Below are positions 1-64,000 of a DNA stretch of 64,000 bases, piece by piece (positions within the stretch are counted from its first letter, which is position 1; every line of letters begins with the position of its first letter). The translations under genes and the position numbers were made by a program. The notes below the pieces were generated by a model. The model had not been told where the DNA came from. It saw only the letters and a program-made list of their open reading frames with translations, and ran no database searches. Source of the DNA: Terriglobia bacterium. GTDB taxonomy: Bacteria; Acidobacteriota; Terriglobia; Bryobacterales; Bryobacteraceae. The stretch is from NCBI GenBank assembly GCA_010084195.1, contig RGPS01000001.1:1-64000 (forward strand), in the 5' to 3' direction.

Positions 1-1
1 C

Positions 2-913
2 AGCCACATCGGGCTCCAAAACATGGCCGCCGGCGACCGCATTCACTTCGCCGCCAGCATCCAGAAAACCCTCGAAGAGTACGTCCTGGGCCTCGCTGCC
101 GGAGCCGACAATGTGTGCCTCGCTGGTGGTGTCGCCTGGAACGCTCTCCTGGTCGCTGCGCTCGAAAATTCGGGACGCTTCAAAGGTGTCTTCGCCCAAC
201 CAGCCGCCGGAAACTCCGGCACCGCTCTCGGTGCCGCCCTCCACGTCTGGCATCACACTGCAGGCCAGACCACCCGTCTCGACGCTCATGGCTACGCTCT
301 CGGCCCCGAGTATTCTGCCGGCGACATTAAGCGTGTCTTCGAAAACTGCAAACTGCGCTTCCGGCTGCTTCCCACGGTCCCGGAAATCACCGGAGCAGCG
401 GTTGCCCAACTGAGCAATAACCGAATCCTCGCGTGGATGCAGGGGCGTATGGAGTTCGGCCCGCGCGCCCTCGGCAACCGCAGTATCCTCGCCTCCCCCC
501 ACGACCCCTACTCGACCGAGAACCTGAACACCTTCATCAAGCACCGCGAGACTACACGGAAGTTCGCCGCCTCCGTCCCTGTCGAACTTGCCGGCGAATA
601 CTTCGAGACTGGCGACAACGCCCGCCACCTCGCGACGGTAGGCAGGGTCCGCCCCCAGTATCGGGACCAGTTCCGAGGAGCCATCCTCGCCAATGACCTT
701 GTGCGGGTGCACACCGTGACGAAGGAAGACAACGCCCTGTACTGGCAACTCCTGCACGCCTTCGGAGAAAAAACCGGCCTGCCGGTTCTCTACAACACCT
801 CGTTTAATCTCTTCGGAGAGCAGATGGTCTGCGGACCGCGGGATGCCGTTCGCAGCTTCTATTCGTCGGGTATCGACGCGCTCGTCGCCGGCAACTTCCT
901 GCTGGAGAAGTAG
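2..913 (+). CDS. Carbamoyltransferase (NodU/CmcH family), C-terminal part, 5' end outside window
   Basis: The reading frame is open from base 2, so the gene begins upstream of the window and the track start at base 23 is only an internal Met. The family transfers a carbamoyl group from carbamoyl phosphate to a hydroxyl of a sugar or antibiotic. Visible family motifs are the ATP-binding-fold stretch CLAGGVAWNALL, the EFGPRALGNRSIL block, and the C-terminal LYNTSFNLFGEQMV followed by a DALVAGNFLLEK-type ending. About 304 residues are present, compared with roughly 550-600 for complete members, so the N-terminal YrdC-related half is missing. The substrate cannot be told. The stop codon abuts the stop of the convergent gene (TAGCTA). 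Confidence 0.88.
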   Translation, partial: SHIGLQNMAAGDRIHFAASIQKTLEEYVLGLAAGADNVCLAGGVAWNALLVAALENSGRFKGVFAQPAAGNSGTALGAALHVWHHTAGQTTRLDAHGYALGPEYSAGDIKRVFENCKLRFRLLPTVPEITGAAVAQLSNNRILAWMQGRMEFGPRALGNRSILASPHDPYSTENLNTFIKHRETTRKFAASVPVELAGEYFETGDNARHLATVGRVRPQYRDQFRGAILANDLVRVHTVTKEDNALYWQLLHAFGEKTGLPVLYNTSFNLFGEQMVCGPRDAVRSFYSSGIDALVAGNFLLEK

Positions 914-1843
914 CTACCCCGCGCTGATCGTAAAGAGCGGGTCGAAGGACTTGCCGCCAACATCGCAGTCCACCGGGGGCTCCAGCTCTGGAGAATTCTG
1001 AATTGCCATCCACCGCATCGCATAAATTCGCGCGGGGTTGGTGAACTGGGGCTTCCCTGTCCACTTACTTACGGTATTCGGAATCACCTCCAGCGCAAAA
1101 TGAGCGCCAAGGTCCTCGTAGTAATCGAGGTCCACATCAGCCAGCACCAGTTCGCGAGGTGTATTGTCCTTCGTCTTCAGGCTGAAGTTCAGATTTGCCT
1201 CAGAGAATCGTCCGGTTTCCTTAAAACCCTTGTCGGCCTTCTCATGCATCCCGGTGCCAGCCGGCTTAAACGGCGGCTTTTCAAGTGCTGCGGTGAGGGC
1301 CGCAGTCGCCCGAATGAAAATCCGGTCGTGTTGTACCCCTTTCCACCACCCTCGGGGGACGAGATCCATCCCCTGCATGGCGGCAATCACGTCTTTGCCG
1401 TTCGGTAGCCAACGAATACTCTCCAGGATATTCAGAAAACAGGCCAGGCTCGATGGATCGTTCTGCATCAACCGCTGGCTGCACACCTTCCCGTCGGGAA
1501 TACGATCCAGAAAGCCTTCGTAAGCCGGACGTTTTGCCTTCAGCCGGTCCCAGAGCTGGTCATCACCCTCGAATTTAAACAACTCTTTCTTGTGAACCAG
1601 CATCAAATGCATCTCGTTAGGGAAACTGCCAGCAGCCAGCAGCCTGCCGAACTGGTGGTGCTTCTTCAAGCTGGCCACAACCGCCAGCGACTGCGTGGTG
1701 TCCACGTTCAGCTCAACTTCTACTTTGCCGCCTCTCACGAAGGCGGACGGTAGCGCCTGCATCCCCTGCTGGAAGTGGCGTGCCACCTCAGCCTGGATAC
1801 GTTTTCCGGCACCATCGTAAATATTGATCGTAATGTTCGGCAT
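914..1843 (-). CDS. Uncharacterised protein, 309 aa
   Basis: I do not recognise this family. The track start at 1912 is rejected: an ATG at 1843 has a clear ribosome-binding site (GAGGAG, about 6 nt upstream) and yields a protein starting MPNITINIYDGAG. No signal peptide or membrane segment is visible. The protein looks soluble and mixed alpha/beta, and a fairly regular C-terminal part contains LVLADVDLDYYEDLG and NPARIYAMRWM. It lies 11 nt downstream of the broken membrane-protein gene on the same strand, with its ribosome-binding site directly after that gene's TAG, so the two are probably cotranscribed and may work together. Confidence 0.7.
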   Translation of the reverse strand: MPNITINIYDGAGKRIQAEVARHFQQGMQALPSAFVRGGKVEVELNVDTTQSLAVVASLKKHHQFGRLLAAGSFPNEMHLMLVHKKELFKFEGDDQLWDRLKAKRPAYEGFLDRIPDGKVCSQRLMQNDPSSLACFLNILESIRWLPNGKDVIAAMQGMDLVPRGWWKGVQHDRIFIRATAALTAALEKPPFKPAGTGMHEKADKGFKETGRFSEANLNFSLKTKDNTPRELVLADVDLDYYEDLGAHFALEVIPNTVSKWTGKPQFTNPARIYAMRWMAIQNSPELEPPVDCDVGGKSFDPLFTISAG

Positions 1844-1854
1844 CGGAATCTCCT

Positions 1855-2229
1855 CTACGGCTTTTCCGACGCGCTGGCGGGAAAATAATCGCCATCGGGC
1901 GTCTGATACCACTTCGTCCCATTTGCTGCGCGGACCGCACCGGCAACACTCACGAGGGTGTCGGCACCCAGCACTGCCACCTCCGGCGCGGTCTCCTCCG
2001 GACGGCCTGACCTTAGCCGTGTCGTCGTCAGGATGGCCACCAGTTTCGGAGTACTGTCGATCACCGTGACCAGGTCGGGTGCCGACGGTAACGGCGTAGT
2101 GCCGGGGGACTGCTGAGATGCGTCGCGAGCCGTCCGCTCTTCGTCATCCTTCTTCGCCAGCAGCGACCGCAACCCCATCAGCTTCTTCAGCAGGTCATAC
2201 CAGAATGTCGCCCCGAGGCTGACCAGAAT
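1855..2229 (-). pseudogene. Downstream part of an interrupted membrane-protein gene (after an in-frame TGA)
   Basis: This frame is exactly the frame of the 2230..3342 ORF and follows its TGA stop without interruption. The first residues read ILVSLGATFWYDLLKKLMGL, a hydrophobic segment ending in a basic juxtamembrane stretch. That is what a second membrane helix of the upstream protein would look like. The remainder is a polar linker and a C-terminal stretch (TKWYQTPDGDYFPA) resembling an SH3-like or small beta domain. The track ORF starts at an internal ATG (2178), which would cut off the membrane helix. A single G-to-A change of a TGG Trp codon, or a sequencing error, explains the split. It could still be expressed as a separate small protein. 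Confidence 0.6.
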
Positions 2230-3342
2230 TCAGGAAAACAGGAGGCCGGGAATGTGGTCAGGGTAACCCTCCGCGGTGATTCTCGTCAGGCTCCATGACC
2301 ACAGGTCCGTCAGGGGCCACCAGGGAACGTCGGCCATAGTCTTGGCCTCGCCCTTGTCCCTCCAATCCTGAAAGAGTGCAAGCGTTGGTTCCTTCAGCGT
2401 CCCGATGGCTGCATCGAGGCCAAGCTTCGCGTCCGTCGCATCCTTGAGCGCCTTATCTGCTGCCCCAGTCAGCCCTCCGCTTGGGACGGCCTTTGCCACG
2501 TCCTCAAAGTGCTTTTGCGCCACGGTAGCCCTTGCCACCATCGCATCCAGATACTTGCCGTCAACGGTCAACCGTTTCACCAGTTCAAAGCCATCCAGCT
2601 TGATCGCAAAACACACAATGAGCGCCAGCACACACGACAACACCCGGGCTTCCAGCGCAAATGCCGCCTTAATCCGCTCCAGCGTATTGTCATGCCACGA
2701 AAACAGCTTCCACGTAAAATCCGAAGCCGCCCCGTCCAGCACCGCCTGCGTACGCCATTGCGACGAAGGCAATTGTGGGTTCGCACGTTCCTGCTCCAGC
2801 GTCAGTTGCCGCACCCTCTTTGCTACCGCAGCCGGGTCCGCAATCCCCCCGTTCAGCAACGCTTTCGCCAGAGCCTCCCGGACCCTCAGCAGGCCCGCAT
2901 CCTCGTGGTCGTTCCCGGCCCGAATCATGTCTCGATCCTGCTGCGCCATCGGCCCTTCCCCGCTGGCCCACTCGAGGAGAATCGCCACCAGTTCCTCTCG
3001 CTGCATGACCGAACCCGGGTTCACCCGAGGTAACGGCAGTTGCTTCCTATTTCGCCGCCAAAGATTTCTGGCCCAACCGGTAAACTCCCCAAACCAGGTA
3101 TTCCCCCGCCCAATCATCGGGTGCCGCAAAATCCTCTGCGCCAGATACTCCTGATGCTGCCCCAACAACACAGGGTCCAACTGCCCCAGCAACTCGCCCA
3201 GACCTTCCGCCAAATACCGTGCCCGCGCATACGACGACGTCAGCAACACCTGCGCCAGCGCCATCACCACGGTCGACACAATCAGCATGGCCACCGAAAG
3301 GCCAATCAATATATCCAGGTATTTCAGTAACGGAATGTCCAA
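2230..3342 (-). CDS. Membrane-anchored protein, probably truncated by an in-frame TGA
   Basis: The 370-residue product starts with one strong membrane helix (about residues 10-35, LIGLSVAMLIVSTVVMALAQ). A long, mostly helical region with many Arg/Lys and Gln follows, then another hydrophobic stretch near residues 235-250 (VLSCVLALIVCFAIKL). The C-terminus ends abruptly within GYPDHIPGLLFS, just before what would be the last membrane helix encoded after the TGA. Reading TGA as Trp would give a protein of about 495 residues. The enzymatic role is unknown. It is followed on the same strand by the 309-aa uncharacterised gene. Confidence 0.65.
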   Translation of the reverse strand: MDIPLLKYLDILIGLSVAMLIVSTVVMALAQVLLTSSYARARYLAEGLGELLGQLDPVLLGQHQEYLAQRILRHPMIGRGNTWFGEFTGWARNLWRRNRKQLPLPRVNPGSVMQREELVAILLEWASGEGPMAQQDRDMIRAGNDHEDAGLLRVREALAKALLNGGIADPAAVAKRVRQLTLEQERANPQLPSSQWRTQAVLDGAASDFTWKLFSWHDNTLERIKAAFALEARVLSCVLALIVCFAIKLDGFELVKRLTVDGKYLDAMVARATVAQKHFEDVAKAVPSGGLTGAADKALKDATDAKLGLDAAIGTLKEPTLALFQDWRDKGEAKTMADVPWWPLTDLWSWSLTRITAEGYPDHIPGLLFS

Positions 3343-3431
3343 GGCTGCTTCTCCCTTTCAGATCAGGTTTATTTCCTGCCAGTATAAGCGTGATGCGGCC
3401 TTAGATCGGGACAAGCTACTATGCTGAAATC

Positions 3432-3794
3432 ATGAAGAAGTTCCGGCATGAGTGGCTTCTGGATGCCATCGTCGATCACCCCACCTTCTTCACCAGGCCA
3501 ATGTTCGGCGGACTTGCAGCCTACCTCTTCGAACGCCAAATGCTGCTGCTCGTTGAACCCACGAAATCCGGGCGCTGGAACTGGCATGGAGTCCTCGTCT
3601 GTACCGGCTACCAACACCACGCCTCTCTTCAAAAGGAATTCCCGGCGCTTAGACCGCATGCGGTTCTGCGAAAGTGGCTTTTTATCGATTCAGCCCATGA
3701 AGACTTCGAAGCCACTATGGAAGCGGCGGTACAACGCGTTGCCCTCAATGACCGGCGATTCGGCATCCTGCCCGGCGGCAAAAAGTCGGAATAG
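3432..3794 (+). CDS. Conserved small protein, weakly TfoX-N-like
   Basis: 120 residues, soluble, no signal peptide. The stretch FFTRPMFGGLAAYLFERQMLLLV resembles the start of TfoX N-terminal-like domains (the RPMFGG block followed by a hydrophobic strand), but the rest is not a convincing match. The composition is ordinary for the window. It is a monocistronic gene between two minus-strand genes. Function unknown; a DNA-uptake role should not be inferred from this weak similarity. Confidence 0.6.
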   Translation: MKKFRHEWLLDAIVDHPTFFTRPMFGGLAAYLFERQMLLLVEPTKSGRWNWHGVLVCTGYQHHASLQKEFPALRPHAVLRKWLFIDSAHEDFEATMEAAVQRVALNDRRFGILPGGKKSE

Positions 3795-3817
3795 TCGTGC
3801 GGTGGAGCCCAGGGGGC

Positions 3818-4825
3818 TCATAACTGTCCGGTCGAGTAACTCAATATGCCCTTACGCGGTAGCCGGCCCCCTCGCTCCGCAATCATCGCTCCCTGCGACA
3901 CCCCTGCCACGTCCATCCACCTCCGCAACCTCACCGCATCCGCCGGATTTGGCACCTGTGCAATGCTCACCGGTACCACAGGAGCGTTCTCCGTCTCAAT
4001 AAGCAGAGGCATTTCGAAGCCATTCGAGTCTCGCCAATAACTGAGATTTGGAGCGATGCCCGCGTGACGAGCGTTCTTATAGAGCTCCCCCACAGCCCGG
4101 CTCTCCAAAGTGCCGCTCTCCAGAAAATGAAGTTTCGGGCTCCGCACCAACCGGCGACTAAAATCCAACGTGGACGCAGGTAGCAGCAGCGTCCGGAAGC
4201 AGGCATCCAGCACCCCCAGCCACCTCGCCACCGTTCGGTGCGAAAGGCCGCACTCATCCGCGATCGCCTGTTGATCCAAAACTTCAGAGCTACAGGTTTC
4301 GGCGAACCCAACAAAATCCTCAAAACGGTCCAGATCGTGCACGTTGATCAGTGCCCGCACATCCCGGTCCAGCCAGGCTCTTCCCGGGGCAAACGCGGGT
4401 GCCGGCAACCTGTCGCGGTGCACCGGCGCAGGCTCAAACCGGCCGAGCATTTCGAGCGGAAGGGGGCGGCGGCCCTCGCGCTCAGCCAGTGTGGGCGGAT
4501 ACAACTCGAAGGTCTCAAGGGGCGTTTGGAGCCGAAGTGAACTGCCCAGAATCAGGGGGCGTGGCCCGTTCATATGGTCCATCAGCTGCGGAGCACGGTG
4601 TACATCGTCAAGCAACGAAGGCCCGCGCAGCCTGCCAAGGAATGCCTCCGGATCCCGGCGTGCATGGGCCCGCTGCGCAGGGTCCTCCAGGGTTACGTAG
4701 GTATGCGCGGGGAACGAGCTTCTCAGCAGCGTGGTCTTGCCGGAACCCCTTGGACCTTGCAGGAGGATTGGTTCGCCGGAAAGAGACGCCCGGCGCAGGG
4801 GAACTGTCAGCGTTCGGTAAATGAT
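3818..4825 (-). CDS. P-loop ATPase with DUF4143-like C-terminus, no standard start codon
   Basis: About 335 residues. A Walker A motif GPRGSGKTT lies about 23 residues from the inferred start, and a Walker B-like SLLDDVHRAP follows. The C-terminal half has the layout of DUF4143 proteins: a winged-helix-like region (SHRTVARWLGVLDACFRTLLL) and a strand-rich nuclease-like region (FLESGTLESRAVGELYKN, YWRDSNGFEMPLLIE). The acidic residues expected near ESGTLE and FEMPLLIE are partly changed, so the domain may be inactive. In frame there is no ATG, GTG or TTG between the ORF track start, which lies inside the divergent inositol synthase gene, and the P-loop. The best candidate is ATC (4825) or ATT (4822) behind AAGGA. 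The family is often linked to toxin-antitoxin-like or orphan ATPase roles; no partner is seen here. Confidence 0.7.
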   Translation of the reverse strand: MIYRTLTVPLRRASLSGEPILLQGPRGSGKTTLLRSSFPAHTYVTLEDPAQRAHARRDPEAFLGRLRGPSLLDDVHRAPQLMDHMNGPRPLILGSSLRLQTPLETFELYPPTLAEREGRRPLPLEMLGRFEPAPVHRDRLPAPAFAPGRAWLDRDVRALINVHDLDRFEDFVGFAETCSSEVLDQQAIADECGLSHRTVARWLGVLDACFRTLLLPASTLDFSRRLVRSPKLHFLESGTLESRAVGELYKNARHAGIAPNLSYWRDSNGFEMPLLIETENAPVVPVSIAQVPNPADAVRLRRWMDVAGVSQGAMIAERGGRLPRKGILSYSTGQL

Positions 4826-4940
4826 GAAATTGAGTCCTTGAAAAATGATATTACATACACTAAGTTCAAAGACAGGGTCATTTGCGGCTCTTCGTATTGA
4901 CCGTTCACATCTCCCCCCGCTAACGTGGAAAGTGTCCCAA

Positions 4941-6248
4941 ATGACCCAGAAAATAGCCCCTGCAAAAGGCAAACTAGGCATCCTCATGCCCGGCCTCGGT
5001 GCCGTCGCCACTACGTTCATCGCCGGTGTAATGGCCGTCCGAAAGGGCCTCGGTCAACCCGTTGGCTCGCTCACGCAACTGGGCACCATCCGCCTCGGAA
5101 AGCGAACCGACAACCGGACCCCGAAGATCAATGAATTTGTCCCCCTCGCTGACCTTGATCAGTTGGTCTTCGGCGGTTGGGACATCTTTGAAGACAACGC
5201 CTACGAAGCTGCCGTCAATGCGGCGGTACTTGATCCGGCTCTGCTCAAACAGATCAAGCCGCAATTGCAGAAGATCAAGCCCATGAAAGCAGTCTTTGAC
5301 AAGAACTACGTCAAGCGCATCGACGGGCCGAATGTGAAAACCAAAGGCACCCTGCTCGACAAGGCCCACGCCCTGATTGACGATATTGCCAATTTCAAAA
5401 AGACCAACAAGTGCGACCGCATCGTCATGATCTGGACCGGTTCCACTGAAGTATTCCACAAGCGGGGCAAGGTGCACCAGACCATCGAAGCCTTTGAAAA
5501 AGGCCTCGCCAAGAACGATCCCGATATCGCCCCCAGCCAGATCTACGCCTATGCCGCGATCATGTCCGGCGTTCCCTTTGCCAACGGTGCCCCGAACCTC
5601 ACGGTTGATACCCCTGCGCTGCTCGCCCTCGCCCGCGACAAAAACGTGCCTGTCTGCGGCAAGGATTTCAAAACCGGCCAGACCTACATGAAGACCCTGA
5701 TTGCGCCCGGCCTGAAGGCCCGCATGCTGGGCTGTAGTGGCTGGTTCTCCACTAATATCCTGGGCAATCGCGATGGCGAAGTGCTGGAAGACCCAGGCTC
5801 ATTCCTGAGCAAGGAAAACACCAAGCTCAGCGTCCTCGATTCCATCCTTCAGCCGGAACTGTACCCGCAACTCTACAAAGATCTCTACCACTCCGTCAAA
5901 ATCAACTACTATCCGCCGCGCGGCGACTCCAAAGAAGGCTGGGACAACATCGACATCTTCGGCTGGCTCGGTTACCCCATGCAGATCAAGATCGACTTCC
6001 TTTGCCGCGACTCGATTCTCGCCGCCCCCCTCGTCCTCGATCTCGTCTTGTTTATGGACCTCGCCCAGCGCGCAGGTATGAAGGGCATTCAGGAATGGTT
6101 GAGCTTCTACTTCAAAGGCCCCATGACGGCCCCCGGCCTGTACCCCGAACACGACATCTTCATCCAGTTAATGAAGTTGAAGAACACCCTCCGCTGGATG
6201 CGAGGCGAAGACCTGATCACGCACCTCGGCCTCGAATACTACGACTAG
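4941..6248 (+). CDS. ino1: Inositol-3-phosphate synthase (myo-inositol-1-phosphate synthase)
   Basis: The enzyme converts glucose 6-phosphate to inositol 3-phosphate with NAD, the first step of inositol and inositol-lipid synthesis. The N-terminus shows the Rossmann nucleotide-binding segment (KLGILMPGLGAVATTFIAGV). The middle and end carry family blocks such as MIWTGSTEVF, FKTGQTYMKTLIAPGLKARML, a GWFSTNILGNRDGEVL turn and the C-terminal region around NIDIFGWLGYPMQIKIDF. The start at ATG 4941 is chosen over the track start at 4845 because GGAAAG precedes it and the product (435 aa) then begins just before the Rossmann strand. A strong terminator follows. A phosphatase-family gene that could act next in the pathway lies at 7654. 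Confidence 0.92.
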   Translation: MTQKIAPAKGKLGILMPGLGAVATTFIAGVMAVRKGLGQPVGSLTQLGTIRLGKRTDNRTPKINEFVPLADLDQLVFGGWDIFEDNAYEAAVNAAVLDPALLKQIKPQLQKIKPMKAVFDKNYVKRIDGPNVKTKGTLLDKAHALIDDIANFKKTNKCDRIVMIWTGSTEVFHKRGKVHQTIEAFEKGLAKNDPDIAPSQIYAYAAIMSGVPFANGAPNLTVDTPALLALARDKNVPVCGKDFKTGQTYMKTLIAPGLKARMLGCSGWFSTNILGNRDGEVLEDPGSFLSKENTKLSVLDSILQPELYPQLYKDLYHSVKINYYPPRGDSKEGWDNIDIFGWLGYPMQIKIDFLCRDSILAAPLVLDLVLFMDLAQRAGMKGIQEWLSFYFKGPMTAPGLYPEHDIFIQLMKLKNTLRWMRGEDLITHLGLEYYD

Positions 6249-6288
6249 GTTCCTGAGGCACGGAACGCTCCTGTCTAACCCCTGGCGT

Positions 6289-6327
6289 AAAAACGCGGTT
6301 GCCCTCCAAATGGCAACCGCGTTTTTT
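6289..6327 (+). terminator. Rho-independent terminator after the inositol synthase gene
   Basis: A GC-rich inverted repeat (ACGCGGTTGCC / GGCAACCGCGT) with an 8-nt loop is followed by a run of six T on the plus strand and preceded by four A. It begins 40 nt after the ino1 stop. The mirrored A/T runs could also let it act on the minus strand for the acyltransferase-like gene. Confidence 0.9.
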
Positions 6328-6343
6328 GCCTCAGTGGCGAATT

Positions 6344-7129
6344 CTAAAGAGTTTCCGTCTTCCGGTCCGCCAAGCCCGGCACACTCCGACGTTCCACAAT
6401 CCGCTGAACCTCATCCCGGAGTGCAGTCGTTGCAGCCTCTTCACCGCAGTCTTCCGCCTGAAAGAAGCGCACCAGCACCGTACCGGTCGGGCAGAGGTCC
6501 ACAGAAAACAGAAACAGCTCACAGTTCAGCCGGGCAGCCATCCGGAAGATCGCCGGGTGCAGGGCCCCACCGGGGCGGTCGTCCACCAGAAGGAAGCCTG
6601 CCTGGCCCTGTCTCAGCAGCCTCCGCGTTCGGACCAGCGCCAACCAGTTTGCCTGAATCGCCGGCATGCGATCCGTCCGCCCCCAGACGGCCACGGAATC
6701 AGGCACCGTTGGATTCGCTGCAATGGCACCGTCCAGATAGATGCCGGAGTCTATCAGGACCTGGCAACCGACCTTAATGAGCGGCAAGTGCGCCGAGCAG
6801 AAAATGACCCCGTGACTCGCTGCCTGTTCTCGAAAGCGGCAAACAGCCCCCAGCCCTTCTGCGTGCGAGGGAATTGGAAACGTTCATCCAGGGCGGGTTA
6901 GAAATGCCAGCATGCGGTTCACAAACACCGCCTGAGAGAGCGGCCCATTCCACTGGTGACGCCGCAGGTAACGACTGGTCGGCCCCAGCATCTGACTCAC
7001 CTGAAACGTGGTACGGTACCAATGGCGCGTCGGAACCAACAGCCGGACAGCCCACGCAATCCCAACAGTGAACCCCATCTCTGCGGCTCGAATCCATTTC
7101 CTGAAGTAAAACCCTGGCTGCACCGTCAC
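6344..7129 (-). pseudogene. Acyltransferase-like gene (LpxL/LPLAT-like) interrupted by in-frame TGA
   Basis: The track gives ORFs 6884..7300 and 6344..6787. They lie in the same frame, and the frame stays open through the gap (GAVCRFREQAASHGVIFCSA) apart from one TGA at 6884-6886. Reading that TGA as Trp gives a protein of about 261 residues. The N-terminal region is basic and amphipathic (FRKWIRAAEMG, RYLRRHQW). A central hydrophobic strand leads to an SAHLPLIKV block, then VWGRTDRMPAIQANWLALV and FLLVDDRPGG. The arrangement recalls LpxL/HtrB-like lipid acyltransferases, but the HX4D/E catalytic pair is not clear, so the family call is weak. The start is probably GTG 7129 or 7123, just after the upstream minus-strand gene. 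Confidence 0.5.
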
Positions 7130-7175
7130 GCCTGAGCTACCACCGGGCAGGATGGCCGACCTGGGGCACAGGCCG

Positions 7176-7568
7176 CTACGCGGCGTGGGTGCGCAGCCAC
7201 TCTTCTTCCCACTTGCGAAGAGAGTAGTCGATCTGTTCGATTTCAACCGGGGTGAGGACCAGGTAATCCTTCTCCATATCCTCACCGTTTTCAATCGCAT
7301 GCTTCAGCTTGAACGCGGCAATCCGCGAACACCAGGTGTCGCTCAGGATCATTCCCTTGCGCTTCGTATAAGCAAGCACATCCGGATGATTCAGCACGAT
7401 CACGCGCTTCAGGGTTTCGTCAGCGCAGGTGGCGAGGAAGCAGACATCCACGGAATCGGCGTGGCGAATTGAAATACCCGTCTGCAGGTATTTGAACAGG
7501 ATATGCCAAGTGCGCCCAAACGGGTCAGGGCCGATCTCGAAGTCGCGGTAGTTCTCCATCAGGATCAT
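7176..7568 (-). CDS. Conserved hypothetical protein, about 130 aa
   Basis: Only the last half of the track ORF 7176..7979 is real; the first half is an antisense shadow of the phosphatase gene. The protein probably starts at ATG 7568 or 7559 (MENYRDFEIGPDPFGRTWH). It is soluble and contains ISIRHADSVDVCFLATCADE and a C-terminal acidic/aromatic helix (EIEQIDYSLRKWEEEWLR). I do not recognise a named domain. It sits divergently to the phosphatase gene and about 45 nt upstream of the acyltransferase-like gene on the same strand. Confidence 0.65.
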   Translation of the reverse strand: MILMENYRDFEIGPDPFGRTWHILFKYLQTGISIRHADSVDVCFLATCADETLKRVIVLNHPDVLAYTKRKGMILSDTWCSRIAAFKLKHAIENGEDMEKDYLVLTPVEIEQIDYSLRKWEEEWLRTHAA

Positions 7569-7653
7569 TCTAGCAGGGCACAAAAGCAACCAGTTGCTGG
7601 TGACGCTTCGCGCCCGCCGCGAGCAATGCGGGGACGATAGTCTGGTATCAGGA

Positions 7654-8421
7654 ATGGCATACGAACGAGAAATGACGATAGTGGCTGAAATCGCCCGGGC
7701 AGCCGGGGATTTGGCGGTCAAGATCCGCCAGGGCAACATCGGGATTGAAATCAAAGAAGACGAGTCACCCGTGACGGTGGCCGACAAAGCCTGCGAAAAA
7801 CTCATCGTGGAACAGTTGAGTGCGGCGTTCCCCGAAGATGGTCTGCTGGGCGAAGAAGGGGCGATGCGCGAGGGCACGAACGGTCGCCGCTGGATCATCG
7901 ATCCTATTGACGGCACCCGTGATTTCATCCGCGGCACCCGAGCCTGGAGCATGCTCATTGGCCTCGAAGAAGAGGGCAAAATCGTGGCGGGGCATGCGTA
8001 CTATCCCGGTTATCAGGAAATGTACTCGGCAGCGAAGGGCGTCGGGGCCTTTCACGACGGCAAGCGAATCCGTTGTGGCAGCCCGAAGACGAAGGCCGAA
8101 GCTCTGCTGTGCTGTAACGGTCTTGGGTTTATGCACCGCTACGGCTTTGCCGGGGAACTGGTGGATTGGATCTCGAAGTTCTGGACGGTCCGCAGCATGG
8201 GCGGTTGCCTCGACGCGGTCATGGTGGCGAGCGGGGTGGCCGATGTCTGGATCGAAGCGCAGGCGAAACCCTGGGATCTGGCACCGCTCAAGATCATTGC
8301 CGAAGAGGCCGGTTGCGTCACGTTTGACTTCAAGGGCGTGGATACCATCTACGGCGGGAATTTCGCAATTGCTCCACCGTCACTGGCTGACGAAATCAAA
8401 GAATTTCTGGCAAAGGGCTAA
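7654..8421 (+). CDS. Inositol monophosphatase-family phosphatase (IMPase/histidinol-phosphatase type)
   Basis: This is a metal-dependent phosphomonoesterase of the IMPase superfamily. It shows all three metal-site blocks: GEEGA with its Glu, the IDPIDGTRDFI signature at about residues 88-98, and WDLAPLKIIAEEAG near residue 207. The length (about 255 aa) fits. ATG 7654 is preferred to the track start at 7594; ATG 7672 is an alternative. Bacterial members can be histidinol-phosphatase (HisN), inositol phosphatase or 3',5'-bisphosphate nucleotidase. The inositol-3-phosphate synthase 1.4 kb upstream on the same strand makes inositol phosphatase attractive, but this is inference. It is followed after 5 nt by the alcohol dehydrogenase, so the two are likely cotranscribed. 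Confidence 0.88.
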   Translation: MAYEREMTIVAEIARAAGDLAVKIRQGNIGIEIKEDESPVTVADKACEKLIVEQLSAAFPEDGLLGEEGAMREGTNGRRWIIDPIDGTRDFIRGTRAWSMLIGLEEEGKIVAGHAYYPGYQEMYSAAKGVGAFHDGKRIRCGSPKTKAEALLCCNGLGFMHRYGFAGELVDWISKFWTVRSMGGCLDAVMVASGVADVWIEAQAKPWDLAPLKIIAEEAGCVTFDFKGVDTIYGGNFAIAPPSLADEIKEFLAKG

Positions 8422-8426
8422 CGTTC

Positions 8427-9458
8427 ATGAAAGCAGCTGAATTAGCAGGCGTCCGGCAGTTCCGAGTGGTGGACCAGGAGTTACCTGACCCAGGTCCAGG
8501 TGAAGTTCAGGTCCAGGTTGCAGCCGTCGGCATTTGCGGCTCCGACCTCCACAACTTCACCGAAGGCGGTGTGGGGGACTCTCCCTGCAAATTCCCCATG
8601 GTGCTGGGCCACGAGCCCTCCGGCATCGTGCTGAAGACAGGGGCGGGAGTCTCCGGGCTTCTGCTGGGCGATTATTTCGCCCTCGAGCCTGCGATCCCGT
8701 GCGGACGTTGTGAACTTTGCCACGCGGGCAAGGAAAACCTCTGTTATGACATGCGGTTTCTGAGTTCCGGCGGAATCCCCGGCTTCTTTTGCGAACGCGT
8801 GAACCTGCCGGCGCACAATTTGATTCCTGTGCCAAAGCACGTCGGGCTGAAGGAAGCGACGCTGGTGGAGCCCATCGCGGTGGCGCTGCACTCCCTGTCT
8901 TTTGCCCACGTGAAAGCCGGCGAAACCGCCGTGGTTTATGGCACAGGTGCCATTGGGTTGCTCACCATCGCCTGCCTGAAAGCCGCCGGCATTGGTCGGG
9001 TCTGGGCGGTGGAACCGGTGGCACATCGGCGCGACATGGCGGTTGCCATGGGGGCTGATGTTGTCCTCAATACCGATCAGCCCGTGCAGGAGATCCTGAA
9101 AGACACGAACAATAGAGGTGTGGACATTGCCTTCGATTGCGCGGCAGGGGTCAACACGGTGAATGACTGCATCAACTCGCTCGCCAAGGCCGGTCGCCTG
9201 GTCTACACCGCCATCCCGGCGGAGGTCCACGTTCCGTTCTATGCACCGGGGCTACGGAAGAAAGAGATCTCGTTCTTCAACGTCTTCCGCTCCAACCACC
9301 AGACCGATCAGGCCCGAGATCTGCTGGCCGAGAAGGTCACTCTGTTCGCTCCGATCCTGACCCACACTCGACCGCTTGATCAGATTCACGACGCTTTCGA
9401 CGTTGCGCAACGTTACGTGGACGGTGTAGGCAAAATGTTGGTCATGCCCAGCGAATAG
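8427..9458 (+). CDS. Zinc-dependent medium-chain alcohol/polyol dehydrogenase
   Basis: A 343-residue MDR-superfamily dehydrogenase. Catalytic-zinc ligands are visible at CGSDLHNF and in the GHEPSG block. The structural-zinc lobe has four Cys (CGRCELCHAGKENLC). The NAD-binding fold starts at VVYGTGAIGLLTIACLKAAG. The overall pattern is nearest to sorbitol/threonine 3-dehydrogenase-like enzymes; the substrate is unknown. It lies 5 nt downstream of the IMPase-family gene, so the pair may process a sugar or cyclitol. Its last 17 nt overlap the end of the convergent PEP-CTERM gene. Confidence 0.9.
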   Translation: MKAAELAGVRQFRVVDQELPDPGPGEVQVQVAAVGICGSDLHNFTEGGVGDSPCKFPMVLGHEPSGIVLKTGAGVSGLLLGDYFALEPAIPCGRCELCHAGKENLCYDMRFLSSGGIPGFFCERVNLPAHNLIPVPKHVGLKEATLVEPIAVALHSLSFAHVKAGETAVVYGTGAIGLLTIACLKAAGIGRVWAVEPVAHRRDMAVAMGADVVLNTDQPVQEILKDTNNRGVDIAFDCAAGVNTVNDCINSLAKAGRLVYTAIPAEVHVPFYAPGLRKKEISFFNVFRSNHQTDQARDLLAEKVTLFAPILTHTRPLDQIHDAFDVAQRYVDGVGKMLVMPSE

Positions 9459-9931
9459 CCCGCAGGTACGTGACGCTTGGCAGACCAACGCGGAGAAGGA
9501 CGAAAGCTGATGGTTCCGGGGTCATGTGGACGGTGAACTCAGCCTGGCCCACAATCTCCTGCGCTTCGCCGTCAAGCCCGCCCCAAAAGCGACCAGGTGC
9601 CGGAATACATGTCCGGCGACTGGCTAAGGAAGGTACTGAGCCGGACATCGAACAGGGCAATTGAGCCGGTTGACTCACCGCCACTGAGGGAGACCGGGAC
9701 GTTCGCAAAGAACAGGTGTTTGAACGTGTAGTTGTCCCCTTTCACACTGAACGTGAAGTTATTCCCGTTCAGGTAGACCGGGTCAAGGCCATTGTTTGTC
9801 AGGACACCTGAAAATGACGCGGTTTGGCCGGACCCGACCGCCAGTGTCGGCTCATCAAAGGAGATGATGACGCCCGCGTTCGCGTTAGCTGCAAGAAGCA
9901 CCCCTGCCAGGACTGGGCATAATACCTTCAT
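9442..9931 (-). pseudogene. PEP-CTERM protein, frameshifted near 9577-9584
   Basis: The start ATG 9931 has a good ribosome-binding site (GGAGGGAG) and encodes a signal peptide (MKVLCPVLAGVLLAANANAG). A beta-sandwich-like domain of about 100 residues follows. The frame then hits TGA at 9572 after SGTWSLLGRA. One base less in the C/G run near 9577-9584 would continue as GGLDGEAQEIVGQAEFTV and reach TPEPSAFVLLRVGL, a PEP-CTERM-type tail (Pro-Glu-Pro, hydrophobic stretch, Arg), ending at 9442. The tail is itself somewhat degenerate. It is adjacent to a second, intact PEP-CTERM gene. Either a real frameshift or an assembly error. Confidence 0.7.
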
Positions 9932-9987
9932 GGTTACTCCCTCCACAGCATAAGGCGAGGAAGCTCCAGGAAGGCCGCCAGAAAAAA

Positions 9988-10605
9988 TCAGGCCAATTTG
10001 TGGGTACGGCGGAGCCGGCGTCCAAGCCCGAGCATCGCCATAGCCACGGGAACACCCAGGAATGTTGCGGGTTCCGGGGTGGATGTTGCAGAGTCAACGC
10101 CCAGTATGTCTACAGCCCAGTTGCCATTGCGTTGATTGGAGAAAATGTCGCAAAACCCAGCCGGACACGTGAAGTTCGGGTTGCCATCCTGAGTGAAGCC
10201 TTGACTGAGGGTGCCCACGGGTCCATTACCCGAAACTGTCAGCGCGAGGACATACGTGCCGGCATCCAGAAAACCGGTGAAAAATGAGTCTGCGCAGCCG
10301 TCGACCGTAGGGTTCGCGGCACCGCAGGTGTCATCATCCGTGCCGAGTTGCGTCCCATCCTCCGCATACCCTGTAAAATAACTATCAAAACCGCCGGGCG
10401 CAATCGTGGCTCCATGGAAGTTGACACCCCCGCCGTAACCATAGCTTTGGAAAGTGACAATGCCCGCATTGGCCAGCGACAGACTAAAGAGTTGAGCCTG
10501 ACTGTCATTGCCCAGTGTTCCGGTGAAAGAGAAATTGCCCGCCAGAGACGCTGAGGCGGCAAGGGTTAGTAAAAGTGGAATTCGTATCAGGTTGCTGGTA
10601 TTCAT
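9988..10605 (-). CDS. PEP-CTERM sorted exported protein (DVUA0089-like)
   Basis: 205 residues with an N-terminal signal peptide (LLLTLAASASLAGN). A bacterial pre-peptidase-like beta domain follows (NFSFTGTLGNDSQAQLFSLSL, TYVLALTVSGNGP) with an acidic Asp-rich segment and four Cys (TCGAANPTVDGCADS, FTCPAGFCD). The C-terminus is a textbook PEP-CTERM signal: TPEPATF, a hydrophobic stretch, then RRLRR. Such proteins are recognised by an exosortase and anchored or released at the cell surface. No exosortase gene is in the window. The start has GGAGGAG upstream. It is transcribed toward the frameshifted PEP-CTERM gene 56 nt downstream. Confidence 0.88.
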   Translation of the reverse strand: MNTSNLIRIPLLLTLAASASLAGNFSFTGTLGNDSQAQLFSLSLANAGIVTFQSYGYGGGVNFHGATIAPGGFDSYFTGYAEDGTQLGTDDDTCGAANPTVDGCADSFFTGFLDAGTYVLALTVSGNGPVGTLSQGFTQDGNPNFTCPAGFCDIFSNQRNGNWAVDILGVDSATSTPEPATFLGVPVAMAMLGLGRRLRRTHKLA

Positions 10606-10669
10606 TGACTAAGACTCCTCCGAATCTTGTGCGTCCCACGGGGACAGACTTCCGTAGTTTACTTCATCT

Positions 10670-12466
10670 GTGGGGCAAATCTTGCTAAATCTCGCGGCTG
10701 CGTCTGATGCCATGTCTTTGGAACCTTTGCGAAATCCGATTGGGTTTGGCCCCCCGGACTTTCTGGAGTTGGCCCTCGCTGTGGCGTTTGTTCTTTTGTT
10801 TGCAACGTGGAAGCGTTGGCTGGCCCCTCTGGTGGCTCGCTTCGCAGGCCGAACCTGGTGGTGTATTACCATGCTCGCGGCGAGTGCCGTACTGGTACGT
10901 ATGCTGCTGCTGCCACATCACCCTGTACCGTCTCCCGACCTTTACGACGAATTTGGGCACCTGCTTGTGGCCGACACCCTTCGGTACTGGCGGTTGGCAA
11001 ACCCACCTCACGAGTTTTCGCGTTTCTTTGAGACCTTTTTTGTCCTCCAGACCCCGAGCTACAGCGCCATCTACCCCATCGGCAACGGTCTGCTGCTGGC
11101 GCTGGGCTGGACGCTGACCGGGACACCATGGGCCGGTGTTCTCGCGGCGTCCGCGTTGTTTTGTGGGCTCAGCTACTGGATGCTGCGGGCGTGGATTTCT
11201 CCCGGCTGGGCGCTGCTGGGCGGCACCCTGGCAGTCATGCTCTTCGGTCCTCTGAATCAGTGGACGAATACTTACTGGGGCGGCGCACTGCCCGCAGCTG
11301 CCGGCTGCCTCGCATTTGGGTCGTTGCCGAGGTTGGTGGCTTCGCCCAGGGTTCGTTACGGTGTGACCCTGGGGTTGGGGCTGGCGATTCATATGCTCAC
11401 CAGGCCCTATGAAACGGTATTCCTCGCGTTGGCGGTCCTTTCCTATATGAGCTTTGTCGCCAGGCCCCGACGTTTGCCGATTCGTCCTCTGGCTGCGGCG
11501 GCGCTGCTGGTAATTCTGTCCCTTGGCGTAACAGCTCTGCAGAACAAGCAGGTTACGGGTTCGTGGACGACCCTGCCCTATTCCCTGAGCCAATCTCAGT
11601 ACGGAGTTCCTGCAGCGCTCACCTTTCAGGCCGATCCTGCCCCTCATCGTGAATTGACGCCCCAGCAGCAGGCCGACTATCGTATGCAAAACGGGTTTCT
11701 GGGTGGCCGCGAGACTTTGGGTTCGTTTTTTCAAAGACTGGTTTTTCGGCTTCGCTACTATCGCTTCTATTTCTATCCGCCGATGTATCTGGCGGTGATT
11801 GGGTTCGTTCTTTCAGTTTTGCGGGCGCGTGAGCCACGTTGGGTGTGGGTGCTCTCCAGCTGTGTTTTGTTTGCTTTGGGCGTCAACTTCTTCCCGGCGT
11901 TTCAGTTCCACTATCTCGCGGGCGTGGTCTGCCTGTTTCTGCTGGTGACCGTAAAGGGACTGGAGCACATCTCGAAGCTGCGGCACGGCCAGTTGGCAGC
12001 GAAGTTCCTGATCATCCTCGCCTTTGCCCAGTTTGGGTTCGCTTTTTCGGCTCATCTGCTGGACCGGGGCGGGTACGATTTGTGGACCTCCATCAACCAT
12101 GAGAACCCGGAACGTCGCATCGAGGTAAGCACGGAAATTGCCTCGATTCCCGGGCGGCTGGTCGTGTTTGTGCGCTACTGGCCTGCGCATCCCTTTCAGG
12201 ACGAGTGGGTCTATAACGGAGCCGATATCGACGCCCAGCGAGTTGTTTGGGCTCGCGACCTGGGCGACGAGGAGAATCAGAAGTTGCTGGCTTACTATCG
12301 AAATCGGACGGCCATGTTGCTCGAGCCGGATGCTCGTCCGCCGCAACTGTCGCACTGGGCTCCCGAGCCCGTCGCTCCGGTCGAACAGGCCCCGGCCGAA
12401 CAGGCTCCCACCCCGACAACCGGGCCGCACAAGAAACCGTTACTGATTCTGGAGCAGGTGCGCTGA
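10670..12466 (+). CDS. Integral-membrane glycosyltransferase (GT-C fold, GT39/ArnT-like)
   Basis: About 598 residues with 10 or more hydrophobic segments. The first periplasmic loop carries the acidic GT-C motif (PDLYDEFGHLL, about residue 85). A polyprenol-phosphate-sugar donor and an outer-face acceptor are inferred from family knowledge. The C-terminal part is a soluble tail ending in a Pro/Ala-rich stretch. The track start is GTG 10670; ATG 10712 (MSLEPLRNP) is an alternative, and neither has a strong ribosome-binding site. Its TGA stop overlaps the ATG of the UvrC-like gene by one base, so the two are translationally coupled even though their functions look unrelated. Confidence 0.78.
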   Translation: MGQILLNLAAASDAMSLEPLRNPIGFGPPDFLELALAVAFVLLFATWKRWLAPLVARFAGRTWWCITMLAASAVLVRMLLLPHHPVPSPDLYDEFGHLLVADTLRYWRLANPPHEFSRFFETFFVLQTPSYSAIYPIGNGLLLALGWTLTGTPWAGVLAASALFCGLSYWMLRAWISPGWALLGGTLAVMLFGPLNQWTNTYWGGALPAAAGCLAFGSLPRLVASPRVRYGVTLGLGLAIHMLTRPYETVFLALAVLSYMSFVARPRRLPIRPLAAAALLVILSLGVTALQNKQVTGSWTTLPYSLSQSQYGVPAALTFQADPAPHRELTPQQQADYRMQNGFLGGRETLGSFFQRLVFRLRYYRFYFYPPMYLAVIGFVLSVLRAREPRWVWVLSSCVLFALGVNFFPAFQFHYLAGVVCLFLLVTVKGLEHISKLRHGQLAAKFLIILAFAQFGFAFSAHLLDRGGYDLWTSINHENPERRIEVSTEIASIPGRLVVFVRYWPAHPFQDEWVYNGADIDAQRVVWARDLGDEENQKLLAYYRNRTAMLLEPDARPPQLSHWAPEPVAPVEQAPAEQAPTPTTGPHKKPLLILEQVR

Positions 12467-13587
12467 TGCTGGAACTGGATCTGGCACTTGGCGATGAAGC
12501 CATTGAAAGCCTGCCGAATCGCCCCGCCGTCTTCCTCATCTGGGCCAGAGGCTCAGCCAGGCCGTGGCTGGCCCGGACCAATGTCCTTCGGCGGAGATTG
12601 CTGCGGCTTCTGGGGCTGGCGAGTAAACCATCCCGGATGCTCAATCTGCGCGAAACCGCGGAACGTGTCGAGTATCAGTTCACCGGCTCGAAGCTGGAGG
12701 CACAGTTCCTGATTCTGGAGTTGGCGCGAAAACATCTGGGCGCGGACTATCGGAAAGAGATCCGGCTCCGGTTGCCGTCCTGGGTCAAGTTAGTTCTGTC
12801 CAACCCGTATCCCCGCACTCAGGTGACACCCCGTGTGGGGCGAACGCAAGCCGTCTACTTCGGACCTTTTCGAACACGTTCCACCGCAGCTATGTTCGAA
12901 TCGGAGTTTCTGGATCTGTTCCAGTTACGCCGTTGTGAAGAGGATCTGCTTCCCGACGAAGCCCACCCTGGATGTATCTACGGAGAAATGGGCAAGTGCG
13001 TCCGACCCTGCCAGAAGGTTGTCGGCCCGGAGGAATACGCGCAGGAGTCCGGCCGGGTCGCTGCCTTTCTGGAGTCATCGGGGCAGAGCCTTCTGCAACC
13101 CGCAATTGCCGCCAGAGAACGCGCCAGTGCCGACATGGATTTTGAAGCCGCTGCGGTTCAGCACCAGAGAGTTCGGCGCATTGAAGACGTTCTCGGGCTG
13201 AAGGACGAGATGGTGGCCGAGCTTGGTTCCCTGCACGCCGTCGCTGTAACGCCGTCGGCAGAACCTGATTGCGTCATGTTGGGATGGCTGCGGGGCGGTG
13301 CCTGGCAGGGCTTTGCCGCCTTCCCTCTGACGGCTGCCGATGGTCGCGCCGTCTCGCTGGACACGAGACTGCGTGAAATGGCGAACAGTATCCCGGCAGG
13401 CAGTGCCGACCCGGTTCTGCGCATGGAACAGGTGGCGATTCTCTCGCGCTGGTTCTACTCAAGCTGGCGGGATGGCGAGATGCTGGTGGTGGAGAATTGG
13501 GACAAGATTCCGTGGCGGAAGCTGGTTAACGCCGTATCGAGGGTCGCAAAAGCGCAAGCGACGCCTCATCCAGACAGTCATTCTTAG
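12466..13587 (+). CDS. Short UvrC-like protein: degenerate GIY-YIG, Cys cluster, UVR motif
   Basis: Start ATG 12466 (TGATG overlap with the upstream gene); 373 residues. An N-terminal region aligns by eye with the UvrC GIY-YIG domain, but the key Tyr/Gly positions are altered (AVFLIWARG, PWLARTNVLRRRL). A Cys cluster (RRCEED..CIYGEMGKCVRPC) matches the UvrC iron-sulfur/Cys region. A UVR helix pair (ASADMDFEAAAVQHQRVRRIEDV) that would contact UvrB follows. The RNase H-like 5'-incision nuclease and HhH domains of full UvrC (about 600 aa) are absent. It is therefore likely a UvrB-binding or accessory protein rather than the excinuclease itself. The 3' end overlaps the convergent beta-helix ORF by 62 nt. 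Confidence 0.78.
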   Translation: MLELDLALGDEAIESLPNRPAVFLIWARGSARPWLARTNVLRRRLLRLLGLASKPSRMLNLRETAERVEYQFTGSKLEAQFLILELARKHLGADYRKEIRLRLPSWVKLVLSNPYPRTQVTPRVGRTQAVYFGPFRTRSTAAMFESEFLDLFQLRRCEEDLLPDEAHPGCIYGEMGKCVRPCQKVVGPEEYAQESGRVAAFLESSGQSLLQPAIAARERASADMDFEAAAVQHQRVRRIEDVLGLKDEMVAELGSLHAVAVTPSAEPDCVMLGWLRGGAWQGFAAFPLTAADGRAVSLDTRLREMANSIPAGSADPVLRMEQVAILSRWFYSSWRDGEMLVVENWDKIPWRKLVNAVSRVAKAQATPHPDSHS

Positions 13588-14629
13588 CCACCCGATTGGC
13601 GTTCGGGGCCACACCCGGCCCCAGCATTACGCACCGATTGCCCATGCCTGGACCGGCAATGTCGTTGCCTTCAACTATGTTGGCTGATGAGCCGGTGTCG
13701 AGGAACACGCCGCCCACTTCCCTGTGGCCTGCATTCAGCTTCGTCAGGTGATTTGCGGTTACACGGTTGCGTTGGCCGGAAACGATGATGGCTCCCAGCA
13801 GCGTTTCGGTGCAGGTATTGGCCTCAACGGTGTTATCTGACGATGCCGTGAGCCGGAAGCAAACGGCGCTGCCATCAAAATCTGAGGTGGGGTAGCCGAT
13901 CTCGCGCGAGCGGTTGTTCCGGATGATGACTGAGGTAACGTGGTCGGCGGTGACGGCGTCTCGCGCCAGAACATTCAGTTCATTTTCCTGAATGACACCC
14001 CGTTTCACGTTGCGCAGCGTGATGGCCGAGCCCCGGATGCCGCCGATGAGGCAACGCCGAACGTCAAAATCGGCGAGACCCTCTTCCAGCGCAATGCCCC
14101 CGGCACCATTGTTGCGGTGCTGCGGGTTGTAGCCCCCGCTCTCGGTGACTTCGATTTCTGACAGCTTCGCCCCCAGGCCTCCGTTCACCAGAACGGCGAA
14201 GCCGGCGATGTTGCGAGCCTTCACCCGGGCAATTTCAAGGCCCGTCACGCCTTCGGCCACGATTCCGTTGTTGGCGACCACCCTTGCGTACATGGTGCCG
14301 GACGGGGGCAGGGAAGCCATTCGACCGACGGCATCACGGCTTCCATCGAGCGCCAGGTCTTCCACCCGGATATTCAGGCCACCGGCGATATAGAGCAGCG
14401 CCCGGCCCCGAAAAGCTGCTGAGGCTTTCAGGGTGGTGCCTTTCGCGCGAACCAGAAGGTCGTGTGCGTCTGCCGGGATCGTCACCTCGCGGGAAATTTC
14501 GATGACGCCCGCGGGCAGCATGACGGTTCCGGTTTTCGCCGTCAGGGCTTTGCGCAGGATCGTTTCGGGCGTGTCGGCGGCGAAAGCGGACAGAGCCAGA
14601 AGGGTGAGGGCCGAGAGAACAATCCCCAT
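13526..14629 (-). CDS. Exported right-handed beta-helix protein (internal start within the fused ORF)
   Basis: From ATG 14629 the product is 367 residues with a typical Sec signal peptide. An N-terminal cap (PETILRKALTAKTGTVMLPAG) and serial beta-helix coils follow, with Asn/Asp-rich turns (VIIRNNRSREIG, NTVEANTCTE, NRVTANHLTKL, ANIVEGNDIAG). It resembles parallel beta-helix carbohydrate-binding or polysaccharide-degrading proteins, but no catalytic residues can be assigned. No ribosome-binding site is visible before 14629; translation could reinitiate from the methyltransferase cistron if the ancestral stop lay at the out-of-frame TGA just upstream. Confidence 0.6.
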   Translation of the reverse strand: MGIVLSALTLLALSAFAADTPETILRKALTAKTGTVMLPAGVIEISREVTIPADAHDLLVRAKGTTLKASAAFRGRALLYIAGGLNIRVEDLALDGSRDAVGRMASLPPSGTMYARVVANNGIVAEGVTGLEIARVKARNIAGFAVLVNGGLGAKLSEIEVTESGGYNPQHRNNGAGGIALEEGLADFDVRRCLIGGIRGSAITLRNVKRGVIQENELNVLARDAVTADHVTSVIIRNNRSREIGYPTSDFDGSAVCFRLTASSDNTVEANTCTETLLGAIIVSGQRNRVTANHLTKLNAGHREVGGVFLDTGSSANIVEGNDIAGPGMGNRCVMLGPGVAPNANRVAKNDCLDEASLALLRPSIRR

Positions 14630-15895
14630 TCGGGTCAGGAGACGCCGTCCGAGATGGAGATCAAGGACGTGCCCTCCGGGTTGCAGCTTCCCGGGGATCT
14701 CAAAGTTCACCTCCCACCGTTCACAAAGAGGGTCGGTACGGAAGGTATCGATGCCGGTGACCGGGAGACCGTCAACGGTCGCTGCGAAAGCACGGATATC
14801 GTCCACCTCTTCGAGCGTAGCTTTCATCAGGCCGCTGTCGATATGTTGCGGGGACATCAGATTGACACCATCACTGATCGCAGTGAGGCGCGGGACTGCC
14901 GGACCCGGGGGGATCACGCGAACCCAGGCGTCGCGCGCGATCGGTTTGCCATGCAACTCGACCGTCACGGGAAGGATGCCGGTTCGGACTCCCGGCGGCA
15001 GAAACACATTCACCTGAGTGAGATGGTTGTGGGCTTCCGGGCCGATGTAGCAGACTTCACCCCGCTTGCCGTCTATTCGCACGGTAAGCGAGTTGAGATC
15101 GGCCCCGCCGGGAAGATTTTCAATGGACAGTGCTGCGCACGCCAGACGGCCGCTGGCAGGTACGGCCTGTTCGCCGGAGAAAGCATTAGTTACTGCCGAA
15201 ATGGCTGTCGGGGCAGCCGCGGCAGCGACCTGTGTGGGCTTACGCCACGTCGTCCACATGTACTGCGTGTCCACGCCTGTCAGCGCCAACAATTCCACGC
15301 CTTGTTCGGCTGCGAACTGTCGCACTTCGGCGGCCGAAATGCGGACGCCTTCCCAGGTTGTATAAGTTTTCGAAGTCTTTGGCAGGCCGTTGATATGGAG
15401 GCGGGCGATGCCGCCAGGCTCCAGAACCCGAAGCGTCTCCCGAAGGTACGAAAATACGACCTCTGCCGAGGGGATGTGCTGGAACACGGCGTAGGAGTAA
15501 ACGAACCCAAAGTACCTGTCTGGAAACTGCGCCAGATCGCTGCCGCCGGCGTGGTGCGGGAAGGCGTTCGGGACTCCGGCCAGCTTCTGCCGTGCCAGGG
15601 CGACCATTTCGTCCGAAACATCGATTCCATGAATCTCTGCGAAGAACCGGCTCATGGGGCGAAGCAGGCGTCCGGGTCCGCAACCGATTTCGAGAGCCCG
15701 CAGCTGACCGGGGGGCTTGTCTGACGGGAGGCGCTTCAGTTCTTTGACGAGTTCCCCAACCAGGCCGGAGCCGGTGGAAAAAAACTCTTCGTCGTCCTGG
15801 TCACGACGCCCGAAAGCGACGAAGTAGTGGGCGTCCTCACGGGCGCGTTCATTCCACTCTTCGCGCATCTGGTCATGAACTTCGGCGGATTTCAT
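13526..15895 (-). CDS. SAM methyltransferase run together with an exported beta-helix protein (single 789-aa ORF)
   Basis: Residues 1-220 are a class I SAM methyltransferase: motif I ALEIGCGPGRLLRP, acidic motif II IHGIDVS, and YSYAVFQHIP. Residues about 225-420 form an Ig/TIG-like beta region (GVNLMSPQHIDSGLMKATLEEV). At residue 423 a Met starts a clean signal peptide (MGIVLSALTLLALSAFAAD), followed by a right-handed beta-helix (NOSD/pectate-lyase type repeats). A signal peptide in mid-protein is topologically implausible, so this was most likely two coupled genes joined by loss of a stop or a frameshift near 14630-14645, where CTCCTGACCC holds an out-of-frame TGA. Acidobacterial methyltransferases with a TIG-like tail do exist, which fits the first half standing alone. 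Confidence 0.75.
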   Translation of the reverse strand: MKSAEVHDQMREEWNERAREDAHYFVAFGRRDQDDEEFFSTGSGLVGELVKELKRLPSDKPPGQLRALEIGCGPGRLLRPMSRFFAEIHGIDVSDEMVALARQKLAGVPNAFPHHAGGSDLAQFPDRYFGFVYSYAVFQHIPSAEVVFSYLRETLRVLEPGGIARLHINGLPKTSKTYTTWEGVRISAAEVRQFAAEQGVELLALTGVDTQYMWTTWRKPTQVAAAAAPTAISAVTNAFSGEQAVPASGRLACAALSIENLPGGADLNSLTVRIDGKRGEVCYIGPEAHNHLTQVNVFLPPGVRTGILPVTVELHGKPIARDAWVRVIPPGPAVPRLTAISDGVNLMSPQHIDSGLMKATLEEVDDIRAFAATVDGLPVTGIDTFRTDPLCERWEVNFEIPGKLQPGGHVLDLHLGRRLLTRMGIVLSALTLLALSAFAADTPETILRKALTAKTGTVMLPAGVIEISREVTIPADAHDLLVRAKGTTLKASAAFRGRALLYIAGGLNIRVEDLALDGSRDAVGRMASLPPSGTMYARVVANNGIVAEGVTGLEIARVKARNIAGFAVLVNGGLGAKLSEIEVTESGGYNPQHRNNGAGGIALEEGLADFDVRRCLIGGIRGSAITLRNVKRGVIQENELNVLARDAVTADHVTSVIIRNNRSREIGYPTSDFDGSAVCFRLTASSDNTVEANTCTETLLGAIIVSGQRNRVTANHLTKLNAGHREVGGVFLDTGSSANIVEGNDIAGPGMGNRCVMLGPGVAPNANRVAKNDCLDEASLALLRPSIRR

Positions 15896-15929
15896 TTTCG
15901 ATTCGGTTGGCTTGAGTGTGGGAGCAAGG

Positions 15930-16232
15930 TCAGGGCTTTGCGGGCTTGATCCGATCCAGCCAGAACCTGCCGTCCTGCGACATGACAGTAGCGTCGAACC
16001 ACTGGCCGGCGCGGAGAATAGCGAACTGCTCTTTGTCCGGCACGTCGTAATCCATGGTCATGGCAGCCATGAAGTCCTTGATCTCGTCATGCTTCACGGT
16101 TGCCGTATGGGTTTCGGCATCGAGGCGAAGAACCACGCCATGAACAGGGTGTTCTTCAATGGGTTCGGGCGGCGCCGGTTTGGAGCAGGCGGCGAGTAAC
16201 AGGGCGGTTACCGCAACCAAGAGAGATTTCAT
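15930..16232 (-). CDS. Copper-binding lipoprotein, CusF-like
   Basis: 100 residues with a lipoprotein signal (VTALLLAAC, lipobox Cys at residue 16). One CusF-like domain follows: VHGVVLRLDAETHTATVKHDEI, then MAAMTMDYDVPDKE with the Met-rich MxxMTM signature, and ending GRFWLDRIKPAKP. Known CusF domains bind Cu(I) or Ag(I) through Met, His and Trp. Here the candidates are the Met cluster, His and the C-terminal Trp. It would sit on the periplasmic side of a membrane. Neighbours give no copper-export partner. It is divergent from the GT-C gene with only 26 nt between start codons. Confidence 0.82.
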   Translation of the reverse strand: MKSLLVAVTALLLAACSKPAPPEPIEEHPVHGVVLRLDAETHTATVKHDEIKDFMAAMTMDYDVPDKEQFAILRAGQWFDATVMSQDGRFWLDRIKPAKP

Positions 16233-16258
16233 CGCTAACTTCAGCGTATCCTGAACGA

Positions 16259-17734
16259 GTGCTTCGGCAAAAGGTTTTTCGCGGCTGGTGGGTATTCTGG
16301 CTTCTTTTTCTAGCCAGGGGCACGTTTTATTCCACGATGCTGCCCCTTTGGGAAGGCTGGGACGAGTATGCTCATTTCGCCTGGCTGGAACATTGGAATG
16401 AAAAGGGTACGTTGCCCCGATATGACACTCCCGTTTCCCGGGAAATTGAAGCCTCTTTGGAACTGACGCCTCTCACGGAGGAGCTGAAGTGGCTGGGGCC
16501 GGAGCACTTCACATACGCCCAATGGTGGGCTCTTGCACCGCCGGAAAGGGCCGGGCGCACTGGTCGGCTGGCAAACCTGCGTGGGGAATGGCGAGGCTTC
16601 GCCCCAAAAGGCTCATTGGTCTTCTACGAGGCGCAGCAACCGCCGCTCTACTACTGGCTGGCGGCAATTCCGGAACGGCTGGCTTCCGGTTGGCCATTGC
16701 GGGAACGCGTGGTGTTGGTTCGGCTGTTGAGTCTGCTGCTGGCATCGGCTGTGATCCCGCTGGGCTGGTGGGCTGCTCTATCAGTGGTGGGTGAGGGGGG
16801 CGCGGCAATGTGCGCGGCCCTTCTGGCAGTCGCGCCCGGGCTGGCCATTGATGTTTCGAGAGTTGCTAATGATGGTTTGGCGATCGCGGTTGCTGCTTTT
16901 ATCCTGGTGGCTTTGGTGCGACGCTGGCCGGGCTGGATCCTGGGACTTGCTTTGGGGGCAGGGCTACTCTCAAAAGCCTATCTGCTCTCGCTGATTCCGG
17001 CGGTAATCTGGCTGCGGAGAAAACAGGCGCTTGTTCCGGTGGCGCTGGCTCTCGGGGTGGCCGGGTGGTGGTACGCCAGAAATCTGGCGCTCGGTTACGC
17101 AGTGAGCGGTTGGCTGGATCGTGCGGACCCCATGGCGCTGGTCGCTGCAGTGGTCCACGTCAACTGGCTGAGTGCTCTCAATATCACCGCGAAGTCTTTC
17201 GTGTGGTTCGGTGCCTGGAGCTTTCTGACCCTCAAGAGCTGGGCCTATACGCTGCTGGAACTGGTGTCAGGCCTGGGTTTCGTCAGTGCTGTTCGGCGGC
17301 CTCGACTCAGCGCAGTCTGGGCCATGGCGGGATTTCATTTAGTGGCCATGTCGTACGGCGTTCTGGTGTACTTCGGAGCTCACAAAATCGGCAACCTGCC
17401 GGGCTGGTATTTGTGGCCCATGGCCGCCCCTTTGGCACTCCTGCTGGCAGCGGGTCTGGGACGCCGGACTGCTGTGTTGATTGCCCTGCTGGGAATCGCT
17501 GACGTCTATGGAGCTGCTGCACTCATGGTTCCGTATTATGCGGGGTTCGTGTCCAGGAACCGGGCTGACGCCAGTCGCGTTTTTGAGGGTCTGGCGCGCT
17601 TGCACGTCCCCGCTTGGCTGGCGGTTGCGTGGCTGTCGGCCACCGCAGCGGTGCTCGCTATCGCTTTTTATAGATCCGCACGTAGTCGATATCGAATGAC
17701 GCCGGAAATGGCGTTGTTGAATCCGGCCATTTAG
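16259..17734 (+). CDS. Integral-membrane glycosyltransferase-like protein (GT-C fold)
   Basis: GTG 16259 is chosen because the track ORF upstream of it is antisense to the CusF-like gene. The product (491 aa) then begins with a short basic stretch and a first membrane helix. The acidic loop motif WEGWDEYAHFAWLEHW is the GT-C hallmark. About ten hydrophobic segments follow. The sugar and acceptor are unknown. A second GT-C gene lies 4 kb upstream on the same strand, so this region probably serves envelope or exopolysaccharide glycosylation. The last 77 nt overlap the convergent GH16-like gene; the unusual polar tail after AFYRSA may reflect a lost stop. Confidence 0.75.
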   Translation: MLRQKVFRGWWVFWLLFLARGTFYSTMLPLWEGWDEYAHFAWLEHWNEKGTLPRYDTPVSREIEASLELTPLTEELKWLGPEHFTYAQWWALAPPERAGRTGRLANLRGEWRGFAPKGSLVFYEAQQPPLYYWLAAIPERLASGWPLRERVVLVRLLSLLLASAVIPLGWWAALSVVGEGGAAMCAALLAVAPGLAIDVSRVANDGLAIAVAAFILVALVRRWPGWILGLALGAGLLSKAYLLSLIPAVIWLRRKQALVPVALALGVAGWWYARNLALGYAVSGWLDRADPMALVAAVVHVNWLSALNITAKSFVWFGAWSFLTLKSWAYTLLELVSGLGFVSAVRRPRLSAVWAMAGFHLVAMSYGVLVYFGAHKIGNLPGWYLWPMAAPLALLLAAGLGRRTAVLIALLGIADVYGAAALMVPYYAGFVSRNRADASRVFEGLARLHVPAWLAVAWLSATAAVLAIAFYRSARSRYRMTPEMALLNPAI

Positions 17735-18413
17735 CTGTCTCGCCGCCCACGGCGAGGCTCATCGCCAGGTACATCGGCTGGTGGGGGATTCCCGACGTGG
17801 AGCGGAAGCGTTCCTTGCCGTCAATCTGCCAGACGATCTTTGCTTCATCCCAATCGAGTGTGTAGGTGTGGAACTCAGTGGTGAGATCAGGCAAAGGCCA
17901 TGCGCCCTGATAGGACCTTTCGGTTTTCGTATCGCCCCAGAGATTGCCGAACATCACGCGACCGGGGTCACGCCCGACGAAGTCCGCAATATTGATGGCG
18001 GGAATTTCTCCATTCGGAACAGGCAGCAGCCAGACCTTTGGCTGCAGGCCCTGACCCGCAGGGAAACGGCATCGGACTTCGAAGCGACCATAAGTCTGGG
18101 CAAAGGAACCGAAGGTGGTCATCATACCGGACGTATATTCACGCTTCTTGCCGTCGTAACCGGCGTTGACAACGCGGGCAAGCAAACGTGCGAAACCGTC
18201 GCGGAGTTCAATTGATTCCGGCGTGTAAGCCTGCACTTCGAAATTCCGCTCTTTCCCCCACGGGTCATGCGGCGACCATTTCGGGAATTCCAGGGTGCCG
18301 GCCTCGAATTCGTCAGAGAACATCAGTTCCCAGGGGGGGGGCTTAACTTCGCCCGTTCTGGCAGCGCCCTTCGGCTGCGCCAGAAGCGGCAGGGCAATCA
18401 GCAGGGACAACAT
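17658..18413 (-). CDS. GH16-fold exported protein lacking the catalytic acidic motif
   Basis: Only the C-terminal 251 residues of the track ORF are real, starting at ATG 18413 with a signal peptide (MLSLLIALPLLAQP). Family 16 hallmarks are present: ELMFSDEFEAGTLEFPKWSP, the YTSGMMTTFGSFAQTYGRFEVRCRFP strand pair, WLLPVPNG, YTLDWDEAKIVWQIDGKERFR, and the terminal FDIDYVRIYKK. At the active-site strand, family members read EIDIMEF. This protein reads AINIADFVG, so nucleophile Glu is Ala, the middle Asp is Asn, and the acid/base Glu is Asp. A binding rather than hydrolytic role is inferred. It lies next to a two-component regulator and GT-C genes. Confidence 0.85.
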   Translation of the reverse strand: MLSLLIALPLLAQPKGAARTGEVKPPPWELMFSDEFEAGTLEFPKWSPHDPWGKERNFEVQAYTPESIELRDGFARLLARVVNAGYDGKKREYTSGMMTTFGSFAQTYGRFEVRCRFPAGQGLQPKVWLLPVPNGEIPAINIADFVGRDPGRVMFGNLWGDTKTERSYQGAWPLPDLTTEFHTYTLDWDEAKIVWQIDGKERFRSTSGIPHQPMYLAMSLAVGGETAKWPDSTTPFPASFDIDYVRIYKKR

Positions 18414-18479
18414 TGTTCGAGTGAAAGTCAACAATGTTCCGGACGTGACCCGGAAGCGCTGCGTTACCCTAATGTCAAC

Positions 18480-19181
18480 ATGCGCATTCTGGTAGTTGAA
18501 GATGAAAAGCGAATTGCCGACTTTCTGGGGCGGGGTCTGGAAGGTGCGGGTTATGCTGTCGATGTTGCGGGCAATGGAACAGACGCCATCCAGTTCACCA
18601 GTGATACTGATTACGACCTGCTGATTCTGGATCTCATGTTGCCTGACATGGATGGTCTGAAGGTTCTGCAACGAGTTCGGGCCCGACGCACCGGGCCGCC
18701 GGTCCTGATTCTGAGTGCGCGGGGCCAGGTGGATGACCGCGTGAAGGGTCTGGAGGCGGGGGCCGACGACTACCTGACCAAGCCCTTTGCCTTCGTGGAG
18801 CTTTTGGCGCGTGTGAGGGCTCTGCTGCGGCGAGGTCAGCCTGCACCGGAACGTTTGCAGGTGGGCGACCTGTTGCTTGACTGTGCACGGCGCAAGGTGA
18901 CCCGGGTCGGCGAGACGATTGATCTGGCCCCGAAAGAGTTCGGCATTCTGGAGTACATGATGCGCAATAAGGGTCGCCCGCTGAGTCGGACGATGATTGT
19001 GGAGCATGTCTGGGATATGGATTACGACGGCCTGACCAATATCGTGGACGTCTATATCCGCCATCTGCGCAGTAAGATTGACGATCAGTATCAGTTGAAA
19101 TTAATTCAGACGGTGCGAGGTATCGGCTATATGATTGATGCGCCGGAGAAACCGGGGGCGGAGCAGGGCTATGCGCTTTAG
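18480..19181 (+). CDS. OmpR/PhoB-family response regulator (orphan)
   Basis: 233 residues from ATG 18480. The receiver domain (1-120) contains VVEDEKRIADF, phospho-acceptor Asp in LLILDLMLPDMDG, and the LTKPF Lys. The C-terminal winged helix (about 135-225) contains LAPKEFGILEYMMRN and the recognition region VDVYIRHLRSKIDD. No histidine kinase gene follows. Instead the stop codon overlaps the start of an exported FG-GAP protein by 11 nt. A cognate kinase must be elsewhere, or the FG-GAP gene has replaced it in the operon. Confidence 0.93.
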   Translation: MRILVVEDEKRIADFLGRGLEGAGYAVDVAGNGTDAIQFTSDTDYDLLILDLMLPDMDGLKVLQRVRARRTGPPVLILSARGQVDDRVKGLEAGADDYLTKPFAFVELLARVRALLRRGQPAPERLQVGDLLLDCARRKVTRVGETIDLAPKEFGILEYMMRNKGRPLSRTMIVEHVWDMDYDGLTNIVDVYIRHLRSKIDDQYQLKLIQTVRGIGYMIDAPEKPGAEQGYAL

Positions 19182-20307
19182 GCATTGGATTTTGATTGCA
19201 GCCACGACCGCTGCGTTGGCTGCCACGCGGCCGGACTCCGATATCAATTTCGCGAAACACATGCTGGATGGGGGCCAAAACGAGCCAGCCGCTTTCATGG
19301 ATGTGAACCGTGACGGGAAGCTCGACATCGTGTCGGGCGAGAACTGGTACGAAGCGCCGAAATGGACCCGTCATCACTTTCGCAAGATGCTGTTTAGCGG
19401 GAATTACATTGATGATTTCAGCGATCTTCCCCTGGATGTAAATGGCGATGGGAATACTGATATTGTCGGCTGCGGCTGGTTTTCCAAAAGCCTGTGGTGG
19501 GATGAAAACCCTGGCAAGGCACCAGGCGATTGGAAGCGCCATGAGATTGATGGCGGTTTCAATATCGAGTTCTGCTTCCTGGTGGATCTGGATAATGACG
19601 GCAAGAAGCGCGAGATCCTGCCCCAGTTCGGCAACGTGCCTGCACCTCTTGCCTGGTATGAGGTGGTGAATGGCAAGACCGTGAAGCATGTGGTGGCACC
19701 GAAGTCGGAGGGCCATGGGATTGGTGCCGGCGACATCAACAAGGATGGTCGTAATGACATTCTGACGCCCAACGGCTGGTACGAAGCTCCGGCCGATATC
19801 CGTGCGGGTAACTGGGCGTTCCATGCAGATTGGAAGCTCGGCCAGACGGGCTTTATCTATGCGCTGGATGTGAATGCGGATGGCCGCATGGACGTGGTGA
19901 CGTCAATGGCACACGATTATGGCGTGTTCTGGCTGGAGCAGCCTGTGTCCGGGACCTGGAAGAAGCAGATGATCGATGACAGCTGGTCCCAGCCTCACGC
20001 GATGACGATGGTGGATCTGAATGGGGATGGTCGGCAGGATCTGGTGACGGGCAAGCGCTTTATGGCCCACAACGGGAAGGATCCGGGGGAGCGGGAACCG
20101 CTCGGCGTCTATTGGTATGAGTATCTGCAGCCGGACGAAAAGGGTGCAGTGGAGTGGGTGAAACATACGGTGGATTACGGCGGCAGAACCGGTGGCGGGA
20201 TGCAGATTCCGGTGGCCGATGTTGACGGGGATGGCGATCTCGATTTCGCGGTCGGCGGCAAGAGCGGCGTGTTCTTGTTTGAGAATCTGACGAAGAAGTT
20301 CAAGTAA
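19171..20307 (+). CDS. Exported FG-GAP/VCBS repeat protein
   Basis: ATG 19171 lies inside the last codons of the regulator gene (ATGCGCTTTAG) and gives a 378-residue protein with an N-terminal signal peptide (WILIAATTAALAATRP). Five to six Asp-rich calcium-binding repeats are visible: DVNRDGKLDIVSG, DVNGDGNTDIVGC, DINKDGRNDILTP, DVNADGRMDVV, DLNGDGRQDLVTG and DVDGDGDLDFAVG. These mark a beta-propeller of the integrin alpha/FG-GAP kind. The role is probably a surface or periplasmic binding scaffold, with unknown ligand. Translational coupling to a response regulator is unusual. Confidence 0.87.
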   Translation: MRFRHWILIAATTAALAATRPDSDINFAKHMLDGGQNEPAAFMDVNRDGKLDIVSGENWYEAPKWTRHHFRKMLFSGNYIDDFSDLPLDVNGDGNTDIVGCGWFSKSLWWDENPGKAPGDWKRHEIDGGFNIEFCFLVDLDNDGKKREILPQFGNVPAPLAWYEVVNGKTVKHVVAPKSEGHGIGAGDINKDGRNDILTPNGWYEAPADIRAGNWAFHADWKLGQTGFIYALDVNADGRMDVVTSMAHDYGVFWLEQPVSGTWKKQMIDDSWSQPHAMTMVDLNGDGRQDLVTGKRFMAHNGKDPGEREPLGVYWYEYLQPDEKGAVEWVKHTVDYGGRTGGGMQIPVADVDGDGDLDFAVGGKSGVFLFENLTKKFK

Positions 20308-20380
20308 GTTCACCGCCCATGCCGTTTTGGCAGCGCCGAGACGGGGAATCCTTTGCCTGGCTCCCGCATCCGATACCAGC

Positions 20381-21250
20381 ATGGACAGCAAGCGCACACT
20401 GAGTCGTGTCATGGAGGCCCCGATGGCTATGGAAGGCGAAGGCGTGCCGATTCGACGTGCGTTTCCTTCCCATGAATTCAGCCAACTGGACCCATTCCTG
20501 CTCTTCGATCATTTCGGTGGTGTTGTTCTGAAGCCTGGTGAGGCGAAGGGTTTTCCCGACCATCCGCATCGTGGTTTTGAGACCGTTACCTACATGCTGT
20601 CGGGCGAGTTTGAGCATCGGGATTCATTTGGGCATCATGGCGTTCTGACGGGCGGTGACGTCCAGTGGATGACGGCCGGGTCGGGGCTGGTTCATTCGGA
20701 GACTCCTGCGCGCAGCATGGTTGAAAACGGGGGGAGGCTGGAAGGGTTTCAGATTTGGGTGAACCTGCCGGCCCGCGACAAGATGAAAGCTCCGCGCTAC
20801 CAGGAATTGAGCGGTGCCCATATCCCAACCGCAAGGTCTGCGGATGGACTGGTCGAGGTCAAAGTGATTGCAGGCAGCGCGCTCGGCGTCAAGGGTGGCG
20901 TCGAGACCCATATCCCCATTGAGTACCTGCATATCCGCTTACAGGCCGGTGCCACGTTTACGCAGGCGCTGCCTGCCACGCTGAACGCGATGGCCTACGT
21001 CTTCGAGGGGGCGGTTTCCGTGGAAGCCAGGAAGGTGCCGCAATTTCACGTGGGGGAGATTGCAACCAATGGCGACAGCGTCACATTTACGGCGTCGGAA
21101 CCCGCAGAATTGCTGCTGTTGGCGGCTCAGCCGATCAAGGAACCGGTGGCTCGATACGGGCCGTTTGTGATGAACACGGCGGCTGAGCTACAACAGGCTT
21201 TCGACGACTACCGTCAAGGCAAAATGGGCACGATCAGCTTCGCGCACTAA
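20381..21250 (+). CDS. Pirin-family cupin protein
   Basis: 289 residues from ATG 20381. The N-terminal cupin has the pirin metal ligands in FPDHPHRGFETVTYMLSGEFEHRDS (two His) and AGSGLVHSE (His and Glu). The second cupin (IPIEYLHIRLQAGATFTQAL) is divergent, as usual in pirins. Some pirins have quercetin 2,3-dioxygenase activity and others act as redox-sensing regulators; the sequence does not decide. The start is preceded by a run overlapping the FG-GAP gene's 3' leader. The gene precedes a sugar-acid dehydratase on the same strand. Confidence 0.9.
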   Translation: MDSKRTLSRVMEAPMAMEGEGVPIRRAFPSHEFSQLDPFLLFDHFGGVVLKPGEAKGFPDHPHRGFETVTYMLSGEFEHRDSFGHHGVLTGGDVQWMTAGSGLVHSETPARSMVENGGRLEGFQIWVNLPARDKMKAPRYQELSGAHIPTARSADGLVEVKVIAGSALGVKGGVETHIPIEYLHIRLQAGATFTQALPATLNAMAYVFEGAVSVEARKVPQFHVGEIATNGDSVTFTASEPAELLLLAAQPIKEPVARYGPFVMNTAAELQQAFDDYRQGKMGTISFAH

Positions 21251-21295
21251 AGGGCGGGGTGACTGGGTCAGGGCAGTCGATACAATCGTGTATTC

Positions 21296-23263
21296 ATGTC
21301 GATTCCAACCTTTGAATCCCTGCTGACTTCAGCCCCTGATGTCTATGATGTGCGCTCGAAGGCCCCTGGCCCTCAGGGCAGCGTACCGATCACGGCTGAG
21401 ATGCTGCTGAACCGGCCCTCGGGCGATTTGTTCGGCTGGGCGCAAAATGCCGGGATGGGGTGGAATCCGGCGAAGCTGATCGGTAAGGAAATTCTTATCC
21501 TTTCGACGCATGGCGGGATTCGGCGTCCGGATGGCACGGCGGTCGCGCTGGGTTATCACACGGGTCACTGGGAAGTCGGCCTGCTGATGGAAGAGGCCGC
21601 CAAGGAACTGGGGGCTCACAATGCCGTCCCGTTTGCGGCTTATTGCACCGATCCCTGCGATGGCCGGACGCAGGGCACGCCTGGCATGTTTGACAGCTTG
21701 CCCTACCGGAATGATGCCGCTGTTATCTTCCGCCGTCTGATTCGGTCCTTACCGACCCGCTCGGGTGTGATCGGTGTAGCCACTTGCGACAAGGGTCTGC
21801 CGGCCATGATGATGGCTTTGGCCGGAACGCCGAACTTTCCCTGCATTCTGGTGCCTGGCGGGACGACGTTGCTGGCCGAGCAGGGTGAAGACGCCGGTCG
21901 CGTACAGTCTGTGGGGGCTCGTTACGCGCATGGCGAATTGTCGATTGAAGATGCGGCTGAGTACCTTTGCCGCGCCTGTGCCAGCCCTGGCGGCGGATGC
22001 CAGTTCCTGGGTACGGCAGCTACCTCACAGGTTGTGGGCGAAGCGCTGGGGATGTCACTGACCCACTCGGCGCTGGCACCTTCCGGCCAGCCGGTCTGGC
22101 TCGATATGGCGAGGCGCTCTGCGCGGGCTGTGTTGCGCCTCGAATCGACCGGCCTGACGATGGGCAAAGTTCTGACGGATGCCTCTTTTGCCAATGCGAT
22201 GATTGTGCATGCGGCGTTTGGCGGGTCGACGAACCTGATTCTGCATATCCCGGCCATTGCCCACGCGGCGGGGCTGCGTCGCCCGACGGTGGACGACTGG
22301 ACACGCATTAACCGCGAGATTCCGCGGCTGGTGGACGCTCTCCCGAACGGCCCGAAGTACTTCCCGACCGTTCAGGTATTTATGGCGGGCGGCGTGCCGG
22401 AAGTGATGCTCCATTTGCGCCGGGCTGGCCTGCTGGATACCTCAGCGATGACAGTTTCGGGGGAGACCGTCGGCACTATGCTCGATTGGTGGGAGCAGTC
22501 CGAGCGGCGGGCTGCGATTCGCAAAGTCCTGAAGGAGCGCGACGGCATTGATCCTTCGGACGTCATCATGAGTCCGGACGCGGCTCGCGCCAACGGGCTA
22601 ACCTCAACGGTTACTTTCCCGGTGGGCAACATCGTGCCGGGTGGCTCGGTGATCAAGAGCACAGCGATTGATCCTTCCGTTGTGGACGAGGATGGCGTGT
22701 ATCGCAAGAAGGGTCCGGCGCGTGTGTTCCAGACGGAACAGGCGGTCATCGAAGCGATCAAGGGCAAGGGCCCGTCGCCGATCAAGTCGGGCGACATCAT
22801 TGTGCTGATTTGCCGCGGGCCCATGGGTTCGGGTATGGAGGAGATCTACCAGATCACTTCCGCGCTGAAGCATCTGTCGTTTGGCAAGCATGTGGCGGTC
22901 CTGACGGATGCGCGGTTCAGCGGCGTTTCCACGGGCGCGTGCATCGGGCACGTAACACCCGAAGCTCTTGCCGGCGGACCTGTGGGTAAGGTTCTGGAAG
23001 GCGACACGATTGAGATCACAATTGATCGCAACAATCTGATTGGGACGGTGAATCTGGTGGGTCCGGAAACCGGCACGGTGGAAGAGGGTGATCGTATTCT
23101 GGCGTCGCGCGAGCCACGTCCGGACCTTGCTCCCGATCCCAGGCTTCCAGCCGATTCTCGTCTGTGGGCGGTCCTGCAGAACGCCAGCGGCGGAACGTGG
23201 GGCGGTTGCGTCTACGATCTGGAGAGCATTGAACGGTTACTGACCGCCGCGCAGAAGTCCTAG
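21296..23263 (+). CDS. yjhG: YjhG/YagF-type dehydratase (D-xylonate dehydratase family, IlvD/Edd superfamily)
   Basis: At 655 residues it has the length of E. coli YjhG/YagF. Fe-S cluster cysteines are in [28 protein letters not shown] and [15 protein letters not shown]. The C-terminal swivel domain contains [12 protein letters not shown] and [24 protein letters not shown], the superfamily's signature 2 region. The family dehydrates sugar acids such as D-xylonate to 2-keto-3-deoxy acids. It is followed after 2 nt by a MATE transporter, so the two are coupled. No aldolase or xylonate lactonase is adjacent. Confidence 0.92.
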
Positions 23264-23265
23264 TT

Positions 23266-24597
23266 ATGTCCGGCCACAGCATCGCGAACGATATTCGCGC
23301 GATGCTGCGCATTGCCGTGCCGCTGGCACTGGCCGAACTTGGCTGGATGGCCATGTCGGTCGTCGACAACATCATGGTGGGTGGGCTGCCGGACAGCGCG
23401 CTGGCAATCGGTTCCACCAGTGTCGGCTCGGCGCTTTTTTACGGCGTGGCGATCTTCGGGCTGGGCACTATGTCCGGGCTGGATACCCTGGTTTCGCAAG
23501 CGTTTGGGGCAGGGGACTGGAACGCGGGGCGCAAGGCTCTGGCAGCCGGCCTGGCTCTGGCTTTGTTGCTGGCTCCCTTGTTGATGCTGGTGGTGCTGGC
23601 TGGCGCGCCGCTGTTAGGTGTGATCGGCGTGCGGCCCGAGGTCCTGAAGGGCGCACTGGAGTTCAATCGGATCCTGTTGTGGAGTCTGCCTCCGCTGTTT
23701 GTGTATGCGACGTTTCGCCGATATCTGCAGGGTATTCATTATGTTCGCCCGGTCACCTTTGGGCTGATCACGGCGAACCTGGTGAACCTGTTTGGTAACT
23801 GGCTGCTGATCTACGGCAACTGGGGTGCTCCGGCTATGGGGATTCGTGGTTCGGCCCTGTCCACTTTGATTGCCCGGATTTATCTGGCGCTGGTGATGCT
23901 GGTCGCTGTTCGGCTGCGCGATCCCGAGGTGCTGCGTGGTCTGCGCCCGGATTTCAGCCACATGAAGGTGCTGCTGAAGTTGGGGCTTCCGGCGGGGATC
24001 ACGATTGGTTTGGAGGTCGGGATCTTCAACCTGGCCACGGCTGTGGCGGGGCGGCTGGATGCGGTTAGCCTCGCGTCCCATACGATTGCGCTGAACGCTT
24101 CCGCCGTGGCCTACATGGTCCCCTTGGGCATTGCCTCGGCGGCTGCTGTTTCGGTAGGTCGAGCGATTGGGGCGGGAGATCGCAAAGGTGCGCAGCGCGC
24201 GGGCTGGACCGCGATCGGCCTGACCGTGGCGTTCGAGTGTTGCACGGCTGTTGCATTCTTTACCCTGGCGCGGAGTATTGCTTCCGTCTACACGCGCGAT
24301 GAGCGGGTGATTTCGTTCGTCTCGGTGCTGTTTGTGATCGCCGCAATTTTTCAGTTGTTCGATGGCCTGCAGACTGTGGCTACCGGAGCGCTGCGGGGGC
24401 TGGGGAATACCCGGACCCCGATGGTGTGGAATCTGGTGGGGTATTGGGTGATCACGCTGCCGTTGGGCTACTGGTGGTGCTTCCGGTCGGGGCTGGGGGC
24501 GGTTGGGCTTTGGTATGGGCTGTGCCTCGGGCTGTTCCTGATCGGGATGGGCTTGACGTGGGTCTGGTGGCGGGAATCGCGTAAGATGGCGGCTTAG
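23266..24597 (+). CDS. MATE-family multidrug/organic cation antiporter
   Basis: 443 residues, twelve hydrophobic segments in two similar six-helix halves. N-terminal family features are LAELGWMAMSVVDNIMVG and FGLGTMSGLDTLVSQAFGAGDW; the second half contains GLPAGITIGLEVGIFN and LGNTRTPMVWNLVGYW. It would export cationic compounds using Na+ or H+. The start codon is 2 nt after the dehydratase stop. The TAG stop is interlocked with the TAA stop of the convergent gene in TTAG. Confidence 0.93.
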   Translation: MSGHSIANDIRAMLRIAVPLALAELGWMAMSVVDNIMVGGLPDSALAIGSTSVGSALFYGVAIFGLGTMSGLDTLVSQAFGAGDWNAGRKALAAGLALALLLAPLLMLVVLAGAPLLGVIGVRPEVLKGALEFNRILLWSLPPLFVYATFRRYLQGIHYVRPVTFGLITANLVNLFGNWLLIYGNWGAPAMGIRGSALSTLIARIYLALVMLVAVRLRDPEVLRGLRPDFSHMKVLLKLGLPAGITIGLEVGIFNLATAVAGRLDAVSLASHTIALNASAVAYMVPLGIASAAAVSVGRAIGAGDRKGAQRAGWTAIGLTVAFECCTAVAFFTLARSIASVYTRDERVISFVSVLFVIAAIFQLFDGLQTVATGALRGLGNTRTPMVWNLVGYWVITLPLGYWWCFRSGLGAVGLWYGLCLGLFLIGMGLTWVWWRESRKMAA

Positions 24598-25754
24598 GCT
24601 CGCATCAGGTTCTTCAGATAGTCGATATTCCGTTGGGTGTCGCCTTCGATATTGCCGGAAGGGCTGGTGGTTTCCAGATTCGCGTAGCCCTGGAAGTTGA
24701 TGGCCTTGATGGCGCTGAGGATTTCGGGGAACTTTACCTGACCTTCGCCGAGGTAGCCCCTGTCCTTGAAGTGGAACATGCAGATGCGGTCTTTGCCCAG
24801 CGCCCGGATTTCGGCGGGGACGTCGTAGCCGGCGAAGGTGGAGTTGCCGACGTCATACCAGACTTTGAAGGCTTTTGAATTTACCTTATCGACCGCATAG
24901 AGGTTGTCCGCGCCCGAACTGGAATTCTCGAAGCCAAGGATGAGGCCCATCTTTTCCGCCTCGGTTGCCAGTTCGCGACAGACCCCAATTGTGTAGTCCA
25001 GCTCGTTGCGGGGAATGACTCCGCACTTGCCGAAGAAGACCATCATAAGCACGTCGCCGCCGAGATTTTTGGTGATTTCGAGACCCTTGCGTACCCGCAT
25101 TTGGGCGCGATCGTTGTTCTTGAGGCAATCGTCGTGCAGGACATCCAGGTAAGTGGAGTTAATGGGGATGCTGTGCTCACGGGAAGCGTTGACCCATGCG
25201 GCCTGGAGCGCAGTGTCTTCGAGGCGGATGGGCGCTCCGTCTACAGCGCGCCCGAGCGTTACCTGCATCGCTGCGAGGCTCAGCTTCTTCGCTATCGCTA
25301 TGGCTTCCGGTTTGCCTGCCATGCGGAAGACCAGATCCATGGTGGCCAGCGTGAGGCCTCCGGGAGAGCGAACGAGAGCCTGGCGTGTTAGCTGGAAAGT
25401 TCCACGCTGTTGCTGGTTACTCACCTGGCCGTTCGCGCTGCCATTGCGGAAGGTTCCGTCGAAGACAAAGCGCGATACGTCGCCGTTGTCCTGGGCGACG
25501 TCGATCAGGATTTTGGCAACGCCGGAGTCGGCGTTAAAAGTGCCCCCGACGATGCTGCCCCGGCGGGGCGGGCCGGTAACTGTGCCTGCTATCGCGCCGT
25601 CGTGGCTATTGTAGATTTCGACACGCAAGGGCACCCGATTCGCGTCATTGGGACCCATGTCGCCGGTCCATACGCCGACCAGGGTGTGTATCTGCGCATC
25701 GGCCAGGGCTGCTGAGCCAAGCAGGGTGGATGCGAACATCCGGCGCGTGATCAT
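24594..25754 (-). CDS. Exported sugar phosphate isomerase/epimerase-like TIM-barrel protein
   Basis: 386 residues. An N-terminal signal with Tat-like MITRRMFASTLLGSAALADA is followed by a beta-rich extra domain (about 25-130; GVWTGDMGPNDANRVPLRVEI, GSIVGGTFNADSG) and then an AP-endonuclease-2/xylose-isomerase-like TIM barrel (LILGFENSSSG, KVWYDVGNSTFAG, MFHFKDRGYLGEG, YANLETTSPSG). Metal-ligand Glu, Asp, His and Glu are visible in those blocks. The N-terminal beta domain before the barrel is unusual for the family. It follows the ATP synthase terminator and shares a TTAG with the MATE gene. Confidence 0.85.
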   Translation of the reverse strand: MITRRMFASTLLGSAALADAQIHTLVGVWTGDMGPNDANRVPLRVEIYNSHDGAIAGTVTGPPRRGSIVGGTFNADSGVAKILIDVAQDNGDVSRFVFDGTFRNGSANGQVSNQQQRGTFQLTRQALVRSPGGLTLATMDLVFRMAGKPEAIAIAKKLSLAAMQVTLGRAVDGAPIRLEDTALQAAWVNASREHSIPINSTYLDVLHDDCLKNNDRAQMRVRKGLEITKNLGGDVLMMVFFGKCGVIPRNELDYTIGVCRELATEAEKMGLILGFENSSSGADNLYAVDKVNSKAFKVWYDVGNSTFAGYDVPAEIRALGKDRICMFHFKDRGYLGEGQVKFPEILSAIKAINFQGYANLETTSPSGNIEGDTQRNIDYLKNLMRA

Positions 25755-25774
25755 TGCTGGTCACTATAACAGAT

Positions 25775-25805
25775 AAAAAGGGCCGGAGATTGCTCTCCGG
25801 CCCTT
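25775..25805 (-). terminator. Rho-independent terminator after atpE
   Basis: The perfect inverted repeat AAGGGCCGGAGA / TCTCCGGCCCTT with a 4-nt loop is followed on the minus strand by a run of T (five A on the plus strand). It lies 21 nt after the atpE stop and closes the F0 operon before the isomerase-like gene. Confidence 0.9.
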
Positions 25806-25825
25806 CTGACACTACTGAAATGAAA

Positions 25826-26143
25826 CTAGTTAACCTTGGCGAAGATGATGGCGAAGGTGTAGAGAGCGAGGGATTCGATCAGAACGAGACCGAGGATGAG
25901 GGCGAAGCGGATGGCACCGGCGGCTGCGGGGTTGCGAGCCATACCTTCAGCGGCACCGGCAACAGCCTTGCCCTGAGCGAGAGCGCACAGGCCCGAGGCG
26001 ATCGCCATCGAGAAACCTGCCGTAACGGGAACCCACAGATTGGAACCACCTGAGGTGCTGCCGCCGCCCTGCGCGAACATCGGGACCGCGAGGAACATCA
26101 TGGCGAGCATGAGGGAAAACATCTTTGAACTGATGGACTTCAT
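25826..26143 (-). CDS. atpE: ATP synthase F0 subunit c, with N-terminal signal-like extension
   Basis: The proton-binding rotor subunit of F-type ATP synthase. The track start (26173) is rejected because AAAAAGGAG, the ribosome-binding site, lies inside that extension; ATG 26143 gives 105 residues. The hairpin helices run from VPVTAGFSMAIASGLCALAQGKAVAGAAEGMARNP to FALILGLVLIESLALYTFAIIFA. The GxGxG-like helix packing and the proton-carrying Glu of helix 2 (VLIES) are clear. The first 25 residues (MKSISSKMFSLMLAMMFLAVPMFAQG) look like a cleavable signal peptide, which most bacterial c subunits lack. The nearest upstream gene is atpB. Confidence 0.93.
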   Translation of the reverse strand: MKSISSKMFSLMLAMMFLAVPMFAQGGGSTSGGSNLWVPVTAGFSMAIASGLCALAQGKAVAGAAEGMARNPAAAGAIRFALILGLVLIESLALYTFAIIFAKVN

Positions 26144-26244
26144 TTTGTTTGATACTCCTTTTTGTTTATTCATTGACCGGAGGTGGTTGCGTTCCTCGCC
26201 TGGGGGCGGGAGGCCTCACACGGACAAAGCCTGGCTCGTTTCGT

Positions 26245-26272
26245 TTAGTGTTCTTTGCTTAGTGTTCTTCGG
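26245..26272. repeat. Tandem duplication of the atpB 3' end (2 x 14 bp)
   Basis: Plus-strand units TTAGTGTTCTTTGC and TTAGTGTTCTTCGG share eleven identical leading bases. On the minus strand each unit reads AAGAACACTAA, so the atpB stop codon TAA is duplicated with its context. It lies immediately downstream of atpB and upstream of atpE. Confidence 0.85.
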
Positions 26273-26990
26273 CTACCGCGCCCGCCACGTAGATCATGGT
26301 CATAAGCACGAAGATGTAAGCCTGCAGAACGGAAACGAAAACGTGCAGCCCCATGAAGATGACGGGGGCCACGAGATAAGTCAAACTCAGGAACACCAGC
26401 GTCACCTGCTCACCGGCATACATGTTGGCGAACAGACGGATGGTGAGCGAGAGAGGGCGGGCAATGTGGCTGATGATTTCAATCGGAATCATCAGAGGGG
26501 CCAGAGCGGGGATGGGACCGAGGAAGTGCTTCAGGTAGTGCCCGGCATCTTTCTTCAGTCCGACGTAGTTGTAATAACCGAAGGTCACCAGGGCGCAACC
26601 GAGGGGAACGTAGATCGCCTGTGTCGGGCTCATGAAGCCGGGGATCAGGCCGATCAGATTTGCCAGCAGCAGGAAGATGAACATGGTTTCGAACAGCAGA
26701 ACGTGTTTGGGACCGTCATGCCCCACCTGTTCGTGCGAAGTGTCGCCGATGAAACCGTGGATCAGTTCAAAGAGATGCTGCAGGGTGCCGGGCTTCGTGA
26801 TGGAGAGGCGGCTCTTCAGAATCACAAGCAGGAGAATCATCAGAACTGCCACCAGGAGCTGCATCACCATGTGATCGGCCCAGGGTTCATTCGGGTTGCT
26901 GGCTGTCATGTGGAACAGGCCGAGAATTGTGTTGGCGACGCCGGCGAAGTGAGAATTAAAGAACTGCGCGAGCCAGGTTTCGTGAGTCAT
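26259..26990 (-). CDS. atpB: ATP synthase F0 subunit a
   Basis: Stator proton-channel subunit, 243 residues from ATG 26990 (MTHETWLAQFF), which overlaps the stop of the upstream gene in ATGA. Five to six membrane helices are present. The essential Arg is in SLTIRLFANMYAGE, and the preceding IPIEIISHIARPLSL block and terminal VLMTMIYVAGAVAEEH are typical. The track's extra 15 N-terminal residues come from antisense overlap. No b, delta, alpha, gamma, beta or epsilon genes follow. Confidence 0.95.
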   Translation of the reverse strand: MTHETWLAQFFNSHFAGVANTILGLFHMTASNPNEPWADHMVMQLLVAVLMILLLVILKSRLSITKPGTLQHLFELIHGFIGDTSHEQVGHDGPKHVLLFETMFIFLLLANLIGLIPGFMSPTQAIYVPLGCALVTFGYYNYVGLKKDAGHYLKHFLGPIPALAPLMIPIEIISHIARPLSLTIRLFANMYAGEQVTLVFLSLTYLVAPVIFMGLHVFVSVLQAYIFVLMTMIYVAGAVAEEH

Positions 26991-27367
26991 GTAATAAGTT
27001 CGTAGATGATTTCGAGGAGCGCCGCAGCCGGACAAAGGAAGAACCCTGCAAAGGCTGCCTGGGTGCTAAACCCCGAAAACTGCATTATAACAAAGACCCC
27101 TAAGATCAAGCCTGAGAACTGGATAAAGAGTCCGCCGGTACCTGATTTTGCGGGCTTTTCTTCACCCTCCACAGGCGTGGCCGTGACCCTTCGCGCGGCA
27201 CGTTCCACCAACTTCAGATTGACCCAGGCGGCGATGGCTCCCAGCAGAAAGCCGCCGGAAACGGAGACCCCGTAACGGAACAGCGTGTAAACGGTGCCGA
27301 GGGTTGCCAGCGTCAGCAGCCAGCGCGGCAGCCGTGCGATGGCGCGGTTGTAGTCAAATTCAGCCAC
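26987..27367 (-). CDS. ATP synthase subunit I-like membrane protein
   Basis: 126 residues with four hydrophobic segments: LLTLATLGTVYTLF, SGGFLLGAIAAWVNLKL, LFIQFSGLILGVFVIMQF and AAFAGFFLCPAAALLEIIYEL. Size, topology and the position directly before atpB match the ATP-synt_I (AtpI) family, which helps assemble the c-ring. A hydrophilic loop (ATPVEGEEKPAKSG) separates the two helix pairs. The ATGA overlap with atpB argues for translational coupling. Confidence 0.8.
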   Translation of the reverse strand: MAEFDYNRAIARLPRWLLTLATLGTVYTLFRYGVSVSGGFLLGAIAAWVNLKLVERAARRVTATPVEGEEKPAKSGTGGLFIQFSGLILGVFVIMQFSGFSTQAAFAGFFLCPAAALLEIIYELIT

Positions 27368-27368
27368 G

Positions 27369-27569
27369 TTACTTCTCGTTGTCCAGTTCCCGAATCAGGG
27401 AGATGAAGCCGGAGACGGTGCCGAGGCCCATAAACACCCAGCGGATCCAAACGGTGTGGAACAGGTGGTCAAGGCCGTAACCCATTGCCCAACCCACGAA
27501 GGTGGACACGGGCAGCAACGTCGCCAGCGAAATGTACTTACCGAGGTCGCGTTTGGTGGCTGGGTCCAA
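27369..27569 (-). CDS. atpZ: AtpZ/AtpI-family small membrane protein
   Basis: 66 residues, two membrane helices (ISLATLLPVSTFVGWAMGYGLDHLF; WVFMGLGTVSGFISLIREL) joined by a short loop, as in AtpZ proteins found at the start of F0 operons. One base separates its stop from the next start. It lies 2 nt after the aminotransferase stop, so the operon probably reads aminotransferase, atpZ, atpI-like, atpB, atpE. Confidence 0.83.
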   Translation of the reverse strand: MDPATKRDLGKYISLATLLPVSTFVGWAMGYGLDHLFHTVWIRWVFMGLGTVSGFISLIRELDNEK

Positions 27570-27571
27570 TA

Positions 27572-28750
27572 TCAGCCTCGCCCGAGCCTGGCGAGTCTTT
27601 CGCCAGCGGCCTGCAGCGTTTCGAATTTCTTGCAGAAGCAGAAGCGGAGCTGATTCGCTCCGAGTTCCGGGCGCGAGTAGAAACTGGAGCCTGGGACTGC
27701 GGCCACGCCGATATTCTCGACCAGGTGGCGCGCGAACGCTACGTCATTCTTCGCGCCGAAAGCCGAGATGTCAGTCATCACGTAATACGCGCCATGGGGA
27801 TTGAAGCAGCGGAAGCCGGCACCTTCCAGCATAGAAATCGCTGCTGTCCGGCGACCGCTGTACTCGGCGGAGAGGCCGTTGAAGTAGTCATCGTGCTGGT
27901 CGAGGGCCATCACGCCGGCCTGCTGGAGGGGTGTTGCCGCTCCCACTGTGAGGAAGTCGTGCACTTTGCGGATGGAATTGGTCAGGTCTGGAGAAGCGAG
28001 AACCCAGCCCACCCGCCAGCCTGTCACGGAAAAGGTCTTGCTCATGCTGTTGATCAGAATGGACCGGTCGCGCATGCCGGGCAGCGTCATGATCGGGATG
28101 TGCTTTTCGCCGTCGAAAGTGATGTGTTCGTAGATTTCGTCGGTGATAGCGAGAGCGTCGAACTCCTGGCAAAGCTCGGCTATGAAGGTTAGTTCCTGAA
28201 GGTTAAAGACCTTGCCGGTGGGGTTGTTCGGGGTGTTGATGATGATGGCTTTGGTGCGTGGCGAGAAGGCGGCGCGCAATTCAGCGGGGTCGAAGGTCCA
28301 GTCCGGGGCATAGAGCGTGACCAGCTTACGCGTGGCCCCGCACAGCATCGTGTCGGGGTGGTAGTTCTCGTAGAAGGGTTCGAAGACGACCACTTCATCG
28401 CCGGGATCGCAGACGGCCAGCAGGGACGCGATCATGCCTTCGGTGGCTCCGCAGCAAACGGTGATTTCGGTTTGCGGATCTGCCGTCAGGTCGTAGGTGC
28501 GGGCGTACTTGCGGGCGATGGCATCGCGGAAAGGCTTTGTGCCCCAGGTGATTGGGTACTGGTTGTGGTCCGCGTTGATGGCGTCAATGGCAGCCTGTTT
28601 CAGGTCGAGAGGGGCGGCGAAGTCCGGGAACCCCTGCGCCAGATTGACGGCACCGTGGGCAACGGCCAGACGGCTCATTTCACGAATGACGGATTCGGTG
28701 AAATCAGCGGTTCTGGCACTGCGAAAGCTCTTCGCGGCTGCGGTGGACAT
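27572..28750 (-). CDS. PLP-dependent aminotransferase, class I/II (kynurenine/methionine aminotransferase-like)
   Basis: 392 residues from ATG 28750; the 68-residue upstream extension in the track has no support. Fold-type I motifs are YPITWGTKPFRDAIA, CCGATEGMIASLLA (PLP phosphate contact), IINTPNNPTGKVF, ITDEIYEHI, and the PLP Lys in SMSKTFSVTGWRVGW. A C-terminal Arg that would bind the substrate carboxylate is in QLRFCFCKK. It is close to YbdL/kynurenine-oxoglutarate transaminases. Its tight junction with atpZ suggests cotranscription with F0 genes, though a functional tie is not obvious. Confidence 0.9.
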   Translation of the reverse strand: MSTAAAKSFRSARTADFTESVIREMSRLAVAHGAVNLAQGFPDFAAPLDLKQAAIDAINADHNQYPITWGTKPFRDAIARKYARTYDLTADPQTEITVCCGATEGMIASLLAVCDPGDEVVVFEPFYENYHPDTMLCGATRKLVTLYAPDWTFDPAELRAAFSPRTKAIIINTPNNPTGKVFNLQELTFIAELCQEFDALAITDEIYEHITFDGEKHIPIMTLPGMRDRSILINSMSKTFSVTGWRVGWVLASPDLTNSIRKVHDFLTVGAATPLQQAGVMALDQHDDYFNGLSAEYSGRRTAAISMLEGAGFRCFNPHGAYYVMTDISAFGAKNDVAFARHLVENIGVAAVPGSSFYSRPELGANQLRFCFCKKFETLQAAGERLARLGRG

Positions 28751-28910
28751 ATAGGGGTATCGTCTCACACAGAAGAGTTGGGTCAGGCTGATAGTGCATA
28801 TCCTCTCTGAGTGTGGATATGGCTTACCGAAGTCTTCGTTCGTGCCCGATGCCGTTAAATGCCGGACATGCGGCAGCGTTCCGGTGATGCCCGCAGCACT
28901 TTCGCCCGGC

Positions 28911-29207
28911 TTACGCTTTGCGGGCTTTGAAGCCACACTTAGCGATGAAGTCAACCAGTTGTTTTTCGTTCGTCAGCCGACTGTCATAACCAACTTCCGC
29001 TGATTTTCCCGGGTAGCTGGCCGAGACGCGGACTACCCCTTTTTCCATTTTGAGAAGGGTTTCAAGCCCGACCGCGCACGTGATGCAGGTGTAGCCCTCC
29101 ACCGAGAACTTAACGGCAGCGGTTTCTTTCGGCGCGGCACCTTCCAGCGTCAGGCTTCCAGCAGGCATGGTGACGGCTATATCGCGGATGAAGTTCCTGC
29201 GATCCAT
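28911..29207 (-). CDS. Exported heavy-metal-associated (HMA/MerP-like) protein
   Basis: About 98 residues from ATG 29207 (MDRRNFIRDIAVTMPAG), a Tat-type RR signal; the track start (GTG 29237) lies inside the peptidase stop region. The HMA domain contains the CxxC metal site in FSVEGYTCITCAVGLETLL, followed by GVVRVSASYPGKSAEVGYD and a C-terminal helix (QLVDFIAKCGFKA). It resembles MerP or copper chaperones. The partner transporter is not in the window. It is the last gene of the Uma2-M20-HMA group. Confidence 0.82.
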   Translation of the reverse strand: MDRRNFIRDIAVTMPAGSLTLEGAAPKETAAVKFSVEGYTCITCAVGLETLLKMEKGVVRVSASYPGKSAEVGYDSRLTNEKQLVDFIAKCGFKARKA

Positions 29208-29226
29208 TTGAACATTATTGAAGCTT

Positions 29227-30345
29227 TTATTGGACACGGGATACGAGGGTGGCGAGCAGGGCCACCCGATCTGCCAGGCGGTTGGTCAGCAGGCTTTCGT
29301 GGGCCGCGTGTGCTCCTTCGCCAACCGCCCCCAGGCCATCCAGGGTCGGCACACCGAGCGCGGCGGTGAAGTTGCCGTCTGATCCGCCCCCGGTTGCCGA
29401 TTCAGTGACTTCAATGCCCATTTCACGACCTGCCTGCTGAGCAAGCCGAAGCAACTTCACGACACCCGCGCTGCGTTCCATGGGCGGCCGATTGATGCCT
29501 CCGGAAAGTTCCAGAGTACAGCGTTTGTCAATCGGTTTCAGGGCCCGGAATCGCTTATCGAGCCTTGCGGCGTCGATAATTCGGGGCGTTCTGGCGTCGA
29601 TATGCATTTCGGCCGCTTCCGCGATGACGTTGGAACGTGTGCCGCCGGAGATTGTCCCGGGGTTTACCGTAATCCCCCGCTTCAGATCGGTAAAGCCGGC
29701 GATGCGTTCGATCTGCCTGGATAGTTCGAGGATGGCGCTGGCCCCCTTCTCGAAGTCGACGCCGGAGTGCGACGCAATTCCCCTGACCCGTAATCGGTAA
29801 TCGCTAATACCCTTGCGGGCGGTTTTGAGTTTGCCTTCGAGGCCCGTGCCCGGCTCCAAAACGAGGACTGCTTTGCTGAGCAGAGCCTGTTTCTCGGTAA
29901 GCGCCCGGGAAGTCCGGCTGCCGGTTTCCTCATCTGAATTTACCTGCAGGACAACACGATGCGGGACCGCGATGTTGTGTTCCCGCAGCGCCTTCATCGC
30001 GAATACAAACATGGCGAGGCCTGCTTTCATGTCGAGGACCCCGGGACCCCAAAGACGGCCCCCATCGTGACGAAACGGCATGATCTGCAGGGTGCCGTTC
30101 GGCCAGACGGTGTCGCCATGTCCAAGGGCCAGGATCTGCCCTTCTTTTTTGCGACCAGGAAGCTTGAACTCGCAAAGCAGATGGGTGTCGACACGCTTGC
30201 ACTTTGCGTGGCCGCCGAGCGCATCGGCAAACAGGTCCATGAACCGCTTCAGGCCTTCGGGTGAATCGCTGGGCGATTCACAAACGACCAGTTCGCGGAT
30301 AAAGGAAATCAGTTCGGCTTCGTGAGCCCTGGCCCAGTTGATCAT
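29227..30345 (-). CDS. M20-family metallopeptidase (glutamate carboxypeptidase-like)
   Basis: 372 residues. Zinc-site blocks are visible: LALGHGDTVW (His/Asp), GPGVLDMKAGLAMF (bridging Asp), NSDEETGS (catalytic and metal Glu) and the C-terminal ESATGGGSDGNF with a further His in GAHAAHES. The dimerisation lid lies between (GIASHSGVDFEKGASAIL). The pattern is closest to carboxypeptidase G2-type enzymes that cleave C-terminal Glu or amino-acid conjugates. No signal peptide, so cytoplasmic. The start ATG overlaps the Uma2 stop in ATGA. Confidence 0.9.
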   Translation of the reverse strand: MINWARAHEAELISFIRELVVCESPSDSPEGLKRFMDLFADALGGHAKCKRVDTHLLCEFKLPGRKKEGQILALGHGDTVWPNGTLQIMPFRHDGGRLWGPGVLDMKAGLAMFVFAMKALREHNIAVPHRVVLQVNSDEETGSRTSRALTEKQALLSKAVLVLEPGTGLEGKLKTARKGISDYRLRVRGIASHSGVDFEKGASAILELSRQIERIAGFTDLKRGITVNPGTISGGTRSNVIAEAAEMHIDARTPRIIDAARLDKRFRALKPIDKRCTLELSGGINRPPMERSAGVVKLLRLAQQAGREMGIEVTESATGGGSDGNFTAALGVPTLDGLGAVGEGAHAAHESLLTNRLADRVALLATLVSRVQ

Positions 30346-30959
30346 TTTGGCGGAAAGGCGTATTGTGCCCGAAATTCGGCTTGCGGGGCGGCCAGTGGCG
30401 AAACCGGTTCCTGCTCCCGGTAAACGTGTATGGCGGTATATTCGCCGTCAGTGGGGTTTCGGTGGACGATCAGGCGGCGGGCGTTTACGTCCAGCACCCA
30501 AAAGTCCGCAATACCCGCCCGGGCGTAGAGTGCAGCCTTGGTTTTGAGATCCAGATAGAGCGTGGAATCGGAGACTTCGATAACCAGCCGGACATCCGAC
30601 GGACCAGGGTTTTTAGTCAGGAACTCCGTCATCGGCCGAGTCAGAACGATTAAATCGGGCTCGGGTTCGTTGGCTGTGTTGTCGTCGCCCGCGACATCTA
30701 TCGGGGCTTCCTGATGAACAAAGCCCGCTCCAAAAGCTTCGCGCAGCCATGAAAAGAGCAAGGCCACCGCAATGACGTGAGGACGATTCTTCCCCAGCTT
30801 GTTAATCAGTTCTCCATCAATGAGTTCCAAATGCTCACCGGCCAGCAGGCCACTGGCGTCCAGAGCTTCACACTGAGCCCTGGTCCAGCGCTTTCTTGCG
30901 GGTGCAATGGCAATTGTTTCGACCGGGCCATCAATCAACGGCATGAGCGTGGTGTCCAC
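30342..30959 (-). CDS. Uma2-family putative restriction endonuclease (DUF820)
   Basis: 205 residues; GTG start at 30959, or ATG at 30944. The PD-(D/E)XK-like core reads HLELIDGELINKLGKN, EPEPDLIVL and RLVIEVSDSTLYLDLKTKAALYARAGIADFWVLD, which gives the Asp, Glu and Lys residues expected in Uma2 proteins. The biological role of this widespread family is unsettled. It overlaps the M20 gene by 4 nt, so it is cotranscribed with a peptidase rather than with DNA-modification genes. Confidence 0.88.
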   Translation of the reverse strand: MDTTLMPLIDGPVETIAIAPARKRWTRAQCEALDASGLLAGEHLELIDGELINKLGKNRPHVIAVALLFSWLREAFGAGFVHQEAPIDVAGDDNTANEPEPDLIVLTRPMTEFLTKNPGPSDVRLVIEVSDSTLYLDLKTKAALYARAGIADFWVLDVNARRLIVHRNPTDGEYTAIHVYREQEPVSPLAAPQAEFRAQYAFPPK

Positions 30960-31030
30960 AAAATCATCATAGCGCCAAATGGCGAACAGGCGTCATCGCC
31001 TTGTGGGATGCCGAAGCGAGGATTTGGAGG

Positions 31031-31255
31031 CTATGACCGGAAAATGTAGCCGCGCCAGGCTCCACATCGGTCACATTTCACCAACGGGAGGAACCCGAGC
31101 ATTTTCGAGCGCCGCTTAGCCGGAAGTAACGGGGTCTGGCAGCGCCAGCAACCGCGACTAAAAATGATCTTGCCGACCCAATAGAGCGCCGTGGCCGCCA
31201 AAATCGCGACCAGCGCCGGCCAGCCAGCCCGCCAAATATCACCTAGGGATGCCAT
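31031..31255 (-). CDS. Small membrane protein with a zinc-ribbon-like CxxC pair
   Basis: 74 residues. One membrane helix (WPALVAILAATALYWVGKIIF) precedes two CxxC motifs (GCWRCQTP and KCDRCGAW) spaced by about 22 residues, as in a small cytoplasmic zinc ribbon. Such proteins appear widely as uncharacterised genes. It is last in the PQQ dehydrogenase, NadD-like, zinc-ribbon series, 25 nt after the NadD-like gene. Confidence 0.62.
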   Translation of the reverse strand: MASLGDIWRAGWPALVAILAATALYWVGKIIFSRGCWRCQTPLLPAKRRSKMLGFLPLVKCDRCGAWRGYIFRS

Positions 31256-31280
31256 TGTATTCCCGCGAAAGGAGATTTCA

Positions 31281-31946
31281 TTATACGTTCCCGCTCGAAA
31301 TTAGGGGCTTGTGCCGTTGCTCCGGTTCAGCAGACACCCCGGCGGAGTAGAGTCGGGCAACCTCCGGCACCAGAGTTTCCGGCACCAGATGTTGCCAGGC
31401 TTCCTTCATTTCCACACGGCGACGGACCTCGGAAGAGGACACATCATTGAAGTCCGCTTCCAGCTGGAGCGGGATGACGCGGCTTGCCAGGTGGCTCGCC
31501 GCCGTGTACTCACCTTGCCTCGATGCCACCAGCAGAGGATGAGCCGCCAGCATTTCCTCAAAGACTCCCGGCCGGCCGTAGTCCCAGGTGGCGATACGCT
31601 CCACCGCATCCCTGCCACAGATGACCCCGATTTCGACCTCCGGGCCGCAACTCACGGAAGCCTCCCGGGCCATCTCAATGTGTAGATTCGTTTCCGACAC
31701 TGCGGCGGAGAAGGCGTCGCAGGTTCGGGCCAGCTGGCGGAGCATTTCCTGACGCTGCTCAAAGCTGGCTCCGTCAAAGCTCTTGTGCGGGAAAGACTTC
31801 GGCAGGATCCAGATGACTTCGTCGGCCCACTGCAGCGAGGCCTGGGCAATCGCGACATGGGCAACCGTTGGCGGATTCCAGGCCCCAGGGAAGATGGCGA
31901 TCCGGGCGGGCTGCAAACTGGCGCGGTGAAGAAAATTCAAAGCCAT
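31281..31946 (-). CDS. NadD-like nucleotidyltransferase
   Basis: 221 residues of the HxGH nucleotidyltransferase fold: IAIFPGAWNPPTVAHVAIA supplies the (T/N)P-x-HxxH start, and NDVSSSEVRRRVEM supplies the second SSxxR nucleotide-binding motif. It resembles nicotinate-nucleotide adenylyltransferase but is divergent in the middle, so the substrate may differ. It starts 5 nt after the dehydrogenase stop. It is probably not the only NAD-synthesis enzyme of the cell. Confidence 0.8.
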   Translation of the reverse strand: MALNFLHRASLQPARIAIFPGAWNPPTVAHVAIAQASLQWADEVIWILPKSFPHKSFDGASFEQRQEMLRQLARTCDAFSAAVSETNLHIEMAREASVSCGPEVEIGVICGRDAVERIATWDYGRPGVFEEMLAAHPLLVASRQGEYTAASHLASRVIPLQLEADFNDVSSSEVRRRVEMKEAWQHLVPETLVPEVARLYSAGVSAEPEQRHKPLISSGNV

Positions 31947-31951
31947 TCCCG

Positions 31952-33760
31952 CTATTCGGGCCCAAACGCCAGGAGGACATTGCCGGGGATACCGCCGAAC
32001 GAGCCGTAACCGGACCCGGTGAACAGCATGCCACCGGCCACAACCGGCCCCCCTGCATCAAATGATCCGCCCACACCTTTCAGGCCGTTGACGGTGGCGA
32101 ACTCGTGTGTCGCATCGTAGTCCCAGATGATTGCACCGGTAGTGGCAGCGTAGGCCCGGATATGCCCATCCAGCGATCCGGACAGCACCGCTCCGGGCAC
32201 AGCGGTCACCGCTGCGGATTGCGCAGCCTTACATAAGGGCTTACCCTGACAGAACTCATTCGGCTTCTGCCAGATCCGCTCTCCATTGTTAACGTTCAGC
32301 GCGAAGAGTCCGCCCGTACTACCGGGAACCAACACATCGGACAGCGCTACGTACACCCGTTGCCCATCGCTCGCCGGGCCCCACTGAATTCCCCCGAGGG
32401 CGCCACCTTTCCCGACTCGTTCCTGCCACAGAATCTCGCCCTTGCGATCAGGGTCCACTGCGTGGATAACTCCCGATTTCTGCCCCAACAGCAGAGCACG
32501 GCGGCCCGAACTCAGTTTCACCAAAATGGCAGCGGCTCCGAAATCATGATCGGGACCTTCGGAGTCCGGGCAGTTGGCCTTCGTCGGCGAAACGCAGGTG
32601 GTGTTGAAGGCGTCACCCTTCGTGAACTGTTTCGACCAGACCAGGCGGCCATCCTTAGGGTCGAGGGCAAGGAGTGCGTCGCTGGTATCGGTGGTGGGGT
32701 CGGAGTAGTTGTCTCCGGTCGTTACGTAAAGCAGGTTCCGCTCCACATCAAAGGTGGGTGTTGCCCAGATGCCTGCGCCGGAGGGTCCCAGAACATCGAC
32801 ACCCCGCTTGCTCCTGGCACGAGGCGTGGGCGGTTCGGAGGTGGTCCAGGTTTTCCAGATCACGGCACCATCGGCTGGGTTGAGGGCCAGAACACTTCCC
32901 CGAAACGTACAGCAGACGTAACCAGGTTTCGCCGCTTCGGGTTCCTCACGTGAGGCTACGCCCAGATAGATGCGCCCGTTGTGCACCAGTGGCGTTGACG
33001 TGACCATGGCGAAGGGGCTGTCGTCCACCTTGCGGCTCCAGATTCTGGCACCCGTACCGGCATCGAGCGCTGTCACGTTACCGGCGACGTCGCCGGCCAG
33101 GACGAGCGTCGTGTTTGCTGTTTGGGCGATGGCCAGGCCGGAACGCACCTGAGCCGGGATCTTCGAGATCCAGTGGCTGCAACCCGTTCTGGCATCCAAC
33201 GAGTACACGCTCCCATCCGTGCCACCGACAAAAACGCGACCTTCCAGCACGACAGGCTGTGACCGCATGGCGGTAGCGTCCGGGATGGCAAACGCCCACT
33301 TAAGTTTCAGTTTGGGAATGTCAGCCGCAGCCAGGCCGCCCGCCTTCTGGAATCGCCAGTTCTCAGGGCCGCCGCCCCAACTTTCCCATTTGGCTCCCGT
33401 ACCCCGGGGAGACCAGCCTGGCTCGGCAGCACACTGGTTGGACCGTTTGCCGACCGTTGGTGCCGCTGGCGCAAGCCCCAGCCATGCCGCGACGGCAGTT
33501 CGTTCCGTCGCCGTAAGTCTCGCTCCCTGCGCCTGCATCACCCCTGAGTCCAAAGCCTGAACAATTTGTGCAGGGGTCCTTGTCTTTAGGCCTGCCATAT
33601 CGGGAATGCGGGCCCCGGGTCGCGCATTTTCGTGGCAGACTGCACAGTTCTGGCGGAAGACAATTGCGCCCGGCGGATCATCAACCGCCTGAAGCTTTGT
33701 CACGGAGAGGAGCGTCAGAGCAAGCCATTGCCAGCGTTGGATTTGAGCACGAGTACTCAT
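31952..33760 (-). CDS. Exported PQQ-type beta-propeller dehydrogenase with N-terminal cytochrome c
   Basis: About 602 residues from ATG 33760. A signal peptide (LALTLLSVTKLQA) is followed by a cytochrome c domain with CAVCH haem site and a Met candidate in IPDMAGL. An eight-bladed PQQ propeller follows with repeated W-motifs (GSVYSLDARTGCSHW, GNVTALDAGTGARIW, GSVLALNPADGAVIW, GLFALNVNNGERIW, GHIRAYAATTGAIIW). A cytochrome in front of the propeller matches polyvinyl-alcohol dehydrogenase-like quinohaemoproteins, but the substrate is open. It acts in the periplasm and passes electrons to the respiratory chain. Confidence 0.88.
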   Translation of the reverse strand: MSTRAQIQRWQWLALTLLSVTKLQAVDDPPGAIVFRQNCAVCHENARPGARIPDMAGLKTRTPAQIVQALDSGVMQAQGARLTATERTAVAAWLGLAPAAPTVGKRSNQCAAEPGWSPRGTGAKWESWGGGPENWRFQKAGGLAAADIPKLKLKWAFAIPDATAMRSQPVVLEGRVFVGGTDGSVYSLDARTGCSHWISKIPAQVRSGLAIAQTANTTLVLAGDVAGNVTALDAGTGARIWSRKVDDSPFAMVTSTPLVHNGRIYLGVASREEPEAAKPGYVCCTFRGSVLALNPADGAVIWKTWTTSEPPTPRARSKRGVDVLGPSGAGIWATPTFDVERNLLYVTTGDNYSDPTTDTSDALLALDPKDGRLVWSKQFTKGDAFNTTCVSPTKANCPDSEGPDHDFGAAAILVKLSSGRRALLLGQKSGVIHAVDPDRKGEILWQERVGKGGALGGIQWGPASDGQRVYVALSDVLVPGSTGGLFALNVNNGERIWQKPNEFCQGKPLCKAAQSAAVTAVPGAVLSGSLDGHIRAYAATTGAIIWDYDATHEFATVNGLKGVGGSFDAGGPVVAGGMLFTGSGYGSFGGIPGNVLLAFGPE

Positions 33761-33800
33761 ATTTGGAGCCAAGCGTACCACAGATCGTAAACTGATCTTA

Positions 33801-34688
33801 GTGGATCTGGTTACTATTGGGCCGCGCGCTCCATCCCGCCCAAATTGGCTTCGTGCTCCGGCACCGGTGGGCGATAATTACCGCGAACTGAAGCAGTTGA
33901 TCACCGACCTGAAGCTCCACACGGTCTGTGAGAGTGCAGCGTGTCCCAACATAGGGGAATGCTGGAATCGGCGGACCGCTACTTTCATGATTCTGGGGAA
34001 TGTCTGCACGCGCCGCTGTGGCTTTTGTGCGGTGCAAAAAGGTGCTCCCCTGCCGGTGGATCTGGATGAGCCCGAGCGAGTCGGTGAAGCTGTCTACCGC
34101 ATGGGCCTCAGTTATGCCGTGGTCACGAGCGTCAACCGGGATGACCGCAAGGATGGCGGCGCGGAGCTTTTCGCCTTAACGATAGAAGCGATTCGCCGCC
34201 GGGTTCCGGGATGCAAAGTGGAAGTTCTGGTTCCCGATTTCCAGGGGAATCGGGACGCCATGAAGATCGTGATGGATGCGAAGCCAGACGTTCTAAATCA
34301 CAATACCGAGACGGTTCCTAGACTTTACCGCCAGGTGCGCCTGGGTGCTCGCTATGAACGTTCGCTGGGCATGTTGCAGTATGCGAAGGAACTTGTGCCC
34401 TCGACGCCGGTTAAATCCGGCCTGATGTTGGGGTTGGGCGAATCGATGGATGAGGTTCGGGAAGTGATGGCGGACCTACAGAGACATCGAGTGGATATTC
34501 TGACGCTGGGCCAGTATCTGAGACCTTCGCCGAAGCATCTGCCCATCATTCGCTATGTTTCACCTGAGGAATTTGCTGAGTTGCGGCGCTTTGGTATGGG
34601 CCTGGGTTTTGCCCACGTGGAAGCTGGACCGCTGGTTCGCAGTTCGTATCACGCAGACGATTCCCACGCGTCGGCTTCCGTTCAGTAA
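33801..34688 (+). CDS. lipA: Lipoyl synthase
   Basis: Radical SAM enzyme inserting two sulfurs into octanoyl groups on lipoyl-dependent enzymes. Both Fe-S cluster motifs are seen: CESAACPNIGEC (auxiliary cluster) and CTRRCGFC (radical SAM). Further blocks are MGLSYAVVTSVNRDD, VLNHNTETVPRLY and the C-terminal VRSSYHAD. 295 residues, family length. GTG 33801 is the likely start. It is divergent from the PQQ dehydrogenase, with about 40 nt between the starts. The stop lies within a 16-bp tandem repeat. No lipB is adjacent. Confidence 0.97.
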   Translation: MDLVTIGPRAPSRPNWLRAPAPVGDNYRELKQLITDLKLHTVCESAACPNIGECWNRRTATFMILGNVCTRRCGFCAVQKGAPLPVDLDEPERVGEAVYRMGLSYAVVTSVNRDDRKDGGAELFALTIEAIRRRVPGCKVEVLVPDFQGNRDAMKIVMDAKPDVLNHNTETVPRLYRQVRLGARYERSLGMLQYAKELVPSTPVKSGLMLGLGESMDEVREVMADLQRHRVDILTLGQYLRPSPKHLPIIRYVSPEEFAELRRFGMGLGFAHVEAGPLVRSSYHADDSHASASVQ

Positions 34689-34722
34689 AGCTTCGGTTCA
34701 GCAAAGCTTCGGTTCAGTAAGC
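34676..34722. repeat. Tandem repeat at the lipA 3' end (3 x about 16 bp)
   Basis: Units are TTCCGTTCAGTAAAGC, TTCGGTTCAGCAAAGC and TTCGGTTCAGTAAGC. The lipA stop TAA lies in the first unit, and the following units repeat the stop context (CAGTAA or CAGCAA). The last unit runs into the hairpin. Confidence 0.85.
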
Positions 34723-34744
34723 TTTACGCGTCCAGCTTACTGAA
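34713..34744. terminator. Hairpin between convergent lipA and small gene
   Basis: Perfect 11-bp inverted repeat TTCAGTAAGCT / AGCTTACTGAA with a 10-nt loop. It lies between convergent genes and contains the TAA of the minus-strand gene, so it may act for both directions. There is no long T run, so it is only a probable terminator. Confidence 0.6.
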
Positions 34745-34979
34745 TGAAACCAACGGGCTGCAGGCAAAAGTGGGAGTCACTATGGGCTTCAATCAAGCCG
34801 GCGGTACGGACCACCGCTTCTTTGAAACCCAAATTGTCCCCGGGGATGCTCAACCGCTCCCCACTCCACTTGTCATATTCCACGATTGAAAAACGCAGGG
34901 TCATCGGATCGAGGGCCCCGGCCATGAGCGCTTCACTGCGGAGAGCGTCGAGGCTGGTACTAAGATCTTGATCTGGCAT
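34737..34979 (-). CDS. Small uncharacterised protein, 80 aa
   Basis: From ATG 34979 (MPDQDLSTSLDALR), preferred to 34985 because AGGG is then 6 nt upstream. Soluble, mixed: a basic/acidic N-terminal helix, then MTLRFSIVEYDKWSGERLSI and GFKEAVVRTAGLIEAHSDSH. I recognise no family. Its stop lies in the hairpin shared with lipA. Likely real because of the ribosome-binding site and the convergent terminator. Confidence 0.6.
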   Translation of the reverse strand: MPDQDLSTSLDALRSEALMAGALDPMTLRFSIVEYDKWSGERLSIPGDNLGFKEAVVRTAGLIEAHSDSHFCLQPVGFIQ

Positions 34980-35117
34980 TGTCATCCCTATTGTTCGTTA
35001 CGAGTGTCACTATTATATGAGTGCGCAGAGCACAGAAATAGTTTCGGAAGTTTTTTGTTCAAGGTACTAGGACTCGATGTGGGGCGTGGTGGATAATGAG
35101 GCAGGACACCGATTCCA

Positions 35118-36584
35118 ATGGTCGAAGACCTTATCCAACGCGCCCGGCGCCGTTTGTTGTTGAATGAAACCTTCGCGCAGACCGCATTTGTGGCTGCCGT
35201 GATGGCTGGCGGTTTCGCCCTCATCCTTGTTGTGGGGACCAGATATTTGGAGTGGTGGTCGCTGGCGTTGTTTGCGGTTGCAGGCATCGGCTTAGGTATC
35301 TATCGGATGCTGAAGGCTTCTCCTACACCCTACGCTGCGGCTTTGAAGCTGGATTCCAGTGCAGAACTGAACGACTCTCTCTCGACCGCGTTTCACTTCA
35401 CCACCACCAAAGCGAACTCTGCCTTCGTGGCGGTCCAGCGGTCTCAGGCCGAACGTGCCGCTGCCGGAGTTGCGCTGGAGGAAGCGGTACCCTTCACGCG
35501 GCCACCCGCCCTCTACGCCATGGCGGCACTGGCGGTTTTTGCCTCCCTCCTCATCGGCTTGCGCTTCGCCGGGGGAAATGGTCTTGATTTGGCCCGCCCC
35601 ATCACGGAAGTTCTGTTTGAAGATCAGGCGGCGCAGAAGCTGGCAAAGAAGCGCTCCTATATGGACCCGGCCCAGCGTCAGAAGCTGGAAAACACGGAAT
35701 CCCTCCTGGCCAAACTCGGCGTGCCTCTGAATCCCGACGGTAAGGATGACCCCGAGGCTGCCCTCGATAAGGCCATTCAGGACGCGTTGGGGAACGCTCC
35801 CGCAGCCGGTGAGAAGGGCGAGAAGGGGCAGGGCGGCAAGTCCGATGACGGCAAGGCCGGAGCCGGGCAGCCGCAGGAACCTGGCGGCGATCCGATGGAG
35901 GACAAAAAAGCGGACGGCGGTGAGCAGGAGAACGAGGGGAAACCCGGGGGCCAGGAAAGCAAGTCGGGCGACAAGGCGGGGAAGAACTCAAACGGGGACA
36001 GCAACCAAAGCCTCCTCTCCAAGCTGAAGGATGCCGTTAAAGATCTGATGAACAAGGCAGGCAAGCAGAATCAGGGCAGCGATAAGGCCGATAATCAGCA
36101 AGCCGCCAAGGCGGAGAAGCAGGGCGAGAAGGGGAATTCCGGCAAAGGCCAGGATCAGAAGGGCCAGCAGCAGGCAGATTCCCAAAATGGCGAGCAAAGC
36201 GCCGATTCCCAGGACGGCCAACAGGCTGAAGCCAAGGCCGGGTCAAAGAGTTCGCAACAGTCAGCACAATCCGGAAGCGGTACCGGGGCTCAGGATGGTT
36301 CCAAAGAGATGCACGCTGCTGAGCAACTCAAAGCGATGGGCAAGATCAGCGAAATCATCGGCAAACGCGCGCAGAGTGTTTCAGGCGAAACGTCTATCGA
36401 GGTCCAGTCCGGGAATCAGCAACTGCGCACTGCCTACTCGAAAGAGAAATCGAATCACGGGCAGGCGGACAGCGATGTCAGTCGGGATGAAGTCCCTGTC
36501 TCCCTTCAGCCCTATGTTCAGCAGTACTTCGAACAGGTGCGGAAGGCCTCAGCCCCGAAAAGCCGCGCCGCTGACAAGAAGTAG
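35118..36584 (+). CDS. Membrane protein with long Gly/Gln/Lys/Asp-rich low-complexity region (DUF4175-like)
   Basis: 488 residues. The N-terminus has an amphipathic helix, two adjacent membrane helices (FVAAVMAGGFALILVVGT; WWSLALFAVAGIGLGIY) and a third near residues 135-150. Residues about 190-400 form a highly charged, low-complexity stretch (repeats of GEKG, GGKS, QNQGSDK, GQQQADSQ) with helical segments. The layout recalls DUF4175-type proteins found near MoxR/vWA operons in acidobacteria, but no such genes are adjacent. No enzymatic motif. Confidence 0.7.
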   Translation: MVEDLIQRARRRLLLNETFAQTAFVAAVMAGGFALILVVGTRYLEWWSLALFAVAGIGLGIYRMLKASPTPYAAALKLDSSAELNDSLSTAFHFTTTKANSAFVAVQRSQAERAAAGVALEEAVPFTRPPALYAMAALAVFASLLIGLRFAGGNGLDLARPITEVLFEDQAAQKLAKKRSYMDPAQRQKLENTESLLAKLGVPLNPDGKDDPEAALDKAIQDALGNAPAAGEKGEKGQGGKSDDGKAGAGQPQEPGGDPMEDKKADGGEQENEGKPGGQESKSGDKAGKNSNGDSNQSLLSKLKDAVKDLMNKAGKQNQGSDKADNQQAAKAEKQGEKGNSGKGQDQKGQQQADSQNGEQSADSQDGQQAEAKAGSKSSQQSAQSGSGTGAQDGSKEMHAAEQLKAMGKISEIIGKRAQSVSGETSIEVQSGNQQLRTAYSKEKSNHGQADSDVSRDEVPVSLQPYVQQYFEQVRKASAPKSRAADKK

Positions 36585-36597
36585 CGCGGCGTTCTAT

Positions 36598-36666
36598 TAA
36601 AAAAGCCGGGGCTCAGGCGGTAAAAAAGCCGGGGCTCAGGCGGTAAAAAAGCCGGGCCTCAGGCCG
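36598..36666. repeat. Triplicated 23-bp unit at the crp-like 3' end
   Basis: Two perfect units TAAAAAAGCCGGGGCTCAGGCGG and a third, slightly changed copy that contains the minus-strand gene's TGA. Read on the minus strand, each unit has GCCTGAG followed by CCCCGGC and six T. The stop codon and a weak terminator-like element are therefore repeated together. Confidence 0.92.
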
Positions 36667-37342
36667 ACAAACCACCTTGCTCCATTAGGTCTTTCAGTTC
36701 CCGTTCGAAGACAATAATGCTCTTTCGGGAGTAGTCCAGGCAGCGTTTTCGTCGCAGAGCGTTCATGTAGTGGGTGACGATTTCGCGAGAGGTTCCCACA
36801 TACTGTGAGATCAGTTCGTGGGTGAACGCAATCATTTCCACCCCGCCGTTCGCCGCAGGGACGCCCAGGCGCTTGGCGAAACGCAGCAGCGCTCGCACCA
36901 GGCGGCGTTCGATATCTTCCAGTGAAAAACTCTGAATCCGGTTCCCGAAGTCCAGGGACCGTCCCACCGCGAGCTGCATGAGGGCAAGGCTCAGTTCCGG
37001 GCGTCTCCTGCTCAGTTCGCGAATGTCCTTTGCATTCCAGTACATGACCCGGACACTGTCCAGCGCGACGGCGAGTTCGTTCAGTGGCGCGCCCAGCAGT
37101 GAGGACTCACCGAAAAACTCGTCTGTCTGGTAGACATCCATTACCACTTGTCGGCCATCCGCAGTCTCACGGCAGATCTTGACCTTGCCGGCAAGAACCA
37201 CGAACAGGGCATTTGGTGCTGAACCGGGTCCGTAGATCGTTTCGTTCCTTCGGAATTCCCCGATGGCAGACACCGGTAGGTGTGCCAGCGGATCTTCAAT
37301 TGCTATTGCATTTGCTCCGGAGAGCACCCCTGGAAATCTCAT
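36659..37342 (-). CDS. Crp/Fnr-family transcriptional regulator
   Basis: 227 residues from ATG 37342, chosen for the strong GGAGG 5 nt upstream. A cyclic-nucleotide-binding-like beta roll (NETIYGPGSAPNALFVVLAGKVKICRE, DEFFGESSLLGAP) is followed by the dimer helix and a winged helix (FTHELISQYVGTSREIVTHYMNALRRKRCLDY). The track extension contains several Cys but has no ribosome-binding site, so an Fnr-type Fe-S cluster is not supported. It is divergent from the decarboxylase gene, a possible target. Confidence 0.9.
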   Translation of the reverse strand: MRFPGVLSGANAIAIEDPLAHLPVSAIGEFRRNETIYGPGSAPNALFVVLAGKVKICRETADGRQVVMDVYQTDEFFGESSLLGAPLNELAVALDSVRVMYWNAKDIRELSRRRPELSLALMQLAVGRSLDFGNRIQSFSLEDIERRLVRALLRFAKRLGVPAANGGVEMIAFTHELISQYVGTSREIVTHYMNALRRKRCLDYSRKSIIVFERELKDLMEQGGLSA

Positions 37343-37552
37343 ATGATCCTCCATCATGTTTTTGCCGAACCCCCACTTTCGATATTTTAAAACAAGGCTG
37401 GCGTCTTTGTCACAAAGTTTACACAATCGCCGTACGAGCCTTCACTGTGACGGATGCAGGAAGGTTCCGCAAATTACTAAAAAAACGGCCCTTCTGCGGG
37501 TGGCTAGTAATAATTCGTACAATCCTTAGTACCAGGGGACTAATCTAAATAA
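37343..37552. promoter_or_regulatory. AT-rich divergent intergenic region with probable promoters
   Basis: 210 nt between the crp-like and decarboxylase starts, the most AT-rich stretch nearby. TACAAT at 37518-37523, upstream of the decarboxylase, could be a -10 box. On the minus strand TTGTGA and TTTTAA/TAAAAT about 17-20 nt apart lie upstream of the regulator. TTTGTCACAAAG could be a half-site-rich operator for a Crp-like protein, but it is not a perfect palindrome. All of this is tentative. Confidence 0.4.
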
Positions 37553-38920
37553 ATGGAGCGACTTCTCGCCAACGCCGCAACTCGTGCCGCAGCGTATCTG
37601 AAGGGGATTCAGATACGGTGTGCAAACCCTTCACCAGAGGCGGTGGCCGGCCTGGCGGCATTTTGGGAACCGCTGCCTTCCGGGCCAACTGACCCTTCAG
37701 CGGTCCTGCAGATACTGGACGAGGTGGGAAGTCCGGCGACCACGGCGATGGCCGGTGCCCGATTCTTCGGTTTCGTGATGGGTGGAGCCCTGCCCGCGTC
37801 ATTGGCGGCCAACTGGCTGGCGAGCGCATGGGACCAGAATCCAGGGCTGCATCTCGCGTCTCCGGTGGCTGCGGAACTCGAAGAAGTTTCGCAGGGCTGG
37901 CTACTGGAGTTGCTCGGCCTGCCGCCCGAGTGTGCCGTGAGTTTTGTCACCGGAGCGACGCTGGCTAACTTTACTGCCCTGGCCGCAGCCCGAAATGCAG
38001 TCTTGCGCCGGGTTGGCTGGAATGTGGAGGCAGACGGTCTGTTTGGGGCCCCGGAGATCACCGTGGTCACGGGAGCGGAGGCGCATCCTTCCGTGTTTAA
38101 GGCTTTAGGTATGCTGGGCCTGGGCCGCGAACGGGTTATCCAGGTTCCGGTGGACAGTCAAGGCCGGATGCGGACTGAGCTGTTTCCCGAGCTGCGTGCC
38201 CCCGCCATCGTTTGCCTGCAGGCCGGTAACGTGAACTCCGGGGCGTTTGACCCTGCTGCCGAAATCATTGAGAAAGCTCACGAGGCCGGCGCGTGGGTAC
38301 ATGTGGATGGGGCTTTTGGCCTGTGGGCTGGGGCGAGTCCGGAACTGGCGCATCTGGTGAGCGATTTTGCTGCCGCCGACTCCTGGGCGACCGACGCTCA
38401 CAAATGGCTCAACGTCCCCTACGATTCCGGGCTGGCCTTTGTTCGGGATGAAACTGCGCTCCGTGCCGCGATGAGTATCAGTGCGGCCTACCTGCCGCAG
38501 GGGGAACACAGGGAACCGTCCAATTACACGCCGGAACTGTCTAGAAGGGCTCGTGGGGTGGACATCTGGGCCGCAGTCAAGTCGCTCGGTCGTGCGGGGA
38601 TTGCGGCAATGATCGAAAGCAATTGCGCTTCGGCCAGACGCTTTGCCGAGGGTCTAACGGCAGCCGGGTTCGAGGTTCTCAATGAGGTTGTCCTGAATCA
38701 GGTAGTGGTTTCATTTGGGCCCGCAGCGGTCAATGAGGCTGTTGTCCGCGGCGTTCTGGCAGACGGTACCTGCTGGTGCGGCAGAACGGTCTGGCAGGGG
38801 CGGACTGCTATGCGAATCAGCGTGTCCTCGTGGCGGACCACCGCCGACGATGTGGACCTCAGCCTTTCCGCGATTATCCGGATCGCACGTGAAGTCACGA
38901 ACCTTCCATCGCCCGCATAG
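37553..38920 (+). CDS. PLP-dependent decarboxylase, group II
   Basis: 455 residues. Features of the group II amino-acid decarboxylase fold: SFVTGATLANFTALAAARN, TGAEAHPSVFKALGMLG (His stacking on PLP), AWVHVDGAFGLWAG, and the PLP Lys in DAHKWLNVPYDSG. C-terminal SAMs for substrate specificity cannot be read, so the substrate could be glutamate, an aromatic amino acid or diaminobutyrate. The start at ATG 37553 lacks a clear ribosome-binding site. It is monocistronic, divergent from the regulator. Confidence 0.87.
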   Translation: MERLLANAATRAAAYLKGIQIRCANPSPEAVAGLAAFWEPLPSGPTDPSAVLQILDEVGSPATTAMAGARFFGFVMGGALPASLAANWLASAWDQNPGLHLASPVAAELEEVSQGWLLELLGLPPECAVSFVTGATLANFTALAAARNAVLRRVGWNVEADGLFGAPEITVVTGAEAHPSVFKALGMLGLGRERVIQVPVDSQGRMRTELFPELRAPAIVCLQAGNVNSGAFDPAAEIIEKAHEAGAWVHVDGAFGLWAGASPELAHLVSDFAAADSWATDAHKWLNVPYDSGLAFVRDETALRAAMSISAAYLPQGEHREPSNYTPELSRRARGVDIWAAVKSLGRAGIAAMIESNCASARRFAEGLTAAGFEVLNEVVLNQVVVSFGPAAVNEAVVRGVLADGTCWCGRTVWQGRTAMRISVSSWRTTADDVDLSLSAIIRIAREVTNLPSPA

Positions 38921-38959
38921 AATTTTCGACTTGGCCCTCAGAACGTTTCTTCGGTACTC

Positions 38960-39325
38960 TTGAGTCAGGTACAGAAGGCGCAACGATCAGCCGCCATCCC
39001 GTATCTTGCTAGTCATCATCCGGCTGTTCCTCATCCGGCTGTTCCTTATGCTGTTGCCCTCATGAAGCCCCAGTTGCCTTCCGGGGCCGGTCCATTTCTG
39101 ATGACGGGAAATTCAGCCAACGATGGCGGCGGTCTTGTCACCATTGTCCTGAATCCGCCGAACTCCGACATCCTGACTCCCGAACCCGCCACCGCCTGGC
39201 TCGTCGGGACCGCACTACTCGGGCTCTTCGTCGGCCGGTTCCGGTTTCGCGGGGAACTTCCCGAACAGCTCCAGGAAGTCGGCCGGCGTCAACTGTTCCG
39301 CCCGACGCTCCATACCCGGAATTGA
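38960..39325 (+). pseudogene. Remnant of a PEP-CTERM protein
   Basis: The ORF contains LTPEPATAWLVGTALLGLFVGRFRFR, a good PEP-CTERM tail (Pro-Glu-Pro, hydrophobic segment, Arg cluster). Only about 45 residues precede it in a plausible frame, and there is no signal peptide. In another frame just upstream (39003-39055) a hydrophobic run ILLVIIRLFLIRLFLMLLP reads like a signal sequence, partly made by the 15-bp duplication. The ORF then runs on through the antisense of rsmA. It is probably a deleted or frameshifted PEP-CTERM gene. Confidence 0.5.
39017..39046. repeat. Perfect 15-bp tandem duplication
   Basis: CATCCGGCTGTTCCT occurs twice in direct tandem. It lies in the remnant of the PEP-CTERM gene, in the frame with a hydrophobic signal-like stretch, and adds five residues in that frame. 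Confidence 0.9.
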
Positions 39326-39994
39326 ATCTACAAGCTCGAGGCTGGCCCACGCGGACAAGTTGTTTCGCAGCGTCTTTCGTTTGTGCTGGAAGCAGACGCT
39401 CACGAACTTGATGAAGCCAGCCTGATCCACAGGAGGGACATCCCGCCTGGGTGTTACCCGAATCACGGCCGAATCCACTTTAGGCGGCGGCTGAAAAGCG
39501 CCCGGCGGGACACTGAAGAGCATCTTTACATCTGCAAAAAACTGGCACACTACCGAGAGGTAGCCGTATTCACGTCCTCCAGGGGCGGCGGCAATTCGTT
39601 CAGCCACCTCTTTTTGGATGAGAAACACGCCATGGCGCAGTTTGCCGGGTGCGAGCACGTAACTGGTGATGATCGCCGAAGCGACGTAGTATGGCAAATT
39701 GCCGGCGAGAACCCCCTCGCCGAAAGAACTCCAGTCTGCATCCAGGGCGTTTCCGTCTACCACGCGCAGCTTCGGTTCGTCAGCCCACCTCTGCCGCAAA
39801 AACAAAGCCAGTTCTGCGTCCAGTTCAATGGCGGAGAGGCGTTCGGTCTTCTGTAGCAGGCGTTCGGTCAGAGCCCCTCTGCCAGGGCCGATTTCCAGAA
39901 CAAAGTCTGTTCCGTCCCCGCAGGCGGCGGTCGCAATGCGTTCCAGTATTTTGCTGCTGGCGAGGAAGTGTTGTCCGAGTTTTTGTCGTGCCAC
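39215..39994 (-). CDS. rsmA: 16S rRNA (adenine1518/1519-N6)-dimethyltransferase
   Basis: Also called KsgA; it dimethylates two adjacent adenines in helix 45 of 16S rRNA during small-subunit assembly. GTG 39994 is taken as start (product 259 aa, starting MARQKLGQHFL), with GGA upstream; the track's 49-residue extension lacks support. Motif I is VLEIGPGRGALTE, the catalytic motif NLPYYVAS, and the C-terminal domain contains CFQHKRKTLRNNL. 25 nt separate it from the anti-sigma gene. The 3' end overlaps the PEP-CTERM remnant. Confidence 0.95.
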   Translation of the reverse strand: MARQKLGQHFLASSKILERIATAACGDGTDFVLEIGPGRGALTERLLQKTERLSAIELDAELALFLRQRWADEPKLRVVDGNALDADWSSFGEGVLAGNLPYYVASAIITSYVLAPGKLRHGVFLIQKEVAERIAAAPGGREYGYLSVVCQFFADVKMLFSVPPGAFQPPPKVDSAVIRVTPRRDVPPVDQAGFIKFVSVCFQHKRKTLRNNLSAWASLELVDSIPGMERRAEQLTPADFLELFGKFPAKPEPADEEPE

Positions 39995-40019
39995 TAAGTA
40001 TCCAGGGTTCCTGTGGTGA

Positions 40020-40703
40020 CTAGGTCTTCGCGCTGACGTGACGGATGGCAAAGAGCATTTTGCTCGAAACCCTCTGCCCGAATCGCGTGGCCGGCGTAAA
40101 AGTACTGAACATAACCAGGTTGCCAATGTCCCGGACTTCATCGAGCGAGGAGCCTTCGGCCTGCATCACCTCGAAATCCGTAACTTTGCCCTGAGAATCG
40201 ACCGTCAGCTGCAGCATCACGTCGTGGCCATGGAAGCCAAACGGGGTGAGTTCATCAATCATCACTTCCGTATAGAGGCCTACCGGGATATCGTACCCGA
40301 TGTCGCGGCTTACCTGGAGGCTGTCGACGATGATGCCAAAACACAGGACCGATGCCAGCAGGCCACCCGCAGCCGGCACAGCGAAGGGCTTCAGCAGGTT
40401 GTCGAACAGCTGGATCAAACCCCAGCTGGACTCGCGCAGTCTCCCTTTCCAGTCACGGCGCAATTCCGCCCTCTGGCGCTCGCGTGACGCGAGAACGCGC
40501 AGCCGGGTGTTGAGCAGACTCGGAACCGCACGCATCGGAAGGTGACTCAGGCCGCTCCGCAGGGATTTGGCCTCCAGCTGGTGCCGCAAACAATCGGGGC
40601 AAGCTTCCACATGCTCCAGCAGGGCAGTTCGCGCTGCATCCGTCAGCGCCCCGGCTGCAAGATCCCACATGGACCCGCGCACGAATTTACAAGCTAAGTT
40701 CAC
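40020..40703 (-). CDS. Anti-sigma factor: zinc-finger, membrane helix and TonB-like C-terminal domain
   Basis: 227 residues. The N-terminus is a zinc-binding anti-sigma domain (LLEHVEACPDCLRHQLEA; His-x3-Cys-x2-Cys). One membrane helix follows (residues about 108-130, VPAAGGLLASVLCFGIIV). The periplasmic part (about 145-227) resembles a TonB C-terminal domain: VMLQLTVDSQGKVTDFEV and STFTPATRFGQRV. The start overlaps the stop of the sigma gene by 4 nt, the usual coupling of such pairs. The signal that releases the sigma factor may be sensed by the TonB-like part. Confidence 0.82.
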   Translation of the reverse strand: MNLACKFVRGSMWDLAAGALTDAARTALLEHVEACPDCLRHQLEAKSLRSGLSHLPMRAVPSLLNTRLRVLASRERQRAELRRDWKGRLRESSWGLIQLFDNLLKPFAVPAAGGLLASVLCFGIIVDSLQVSRDIGYDIPVGLYTEVMIDELTPFGFHGHDVMLQLTVDSQGKVTDFEVMQAEGSSLDEVRDIGNLVMFSTFTPATRFGQRVSSKMLFAIRHVSAKT

Positions 40704-41368
40704 TTCACCGTCCTCGGCACCAAATGCAGGCGAGGCGCCAATTCCAGCCGGTTAGCCAGGTAGCGTCCAAGAGCTTCTCGTCCCCGCAGAATCCGGGACT
40801 TGACAGTGCCGATCGAGACGTCGAGAACCTGTGCGATCTCGTCGTAACTCAGATCTTCCACTTCCCGCAATAACAAGGCTGCGCCGAAAACTGGATTGAT
40901 CGCACTCAGACCCTCTTCCAGGAGGAGCTGCGCCTCGCGATTCATGGTGAAGTCGAAGGGCGTTTGGCCAGAATCGAGCAGCGGGCGCTCGCGGCCATCT
41001 GCGTCTTCAAAGGTCTCTTCGATGCCGGTTTCACCCCGCCGGTGCCGGAAGTGCCAGCGACGGCGGTTGTGGGCTTCATTGACTGCAATGCGATAGATCC
41101 ATGTGCGCAACGCGCTGTCGCCCCGGAAGGTTCCCACGCTGCGGAAGACCTTGAGGAAGACCTCCTGAACGACATCGCTGGCATCGGAAGGATTGTTGAG
41201 CAGCCGCCAGGCAAGGTTGTAGACCGGGGACTGGAAGCGCTGGATCAGGCGTTCATATGCCTGGTCATCGCCCATCTGGAGGCCCGCAAGCAAACGCTCA
41301 TCTTCGAGGGCAGCTTCGTGCTCGGGGGTTACCGGGGCGGTGAGATGTAAATAGGATCCGCTGGTCAC
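40700..41368 (-). CDS. ECF-type RNA polymerase sigma factor (RpoE-like)
   Basis: 222 residues. Region 2 (about 30-100): LIQRFQSPVYNLAWRLLNNPSDASDVVQEVFLKVF, with the -10 binding helix ALRTWIYRIAVNEA. Region 4 (about 150-210): LLLREVEDLSYDEIAQVLDVSIGTVKSRILRGREAL, the helix-turn-helix for the -35 box. Its stop is TGA, in ACGGTGAAGTGA, overlapping the anti-sigma ATG. No obvious autoregulatory promoter was identified upstream. Confidence 0.95.
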   Translation of the reverse strand: MTSGSYLHLTAPVTPEHEAALEDERLLAGLQMGDDQAYERLIQRFQSPVYNLAWRLLNNPSDASDVVQEVFLKVFRSVGTFRGDSALRTWIYRIAVNEAHNRRRWHFRHRRGETGIEETFEDADGRERPLLDSGQTPFDFTMNREAQLLLEEGLSAINPVFGAALLLREVEDLSYDEIAQVLDVSIGTVKSRILRGREALGRYLANRLELAPRLHLVPRTVK

Positions 41369-41417
41369 GTTTGTCGCCTGAACAAGTATAGACTCCCGCC
41401 TGCACGAATCTGTTCCT

Positions 41418-41443
41418 GAACGTTTTCAGCGCACGTTTTCAGG
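41418..41443. repeat. Tandem duplication at the radical SAM gene end (2 x 13 bp)
   Basis: GAACGTTTTCAGC and GCACGTTTTCAGG share a perfect ten-base core ACGTTTTCAG. On the minus strand the second copy, shifted by 13 bases (not a multiple of three), supplies the in-frame TGA stop. The duplication therefore appears to have fixed the protein end. Confidence 0.8.
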
Positions 41444-42310
41444 TGGTGCGGCGTCTGGTTTGGCGAGCAGGCCAAAGCCGGGCGGTCCCCACGCGAACTC
41501 GCGGTTTGACCTTTTGGCCTGCTGTTGGAGAGTCGTCAGGAGATGGCGATGAAAGGCCGGGTCCAGCCAGGCGTCCCAGCCAAAGCGGCGGCAGATTTCC
41601 TGCGCCGGCTCGCGGGTAGTCGCGCCCGACCGTTTTACTTCGCGGACATGGAATGGGTCGCCCACAACCACACCGCTGGTCGCCTCCATTGCCTGCGCCA
41701 ACAGGTCCGCAGGGTTGCACGGAAGAATGGGGGCAAGAGTTGCGGTGACGGGGATTTCCGCTTCGCGCAGTTCCCGGAGCGTCCTCCAACGGTCAGCGAT
41801 GGGGGCGCAGTGTGGTTCGAAGATACGGCGTACATCTTCACGATCCGTGGTGATAGAAAAGCTGACCCGCAAGCGGGTGCGCGCAGCCGCCAGGCGGAGC
41901 AGGTCCAGATCCCGCAGGATGAGCGGCCCTCTGGTCTGGATGACGAAAGCCTCAGGTGGGCGCGGCGCGACAACAATTGCCGATAGAATGGCCCGCATCA
42001 GGCCTGCGGTCTCTTCTGCCGGCTGATAAGGGTCGGTCAGGGGTGAGCAATAGATGATCTCGGCCCCGCGCAGTTCCCGGGCGACAAGTTTGGCGGCGTT
42101 CTTCTTGAACGTCGTCCAGTGGCCCCAGTGTTTCCAGTCGTCAGGCCGCAGGCCTGCCTGCACCCGCATGGTTGGCACGTAGCAGTAACTGCACCCGAAG
42201 GTGCAGTTACGCGAAGGTGTCAGCGAGTGTGTAAAGCCCGCTTCCTTCAGAAATCCGCTGACAGGACTAAGAATCGTGCGGGCTTCGGCTTCGAAGATCT
42301 GAAAGGGCAC
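41426..42310 (-). CDS. Radical SAM protein (SplB/Rv2578c-like)
   Basis: 294 residues; GTG start 42310 overlaps the preceding stop by one base (TAGTG). The cluster motif is CTFGCSYCYVPT. SAM-binding and barrel blocks follow: YCSPLTDPYQPAEE, VIQTRGPLILRDLDLL, RVSFSITTD and PVTATLAPILPCNP. The pattern is that of SPL-family-related radical SAM proteins of unknown substrate. It is translationally coupled with the sugar isomerase-like gene upstream, so the pair form an operon. Confidence 0.85.
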   Translation of the reverse strand: MPFQIFEAEARTILSPVSGFLKEAGFTHSLTPSRNCTFGCSYCYVPTMRVQAGLRPDDWKHWGHWTTFKKNAAKLVARELRGAEIIYCSPLTDPYQPAEETAGLMRAILSAIVVAPRPPEAFVIQTRGPLILRDLDLLRLAAARTRLRVSFSITTDREDVRRIFEPHCAPIADRWRTLRELREAEIPVTATLAPILPCNPADLLAQAMEATSGVVVGDPFHVREVKRSGATTREPAQEICRRFGWDAWLDPAFHRHLLTTLQQQAKRSNREFAWGPPGFGLLAKPDAAPPENVR

Positions 42311-43344
42311 TACAGTCCCAGCTTCACCCGGGCGTAGTGCAGGCAGCTTTTTACATTTTGCTCTTCTATGGCTAATTGCGCGTCCTTCGCCATCTTGCTG
42401 TAGCGGGGCAAAGGTTGGAGATGTCGGGACTCCTTCTCGACCATGGCGATAGTCCGAGCCAGATGAAGGCCATTCCGTTCCGGGAAGGTAACCCAGTATT
42501 TATCCGTGAGGCAGGGGACTTCGAGAGGGTCGCGGGTGATCATCTCCAGCGAAAATCTCGATTTCGGATTGGACTTCCGGATTGCTGAAACCAGCTTCTC
42601 CAGGTTGAGAATGCCCTCGCCGAGAGGTACTTCCGAGAGCAGGAAACCCTGGCTCGCGGCCTGACTGCCCCATGTCTGTACCCCCATGTCCTTTACGTGG
42701 CACAACTTCACCCAGGGAGCGAGTTCCAGAATCGAATCCGGGGCATCCAGCAGGGCGATGTTATTGCCGAAATCCAGCAGCGACCCGAAATACTCGCCGC
42801 CGAATTGCTTCATCAGCGCCACCTGTTCGTCGATGGTCCAGTCTTTGTGATTCTCCATGCCGATGGGAATCTTGATCCGATCGGCGATAGCGGGAATCGT
42901 CCTGATGGCCGCAGTGCTCTCGGCAACGAACGCCTTCCAGTCGCTCAGCGAGTTCCATTTCTCGTATCGCCGACCGCCGCTGGTGCCTGTCCGAACTGCC
43001 ACGGCACCGGCCTCTTTGGCAAGTTTGAGAGCCGCTTCGAACGCCGCCTGATCATTGGCCTTCGGCATGGGGGCCATGGCCTCGATAAACATGCCGTACT
43101 GCTCGGCCTTCGCGCGCAGCTTCCTCACGCCGTCGGCGTCAGAGGGGAGCTGCAACTGAACTCCTGCGGCCCCCAACTCATGACAACGTTCCAGGAACGC
43201 CAGGGGATCCTGGGGCCGCCAGTACGTCATATAGCAGGTAGTGGCGATGCCCATCTGGCTCTTTGGCGGGGCGGCATATACTGTGTCCGCAGCGGTGCCT
43301 GCCAAGGCTGTTCCTGCGAGAGTGAGAAATTGTCTGCGGTCCAT
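42310..43344 (-). CDS. Tat-exported sugar phosphate isomerase/epimerase-like protein
   Basis: 344 residues from ATG 43344. Tat signal MDRRQFLTLAGTALAGTAADTVYA. The TIM barrel matches xylose-isomerase-like/AP-endonuclease-2 proteins: GVQLQLPSDADG, IKIPIGMENHKDW (metal Glu), YFGSLLDFGNN (Asp), WVKLCHVKDMG (His) and RFSLEMITRDP (Glu). Cofactor-bearing members of this family are often exported in acidobacteria and planctomycetes, with unknown substrates. It is a paralogue of the 24594..25754 product but without the N-terminal beta domain. Confidence 0.87.
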   Translation of the reverse strand: MDRRQFLTLAGTALAGTAADTVYAAPPKSQMGIATTCYMTYWRPQDPLAFLERCHELGAAGVQLQLPSDADGVRKLRAKAEQYGMFIEAMAPMPKANDQAAFEAALKLAKEAGAVAVRTGTSGGRRYEKWNSLSDWKAFVAESTAAIRTIPAIADRIKIPIGMENHKDWTIDEQVALMKQFGGEYFGSLLDFGNNIALLDAPDSILELAPWVKLCHVKDMGVQTWGSQAASQGFLLSEVPLGEGILNLEKLVSAIRKSNPKSRFSLEMITRDPLEVPCLTDKYWVTFPERNGLHLARTIAMVEKESRHLQPLPRYSKMAKDAQLAIEEQNVKSCLHYARVKLGL

Positions 43345-43373
43345 GATTCGAAACCAGAGTTTAACATCGAAAA

Positions 43374-44825
43374 ATGACATCTCAGTCGAATCCCGCTACG
43401 GGCCCTTCGCGGCGTGGGTTCTTTCGGGGCACCGCCGCCCTTTATGCGGCTGGCACCGCCGTGCAGGGCCAGAGCCAGAGCACCGCACCCGGTGACGTAA
43501 CGAGGACTCTCGCCCGGTATCTGGTGGCCTCAAAACCCGGTGATCTTCCGGAGAACGTACGGCGGGAAGGTGTCCGCACGCTGGTCAATTGGGTGGGTTG
43601 CGCTCTGGGCGGGTCAAGAGAAGCTGCTGTCTCGAACGCGCTTGCCGCACTGACGCCTCTATACCCGGGAGGGAAGACGACCATTCTGGGGCGGCGCGAG
43701 AAGCTGGACCCTCTGCATGGCGCGCTGCTGAACGGTATCTCCTCGCATGTGCTGGATTTTGACGACACGCATCTGAAAACGGTGATTCACCCTGCGGCCC
43801 CTGTCGCGCCCGCCCTGCTGGCTCTGGCTGAACAACAGAAAGTTACCGGCGCGCAGTTGCTGCACGCTCTGGTGCTCGGCTGCGAGGTGGAGTGCCGAAT
43901 TGGGAACGCTGTTTATCCGGCGCACTACGATATCGGCTGGCACATTACCGGAAGTGTGGGGCCGTTTGGGGCGGCCGTCGCTGCGGGTAAAATTCTGGGC
44001 TTAAATGAAGAGCAAATGCGGTGGGCACTCGGCCTGGCAGCCTCGCAACCGGTGGGCCTGCGCGAGATGTTTGGGTCCATGACAAAGAGCTTTCACCCGG
44101 GCCGGGCGGCGCAAAATGGCCTCACCGCAGCCCTGCTGGCGGCGCATGGCTTCACCAGTTCCGAGCAGGCGCTGGAGGCGAAGCGGGGCTGGGCCAGGGT
44201 TCTCAGCACCACGCAGAAATTCGAAGAGATCACCGGCCAGCTGGGGCAGCGCTTTGAGCTTCTTCTCAATACCTATAAGCCCTTCGCTTGCGGGATCGTT
44301 ACGCATCCCACTATTGATGGCTGTATCGAGTTGCGGGCAGCTCATAACCTGAAGCCGGAACAGATCGAGCGCGTTGATTTAGATGTGCATCCGCTGGTGG
44401 AGGAGCTCACGGGTAAGCAGGCCCCAGCCGCAGGACTCGAAGGCAAGTTCAGCATCTATTACATTGCGGCGGTAGCTCTGATGACCGGCGCGGCGGGGCC
44501 GGGCCAGTTCACCGACAAGCTGGTGCGCGATTCCGCTGTCAACGTACTCCGCGAAAAGGTCCACATTACGGTGGATAAGAGCCTGCGCGAAGACCAGGGG
44601 CGGGTTTCAATCCGGCTGACCGATGGTCGCATCCTGACACGGAACATTGAACACGCCGTCGGGAGCGTGGAGAAACCCATGACCGATACAGCGCTGGATG
44701 CCAAGTTTCTGGAGCTTGCCGCTGTGGCGCTTTCGCCGGCGCGCGCCCGAAAGGCTCTGGATGTTTGTCGGCGCGTCGAGTCACTCACGGATGCTGCGGC
44801 TATCACGAAGGCGACGGCTGCGTAA
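43374..44825 (+). CDS. MmgE/PrpD-family protein with Tat-type N-terminus
   Basis: 483 residues. N-terminal RRGFFRGTAALYAAGTA is a Tat-like signal, uncommon for MmgE/PrpD. The family body has VLDFDDTHLKTVIHPAAPVAPALLALAEQ, YDIGWHITGSVGPFGAAVAAGKILGL, SMTKSFHPGRAAQNGL and KPFACGIVTHPTIDG, which match 2-methylcitrate dehydratase-type folds. The substrate is uncertain. It is divergent from the Tat-exported isomerase-like gene, with 29 nt between starts; both may act in the same exported pathway. Confidence 0.85.
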   Translation: MTSQSNPATGPSRRGFFRGTAALYAAGTAVQGQSQSTAPGDVTRTLARYLVASKPGDLPENVRREGVRTLVNWVGCALGGSREAAVSNALAALTPLYPGGKTTILGRREKLDPLHGALLNGISSHVLDFDDTHLKTVIHPAAPVAPALLALAEQQKVTGAQLLHALVLGCEVECRIGNAVYPAHYDIGWHITGSVGPFGAAVAAGKILGLNEEQMRWALGLAASQPVGLREMFGSMTKSFHPGRAAQNGLTAALLAAHGFTSSEQALEAKRGWARVLSTTQKFEEITGQLGQRFELLLNTYKPFACGIVTHPTIDGCIELRAAHNLKPEQIERVDLDVHPLVEELTGKQAPAAGLEGKFSIYYIAAVALMTGAAGPGQFTDKLVRDSAVNVLREKVHITVDKSLREDQGRVSIRLTDGRILTRNIEHAVGSVEKPMTDTALDAKFLELAAVALSPARARKALDVCRRVESLTDAAAITKATAA

Positions 44826-44975
44826 TGTAGTCCCTTGTACCATCAGGGAGAGGTTATTGACCGTCATACACGGTTTGGCGCCAGGTCCCGCGCCCCTCAT
44901 GCGCCCCATCCCGCGCCCCCGATCACAGCCGATCCGGTACACTGCTCTGAATACAGACGGAAGAAAAAGGTGCAT

Positions 44976-46211
44976 ATGAAAAAGCTGTCGCTCACATCGT
45001 GGATCCTGATCGCTCTCGCCGGCGGTATTATCTTTGGAGCCGTTGCTCCCGAACCCGCAAAACATATGGCGGTTCTGGGGACCATCTTCCTGCGGTTGAT
45101 TAAGTCGATCATTGCGCCGCTGTTGTTTGGCACTCTGGTGGTCGGTATCGCCGGTACCGGCAATGTGAAGACGATGGGCCGGATTGGTGGCAAAGCCATC
45201 CTGTACTTTGAGATTGTCACCACAATCGCCCTCTTCGTTGGCCTGGGTGCGGTGAACCTGGTAAAGCCTGGCGTCGGCGTGCACCTGAGCAAGGGTGCTT
45301 CGCCAGGGGTGGCGGCTGCGAATACAAACCTGGTGCAGATTCTGGAGCACACCTTTCCCACCAGCGTGATTGACGCGATGGCGAAGGGTGAAGTTCTCCA
45401 GATTGTGGTTTTCGCCTTCATCTTTGGTGCCTCCTGCGCCACCGTCGGGCTGAAGGCCCGCCCGGTTGTCGAATTCTGTGAATCTCTCTCTGAGGTGATG
45501 TTTAAGTACACCGGCTACGTGATGCTGTTCGCTCCGTTCGGGGTCTTTGGTGCCATGGCGGCGACGATCGGGGATAAAGGGCTCGGGATTCTGACAAATC
45601 TCGGGAAGCTGGTTGCAACCCTCTATGCGGCGCAGGCCTTCTTCGTGATCTTCGTGCTGGGCACGGTGGCCTTCATCGTGCGGATTCCGATTGCCCGGTT
45701 CATCAAGTACGTCAAGGAGCCGTTCCTCCTCGCGTTCTCCACGGCATCGAGCGAAGCGGCCCTGCCGAGTGCCCTCGAAAATATGGAACGTTTTGGGGTG
45801 CCCAAACACATTGTGGCCTTCGTATTGCCGACAGGCTATAGCTTCAATCTGGACGGATCCACGCTCTACTTATCTCTTGCGGCCATGTTCGTAGCCCAGG
45901 CCGCCAACGTGGAAGTGCCCTTTGGAACCCAGTTGGTGATGCTGCTGACTCTGATGTTGACCAGCAAAGGTGTTGCCGGTGTGCCCCGGGCGTCCCTGGT
46001 GATTCTGGCCGGGACATTGGCCACGTTCAACCTCCCGATTGAAGGTATTGCGGTGATTCTGGGCGTCGATACGCTGATGGATATGGCCCGGACATCTGTT
46101 AATCTGCTGGGCAATTGTCTGGCAACCGCCGTCGTCGCCCGTTGGGAAGGTGTCGATCTGAACGTGGCGGCAGCCGAAGCGGATGCTCGCGCAGAGGCTT
46201 TGGGCGCTTAG
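44976..46211 (+). CDS. Dicarboxylate/amino acid:cation symporter (DAACS family, GltP/DctA-like)
   Basis: 411 residues from ATG 44976, preceded by AAAGG; the 47-residue track extension is antisense noise. Eight helices with hairpins are visible; the first is SLTSWILIALAGGIIFG. The signature reentrant loop contains the Ser-rich AFSTASSEAALPSALENM, followed by GYSFNLDGSTLYLSLAAMF and TSKGVAGVPRASLVILAGTL, then NLLGNCLATAVVARWEG. It imports dicarboxylates or glutamate with Na+ or H+. It lies downstream of the MmgE/PrpD gene by 150 nt and may serve it. Confidence 0.93.
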   Translation: MKKLSLTSWILIALAGGIIFGAVAPEPAKHMAVLGTIFLRLIKSIIAPLLFGTLVVGIAGTGNVKTMGRIGGKAILYFEIVTTIALFVGLGAVNLVKPGVGVHLSKGASPGVAAANTNLVQILEHTFPTSVIDAMAKGEVLQIVVFAFIFGASCATVGLKARPVVEFCESLSEVMFKYTGYVMLFAPFGVFGAMAATIGDKGLGILTNLGKLVATLYAAQAFFVIFVLGTVAFIVRIPIARFIKYVKEPFLLAFSTASSEAALPSALENMERFGVPKHIVAFVLPTGYSFNLDGSTLYLSLAAMFVAQAANVEVPFGTQLVMLLTLMLTSKGVAGVPRASLVILAGTLATFNLPIEGIAVILGVDTLMDMARTSVNLLGNCLATAVVARWEGVDLNVAAAEADARAEALGA

Positions 46212-46421
46212 TACCAGCTACCTGGTTGCGGACGCTGGTCCTCGCAAGGTCGAACCCATGACATTTCGCGGGCTGATAGCCCCTGGGTACTCTCTCTTGC
46301 GGTCGCTGTGCGGGAGCGCGGAGGGGGAAGCAGGGGGCCGTGCAGTGTCTTGATGACGATCTGCGGGCCGGTGTCCCAAGGACGCTCCCTTACGGTTACG
46401 CCTCAACGGCCGTTCTCAGGT
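46212..46421. other. Intergenic region between convergent genes
   Basis: 210 nt. A short hairpin GGGCTGATAGCCC lies near 46271-46285 and could end the symporter transcript weakly. No ribosome-binding site or ORF of conserved look was seen. Confidence 0.5.
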
Positions 46422-46946
46422 TCAATCCAGTGCGGACTTTCTCAGCTTCCAGCCCGAGTAGCCCACCATGGCGAAGAAGATGAGAAAACTGATGGCGATG
46501 ACGGTAATTCGGCGCGAGGGCGGCAGTTCGGTGGCGGCGACGTCGGCATTCAGGTCGGTGCTCAGACTCAGGGCGACCATGACGGGCGCGGCCAAATTGC
46601 GATTGCTGATGACAAGGCGATAGGCTCCGGGGTCCTCGATGGTGCTGGTGAATTTGCCGGAGGAGCCTTCCGGCGTGACAGCGAGGGCCTGGTGCGCCAT
46701 ACCCTGCTGCATGGCCCGAAGGGCGGCGCGTGGCAGGAGTTCCATGCGGACAGCAGTCCCCCCCGAGACGGTCGTCTGGTTCTCTACGACGCGGAACGCG
46801 GCATCAACCCGCAAGGGTGTCTGCGGGACATGGAGGTCCTGGACCCGAAACTCGCCTGGCGGCAGGAGGAAGGGTGGATTATCGGCGGAAGCTGCCAGTG
46901 ACGACATCGCCGACAGGAGGAGCAGGGCAGGCAGCCAGAACTTCAT
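46422..46946 (-). CDS. Exported single-span membrane protein of unknown function
   Basis: 174 residues. Signal peptide MKFWLPALLLLSAMSSLAASA; a beta-type extracytoplasmic domain (FRVQDLHVPQTPLRVDAAFRV, GAYRLVISNRNLAAPVMVALSLS); a C-terminal membrane helix (VIAISFLIFFAMVGYSGWKLRK). I recognise no family. The start ATG overlaps the ancestral TGA of the upstream amidohydrolase reading frame in ATGA, so the two genes were translationally coupled. Confidence 0.7.
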   Translation of the reverse strand: MKFWLPALLLLSAMSSLAASADNPPFLLPPGEFRVQDLHVPQTPLRVDAAFRVVENQTTVSGGTAVRMELLPRAALRAMQQGMAHQALAVTPEGSSGKFTSTIEDPGAYRLVISNRNLAAPVMVALSLSTDLNADVAATELPPSRRITVIAISFLIFFAMVGYSGWKLRKSALD

Positions 46947-47041
46947 TGCTGGTGTACGATCTTTCCTCCGACGACCGTCATGGTGGCACGCGTTTTAAGG
47001 ATTTCGGGGGCGGGGATGGTCATGATATCGGCCGAGAGCAT
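46943..47041 (-). pseudogene. Detached 3' end of the YtcJ-like amidohydrolase gene
   Basis: 33 codons in a different frame encode LSADIMTIPAPEILKTRATMTVVGGKIVHQQ, the expected C-terminus of YtcJ-type amidohydrolases. The ORF above reads through in another frame to 46995. Between GWFPDQRLS and this block, about 35 residues of the usual C-terminal helices and strand are absent. That fits an internal deletion of about 100 bp that was not a multiple of three. Confidence 0.75.
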
Positions 47042-48473
47042 GGGAGAGCCGCTGATCGGGAAACCAGCCGCCGGCGGGCTTGCCTTGTTTATCCTGCCGG
47101 GCCACGGCAGCGTAGAAGCCGTCGATGGGATTGGCGAGTTCCACGGGAAAATCGGAGCCGCTGGCGAGGTGGACTCCCAGCTTGATGAGGGTCTGCCAGG
47201 CGTAGGCACCTTTGACGCGGTCGGGGCCGAGCCTGTCAGCGGCCCAGCCCATGTCGCTGGTGGCGTGAGTTGGCTGAATGGACGCGATGATGGAGTATTT
47301 CTGGAATTTGACGAAGTCTTCCGGGGCAATTACCTGGGCATGTTCCACGCGGAACCGCTTGTTGTTGGGGCCTTTGAGCGCCGCAGCGTAGGCGTCCAGC
47401 GTCTCCCGATTGCCCCGGTCGCCGATGGCATGGGTGTTGACCTGGAACCCACGTGCCGCAGCCTTCACCGAGACGGCTTCGATAGCGTCGCGTCCCGTGA
47501 TCATGAGGCCGCTGGCAGCCTTCTCGTCGGCATAGGGTGCCAGGAGGGCTGCTCCGCGAGATCCGAGCGCACCATCGGCATAGGCTTTGATACTGCGAAT
47601 GGTGAGGAAGTCACCGATTTCGGGGCCGCGGGCCAGCCAGGTATCTACAAGAGCGGTCTGGTTAGAGAGCATGGCATAGACGCGGACGGGTATTCTGCCT
47701 TGTTGCAGGAGCGCGTGATAGGCGGCGATTTCAGCATTGCCTACGCCGGCATCGTGGACCGAAGTGAGGCCCAGCCGCGCACATTCTTCGAGGGCACGGG
47801 AGATATGGCGCTGGACCTGTTCCGGAGATGCTGCGGGAATTCTGCGGCGAACCATGCCCTGGGCGGTATCCACCAGAACCCCGGCGGGTTTGCCCTGAGC
47901 GTCGCGAATGATGCGGCCACCGTCGGGATCTTTGGTGCCCTGGTTAATGTCTGCGGCATCCAGGGCGGCGCGGTTGGCCCAGGTGGCGTGTCCGTCAATG
48001 CGGGTGAGGGCGACAGGATTTTTGGGGGCGGCCTGGTTCAGAGAGTCGGTCGTGGGGAATTGTTTTGTGACCCAGAGATTTTGGTCCCAGCCACGTCCGA
48101 CGATCCATTCGCCGGGGGCTGCCTTCGCGGCAGCGGCCTTCACCTTCCCGGCAATTTCGGCTTCCGAGGTAATGCCGCGGAGGTCGAGCATTTCGAGCGA
48201 GGAACCGAGACCTTCCACATGTCCGTGGGCGTCAATCAGGCCGGGGATGATGGCGGCACCCTTTGCGTCGATGACGCGGGTGGCGGCGTTCTCAAAGGCC
48301 TTCAGGTCATTGCCGACAGCTGCGATTCGGCCGTTACGAATCGCGATGGCGGTGGCCCTGGGATTCTTTGGGTCGACCGTGTAAATTTTAGCGTTTTTTA
48401 TGAGTAAATCAGACGTTTGCGCGTGCGCAATAGCCGAAACCGAGAGGGTCAAAAAGGCAAGTTTGAGTCGCAT
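46995..48473 (-). CDS. YtcJ-like exported amidohydrolase, C-terminus altered by internal deletion
   Basis: 492 residues from ATG 48473 with signal peptide MRLKLAFLTLSVSAIAHA. Amidohydrolase-3 motifs are retained: PGLIDAHGHVEG (metal His pair), ALTRIDGHATW, SIKAYADGALGSRGA (Lys), VNTHAIGDRGN (His), ASGSDFPVE (Asp). The last 20 residues (HALGRYHDHPRPRNP) are out of family. The barrel is complete but the C-terminal beta lobe is lost, so activity is doubtful. The usual substrates are N-acyl or cyclic amides; none can be named. Confidence 0.8.
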   Translation of the reverse strand: MRLKLAFLTLSVSAIAHAQTSDLLIKNAKIYTVDPKNPRATAIAIRNGRIAAVGNDLKAFENAATRVIDAKGAAIIPGLIDAHGHVEGLGSSLEMLDLRGITSEAEIAGKVKAAAAKAAPGEWIVGRGWDQNLWVTKQFPTTDSLNQAAPKNPVALTRIDGHATWANRAALDAADINQGTKDPDGGRIIRDAQGKPAGVLVDTAQGMVRRRIPAASPEQVQRHISRALEECARLGLTSVHDAGVGNAEIAAYHALLQQGRIPVRVYAMLSNQTALVDTWLARGPEIGDFLTIRSIKAYADGALGSRGAALLAPYADEKAASGLMITGRDAIEAVSVKAAARGFQVNTHAIGDRGNRETLDAYAAALKGPNNKRFRVEHAQVIAPEDFVKFQKYSIIASIQPTHATSDMGWAADRLGPDRVKGAYAWQTLIKLGVHLASGSDFPVELANPIDGFYAAVARQDKQGKPAGGWFPDQRLSHALGRYHDHPRPRNP

Positions 48474-48536
48474 AAAAGGCCGTACTGTATTATCACCTGT
48501 TGGACTCCTGTTGACCATTTCGCAGGGCTTAAAGCT

Positions 48537-49475
48537 ATGAGAACACTCGTAACAGGGGCACAGGGCTGTATTGGATCGTGGGTTGTGAAGCGGCTGATTG
48601 AAGCCGGCAATGAGGTGGTCACGTTCGACGTGAACGACTCCCTGGCGCGGCTGGAGATGATCTCCGACGCCGGGGTGGTGGCGAAGGTGAATCGCCGGGT
48701 CGGCAAGATTGAAGACACGGCGGCGGTGAAGGCGCTGGTGAAGGACGAGGGCATCACGCACATCTGCCATCTGGCGGCGGTCCTGATGCCGTTCTGCGCG
48801 AAAAACCCGGTGGAGGGTGCGCTGATCAACGTGGTTGGCACCCTGAATGTTTTCGAAGCGGCGAAGGAAGCCGGTTTGACCGAGGGGATTGTTTACGCCA
48901 GTTCGTCAGCCGTGTGGGGGCCTACCGATGAATACGGGGAAGGTGAACTGACGGAAGACCTGCCGACGAAACCGAAGACTCACTATGGTGTCTACAAGGC
49001 TGCGAATGAAGGTAATGCGCGGATCTTCTTTGCCAATGACGGCATTTCGAGCATCGGGCTGCGACCGTGGACCGTGTTTGGTCCGGGGCGTGATGCCGGT
49101 TTGACGGCGGATCCGACGCTGGCGATGCGTGCCGTGGCACAGCGGCAACCGTTCCAGATCCGGCTCTCGGGTCACATGGATTTGCAGTACACGCAGGACG
49201 TGGCTGATATCTTCATTCGGTGCATGGTGAGCGGGGTGCAGGGTGCGCATGCTTTCAATCTGCGCGGTGAAGTGATTGCGATGGAAGATCTGGTTACGAT
49301 GCTGGATGAGCTGCGACCGGAAGCGAAGGGGTTGATTACAGTGGCCGGGAACCCTGTTCCTGTGGCGTATCGGATGAGCGATGCCGCACTGGTTGCCGCA
49401 ATTGGGGAAGTGCCGCGCACGCCGTTACGGGAAGCAGTGCTTTCGACGATCAACAAGTTTGAGTCGCTGGGGTAA
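48537..49475 (+). CDS. NAD(P)-dependent nucleotide-sugar-type epimerase/dehydratase
   Basis: 312 residues from ATG 48537. Extended SDR: TLVTGAQGCIGSWVVKRL (nucleotide-binding), ITHICHLAAVLMPF, YASSSAVWGPTDEYGEG (Ser) and YGVYKAANEGNAR (catalytic Tyr-x3-Lys), then LRPWTVFGPGRD. It is divergent from the amidohydrolase, 63 nt apart. Possible substrates include nucleotide sugars or D-erythronate-type acids; undecided. Confidence 0.88.
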   Translation: MRTLVTGAQGCIGSWVVKRLIEAGNEVVTFDVNDSLARLEMISDAGVVAKVNRRVGKIEDTAAVKALVKDEGITHICHLAAVLMPFCAKNPVEGALINVVGTLNVFEAAKEAGLTEGIVYASSSAVWGPTDEYGEGELTEDLPTKPKTHYGVYKAANEGNARIFFANDGISSIGLRPWTVFGPGRDAGLTADPTLAMRAVAQRQPFQIRLSGHMDLQYTQDVADIFIRCMVSGVQGAHAFNLRGEVIAMEDLVTMLDELRPEAKGLITVAGNPVPVAYRMSDAALVAAIGEVPRTPLREAVLSTINKFESLG

Positions 49476-49648
49476 ATCGGAGGCTTTGACCGACGCCACC
49501 GGGGGCAAGTGCCGCACGTCACAGGGACCGCAAGGTTCAGGGCTAAAGGCCGGAAGCCCGGTGGTGGGTCAGGCGGTGTTCCGGAGTACGAATTTCGGGC
49601 TCTGGGCAGTGGGTACGCGATAATCGGGACAGGTCCGGAGTAACCTAC

Positions 49649-49909
49649 ATGTCCCGAACAATCTTTCGTGCGCTGGTAGCGCTGACGCTGGTAACGATGT
49701 ACTTCGCGCGACGCTCTGGTGGACGCATGGGGCCCTGGAGTTTCCTGCCGTTTTACTACTGGTTTCTGGCTTCTATGGTGGTATTTGGCTCGTTCGGGGT
49801 GGCTGCGGCGTATCGGGCGTGGAAAGAACCGCACAATCGCAGACCGCTGCTGTTTGATGTCGCGCTGGCGGCGATTTGGGTTCCCTATTGGTTCGCCAAC
49901 CTGCGTTAA
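49649..49909 (+). CDS. Small membrane protein, 86 aa
   Basis: Two hydrophobic segments (FRALVALTLVTMYF; FYYWFLASMVVFGSFGVAAAY) with positive loops, and a third hydrophobic C-terminal stretch (LLFDVALAAIWVPYWF). No known family. Its TAA stop interlocks with the TAA of the ThiE-like gene in TTAA. The codon pattern is like its neighbours, so it is probably real. Confidence 0.6.
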   Translation: MSRTIFRALVALTLVTMYFARRSGGRMGPWSFLPFYYWFLASMVVFGSFGVAAAYRAWKEPHNRRPLLFDVALAAIWVPYWFANLR

Positions 49910-50427
49910 ACCTCGGGGAAGAGACTGATGCCGGCGACACCGATTGCCCCGGCAGATATGCAGGATGCCGCGTTGGCTTCGTTTATTCCTCCGAGGGCGA
50001 GCAGCGGGACCGGTGAGATTCTCGCAAGCCTTGTAAGTTCCCTGAGTCCCAGTGGCGTGCGGGTATCGGCTTTCGACAACGGTGGAAACACGGGGGAGAT
50101 CAGCGCGTAGTCTGCTCCGAATGCGGCCAGGACATCCTCCTCGTTGTGGCAGGCAAGCGTGATCAGAAAGCCTTTGGGGACGAGGTTCCTGACGAGTTGT
50201 GGTGAGATTGCCCGCGACTTCAGGTGGACACCGGCTGCACCGGCGGCGAGGGCAATGTCGAGGCGGTCATTCACCAGAATTCGCCCTGGCAGGTTCAACT
50301 GTAGTGCGCGACGGACGAAGGTGGCCAAGTCCCTGGGCGTCAGTTGGGGTTCCCGTATCTGAAGGAAATCGGCTGATGGCGAAAGCAGGGATGTGCCGAG
50401 GCCGTTGGTGATCTGGTAACGAATCAC
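49906..50427 (-). CDS. Thiamine-phosphate synthase-like (ThiE/TenI family) protein
   Basis: 173 residues from GTG 50427, which overlaps the FmdE-like stop in GTGA. The TIM barrel of ThiE/TenI reads DFLQIREPQLTPRDLATFV, RILVNDRLDIALAAGAAGVHLKSR, FLITLACHNEEDVLAA, GADYALISPVFPP and PLLALGGINEANAASCISAGAIGVAGISLF. The diphosphate-binding elements (QIRE, NDR, GGI) are kept, but it is shorter than most ThiE (about 210 aa). Whether it makes thiamine phosphate or is a TenI-like isomerase is open, as no other thiamine genes are nearby. Confidence 0.83.
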   Translation of the reverse strand: MIRYQITNGLGTSLLSPSADFLQIREPQLTPRDLATFVRRALQLNLPGRILVNDRLDIALAAGAAGVHLKSRAISPQLVRNLVPKGFLITLACHNEEDVLAAFGADYALISPVFPPLSKADTRTPLGLRELTRLARISPVPLLALGGINEANAASCISAGAIGVAGISLFPEV

Positions 50428-51005
50428 AGGACTTTGTAGTAGCTTTCGCCGGCACAGGCCCGGCAAAGGAGTTGGCCGTCCCGTTCCACGAAGCGTTCGA
50501 AATTGATACCTTCGGCGCACTGGGTGCAGGTGCGCTTCGGCCCCTTGTAGCCCGGGAAATCCTCCGGACCCAGCACCACCTCCACCCATTGATGGCTGAA
50601 CAGGTCTGCAACCGGCATTTCCCGATAGGCCTGCATTTGCTGCTGATTGCGGGGCTCAACGTGGGGATAGAGAACCCGTGCCAGGTCTTTAGACGATTCG
50701 AGGGCGGCCACCCGAACTGCCCGGTTGTCCCGAAGATCGATGAAGGTGGCGGCCACCTTCCCGAAGTCTCGGAATTTGAGGGCACGTTTGCCGAGACGGC
50801 AGCCGGTGACAACAGAAATCGCGTCGGTGACGCACCGGTCGATTTCGACGAACGTGACCAGGCGTTTGCGGTCAGCTCCGCGCGGGTCGGTGATTTCGAG
50901 CAGGGATAATCCATGGAGGGCCATTCTCAGGCCGAGAATCTGGCCGGCGCAGAGGTGTCCGTGGGCCTCGGCGGCGAGGGCTTCGTACTCTGAAAATGGC
51001 CTCAT
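50424..51005 (-). CDS. FmdE-family protein (formylmethanofuran dehydrogenase subunit E-like)
   Basis: 193 residues. The family begins with HGHLCAGQILGLRMA, whose His and Cys are conserved, then FVEIDRCVTDAISVVTGCRLGKRALKFRDFGKVAATFIDL. It ends in a zinc-ribbon (CTQCAEGINFERFVERDGQLLCRACAGE, CxxC..CxxC). FmdE proteins occur far beyond methanogens and seem to serve molybdenum or tungsten formate/formyl-type enzymes; the bacterial role is unclear. It overlaps both neighbours by 4 nt, so it is coupled to a ThiE-like protein and a flippase-like protein. Confidence 0.88.
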   Translation of the reverse strand: MRPFSEYEALAAEAHGHLCAGQILGLRMALHGLSLLEITDPRGADRKRLVTFVEIDRCVTDAISVVTGCRLGKRALKFRDFGKVAATFIDLRDNRAVRVAALESSKDLARVLYPHVEPRNQQQMQAYREMPVADLFSHQWVEVVLGPEDFPGYKGPKRTCTQCAEGINFERFVERDGQLLCRACAGESYYKVL

Positions 51006-52015
51006 GCGTCCAACTGCCCGGTACGGTGGGCCTGATTGGCCTGGCGCTTCAGATCAGTGAAACTGAATCCGGCGGATGCGATCGCGATAGCTCCGCCGAG
51101 GGCCAAAGGCAGGGTCTGGAGCAGGAACATGATTTCGGCCAGGATTTGGGCATCGGGCGTCTCCGTAAACAGGCGCTGCAGGCCATAAACGACAGCGGCC
51201 TGAAAGGCCCCGAGGTTGGCCGGGGCATTCGGCATGAGGGTGCCGACGGATCTTACGACGACCAGGAAGGCCATCGCACTGAAGGAAAACTCGAAGGCGT
51301 CCGCACGTGCAATCGCCCAGACGGCGAAGATCTGGAGAGCCCAGTACAAACTGCTGAGGGCCATGGCGCGACCGAGTGCGTTCCAGTGACCCAACTGATG
51401 AATTTGTTCCAGAAGCTGGCTGAAACGGGCGGCCCAGCCCTTGCCGCTGACCAGTTTGTTGGCATGTTGCCGCCGAAACAGGGCCCAGGTGAGAAGGCAA
51501 CCCAATGCCACCATGGAACTGCCGAAGATCCACATAACGCGGTTGACCGCAACGTGGGTGGGGATCTGCCAGGTAACCAGGAGGTAGAGGATCACCATCC
51601 ACAAGCCATCCATCAGGCGCACGATGAGATCTGAGGTGAGAGTCAGGGAGAGTGGAATGCTGGTCTTGTAGGACAGCAGGAAGCAGCGGATGATTTCACC
51701 GGCGCGAGCAGGCAGGAAGTCGTTGGCGAACAAACCCACGTAGACAGCCTGAATACACTTCGTCAAAGGGGGCTTGCCGACGGGGCCGAGGATAACGGCC
51801 CAGCGCCAGGCCTCGACGACATAGATCAGGAACTCAACCGCGACCGCGAGCGCAACCCAGCGCCAATCGAGATTGCGGATATGTTCGCCGAGCTGCGCGA
51901 AAGGGAAGCGAAAGAGGACCCAGGCAAGGGATGCGGCCCCAATGGCATAGCCGATTACGGGTACCAGCCAGCCAGGGAGCCTCTGCCAGAAAGGCGGTTT
52001 CTCAGAGGTGGACAT
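51002..52015 (-). CDS. Flippase-like integral membrane protein (LPG synthase TM-domain family)
   Basis: 337 residues from ATG 52015. About eight membrane helices. The lysylphosphatidylglycerol-synthase transmembrane family signature is seen in GLFANDFLPARAGEIIRCFLL and SLTSDLIVRLMDGLWMVIL, plus VVRSVGTLMPNAPANLGAFQAAVVYGL near the end. The family is thought to move lipids or lipid-linked glycans. It lacks the soluble LPG synthase domain. Overlap with FmdE suggests one operon. Confidence 0.85.
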   Translation of the reverse strand: MSTSEKPPFWQRLPGWLVPVIGYAIGAASLAWVLFRFPFAQLGEHIRNLDWRWVALAVAVEFLIYVVEAWRWAVILGPVGKPPLTKCIQAVYVGLFANDFLPARAGEIIRCFLLSYKTSIPLSLTLTSDLIVRLMDGLWMVILYLLVTWQIPTHVAVNRVMWIFGSSMVALGCLLTWALFRRQHANKLVSGKGWAARFSQLLEQIHQLGHWNALGRAMALSSLYWALQIFAVWAIARADAFEFSFSAMAFLVVVRSVGTLMPNAPANLGAFQAAVVYGLQRLFTETPDAQILAEIMFLLQTLPLALGGAIAIASAGFSFTDLKRQANQAHRTGQLDA

Positions 52016-52115
52016 GGCCTGCGGCGCGGGGGGACGGCTCAAGATGCCTTCATGATAGCGCCTCATTTTCGGTATTCACTTGCAAAGTCGGCTCCAGCCT
52101 GAGAGGATAATTACC

Positions 52116-53417
52116 TTGAACCTGATACTACTTGCATTCGGGGCTGTGGCCCTTCTCCTGTTTCTGATTATTGTGATGAGGATGCATGCCTTCCTGGCGA
52201 TGCTGATCTCGGCTTTCGCCATGGGGCTGGCCGCCCACATGTCCCCGGCTGTAGTCCTGAAGTCGATCCAGGCCGGATTTGGGGATGCCTTGAGTTCCAT
52301 CACGGTGGTGCTGGGGCTGGGGGCCATGATCGGTGCCTATCTGGAACATTCCGGTGGAGGCAGGGCTTTGGCGGACTGGCTGATTGCGAAGTTCGGTCAG
52401 GAAAAGGCTGTCTGGGCGATCATGCTCGCGGGTTTCCTGGTGGGCTTGCCGATATTTTTTGAAGTCGGTTTCATCATCATGGTGCCGCTGGTTTACAGCC
52501 TGGCGAGGGAAGGGAAGAAGTCGCTGCTGGTCTATGGTCTGGCCGTCGCGGCGCCTTTGACGATTCTGCACTCGCTGGTTCCGCCTCACCCCGCACCTGC
52601 CGCCGCCGCGCAATTGCTGGGGATCGATTTTGGGGCCGCAATTCTCTACGGAACGCTGCTTTCTGTTCCGATGACGCTCATCAGCGGCATGTGGTACGGC
52701 CAGTGGATTGGTAAGCGCCTCAACGTGCCGCTGCCGGCCGCAGCGCTGGAGCTTCCTGTGGAACAGGGGGGGACTCCTCCGGCGGTATTCGGCGTAGCGC
52801 TGCTGCTTGTGTTGCCGGTGCTTCTGATTGGTTGTGGCACGATTTGGCCGAAGGTTCCGGCTATGGTGCTGATCGGGCATCCATTCTCAGCGCTGCTGAT
52901 TACCTTGCTGGCGTCGATGCTGTTGCTGGGCACGGCACGCGGGCTGTCGATGCAGAAGATTACCGATTTGGCAAATAAGGCCGTGGGCCCTACGGCGTCG
53001 CTGCTGCTGATTATGGGAGCGGGTGGCGGCCTGAAGCAGATCATCGTCGATTCCGGGGCCGGAGCGATGGCCGGAAAGATGATGGCCGAAGCGCATATTT
53101 CACCGCTTTGGGCTGCGTTCCTGATGGCTGCAGTTTTGCGTGTGGCGCAGGGGTCGGCGACGGTGTCGATCATTACGGCTGCGGGGATTATTGCGCCAAT
53201 TGTGAAGGGTATGCCGGGGCTTCGTCCGGAGCTGTTGTTCCTGGCGCTTTGTTGCGGCGGGACAGGACCGTCCCTGGTGAACGATGCCGGTTTCTGGATT
53301 GTGAACCAGTACTACGGCCTGACCGTTTCGCAGACCTTCAAGGCCTGGACCGGGATGAAGATGATTTCCGCCGTGGTAGGGTTCGGGATTGTGCTGCTGC
53401 TTGATGCGTTTCTGTAG
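52116..53417 (+). CDS. GntP-family gluconate:H+ symporter-like permease
   Basis: 433 residues from TTG 52116, which has AGAGG upstream; the track start TTG 52080 lies before the ribosome-binding site. About 12 helices. Family blocks: MRMHAFLAMLISAFAMGLAA, SSITVVLGLGAMIGAYLEHSGGGRALADWLI, FEVGFIIMVPLVYSLARE, LHSLVPPHPAPAAAA, and VAQGSATVSIITAAGIIAP. It would take up gluconate or related sugar acids. A DUF2891 gene follows 5 nt later. Confidence 0.93.
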   Translation: MNLILLAFGAVALLLFLIIVMRMHAFLAMLISAFAMGLAAHMSPAVVLKSIQAGFGDALSSITVVLGLGAMIGAYLEHSGGGRALADWLIAKFGQEKAVWAIMLAGFLVGLPIFFEVGFIIMVPLVYSLAREGKKSLLVYGLAVAAPLTILHSLVPPHPAPAAAAQLLGIDFGAAILYGTLLSVPMTLISGMWYGQWIGKRLNVPLPAAALELPVEQGGTPPAVFGVALLLVLPVLLIGCGTIWPKVPAMVLIGHPFSALLITLLASMLLLGTARGLSMQKITDLANKAVGPTASLLLIMGAGGGLKQIIVDSGAGAMAGKMMAEAHISPLWAAFLMAAVLRVAQGSATVSIITAAGIIAPIVKGMPGLRPELLFLALCCGGTGPSLVNDAGFWIVNQYYGLTVSQTFKAWTGMKMISAVVGFGIVLLLDAFL

Positions 53418-53422
53418 ACCGC

Positions 53423-54472
53423 ATGCGGCTACCTGCTGTAGTACTTCTGACGGCCCTGTCTTTGGCAGCACAGACTGGTTTTGATGCTAAACAGGCTGAT
53501 CGCTTCGCTCAATTCGCGCTCGATTGTGTTCACAAGCAGTATCCGAACAAGATTGCGCATTCGCTCAATTCCGATGCGGACGTGAAGCCGCCCCGGGAGC
53601 TGACTCCGGCGTTTTATGGGTGTTATGACTGGCATTCGTCGGTGCATGGACACTGGCTTCTGGTGCGGTCGCTTCGGCTGTTTCCGGGTGGGGCCTTTGC
53701 GCCTGCCGCGCGCGCCGCTTTGGGGCAGAGCCTGACACCCGGGAATATCGCGAGGGAAGTTGACTACCTGGTGGCCGAGGGTCGGAGTTCGTTCGAGCGT
53801 CCCTACGGGTTGGGCTGGCTGCTGCAGTTATCTGCGGAGTTGAAGGAATGGGATGATCCCGAGGCTCGTAAATGGCATGGAGCGCTGGAGCCTCTTGCGA
53901 AAGCCGCCGTGGCACGTGTTTCCGCGTGGCTTCCAAAGTTGCAGCACCCCGTACGCACCGGCGAGCATAACAACACGGCATTCGGTCTGGGCCTGATGCT
54001 GGACTACGCCCGAAGCAGCGGCGAAGCAGAATTCGGCAAGTTGTTGGCGGGCCGAGTCCGTGACTACTACCTGAAAGACCGCGCGTGTCCCATCACCTAT
54101 GAGCCTTCGGGCGAGGACTTTGTGTCACCCTGTCTGGCGGAAGCAGACGTGATGCGGCGGGTTTTGTCGAAGGCTGAGTTTGTGGTCTGGTTTCGTGCGT
54201 TCCTGCGGCACATACCGCTGGAGCCAACTCCGGTCTCGGACTTTAGCGATGGCAAGTTGGGCCACCTCGCCGGGCTGAATCTGAGCCGTGCCTGGATGCT
54301 GGAAGGCATCGTATCCGTGCTGGGTTCCGGCGGTGACAGAAGTCGAATGCTGGAACTTTCGGGACGGCTGCGAGCAACTGGTCTGGAGAGTATTCGCAGC
54401 GAGCAATACGAAGGTGGTCACTGGCTGGGTAGTTTTGCGGTTTACCTGGTTAGTGGTCGTGGGCTGAATTAG
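53423..54472 (+). CDS. Exported DUF2891-family protein
   Basis: 349 residues with signal MRLPAVVLLTALSLAAQ. Family features include an all-alpha barrel of the (alpha/alpha)6 kind: YGCYDWHSSVHGHWLL, RPYGLGWLLQLSAELKEW, RTGEHNNTAFGLGLMLDYAR, EPSGEDFVSPCLAEADVMRRVL and LNLSRAWMLEGI. The His/Asp/Glu pattern suggests glycoside-hydrolase-like chemistry, but no activity is established for the family. It is coupled to the GntP permease, so a role in sugar-acid or oligosaccharide use is plausible. Its end overlaps the convergent transglutaminase gene by 23 nt. Confidence 0.85.
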   Translation: MRLPAVVLLTALSLAAQTGFDAKQADRFAQFALDCVHKQYPNKIAHSLNSDADVKPPRELTPAFYGCYDWHSSVHGHWLLVRSLRLFPGGAFAPAARAALGQSLTPGNIAREVDYLVAEGRSSFERPYGLGWLLQLSAELKEWDDPEARKWHGALEPLAKAAVARVSAWLPKLQHPVRTGEHNNTAFGLGLMLDYARSSGEAEFGKLLAGRVRDYYLKDRACPITYEPSGEDFVSPCLAEADVMRRVLSKAEFVVWFRAFLRHIPLEPTPVSDFSDGKLGHLAGLNLSRAWMLEGIVSVLGSGGDRSRMLELSGRLRATGLESIRSEQYEGGHWLGSFAVYLVSGRGLN

Positions 54473-56522
54473 GCTGGTTCCAGGTTCGTAACATTCCGGC
54501 CAACTGCGCTATTGCCTTTGGATCTCTGCCGTAGCGGGCCTCATTATACGTACACGTGAACGCGACGACCCTTTGGTCGGCTATAGATGCGGCCAGTTCG
54601 GCCGGAGTTGCGGTGGGAGGCCTGCTGATCTTCGCTTTGCGGAGCATCAACTCGTAGAGCCGGGCTGCGTCGTGGCTGGAAGTTTGACCTGCGGCTACTT
54701 TGCGGAGCCAGAAGTAGTTGCGTACCGTGCTCCACAGCCAGCGGAGGTTCCATAGCAGCAGCCCCAGACCAGCGAGGCCGCAGATCCACGCCCAGTGCTC
54801 GCGGACGAAGTCGAGGGGATGGATTGCGGGGGCTGTCCGGGGCCCTTGTCGAGTGGTGCGGAGGAAACTTTCAAGGCGGGCTGCGAGCGTTGCCTGGTGG
54901 CCGAGGTCATAGGTCAGAACCCACTGCTGCCAGACTGAATCCGCTGCATCCAGATACATGTTCAGGCGGCTGAGGATACCGGATTCCTTTGCGAGCGTGG
55001 AAGGCGTGGGGTCGAAGGTCACCCAGCCCTGGTCTCCGAACCAGCCTTCTACCCAGGCGTGGGCGTCGGAAGCCCGGATCACATTCAGACCGGACACCGG
55101 ATTAAAATAGCCGCTTTGGAAGCCCGTCACCACGCGGGCCGGAATTCCCGAGGAGCGCAACATCACGGCCATGGCGGAGGCGAAGTACTCGCAGTAGCCC
55201 TTCTTGTCGATAAACAGAAAGCGGGAGAGTGGATCGCGGCCACGTAGAACCGGGGTTTCCAGGCTGTATTGGAAGTCCCGGCGAAGATGCGATTCGATGC
55301 GCCGGACGCGCTCCAGAGTGGTACCCTCGCCCCCCCATTCACGGGCAAGCGCGGGGATCCGGATATCGATTGGTGGCACAGCCAGATTGCGATTGCGCTC
55401 ACGGTCGGTGAGGGCTTCCGGGAGGGGTTGCGCCAGCAAGGACGAGACTTCGTAGTGTAGTGTGTCGTTGCCTGGGGGGACGGCCTGCCAGTTATTGCCG
55501 GAACGGCGTATCAGGCGCTGCGAGGGTGGTGCCTGGCCGGGCAGGGTGATGTATTCGGGAATGCCTGCAATGAAGAGCGTCCCGTTGGAAGAAGCAGTGG
55601 AATCCACACGATAGAGAAGCCTGCGGCCATCGCGACGCGAACGCTGGGTGCGGTCGGCAACTTCCGCCATGCCGTTGATGAAAGGAATCGGCTCCGGGGC
55701 CATAGGGGAGGGCTCAAACCAGCGACTTCCGTCAAAGCGACTGAGCGTGGCACCCCGCCATTTCATGTTGAGGGGCAGCGGCCGGCCATAGGTCTGGACG
55801 TGGATTACGGCGCGGTTGTCCTTGCTGATGGCCCCGAAAGTTCCGAGGTCGATCACGCTGGAGAAGCCTGTGAGACGGGCTGTGCCGGGGAAGAGAACGG
55901 CGGCGGCGCGCGCGGTTCGGGGCACGATGAGGAAGAAGACGCCGGTGATGAGCAGGACTCCAAGTACGGCGATACCGGCGATTCCCGCAAGTTTCCAGGG
56001 CAGGCCAGATGGCGGAGAGGCTACCAGCGTGGTTCGCAGGAGACCGCGGCGAACTTCACTGCTGGTGAAGACGGCAACGGCGAAGAAGAGGGCGAGGACG
56101 AGCCAGATCAGGAAGCTGGAGTGCCAGGAGAGCAGCGCAGCGGCCACGAGTTCCACGAAGGCCACGAGGCCGGTATAGGAGAGGTCCCTGTCGCTGCGCC
56201 CGGTCAGGATTTTCACGGCCGCGAGAAAGCAGACACCGTGGATGGTGGCGGTGAAGAAATCGCGGGAGATCCAGAGGAAATCGACGGGGTAGAAGAGGAC
56301 GTAGGCGAGGGCGGCCAGAGAGACAGCACGTTGGGGGATCTCGAATTTGAGCCAGCCGCACAGAACGCAGGTGCGGGCGAGGAGGGCCGCACAGGTAAAG
56401 GTGATGGTTGCGGCATCCAGTCGCCCGGTACCGGCAAGGGCGAAGAAGCCGGTGGCGACGAGACCCAGCAGGGCGAACTGGAAGTAGCGGTCGACGAAGC
56501 GGAGGACCGATGAGGGGGCCAC
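54450..56522 (-). CDS. TgpA-like membrane transglutaminase (DUF3488/DUF4129-type)
   Basis: 690 residues. Five to six N-terminal helices (1-210) precede a periplasmic transglutaminase domain with its triad: Cys in FIDKKGYCEYFASAMAVMLR, His in ASDAHAWVEGWFGDQ, Asp in VTFDPTPS. A further membrane helix follows (residues about 580-600, WAWICGLAGLGLLLWNLRW). A C-terminal cytoplasmic DUF4129-type tail ends the protein. In Pseudomonas TgpA is essential, but the role in acidobacteria is unknown. Here it is not followed by the usual MoxR/DUF58 partners. Confidence 0.9.
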   Translation of the reverse strand: MAPSSVLRFVDRYFQFALLGLVATGFFALAGTGRLDAATITFTCAALLARTCVLCGWLKFEIPQRAVSLAALAYVLFYPVDFLWISRDFFTATIHGVCFLAAVKILTGRSDRDLSYTGLVAFVELVAAALLSWHSSFLIWLVLALFFAVAVFTSSEVRRGLLRTTLVASPPSGLPWKLAGIAGIAVLGVLLITGVFFLIVPRTARAAAVLFPGTARLTGFSSVIDLGTFGAISKDNRAVIHVQTYGRPLPLNMKWRGATLSRFDGSRWFEPSPMAPEPIPFINGMAEVADRTQRSRRDGRRLLYRVDSTASSNGTLFIAGIPEYITLPGQAPPSQRLIRRSGNNWQAVPPGNDTLHYEVSSLLAQPLPEALTDRERNRNLAVPPIDIRIPALAREWGGEGTTLERVRRIESHLRRDFQYSLETPVLRGRDPLSRFLFIDKKGYCEYFASAMAVMLRSSGIPARVVTGFQSGYFNPVSGLNVIRASDAHAWVEGWFGDQGWVTFDPTPSTLAKESGILSRLNMYLDAADSVWQQWVLTYDLGHQATLAARLESFLRTTRQGPRTAPAIHPLDFVREHWAWICGLAGLGLLLWNLRWLWSTVRNYFWLRKVAAGQTSSHDAARLYELMLRKAKISRPPTATPAELAASIADQRVVAFTCTYNEARYGRDPKAIAQLAGMLRTWNQPNSAHDH

Positions 56523-56576
56523 AGGTTCAGTTTAGCCTTTTGCGAAACGACCACAACGTTTCCGGAGAGGTGAAGT

Positions 56577-57383
56577 GTGCGGTTCTGCATTCTTTTTCTG
56601 ACTTGCCTGCGTTTGGTTGGTCAGACCGGACTTCAATTTGAGGTTGCCTCCATCAAGCCCTCCGGACCGCGGAGTGAGCGTGGGTCCGATGGCGGACCGG
56701 GCAGCCACGATCCCATTCGCTATGTTTTTGGAAGGGCGACCTTGAAGGATCTGATTCTGCCACCGTGGAATTCTGCAGGACTTTCAGGTATCCAGTGCGG
56801 AGTCACTGGAGCGTACAGCGTTTGATGTGAACGCCAGAATTCCTCCGGGTGCGACGAAGGACGATTTCCGGAGCATGTTGCAGCATTTGCTGCGTGATCG
56901 ATTTCAGATGGTTGTACATCGGGAGACGCGGGAGTTTTCCGGTTATGTTCTGGTGAAGACCGGGGCTGCGGGATTGCGGTTTCAGCCGTGGGAGCCTGGT
57001 TCCCTGGCTCCTCCCGCCCAGGACGGATGGCCCGAGCTCCCAGGTGGGCGGTCAGGGCTGGTGCAGCAAAACAGACTTAGTGAGGGTTACGGCGTGGGTC
57101 GGTTGCGAGGCTGGCGACAGCCAATGTCGGCCCTCGTCAAGATGATGAACATGGCCACACAAAGCCCCGTCGTTGACCGAACGGGCTTGAGCGGATTCTT
57201 CAATTTCTCGCTTGAATACACTATGGAGCGGTCAGGTATTCCGCCCGATGTGGGCGCTGAACTGCCCGGGCCACCCTCGGTGTTCGACGCGATTCAACGG
57301 CAACTGGGGTTGAAGTTGAGTGCCGCCAAGGTACCGTTCCCGGTGGTTGTGGTGGACTCGTTCAGCAAAACTCCGAGCGAAAA

Positions 57384-57387
<4 letters not shown>
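56577..57387 (+). pseudogene. TIGR03435-family exported protein, frameshifted near 56758-56767
   Basis: From GTG 56577 (GGAGAGG upstream) the first frame encodes a signal peptide and the family block FEVASIKPSGPRSERG and RATLKDLIL. It then leaves the family and stops at 56825. In the next frame, from about 56767, GILQDFQVSSAESLERTAFDVNARIP continues perfectly with the remaining domain (DDFRSMLQHLLRDRFQMVVHRETREFSGYVLV), and TGLSGFFNFSLEY to the stop at 57387. A net shift of one base in CTGCCACCGTGG explains the break. The family is a hallmark of Solibacter-type acidobacteria; its function is unknown. Confidence 0.85.
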
Positions 57388-59201
<1,814 letters not shown>

Positions 59202-59270
59202 GCGGTAAGATGGGGCTGAACTTCGATTGTCCCATATGTCTCGATTCAGGGAAGTTATTCATTTTTGTTC

Positions 59271-59756
59271 ATGAGCATCCAACAGCGTATTTTCGAAGGT
59301 GAACTCTCGGCAACCGGACTCCGGTTGGCCATTGTGGTGAGCCGTTTTAACAGTTTCATCACAGATCGCCTGCTTGCCGGCGCATTAGATGCAATCCAGC
59401 GTTCGGGGGGCGAGGCTGCGGAAGTCGACATTGTGCGGATACCCGGCGCATGGGAGTTCCCCATCACGGTGCGGGCACTGACGTCGTCGAAAAAACATGA
59501 TGCGATCGTGTGTCTCGGGGCCGTGATTAAGGGCGACACGCCTCACTTTGACTATGTGGCGGGCGAGGCTGCGGGCGGTATCGGAGCTGCTGCTGTGGAT
59601 TCCGGGATCCCGGTTGCTTTTGGTGTGCTGACCACGAATACGCTGGAGCAGGCAATTGACCGTGCCGGAGCGAAGTCCGGCAACAAGGGGTTTGACGCGG
59701 CTATGACTGCTATCGAGATGGCCAACCTGCTGAAAAAATTGCGAGCTGAGGTTTAA
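59271..59756 (+). CDS. ribH: 6,7-dimethyl-8-ribityllumazine synthase
   Basis: Penultimate step of riboflavin synthesis, joining 5-amino-6-ribitylaminouracil with dihydroxybutanone phosphate. 161 residues from ATG 59271. Motifs: [52 protein letters not shown] (catalytic His in PHFD), [20 protein letters not shown] and [17 protein letters not shown]. Its stop overlaps the nusB ATG (TAATGG), the common ribH-nusB operon order. Confidence 0.97.
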
Positions 59757-60199
59757 TGGCCCGTCATCGCGCACGGCAGCAAGCGTTGCAAATGATGTTT
59801 CAGTGGGACGTTCGTCGCACCCCGCCTGAGGAGATTGTGGGAGGGTACTACGGTTCCCTGCTGATCAGCGATGACGAAGAAGCAACGCCACCGCGCGATG
59901 AGTTTGCCGAAGAACTGTTTCGCGGGGTTCTGGCGGATTTGGCGGGGATCGATGAGCGCATCACTCGTCATGCTGCGCATTGGAAGATTGGGCGCATGCC
60001 CGTGGTGGATCGGAATATCCTGCGCATTGCTGTGTACGAGATTCTGACGACGGATACACCTGCAGCGGTGATTATTGATGAAGCGCTGGAGCTGGCGAAG
60101 CGTTTTTCGTCGGATGATTCGGCGCAGTTTGTAAATGGCGTGCTGGACGCGGTTCGGCGGGAAAAAGTGACGTCCGGCATCGAACTGAAGCCCGACTAA
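59756..60199 (+). CDS. nusB: Transcription antitermination factor NusB
   Basis: 147 residues. RNA-binding antitermination and rRNA-processing factor. N-terminal RHRARQQALQMMFQWDVRR and the C-terminal PVVDRNILRIAVYEIL and PAAVIIDEALELAKRFSSDDSAQFVNGVLDAV blocks are diagnostic. Overlaps ribH. The end is duplicated in 11-bp steps across the stop codon. Confidence 0.97.
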   Translation: MARHRARQQALQMMFQWDVRRTPPEEIVGGYYGSLLISDDEEATPPRDEFAEELFRGVLADLAGIDERITRHAAHWKIGRMPVVDRNILRIAVYEILTTDTPAAVIIDEALELAKRFSSDDSAQFVNGVLDAVRREKVTSGIELKPD

Positions 60200-60220
60200 G
60201 GCCGGACCAAGGCAGGACCA
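60188..60220. repeat. Tandem 11-bp repeat across the nusB stop (3 units)
   Basis: Units AAGCCCGACTA, AGGCCGGACCA, AGGCAGGACCA. The nusB ending Lys-Pro-Asp-stop lies in the first unit, and the two later copies are decayed versions. The 11-bp period is about one DNA turn. Confidence 0.75.
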
Positions 60221-60325
60221 GGGCGCGATGGACCCACTGCTGTGGGTACCTTGACTCCGGTTCGCCCGTTCGCTATCCTCGCTTCAACGCCGAACGAAAA
60301 TAAGCAGCCAACCGGGGATGAACGC

Positions 60326-60526
60326 ATGGATGCCTTGCGCATGAATCTGGAACTGATGGGCTACCGGATTGAGGATTCCCGCAGGGAGTTTCGAGAAGAG
60401 ATCGCTGCATCTCGTGAGGAATTCCGTGAACGCAACGACCTGCTGATGAAGGCCATTAGCGACTTGCTGGTTGCCACCGGTGCGATAGCCACTCGGGTTG
60501 AGCGAATCGAGCGGAAAATCGCTTAG
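60326..60526 (+). CDS. Short coiled-coil protein, 66 aa
   Basis: From ATG 60326. The sequence MDALRMNLELMGYRIEDSRR is followed by EFREEIAASREEFRERND, a helical, charged coiled coil, then a hydrophobic helix (LLMKAISDLLVATGAIATRV). Similar small coiled-coil proteins of unknown role are common in soil bacteria. The track's upstream extension to 60242 is possible. It lies between nusB and the convergent nuoB. Confidence 0.5.
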   Translation: MDALRMNLELMGYRIEDSRREFREEIAASREEFRERNDLLMKAISDLLVATGAIATRVERIERKIA

Positions 60527-60539
60527 TACCGGAGGCGGT

Positions 60540-61118
60540 TTACCCGAGGTTGAGAGCTTGGCGGGTGGCACCGTGAGACGCGCCGATCTTTTCCTGCAGC
60601 ATCATGATGGCGTGAATCAACTGCTCGGGGCGGGGCGGGCAACCGGGGACAAATACGTCCACCGGAATTACCTGATTGACCGGGATGAGCGCGTAGTTGT
60701 TGAACACACCCGTTGACGTGGCGCAGGCACCCATGGAGATAACCCACTTCGGTTCCGGCATCTGTTGGTACAGGTGACGCACGACCGGGGCCATCTTGTT
60801 CGAAACGCGGCCTGCGATGAACATCAGATCGCTCTGCCGTGGGGAACCACGGAAGACTTCTGCACCGAAGCGGGAGATGTCGAACCGAGAGGCCGACATC
60901 GACATCATTTCAATTGCACAACATGCCAGACCAAAGGCCATGGGCCAAATGGAGTTCTTTCGGCCCCAGTTGATGACGCTGTCTACAGTCGTCATCACCA
61001 CACCCGACTGCAGGAGTTGCTGGTCGAGGCTTTCGTTGTCAATACGGGCGAAAAGCTCTGCGCCGGTGCTGGCCATCGGGACTGCGAAAGGGGCCGGGGT
61101 CAGAATGTGGTCAGACAT
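60540..61118 (-). CDS. nuoB: NADH-quinone oxidoreductase subunit B (solitary)
   Basis: 192 residues from ATG 61118 ([10 protein letters not shown]). Cluster N2-binding Cys are in [22 protein letters not shown] and [13 protein letters not shown]. The N-terminus has an unusual 30-residue extension rich in Pro, Ala and Thr. No nuoA, nuoC or nuoD gene lies on either side, whereas nuoB usually sits between nuoA and nuoC. It could be the subunit of a partial complex I or a duplicate copy. Divergent from the FAH-family gene. Confidence 0.95.
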
Positions 61119-61199
61119 GCACACTATTGTGGCATAGTGCCCCTGATCTTTTAAGGGGTCGTCGGGCGAAGCAGCGTCTTCGATATCCTAGAGGGGCTT

Positions 61200-62060
61200 A
61201 TGCGCCTCATGACTTTCCGCTACGGCGGCCAGGATCACGCCGGTGTGGTTACCCCGGCTGGTGTCGTTCCCGTTCTTGAAATCAACACGAAGCACGACCT
61301 GCACCTCCCGAACAGTCTGCTGGAGATCATTCGGCAGGATATTCGGGAAATTCCGACTTCCGGGGTTTCGGCGATTTCTTTGGCGGACGTGGAGCCTCGC
61401 CTTCCGTATGCGGTGCCGCCGAAGATTTATTGCATTGGCCTGAATTACAAGTCACACGCGGAAGACATTGATGCCGTGCAACCGGAAGAGCCGGGCAGTT
61501 TCATGAAACCCGCTTCGTGTATGTTCCAGCCCGGCGGCGACATCATTCTGCCGCCCGCTGAGGTTTCCGACGACGTGGATGCGGAAGGCGAACTGGGCCT
61601 TATCATTGGCAGGTCATGCCGGTTTGTGCCTGTGGAGAAGGCGCGGGAAGTGATCTATGGCTTGACTACAACGCTGGATTTGACGGCGCTTGACGTCCTG
61701 CGTAAGAACCCTCGCTACCTCACCCGGGCCAAGAGTATCGACACGTTCTTTAGCTTTGGACCCGTGATTGTAACTTCGGACGAAGTGGGCGATATTGACG
61801 ATCTGGAAGTCATCACCGAGCACAATGAGGGCGTTTGCTCCCGCGATTTCGTGCGCAATATGAAGCACAAACCCCTGAACCTGGTAGCGTTCCACAGCAA
61901 CTTCTTCACCTTGCAGCCAGGCGACGTGATCTCGACCGGGTGCCCGAAAGGCGCGCGCATTAAGGCCGGCGACCGTGTTCGGGCGCGGATCGAAGGTGTT
62001 GGCACGACTACCGCCAACGTCACGCAGGGGCTGCGGACTCCGTTCGGATTCTCGGCCTGA
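61200..62060 (+). CDS. Fumarylacetoacetate hydrolase-family protein
   Basis: 286 residues. The FAH catalytic domain starts around IYCIGLNYKSHAEDIDAVQPEEPGSFMKPASCM. Metal ligands are in DDVDAEGELGLIIGRSCR (two Glu) and TTTLDLTALD (Asp). C-terminal DVISTGCPKGARIKAGDRVRARIEGVG completes the family. Members act as hydratases, decarboxylases or acylpyruvases in the breakdown of aromatic compounds; the substrate is unknown. Start ATG 61200, no signal peptide. Confidence 0.9.
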   Translation: MRLMTFRYGGQDHAGVVTPAGVVPVLEINTKHDLHLPNSLLEIIRQDIREIPTSGVSAISLADVEPRLPYAVPPKIYCIGLNYKSHAEDIDAVQPEEPGSFMKPASCMFQPGGDIILPPAEVSDDVDAEGELGLIIGRSCRFVPVEKAREVIYGLTTTLDLTALDVLRKNPRYLTRAKSIDTFFSFGPVIVTSDEVGDIDDLEVITEHNEGVCSRDFVRNMKHKPLNLVAFHSNFFTLQPGDVISTGCPKGARIKAGDRVRARIEGVGTTTANVTQGLRTPFGFSA

Positions 62061-62074
62061 GATAGAATAAGACT

Positions 62075-62428
62075 GTGCCCTCCGGCCTCAAACGTCTGAT
62101 TCTGTGGGATTACCCCCGCGGGGTCTGGCAATACGACATTGTTTGCGCGGCAATTCTCGTGTTTCTGGTGTTCACGCCGCGCGAGTGGTTTCGCGACCAG
62201 CCTCGCATCCCGCATTCGAGCCAGATCACATCCCTGCCCGGACATGGGGAGCAGATGTTCTGGATTGAACCGGAATTGGTGGCGTCGGTCCCGGAAGGCA
62301 AGCGCCTGAGCGAATTGAGTCGTATCCTCACGCAGCGGACAGGCAGGAAACAGGTTGTGGTTCGCGTGGATCCCATCATGGATGCGGAGAAAGAACTGAA
62401 GGGTTATCTTGCTTTTGGTACCCCGTAA
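62075..62428 (+). CDS. Small single-span membrane protein
   Basis: 117 residues from GTG 62075. One membrane helix (QYDIVCAAILVFLVFTP) follows a basic N-terminus (SGLKRLILWDYPRG). The C-terminal part is soluble (GHGEQMFWIEPELVASVPEG, RKQVVVRVDPIMD). No family recognised. It overlaps the LolA-like gene and is likely in an operon with it, 14 nt after the FAH gene. Confidence 0.7.
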   Translation: MPSGLKRLILWDYPRGVWQYDIVCAAILVFLVFTPREWFRDQPRIPHSSQITSLPGHGEQMFWIEPELVASVPEGKRLSELSRILTQRTGRKQVVVRVDPIMDAEKELKGYLAFGTP

Positions 62429-62432
62429 CCCG

Positions 62433-63128
62433 GTGAGATTCGTCTACCGTTCTGTGAAGCTCCTCCCTGTGGTGTGTCTTCTGGCGGTTTGGCCTTTGAG
62501 CGCCCAGTCTGTGGACGAAGTCTTTGCGCGGCTCGACAAGAGCGCCCAGGGCTTCAAGACGCTGGGTGCTGACATAAAGCAGACTGCGCACACGGCCATC
62601 GTCAACGATGATTCCACCGAAAACGGGACGATCCGGCTGAAGCGGGTCAAGGTTGGCGAAACCCATATTCTGGTGGATTTCACCAGGCCCGATCCGAAGA
62701 CAGTTTCCATTGCAGCCGGGGAAGTGAGGGTTTATATCCCTAAGGCGAAGACTGTCCAGGTTTACGATCTCCGCAGCAAACGCAGTATCCTGGAGCAGGG
62801 CATGCTGTTGGGTTTTGGTGCTACCAGCGCCGAGATCAAGGCGGCCTACGCTGTGAGTTACGTCGGGCAGGAAAGCATCGCGGGGCAACCCTCGGGCCAC
62901 ATCCGTCTGGTGCCGAAATCCAAAGAAGTTCTGCAGACCCTGAAATCAGCTGAGTTGTGGATTTCGGACACTCAGGGCGTGCCGGTGCAGCAGAAATTCA
63001 TCACGTCAGGCAATGGCGACTACACGCTGATCCAGTACACCAATCTGAAGATCAACCCTTCGTTGGGCGATAAAGATCTGAAGCTGAGTGTTCCTAAAGA
63101 CGTTCAGACGCAACAAATCGGCAAATAA
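62433..63128 (+). CDS. LolA-like outer-membrane lipoprotein carrier protein
   Basis: 231 residues from GTG 62433 (alternative TTG 62409), with signal peptide VKLLPVVCLLAVWPLSAQS. LolA/LolB half-barrel: SVDEVFARLDKSAQGFKTLGADIKQTAH, then TVQVYDLRSKRSILEQGMLLGFG and ELWISDTQGVPVQQKFI. It would ferry lipoproteins across the periplasm, or serve another hydrophobic cargo. No LolB or LolCDE in the window. Confidence 0.85.
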   Translation: MRFVYRSVKLLPVVCLLAVWPLSAQSVDEVFARLDKSAQGFKTLGADIKQTAHTAIVNDDSTENGTIRLKRVKVGETHILVDFTRPDPKTVSIAAGEVRVYIPKAKTVQVYDLRSKRSILEQGMLLGFGATSAEIKAAYAVSYVGQESIAGQPSGHIRLVPKSKEVLQTLKSAELWISDTQGVPVQQKFITSGNGDYTLIQYTNLKINPSLGDKDLKLSVPKDVQTQQIGK

Positions 63129-63140
63129 TTCCCGCGGCGA

Positions 63141-64000
63141 ATGAAGCTCAGCACGAACAGATTACCTTGGCTGGACTGGATGCGTGGTATTGGTGCGCTC
63201 ATGATGCTTCAGGGGCATGTATTTCACTCCTTCATGCGTAATGATCTGCGACAGGAAGGGCCTTACCAGCTTTCACAATTTGTGGGCGGCATGCCTCCGG
63301 CTTTGTTTCTTTTCGTGCTGGGCATCACGTACAGCTTCCTGATGGATAGTCAGGTGCGAAAAGGGGTGCCAGCCCGGGGCCGTGTGCAGGCTGCGGCCAA
63401 ACGTTCGGGGTTTCTTTTCCTGGCGGCCTTCGCGTTCCGGTTCCAGCTTTGGGTCGTTTCGATCGATAAGAGTCCGTGGACCGACCTGTTTCGGGTGGAC
63501 ATCCTCAATGTGATGGGGCTTTCGTTGCTGATCCTGTCACCGATGGCGGCCTTCACCACCAGGGAGCGAATCCGACTGTGCGCGGTGCTCGGCACAGTGA
63601 TTGCTCTTCTGACGCCGCCGGTCTCGGCGATCGCCTGGGGCGGGACACCGTGGTTCCTGAAGTACTACCTGATTCCGGATTCCCTGAACTTTGGAATCTT
63701 CCCCTGGGCCGCTTTTGTCGCTTTCGGCCTGAGTGCAGGGAGTCTGCTTCGGACCCTGAAGCCAGACGAGACAGGTCAGGCCATGCAGTGGTTTGGCTGG
63801 GGCGGTTTGGCGCTTGCTTTTGGGGCATGGGTGCTTTCGAACATGTCCCTCACGATCTACCCGAATTCTGATTTCTGGTCGAACAGTCCCGCACTTATCT
63901 TCATCAAACTCGGAGTCATCCTGATCCTGATGGCCTTCTCGTGGGCCTGGAATCTGAGCCTTGACCCGGACAAATGGAGTCTGGTCCGCCAGTTCGGTGC
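63141..64000 (+). CDS. Integral-membrane acyltransferase-like protein (HGSNAT/DUF1624-like), 3' end outside window
   Basis: Open from ATG 63141 to the window end (286 codons seen), so it is absent from the ORF track. RLPWLDWMRGIGALMMLQGHVFHSF matches the DxxRG and His-containing first helix of heparan-alpha-glucosaminide N-acetyltransferase-like proteins. Several further helices follow (PALFLFVLGITYSFLM, VMGLSLLILSPMAAF, FPWAAFVAFGLSAGSLL, FIKLGVILILMAFSWAW). It probably acetylates a surface sugar. It lies 12 nt after the LolA-like gene. Confidence 0.8.
   Translation, partial: MKLSTNRLPWLDWMRGIGALMMLQGHVFHSFMRNDLRQEGPYQLSQFVGGMPPALFLFVLGITYSFLMDSQVRKGVPARGRVQAAAKRSGFLFLAAFAFRFQLWVVSIDKSPWTDLFRVDILNVMGLSLLILSPMAAFTTRERIRLCAVLGTVIALLTPPVSAIAWGGTPWFLKYYLIPDSLNFGIFPWAAFVAFGLSAGSLLRTLKPDETGQAMQWFGWGGLALAFGAWVLSNMSLTIYPNSDFWSNSPALIFIKLGVILILMAFSWAWNLSLDPDKWSLVRQFG

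What the first reader, a model, noticed from the sequence alone, without database searches (positions are those of the whole stretch)
26245..60220. Recurrent tandem duplications of gene 3' ends spanning the stop codon
At least five unrelated genes end in short direct repeats that contain or abut the stop codon: atpB (26245-26272, 14 bp x2), lipA (34676-34722, 16 bp x3), the crp-like gene (36598-36666, 23 bp x3), the radical SAM gene (41418-41443, 13 bp x2) and nusB (60188-60220, 11 bp x3). Repeats inside coding regions are not seen at this rate. In the crp-like case the unit joins stop, GC element and T run, so the terminator is copied with the stop. In the radical SAM case the duplicated unit supplies the stop. 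This could be a mutational habit linked to termination or replication pausing at gene ends, or a selected back-up stop.
Basis: partly seen in the sequence, partly recalled or inferred. Interest (0 to 1): 0.72.

Follow-up and report, generated by a model that had tools for sequence, protein, structure and literature searches.

The report
Short tandem duplications at gene ends
In this acidobacterium and its sister species, stretches of about 15 DNA letters are repeatedly copied in tandem just at and after the ends of genes, most likely because copying slips everywhere but only copies placed there leave proteins unharmed; it is a real genus-wide pattern, but probably not a new stop-signal device.

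Summary
The five repeats exist. Two are strong (crp-like 23 bp x2.9; lipA 16 bp x2.75); three are short but still beyond shuffles (1-2 per 1000 each). A sixth, perfect 15 bp x2 repeat at 39016-39046 was missed. I scanned 2.5 Mb of this genome and congeners with an own gene caller. Tandem arrays have 0.55 loci/kb within 60 nt after a stop, 0.16 near starts, 0.13 elsewhere between genes and 0.025 in genes. They straddle 11 of 637 stops but 1 of 905 starts. Shuffled ends give about none. E. coli, Firmicutes and another Bryobacterales family give 1 of 492 ends, against 23 of 637 here. Units peak at 15-16 nt. Orthologous ends in sister species lack these copies; some carry different ones of their own. 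The stop lies in the first copy in 20 of 23, so the protein stays intact. Best reading: a general slippage-type process, filtered by selection, with the 3' flank as the permissive spot. Extra formation at gene ends is not excluded. A back-up stop is not supported. The closest known case is the tandem repeats of archaeal Borg elements.

The parts
26245..26269 (-). atpB 3' end: AAGAACACTAA copied once at 14 nt spacing, stop in first copy; part of a 27-nt insertion relative to the G015 orthologue
34674..34717 (+). lipA (lipoyl synthase) 3' end: 16-nt unit x2.75 (x3.2 in TRF limits 34674-34724), stop in first copy
36598..36664 (-). Crp-like regulator 3' end: 23-nt unit (GCCTGAG..CCGGCTTTTTTACC) x2.9, stop TGA in first copy; convergent gap with the 35118-36584 gene
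39016..39046 (.).
41420..41442 (-). Radical SAM gene 3' end: CTGAAAACGT repeated at 13 nt; the in-frame TGA is the one in the second copy
60190..60224 (+). nusB 3' end: 11-nt unit x3, imperfect, stop in first copy

Best explanation
A general mutational process in this genus makes short tandem duplications with a step of about 15 nt (13-18), most likely strand slippage or misalignment during DNA synthesis. It works in coding and noncoding DNA alike. Selection then removes most of them from genes, unless in frame, and from promoter and ribosome-binding regions. A duplication that covers a stop codon or lies just after it is silent for the protein, because the first copy still ends the gene. Such duplications therefore persist, sometimes grow to 3-6 copies, and later decay. 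Shown: the enrichment, its positions, the unit size, lineage specificity, and the stop lying in the first copy. Inferred: slippage as the source, and selection rather than local formation as the cause of the 3'-end bias.
For: Array density follows constraint in broad order: post-stop 0.55, pre-start 0.16, other intergenic 0.13, CDS 0.025 per kb; convergent gaps 0.48, co-directional 0.34, divergent 0.12 per kb. Arrays straddle 11 of 637 stops but 1 of 905 starts, p=4e-4. The working stop is in the first copy in 20 of 23 straddling arrays. Array starts are as frequent in the period just before the stop's end as just after it (8 and 8) and almost absent further into the gene. CDS arrays show the same favourite step: 15 nt is 18 of 53, all multiples of 3. 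Orthologous ends in 11-15 congeners lack the G000 copies; G009 lipA, G006 and G002 crp-like, and G016 and G005 radical SAM have different ones of their own. The atpB copy is a 27-nt insertion against G015. Perfect two-copy arrays have 2 or more extra matching bases in 18 of 25 cases, more than chance extension would give, which fits misalignment at short repeats. MutS is present in 30 of 31 genomes, so plain loss of mismatch repair is not the reason; loops longer than about 3 nt are reported to be repaired poorly by that pathway (PMC4060949).
Against: Intergenic DNA far from both starts and stops should be as tolerant as the post-stop stretch, yet holds 4.2 times fewer arrays (p=0.001). In convergent gaps coverage drops from about 4% within 40 nt to under 1% beyond 60 nt. 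These could come from missed genes or functional elements in long gaps, or from a real formation bias. The extra-match test is weakened because degenerate third copies look like microhomology.
Confidence: 0.58

Rival explanations
1. Formation bias: duplications arise preferentially at gene ends because transcription termination, R-loops, or replication forks meeting stalled RNA polymerase provoke slippage there.
For: Post-stop density exceeds that of far intergenic DNA 4.2-fold; coverage decays with distance from stops in convergent gaps; straddling of stops is 16 times the odds of straddling starts.
Against: Inside a given gap arrays are not nearer the stop than random placement (p=0.40 convergent, 0.58 co-directional). 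Array starts do not peak on the stop (8 before, 8 after). The same 15-nt step is seen in coding DNA.
Confidence: 0.27
2. Staggered double-strand-break fill-in joined by NHEJ (Ku/LigD) makes the duplications.
For: Ku is found in 18 of 19 genomes of the genus and is missing from most of the other family, including G022, which shows no arrays; small tandem duplications at breaks are known in eukaryotes (PMC8355091, found).
Against: G002 (98% complete) has no Ku hit yet carries arrays at gene ends in L015, L195 and L290. Extra matching bases at the junctions fit misalignment better than blunt joining.
Confidence: 0.08
3. Selected back-up stop or multiplied terminator: the copies guard against readthrough or strengthen termination.
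For: Stop-straddling copies often carry another stop triplet; 8 of 15 straddling arrays have a period divisible by 3; the crp-like unit includes a T run, and its first copy scores as terminator-like.
Against: Not conserved among orthologues and different in sequence each time. Periods of 16, 17, 23, 14 and 13 put later stops out of frame. Extra crp-like units fold no better than shuffles (z about -0.4 to -0.6). Many arrays lie wholly after the stop.
Confidence: 0.05
4. Chance or assembly artefact.
For: The atpB, radical SAM and nusB repeats are short and were picked by eye; the genome is a 628-contig draft; at a permissive TRF cut-off the contrast with Firmicutes is small (0.30-0.49 against 0.23 per kb noncoding).
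Against: Shuffled gene ends give about 0 arrays at the stricter cut-off. Copies differ by substitutions and mostly total under 100 bp, shorter than a typical read (an inference). The pattern recurs in independently assembled congeners.
Confidence: 0.02

Closest known systems
Tandem repeats of archaeal Borg elements (PMC9879509)
   Same: Independent, sequence-unrelated, fast-evolving short arrays, between genes or with the first unit within or partly within a gene end; units in ORFs divisible by three; lineage-specific burden.
   Different: Borg arrays are perfect, denser, A-biased, and sit on extrachromosomal elements of archaea. Here they are mostly 2-3 copies, often decayed, on a bacterial chromosome, with a step near 15 nt; A bias not tested.
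Close direct repeats enriched in prokaryotic intergenic DNA (PMC4060949)
   Same: Pairs of 10-mers within 50 nt are often over-represented between genes and normal within genes.
   Different: That survey did not separate gene ends from starts, as far as read here. The present arrays are true tandems with a preferred step and a 3'-end bias.
VNTR / minisatellite-like loci made by replication slippage
   Same: Head-to-tail short units with copy-number growth and decay.
   Different: Copy-number variation within a species could not be tested; most arrays have only 2-3 copies.
Tandem (back-up) stop codons and tandem terminators
   Same: A second stop triplet or T run follows the gene.
   Different: Not in frame as a rule, not conserved, no terminator fold in the extra copies.

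Membership tests
Borg-type tandem repeats | Intergenic, or first unit partly within a gene end | tested here: met
   20 of 23 stop-straddling arrays have the stop in the first unit
Borg-type tandem repeats | Perfect units without substitutions | tested here: not met
   Many arrays are 84-98% identical
Borg-type tandem repeats | Carried on a Borg extrachromosomal element | tested here: not met
   Window carries core chromosomal genes lipA, nusB, atpB, lepA
Slippage-type minisatellite arrays | Head-to-tail units absent from close relatives at the same site | tested here: met
   Orthologous ends lack them; 27-nt insertion at atpB against G015
Slippage-type minisatellite arrays | Copy-number variation within a species | not testable with these tools
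   No second strain of the species was available
Slippage-type minisatellite arrays | Short homology at unit borders | tested here: inconclusive
   Extra match of 2 or more in 18 of 25 perfect two-copy arrays, but third partial copies confound it
Back-up stop codons | Second stop in frame | tested here: not met
   Period divisible by 3 in only 8 of 15 straddling arrays, with 15 nt the general favourite anyway
Back-up stop codons | Conservation across orthologues | tested here: not met
   0-2 of 11-15 congeners have any array at each of the five ends, and with other sequences
Tandem intrinsic terminators (crp-like gene) | Each unit folds as a GC hairpin before the T run | tested here: not met
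   Only the gene-proximal unit scores; later unit -4 kcal/mol, z -0.43

The most novel reading that the evidence does not exclude
In this genus short duplications with a fixed step of about 15 nt are actively formed at transcript ends, by slippage tied to termination or to fork-RNA polymerase encounters, so that gene 3' ends are mutational hotspots that keep growing by about 15-nt units.
Probability: 0.25. Interest if true: 0.7.

Novelty: new variant of a known kind. Interest (0 to 1): 0.42.

Why it matters
Gene ends are where new C-terminal tails, terminators and gene-to-gene spacing evolve. A lineage that keeps copying about 15 nt there shows where tandem duplications survive in a bacterial chromosome, gives a natural record of a slippage process with a preferred step, and makes it testable whether gene ends are only tolerant or are true mutational hotspots. 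It also shows that a pattern described in archaeal Borgs has a milder counterpart in an ordinary bacterial genus.

Tried and rejected
A targeting model with the stop codon as preferred site: rejected for lack of a peak on the stop and flat within-gap placement. Back-up stop: see rivals. NHEJ: weakened by G002. Loss of MutS: not seen. A no-microhomology impression from reading the list by eye was overturned by counting. A first orthologue table was partly wrong because minus-strand matches were not turned; one search replaces it. Coverage values overflowed; one search replaces them. Named Bryobacterales contigs around lepA gave few arrays (2 of 124 ends), too few to say whether the burden stops at the genus. 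Literature searches for gene-end tandem repeats in bacteria found nothing closer than the Borg paper and the intergenic direct-repeat survey.

Full report
What was checked. TRF independently reports lipA, crp-like and nusB, and a sixth array, 39016-39046, two perfect copies of 15 nt in a convergent gap. Pfam confirms LipA, a cNMP-binding/Crp_2 regulator, radical SAM, NusB, ATP synthase subunit a, and LepA nearby. Per-end shuffles give 1, 0, 0, 2 and 1 in 1000 for atpB, lipA, crp-like, radical SAM and nusB. The two strong cases stand alone; the three weak ones are individually modest but jointly unlikely.

Scale. The window lies in a 6.5 Mb, 628-contig genome with 18 congeners at hand and other families of the order. 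I collected 1.44 Mb of this genome, 0.6 Mb of congener G006, 0.48 Mb of short loci from the other congeners chosen by protein homology only, 0.2 Mb of G022 (another family), 0.46 Mb of named Bryobacterales, 0.74 Mb of Firmicutes and 0.25 Mb of E. coli K-12. Genes were called with a home-made hexamer model: on one annotated 50-kb E. coli stretch it recovered 41 of 47 annotated stops with one extra. Tandem arrays were found by self-comparison at lags 7-60 with a score cut-off at which shuffled gene ends give none.

Result in the genus. Arrays per kb: 0.55 in noncoding DNA within 60 nt after a stop, 0.16 within 60 nt before a start, 0.13 in other short-gap noncoding DNA, 0.025 in coding DNA. Post-stop against far intergenic: ratio 4.2, p=0.001; against pre-start: 3.5, p=0.0006. 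Ends followed by at least 60 nt of noncoding DNA carry an array in 23 of 637 cases (starts: 15 of 905, p=0.019; at the stricter cut-off 17 against 8, p=0.0075). Arrays straddle 11 stops and 1 start. Firmicutes, E. coli and G022 together: 1 of 492 ends. Other Bryobacterales: 2 of 124, not clearly different. The direction is the same in each of the four genus subsets. At a permissive TRF cut-off the difference from Firmicutes shrinks, so the claim rests on the stricter arrays.

Anatomy. Noncoding arrays have units of 13-18 nt in 41 of 63 cases, with 15 nt (18) and 16 nt (8) most frequent; in coding DNA all periods are multiples of 3, with 15 nt again first (18 of 53). Units are unrelated in sequence. 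In 20 of 23 stop-straddling arrays the working stop is in the first copy, so the protein is unchanged. The radical SAM case is an exception seen by reading: its period of 13 brings the TGA of the second copy into frame. Array starts fall equally in the last period before and the first period after the stop's end (8 and 8) and then thin out: 3, 2, 1.

Evolution. Of 61 orthologous ends of the five genes in congeners, five carry an array, all different from those in the window. Against G015, whose AtpB is 94% identical, the window has a clean 27-nt insertion at the atpB stop that contains the copy. The arrays are therefore young and recurrent.

Mechanism. The broad order of densities, the stop in the first copy and the frame rule in genes are what a genome-wide slippage process plus purifying selection predicts. 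Convergent gaps hold more than divergent ones (0.48 against 0.12 per kb, p=0.011). Within a gap, arrays are not nearer the stop than random placement. Against a pure tolerance model stands the low density in far intergenic DNA and the decay with distance in convergent gaps; missed genes and unknown elements in long gaps may explain this, or a formation bias may exist. Mismatch-repair loss is not the cause. Ku is nearly universal in the genus and rare in the other family, but G002 lacks a Ku hit and has arrays. The preferred 15-16 nt step is unexplained.

Function. The crp-like array does not multiply a terminator: only the first unit looks terminator-like and the later units fold as shuffles do. 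No sign of a selected back-up stop was found.

Known context. [quoted passage not shown] A survey of prokaryotes reports close direct repeats over-represented between genes and notes that mismatch repair handles loops of 1-3 nt far better than longer ones (PMC4060949). The present case resembles the Borg arrays in anatomy but fails perfection and location, so it is not filed as one.

Verdict.

Noticed in passing
window 26177-26219, minus strand (between atpB and the next atp gene): A block of about 43 nt (GTGAGGCCTCCCGCCCCCAGGCGAGGAACGCAACCACCTCCGG) is nearly invariant downstream of atpB in most of the 12 congeners compared, while the DNA around it diverges. No Rfam match even at E up to 5; no exact hit in viral contigs; its 3' 18-mer occurs in the fetched loci only at this site.
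   Followed up: partly
   Followed up: yes
L145 17244-17363 (congener G006): A 57-nt unit x2.1 that straddles the stops of both convergent genes and itself contains a shorter internal repeat.
   Followed up: no
genus loci, coding DNA: Coding arrays also favour 15 nt (5 amino acids), including eight perfect runs of three or more 15-nt copies.
   Followed up: no
congener genomes G006, G007, G009, G011, G013: Two or three Ku-domain hits per genome in several congeners.
   Followed up: no
L200 against L153: L200 (named MAG Kiruna2_bin-3869) gives the same alignment figures over part of the nusB-lepA region as congener G015, so G015 is probably that genome.
   Followed up: no
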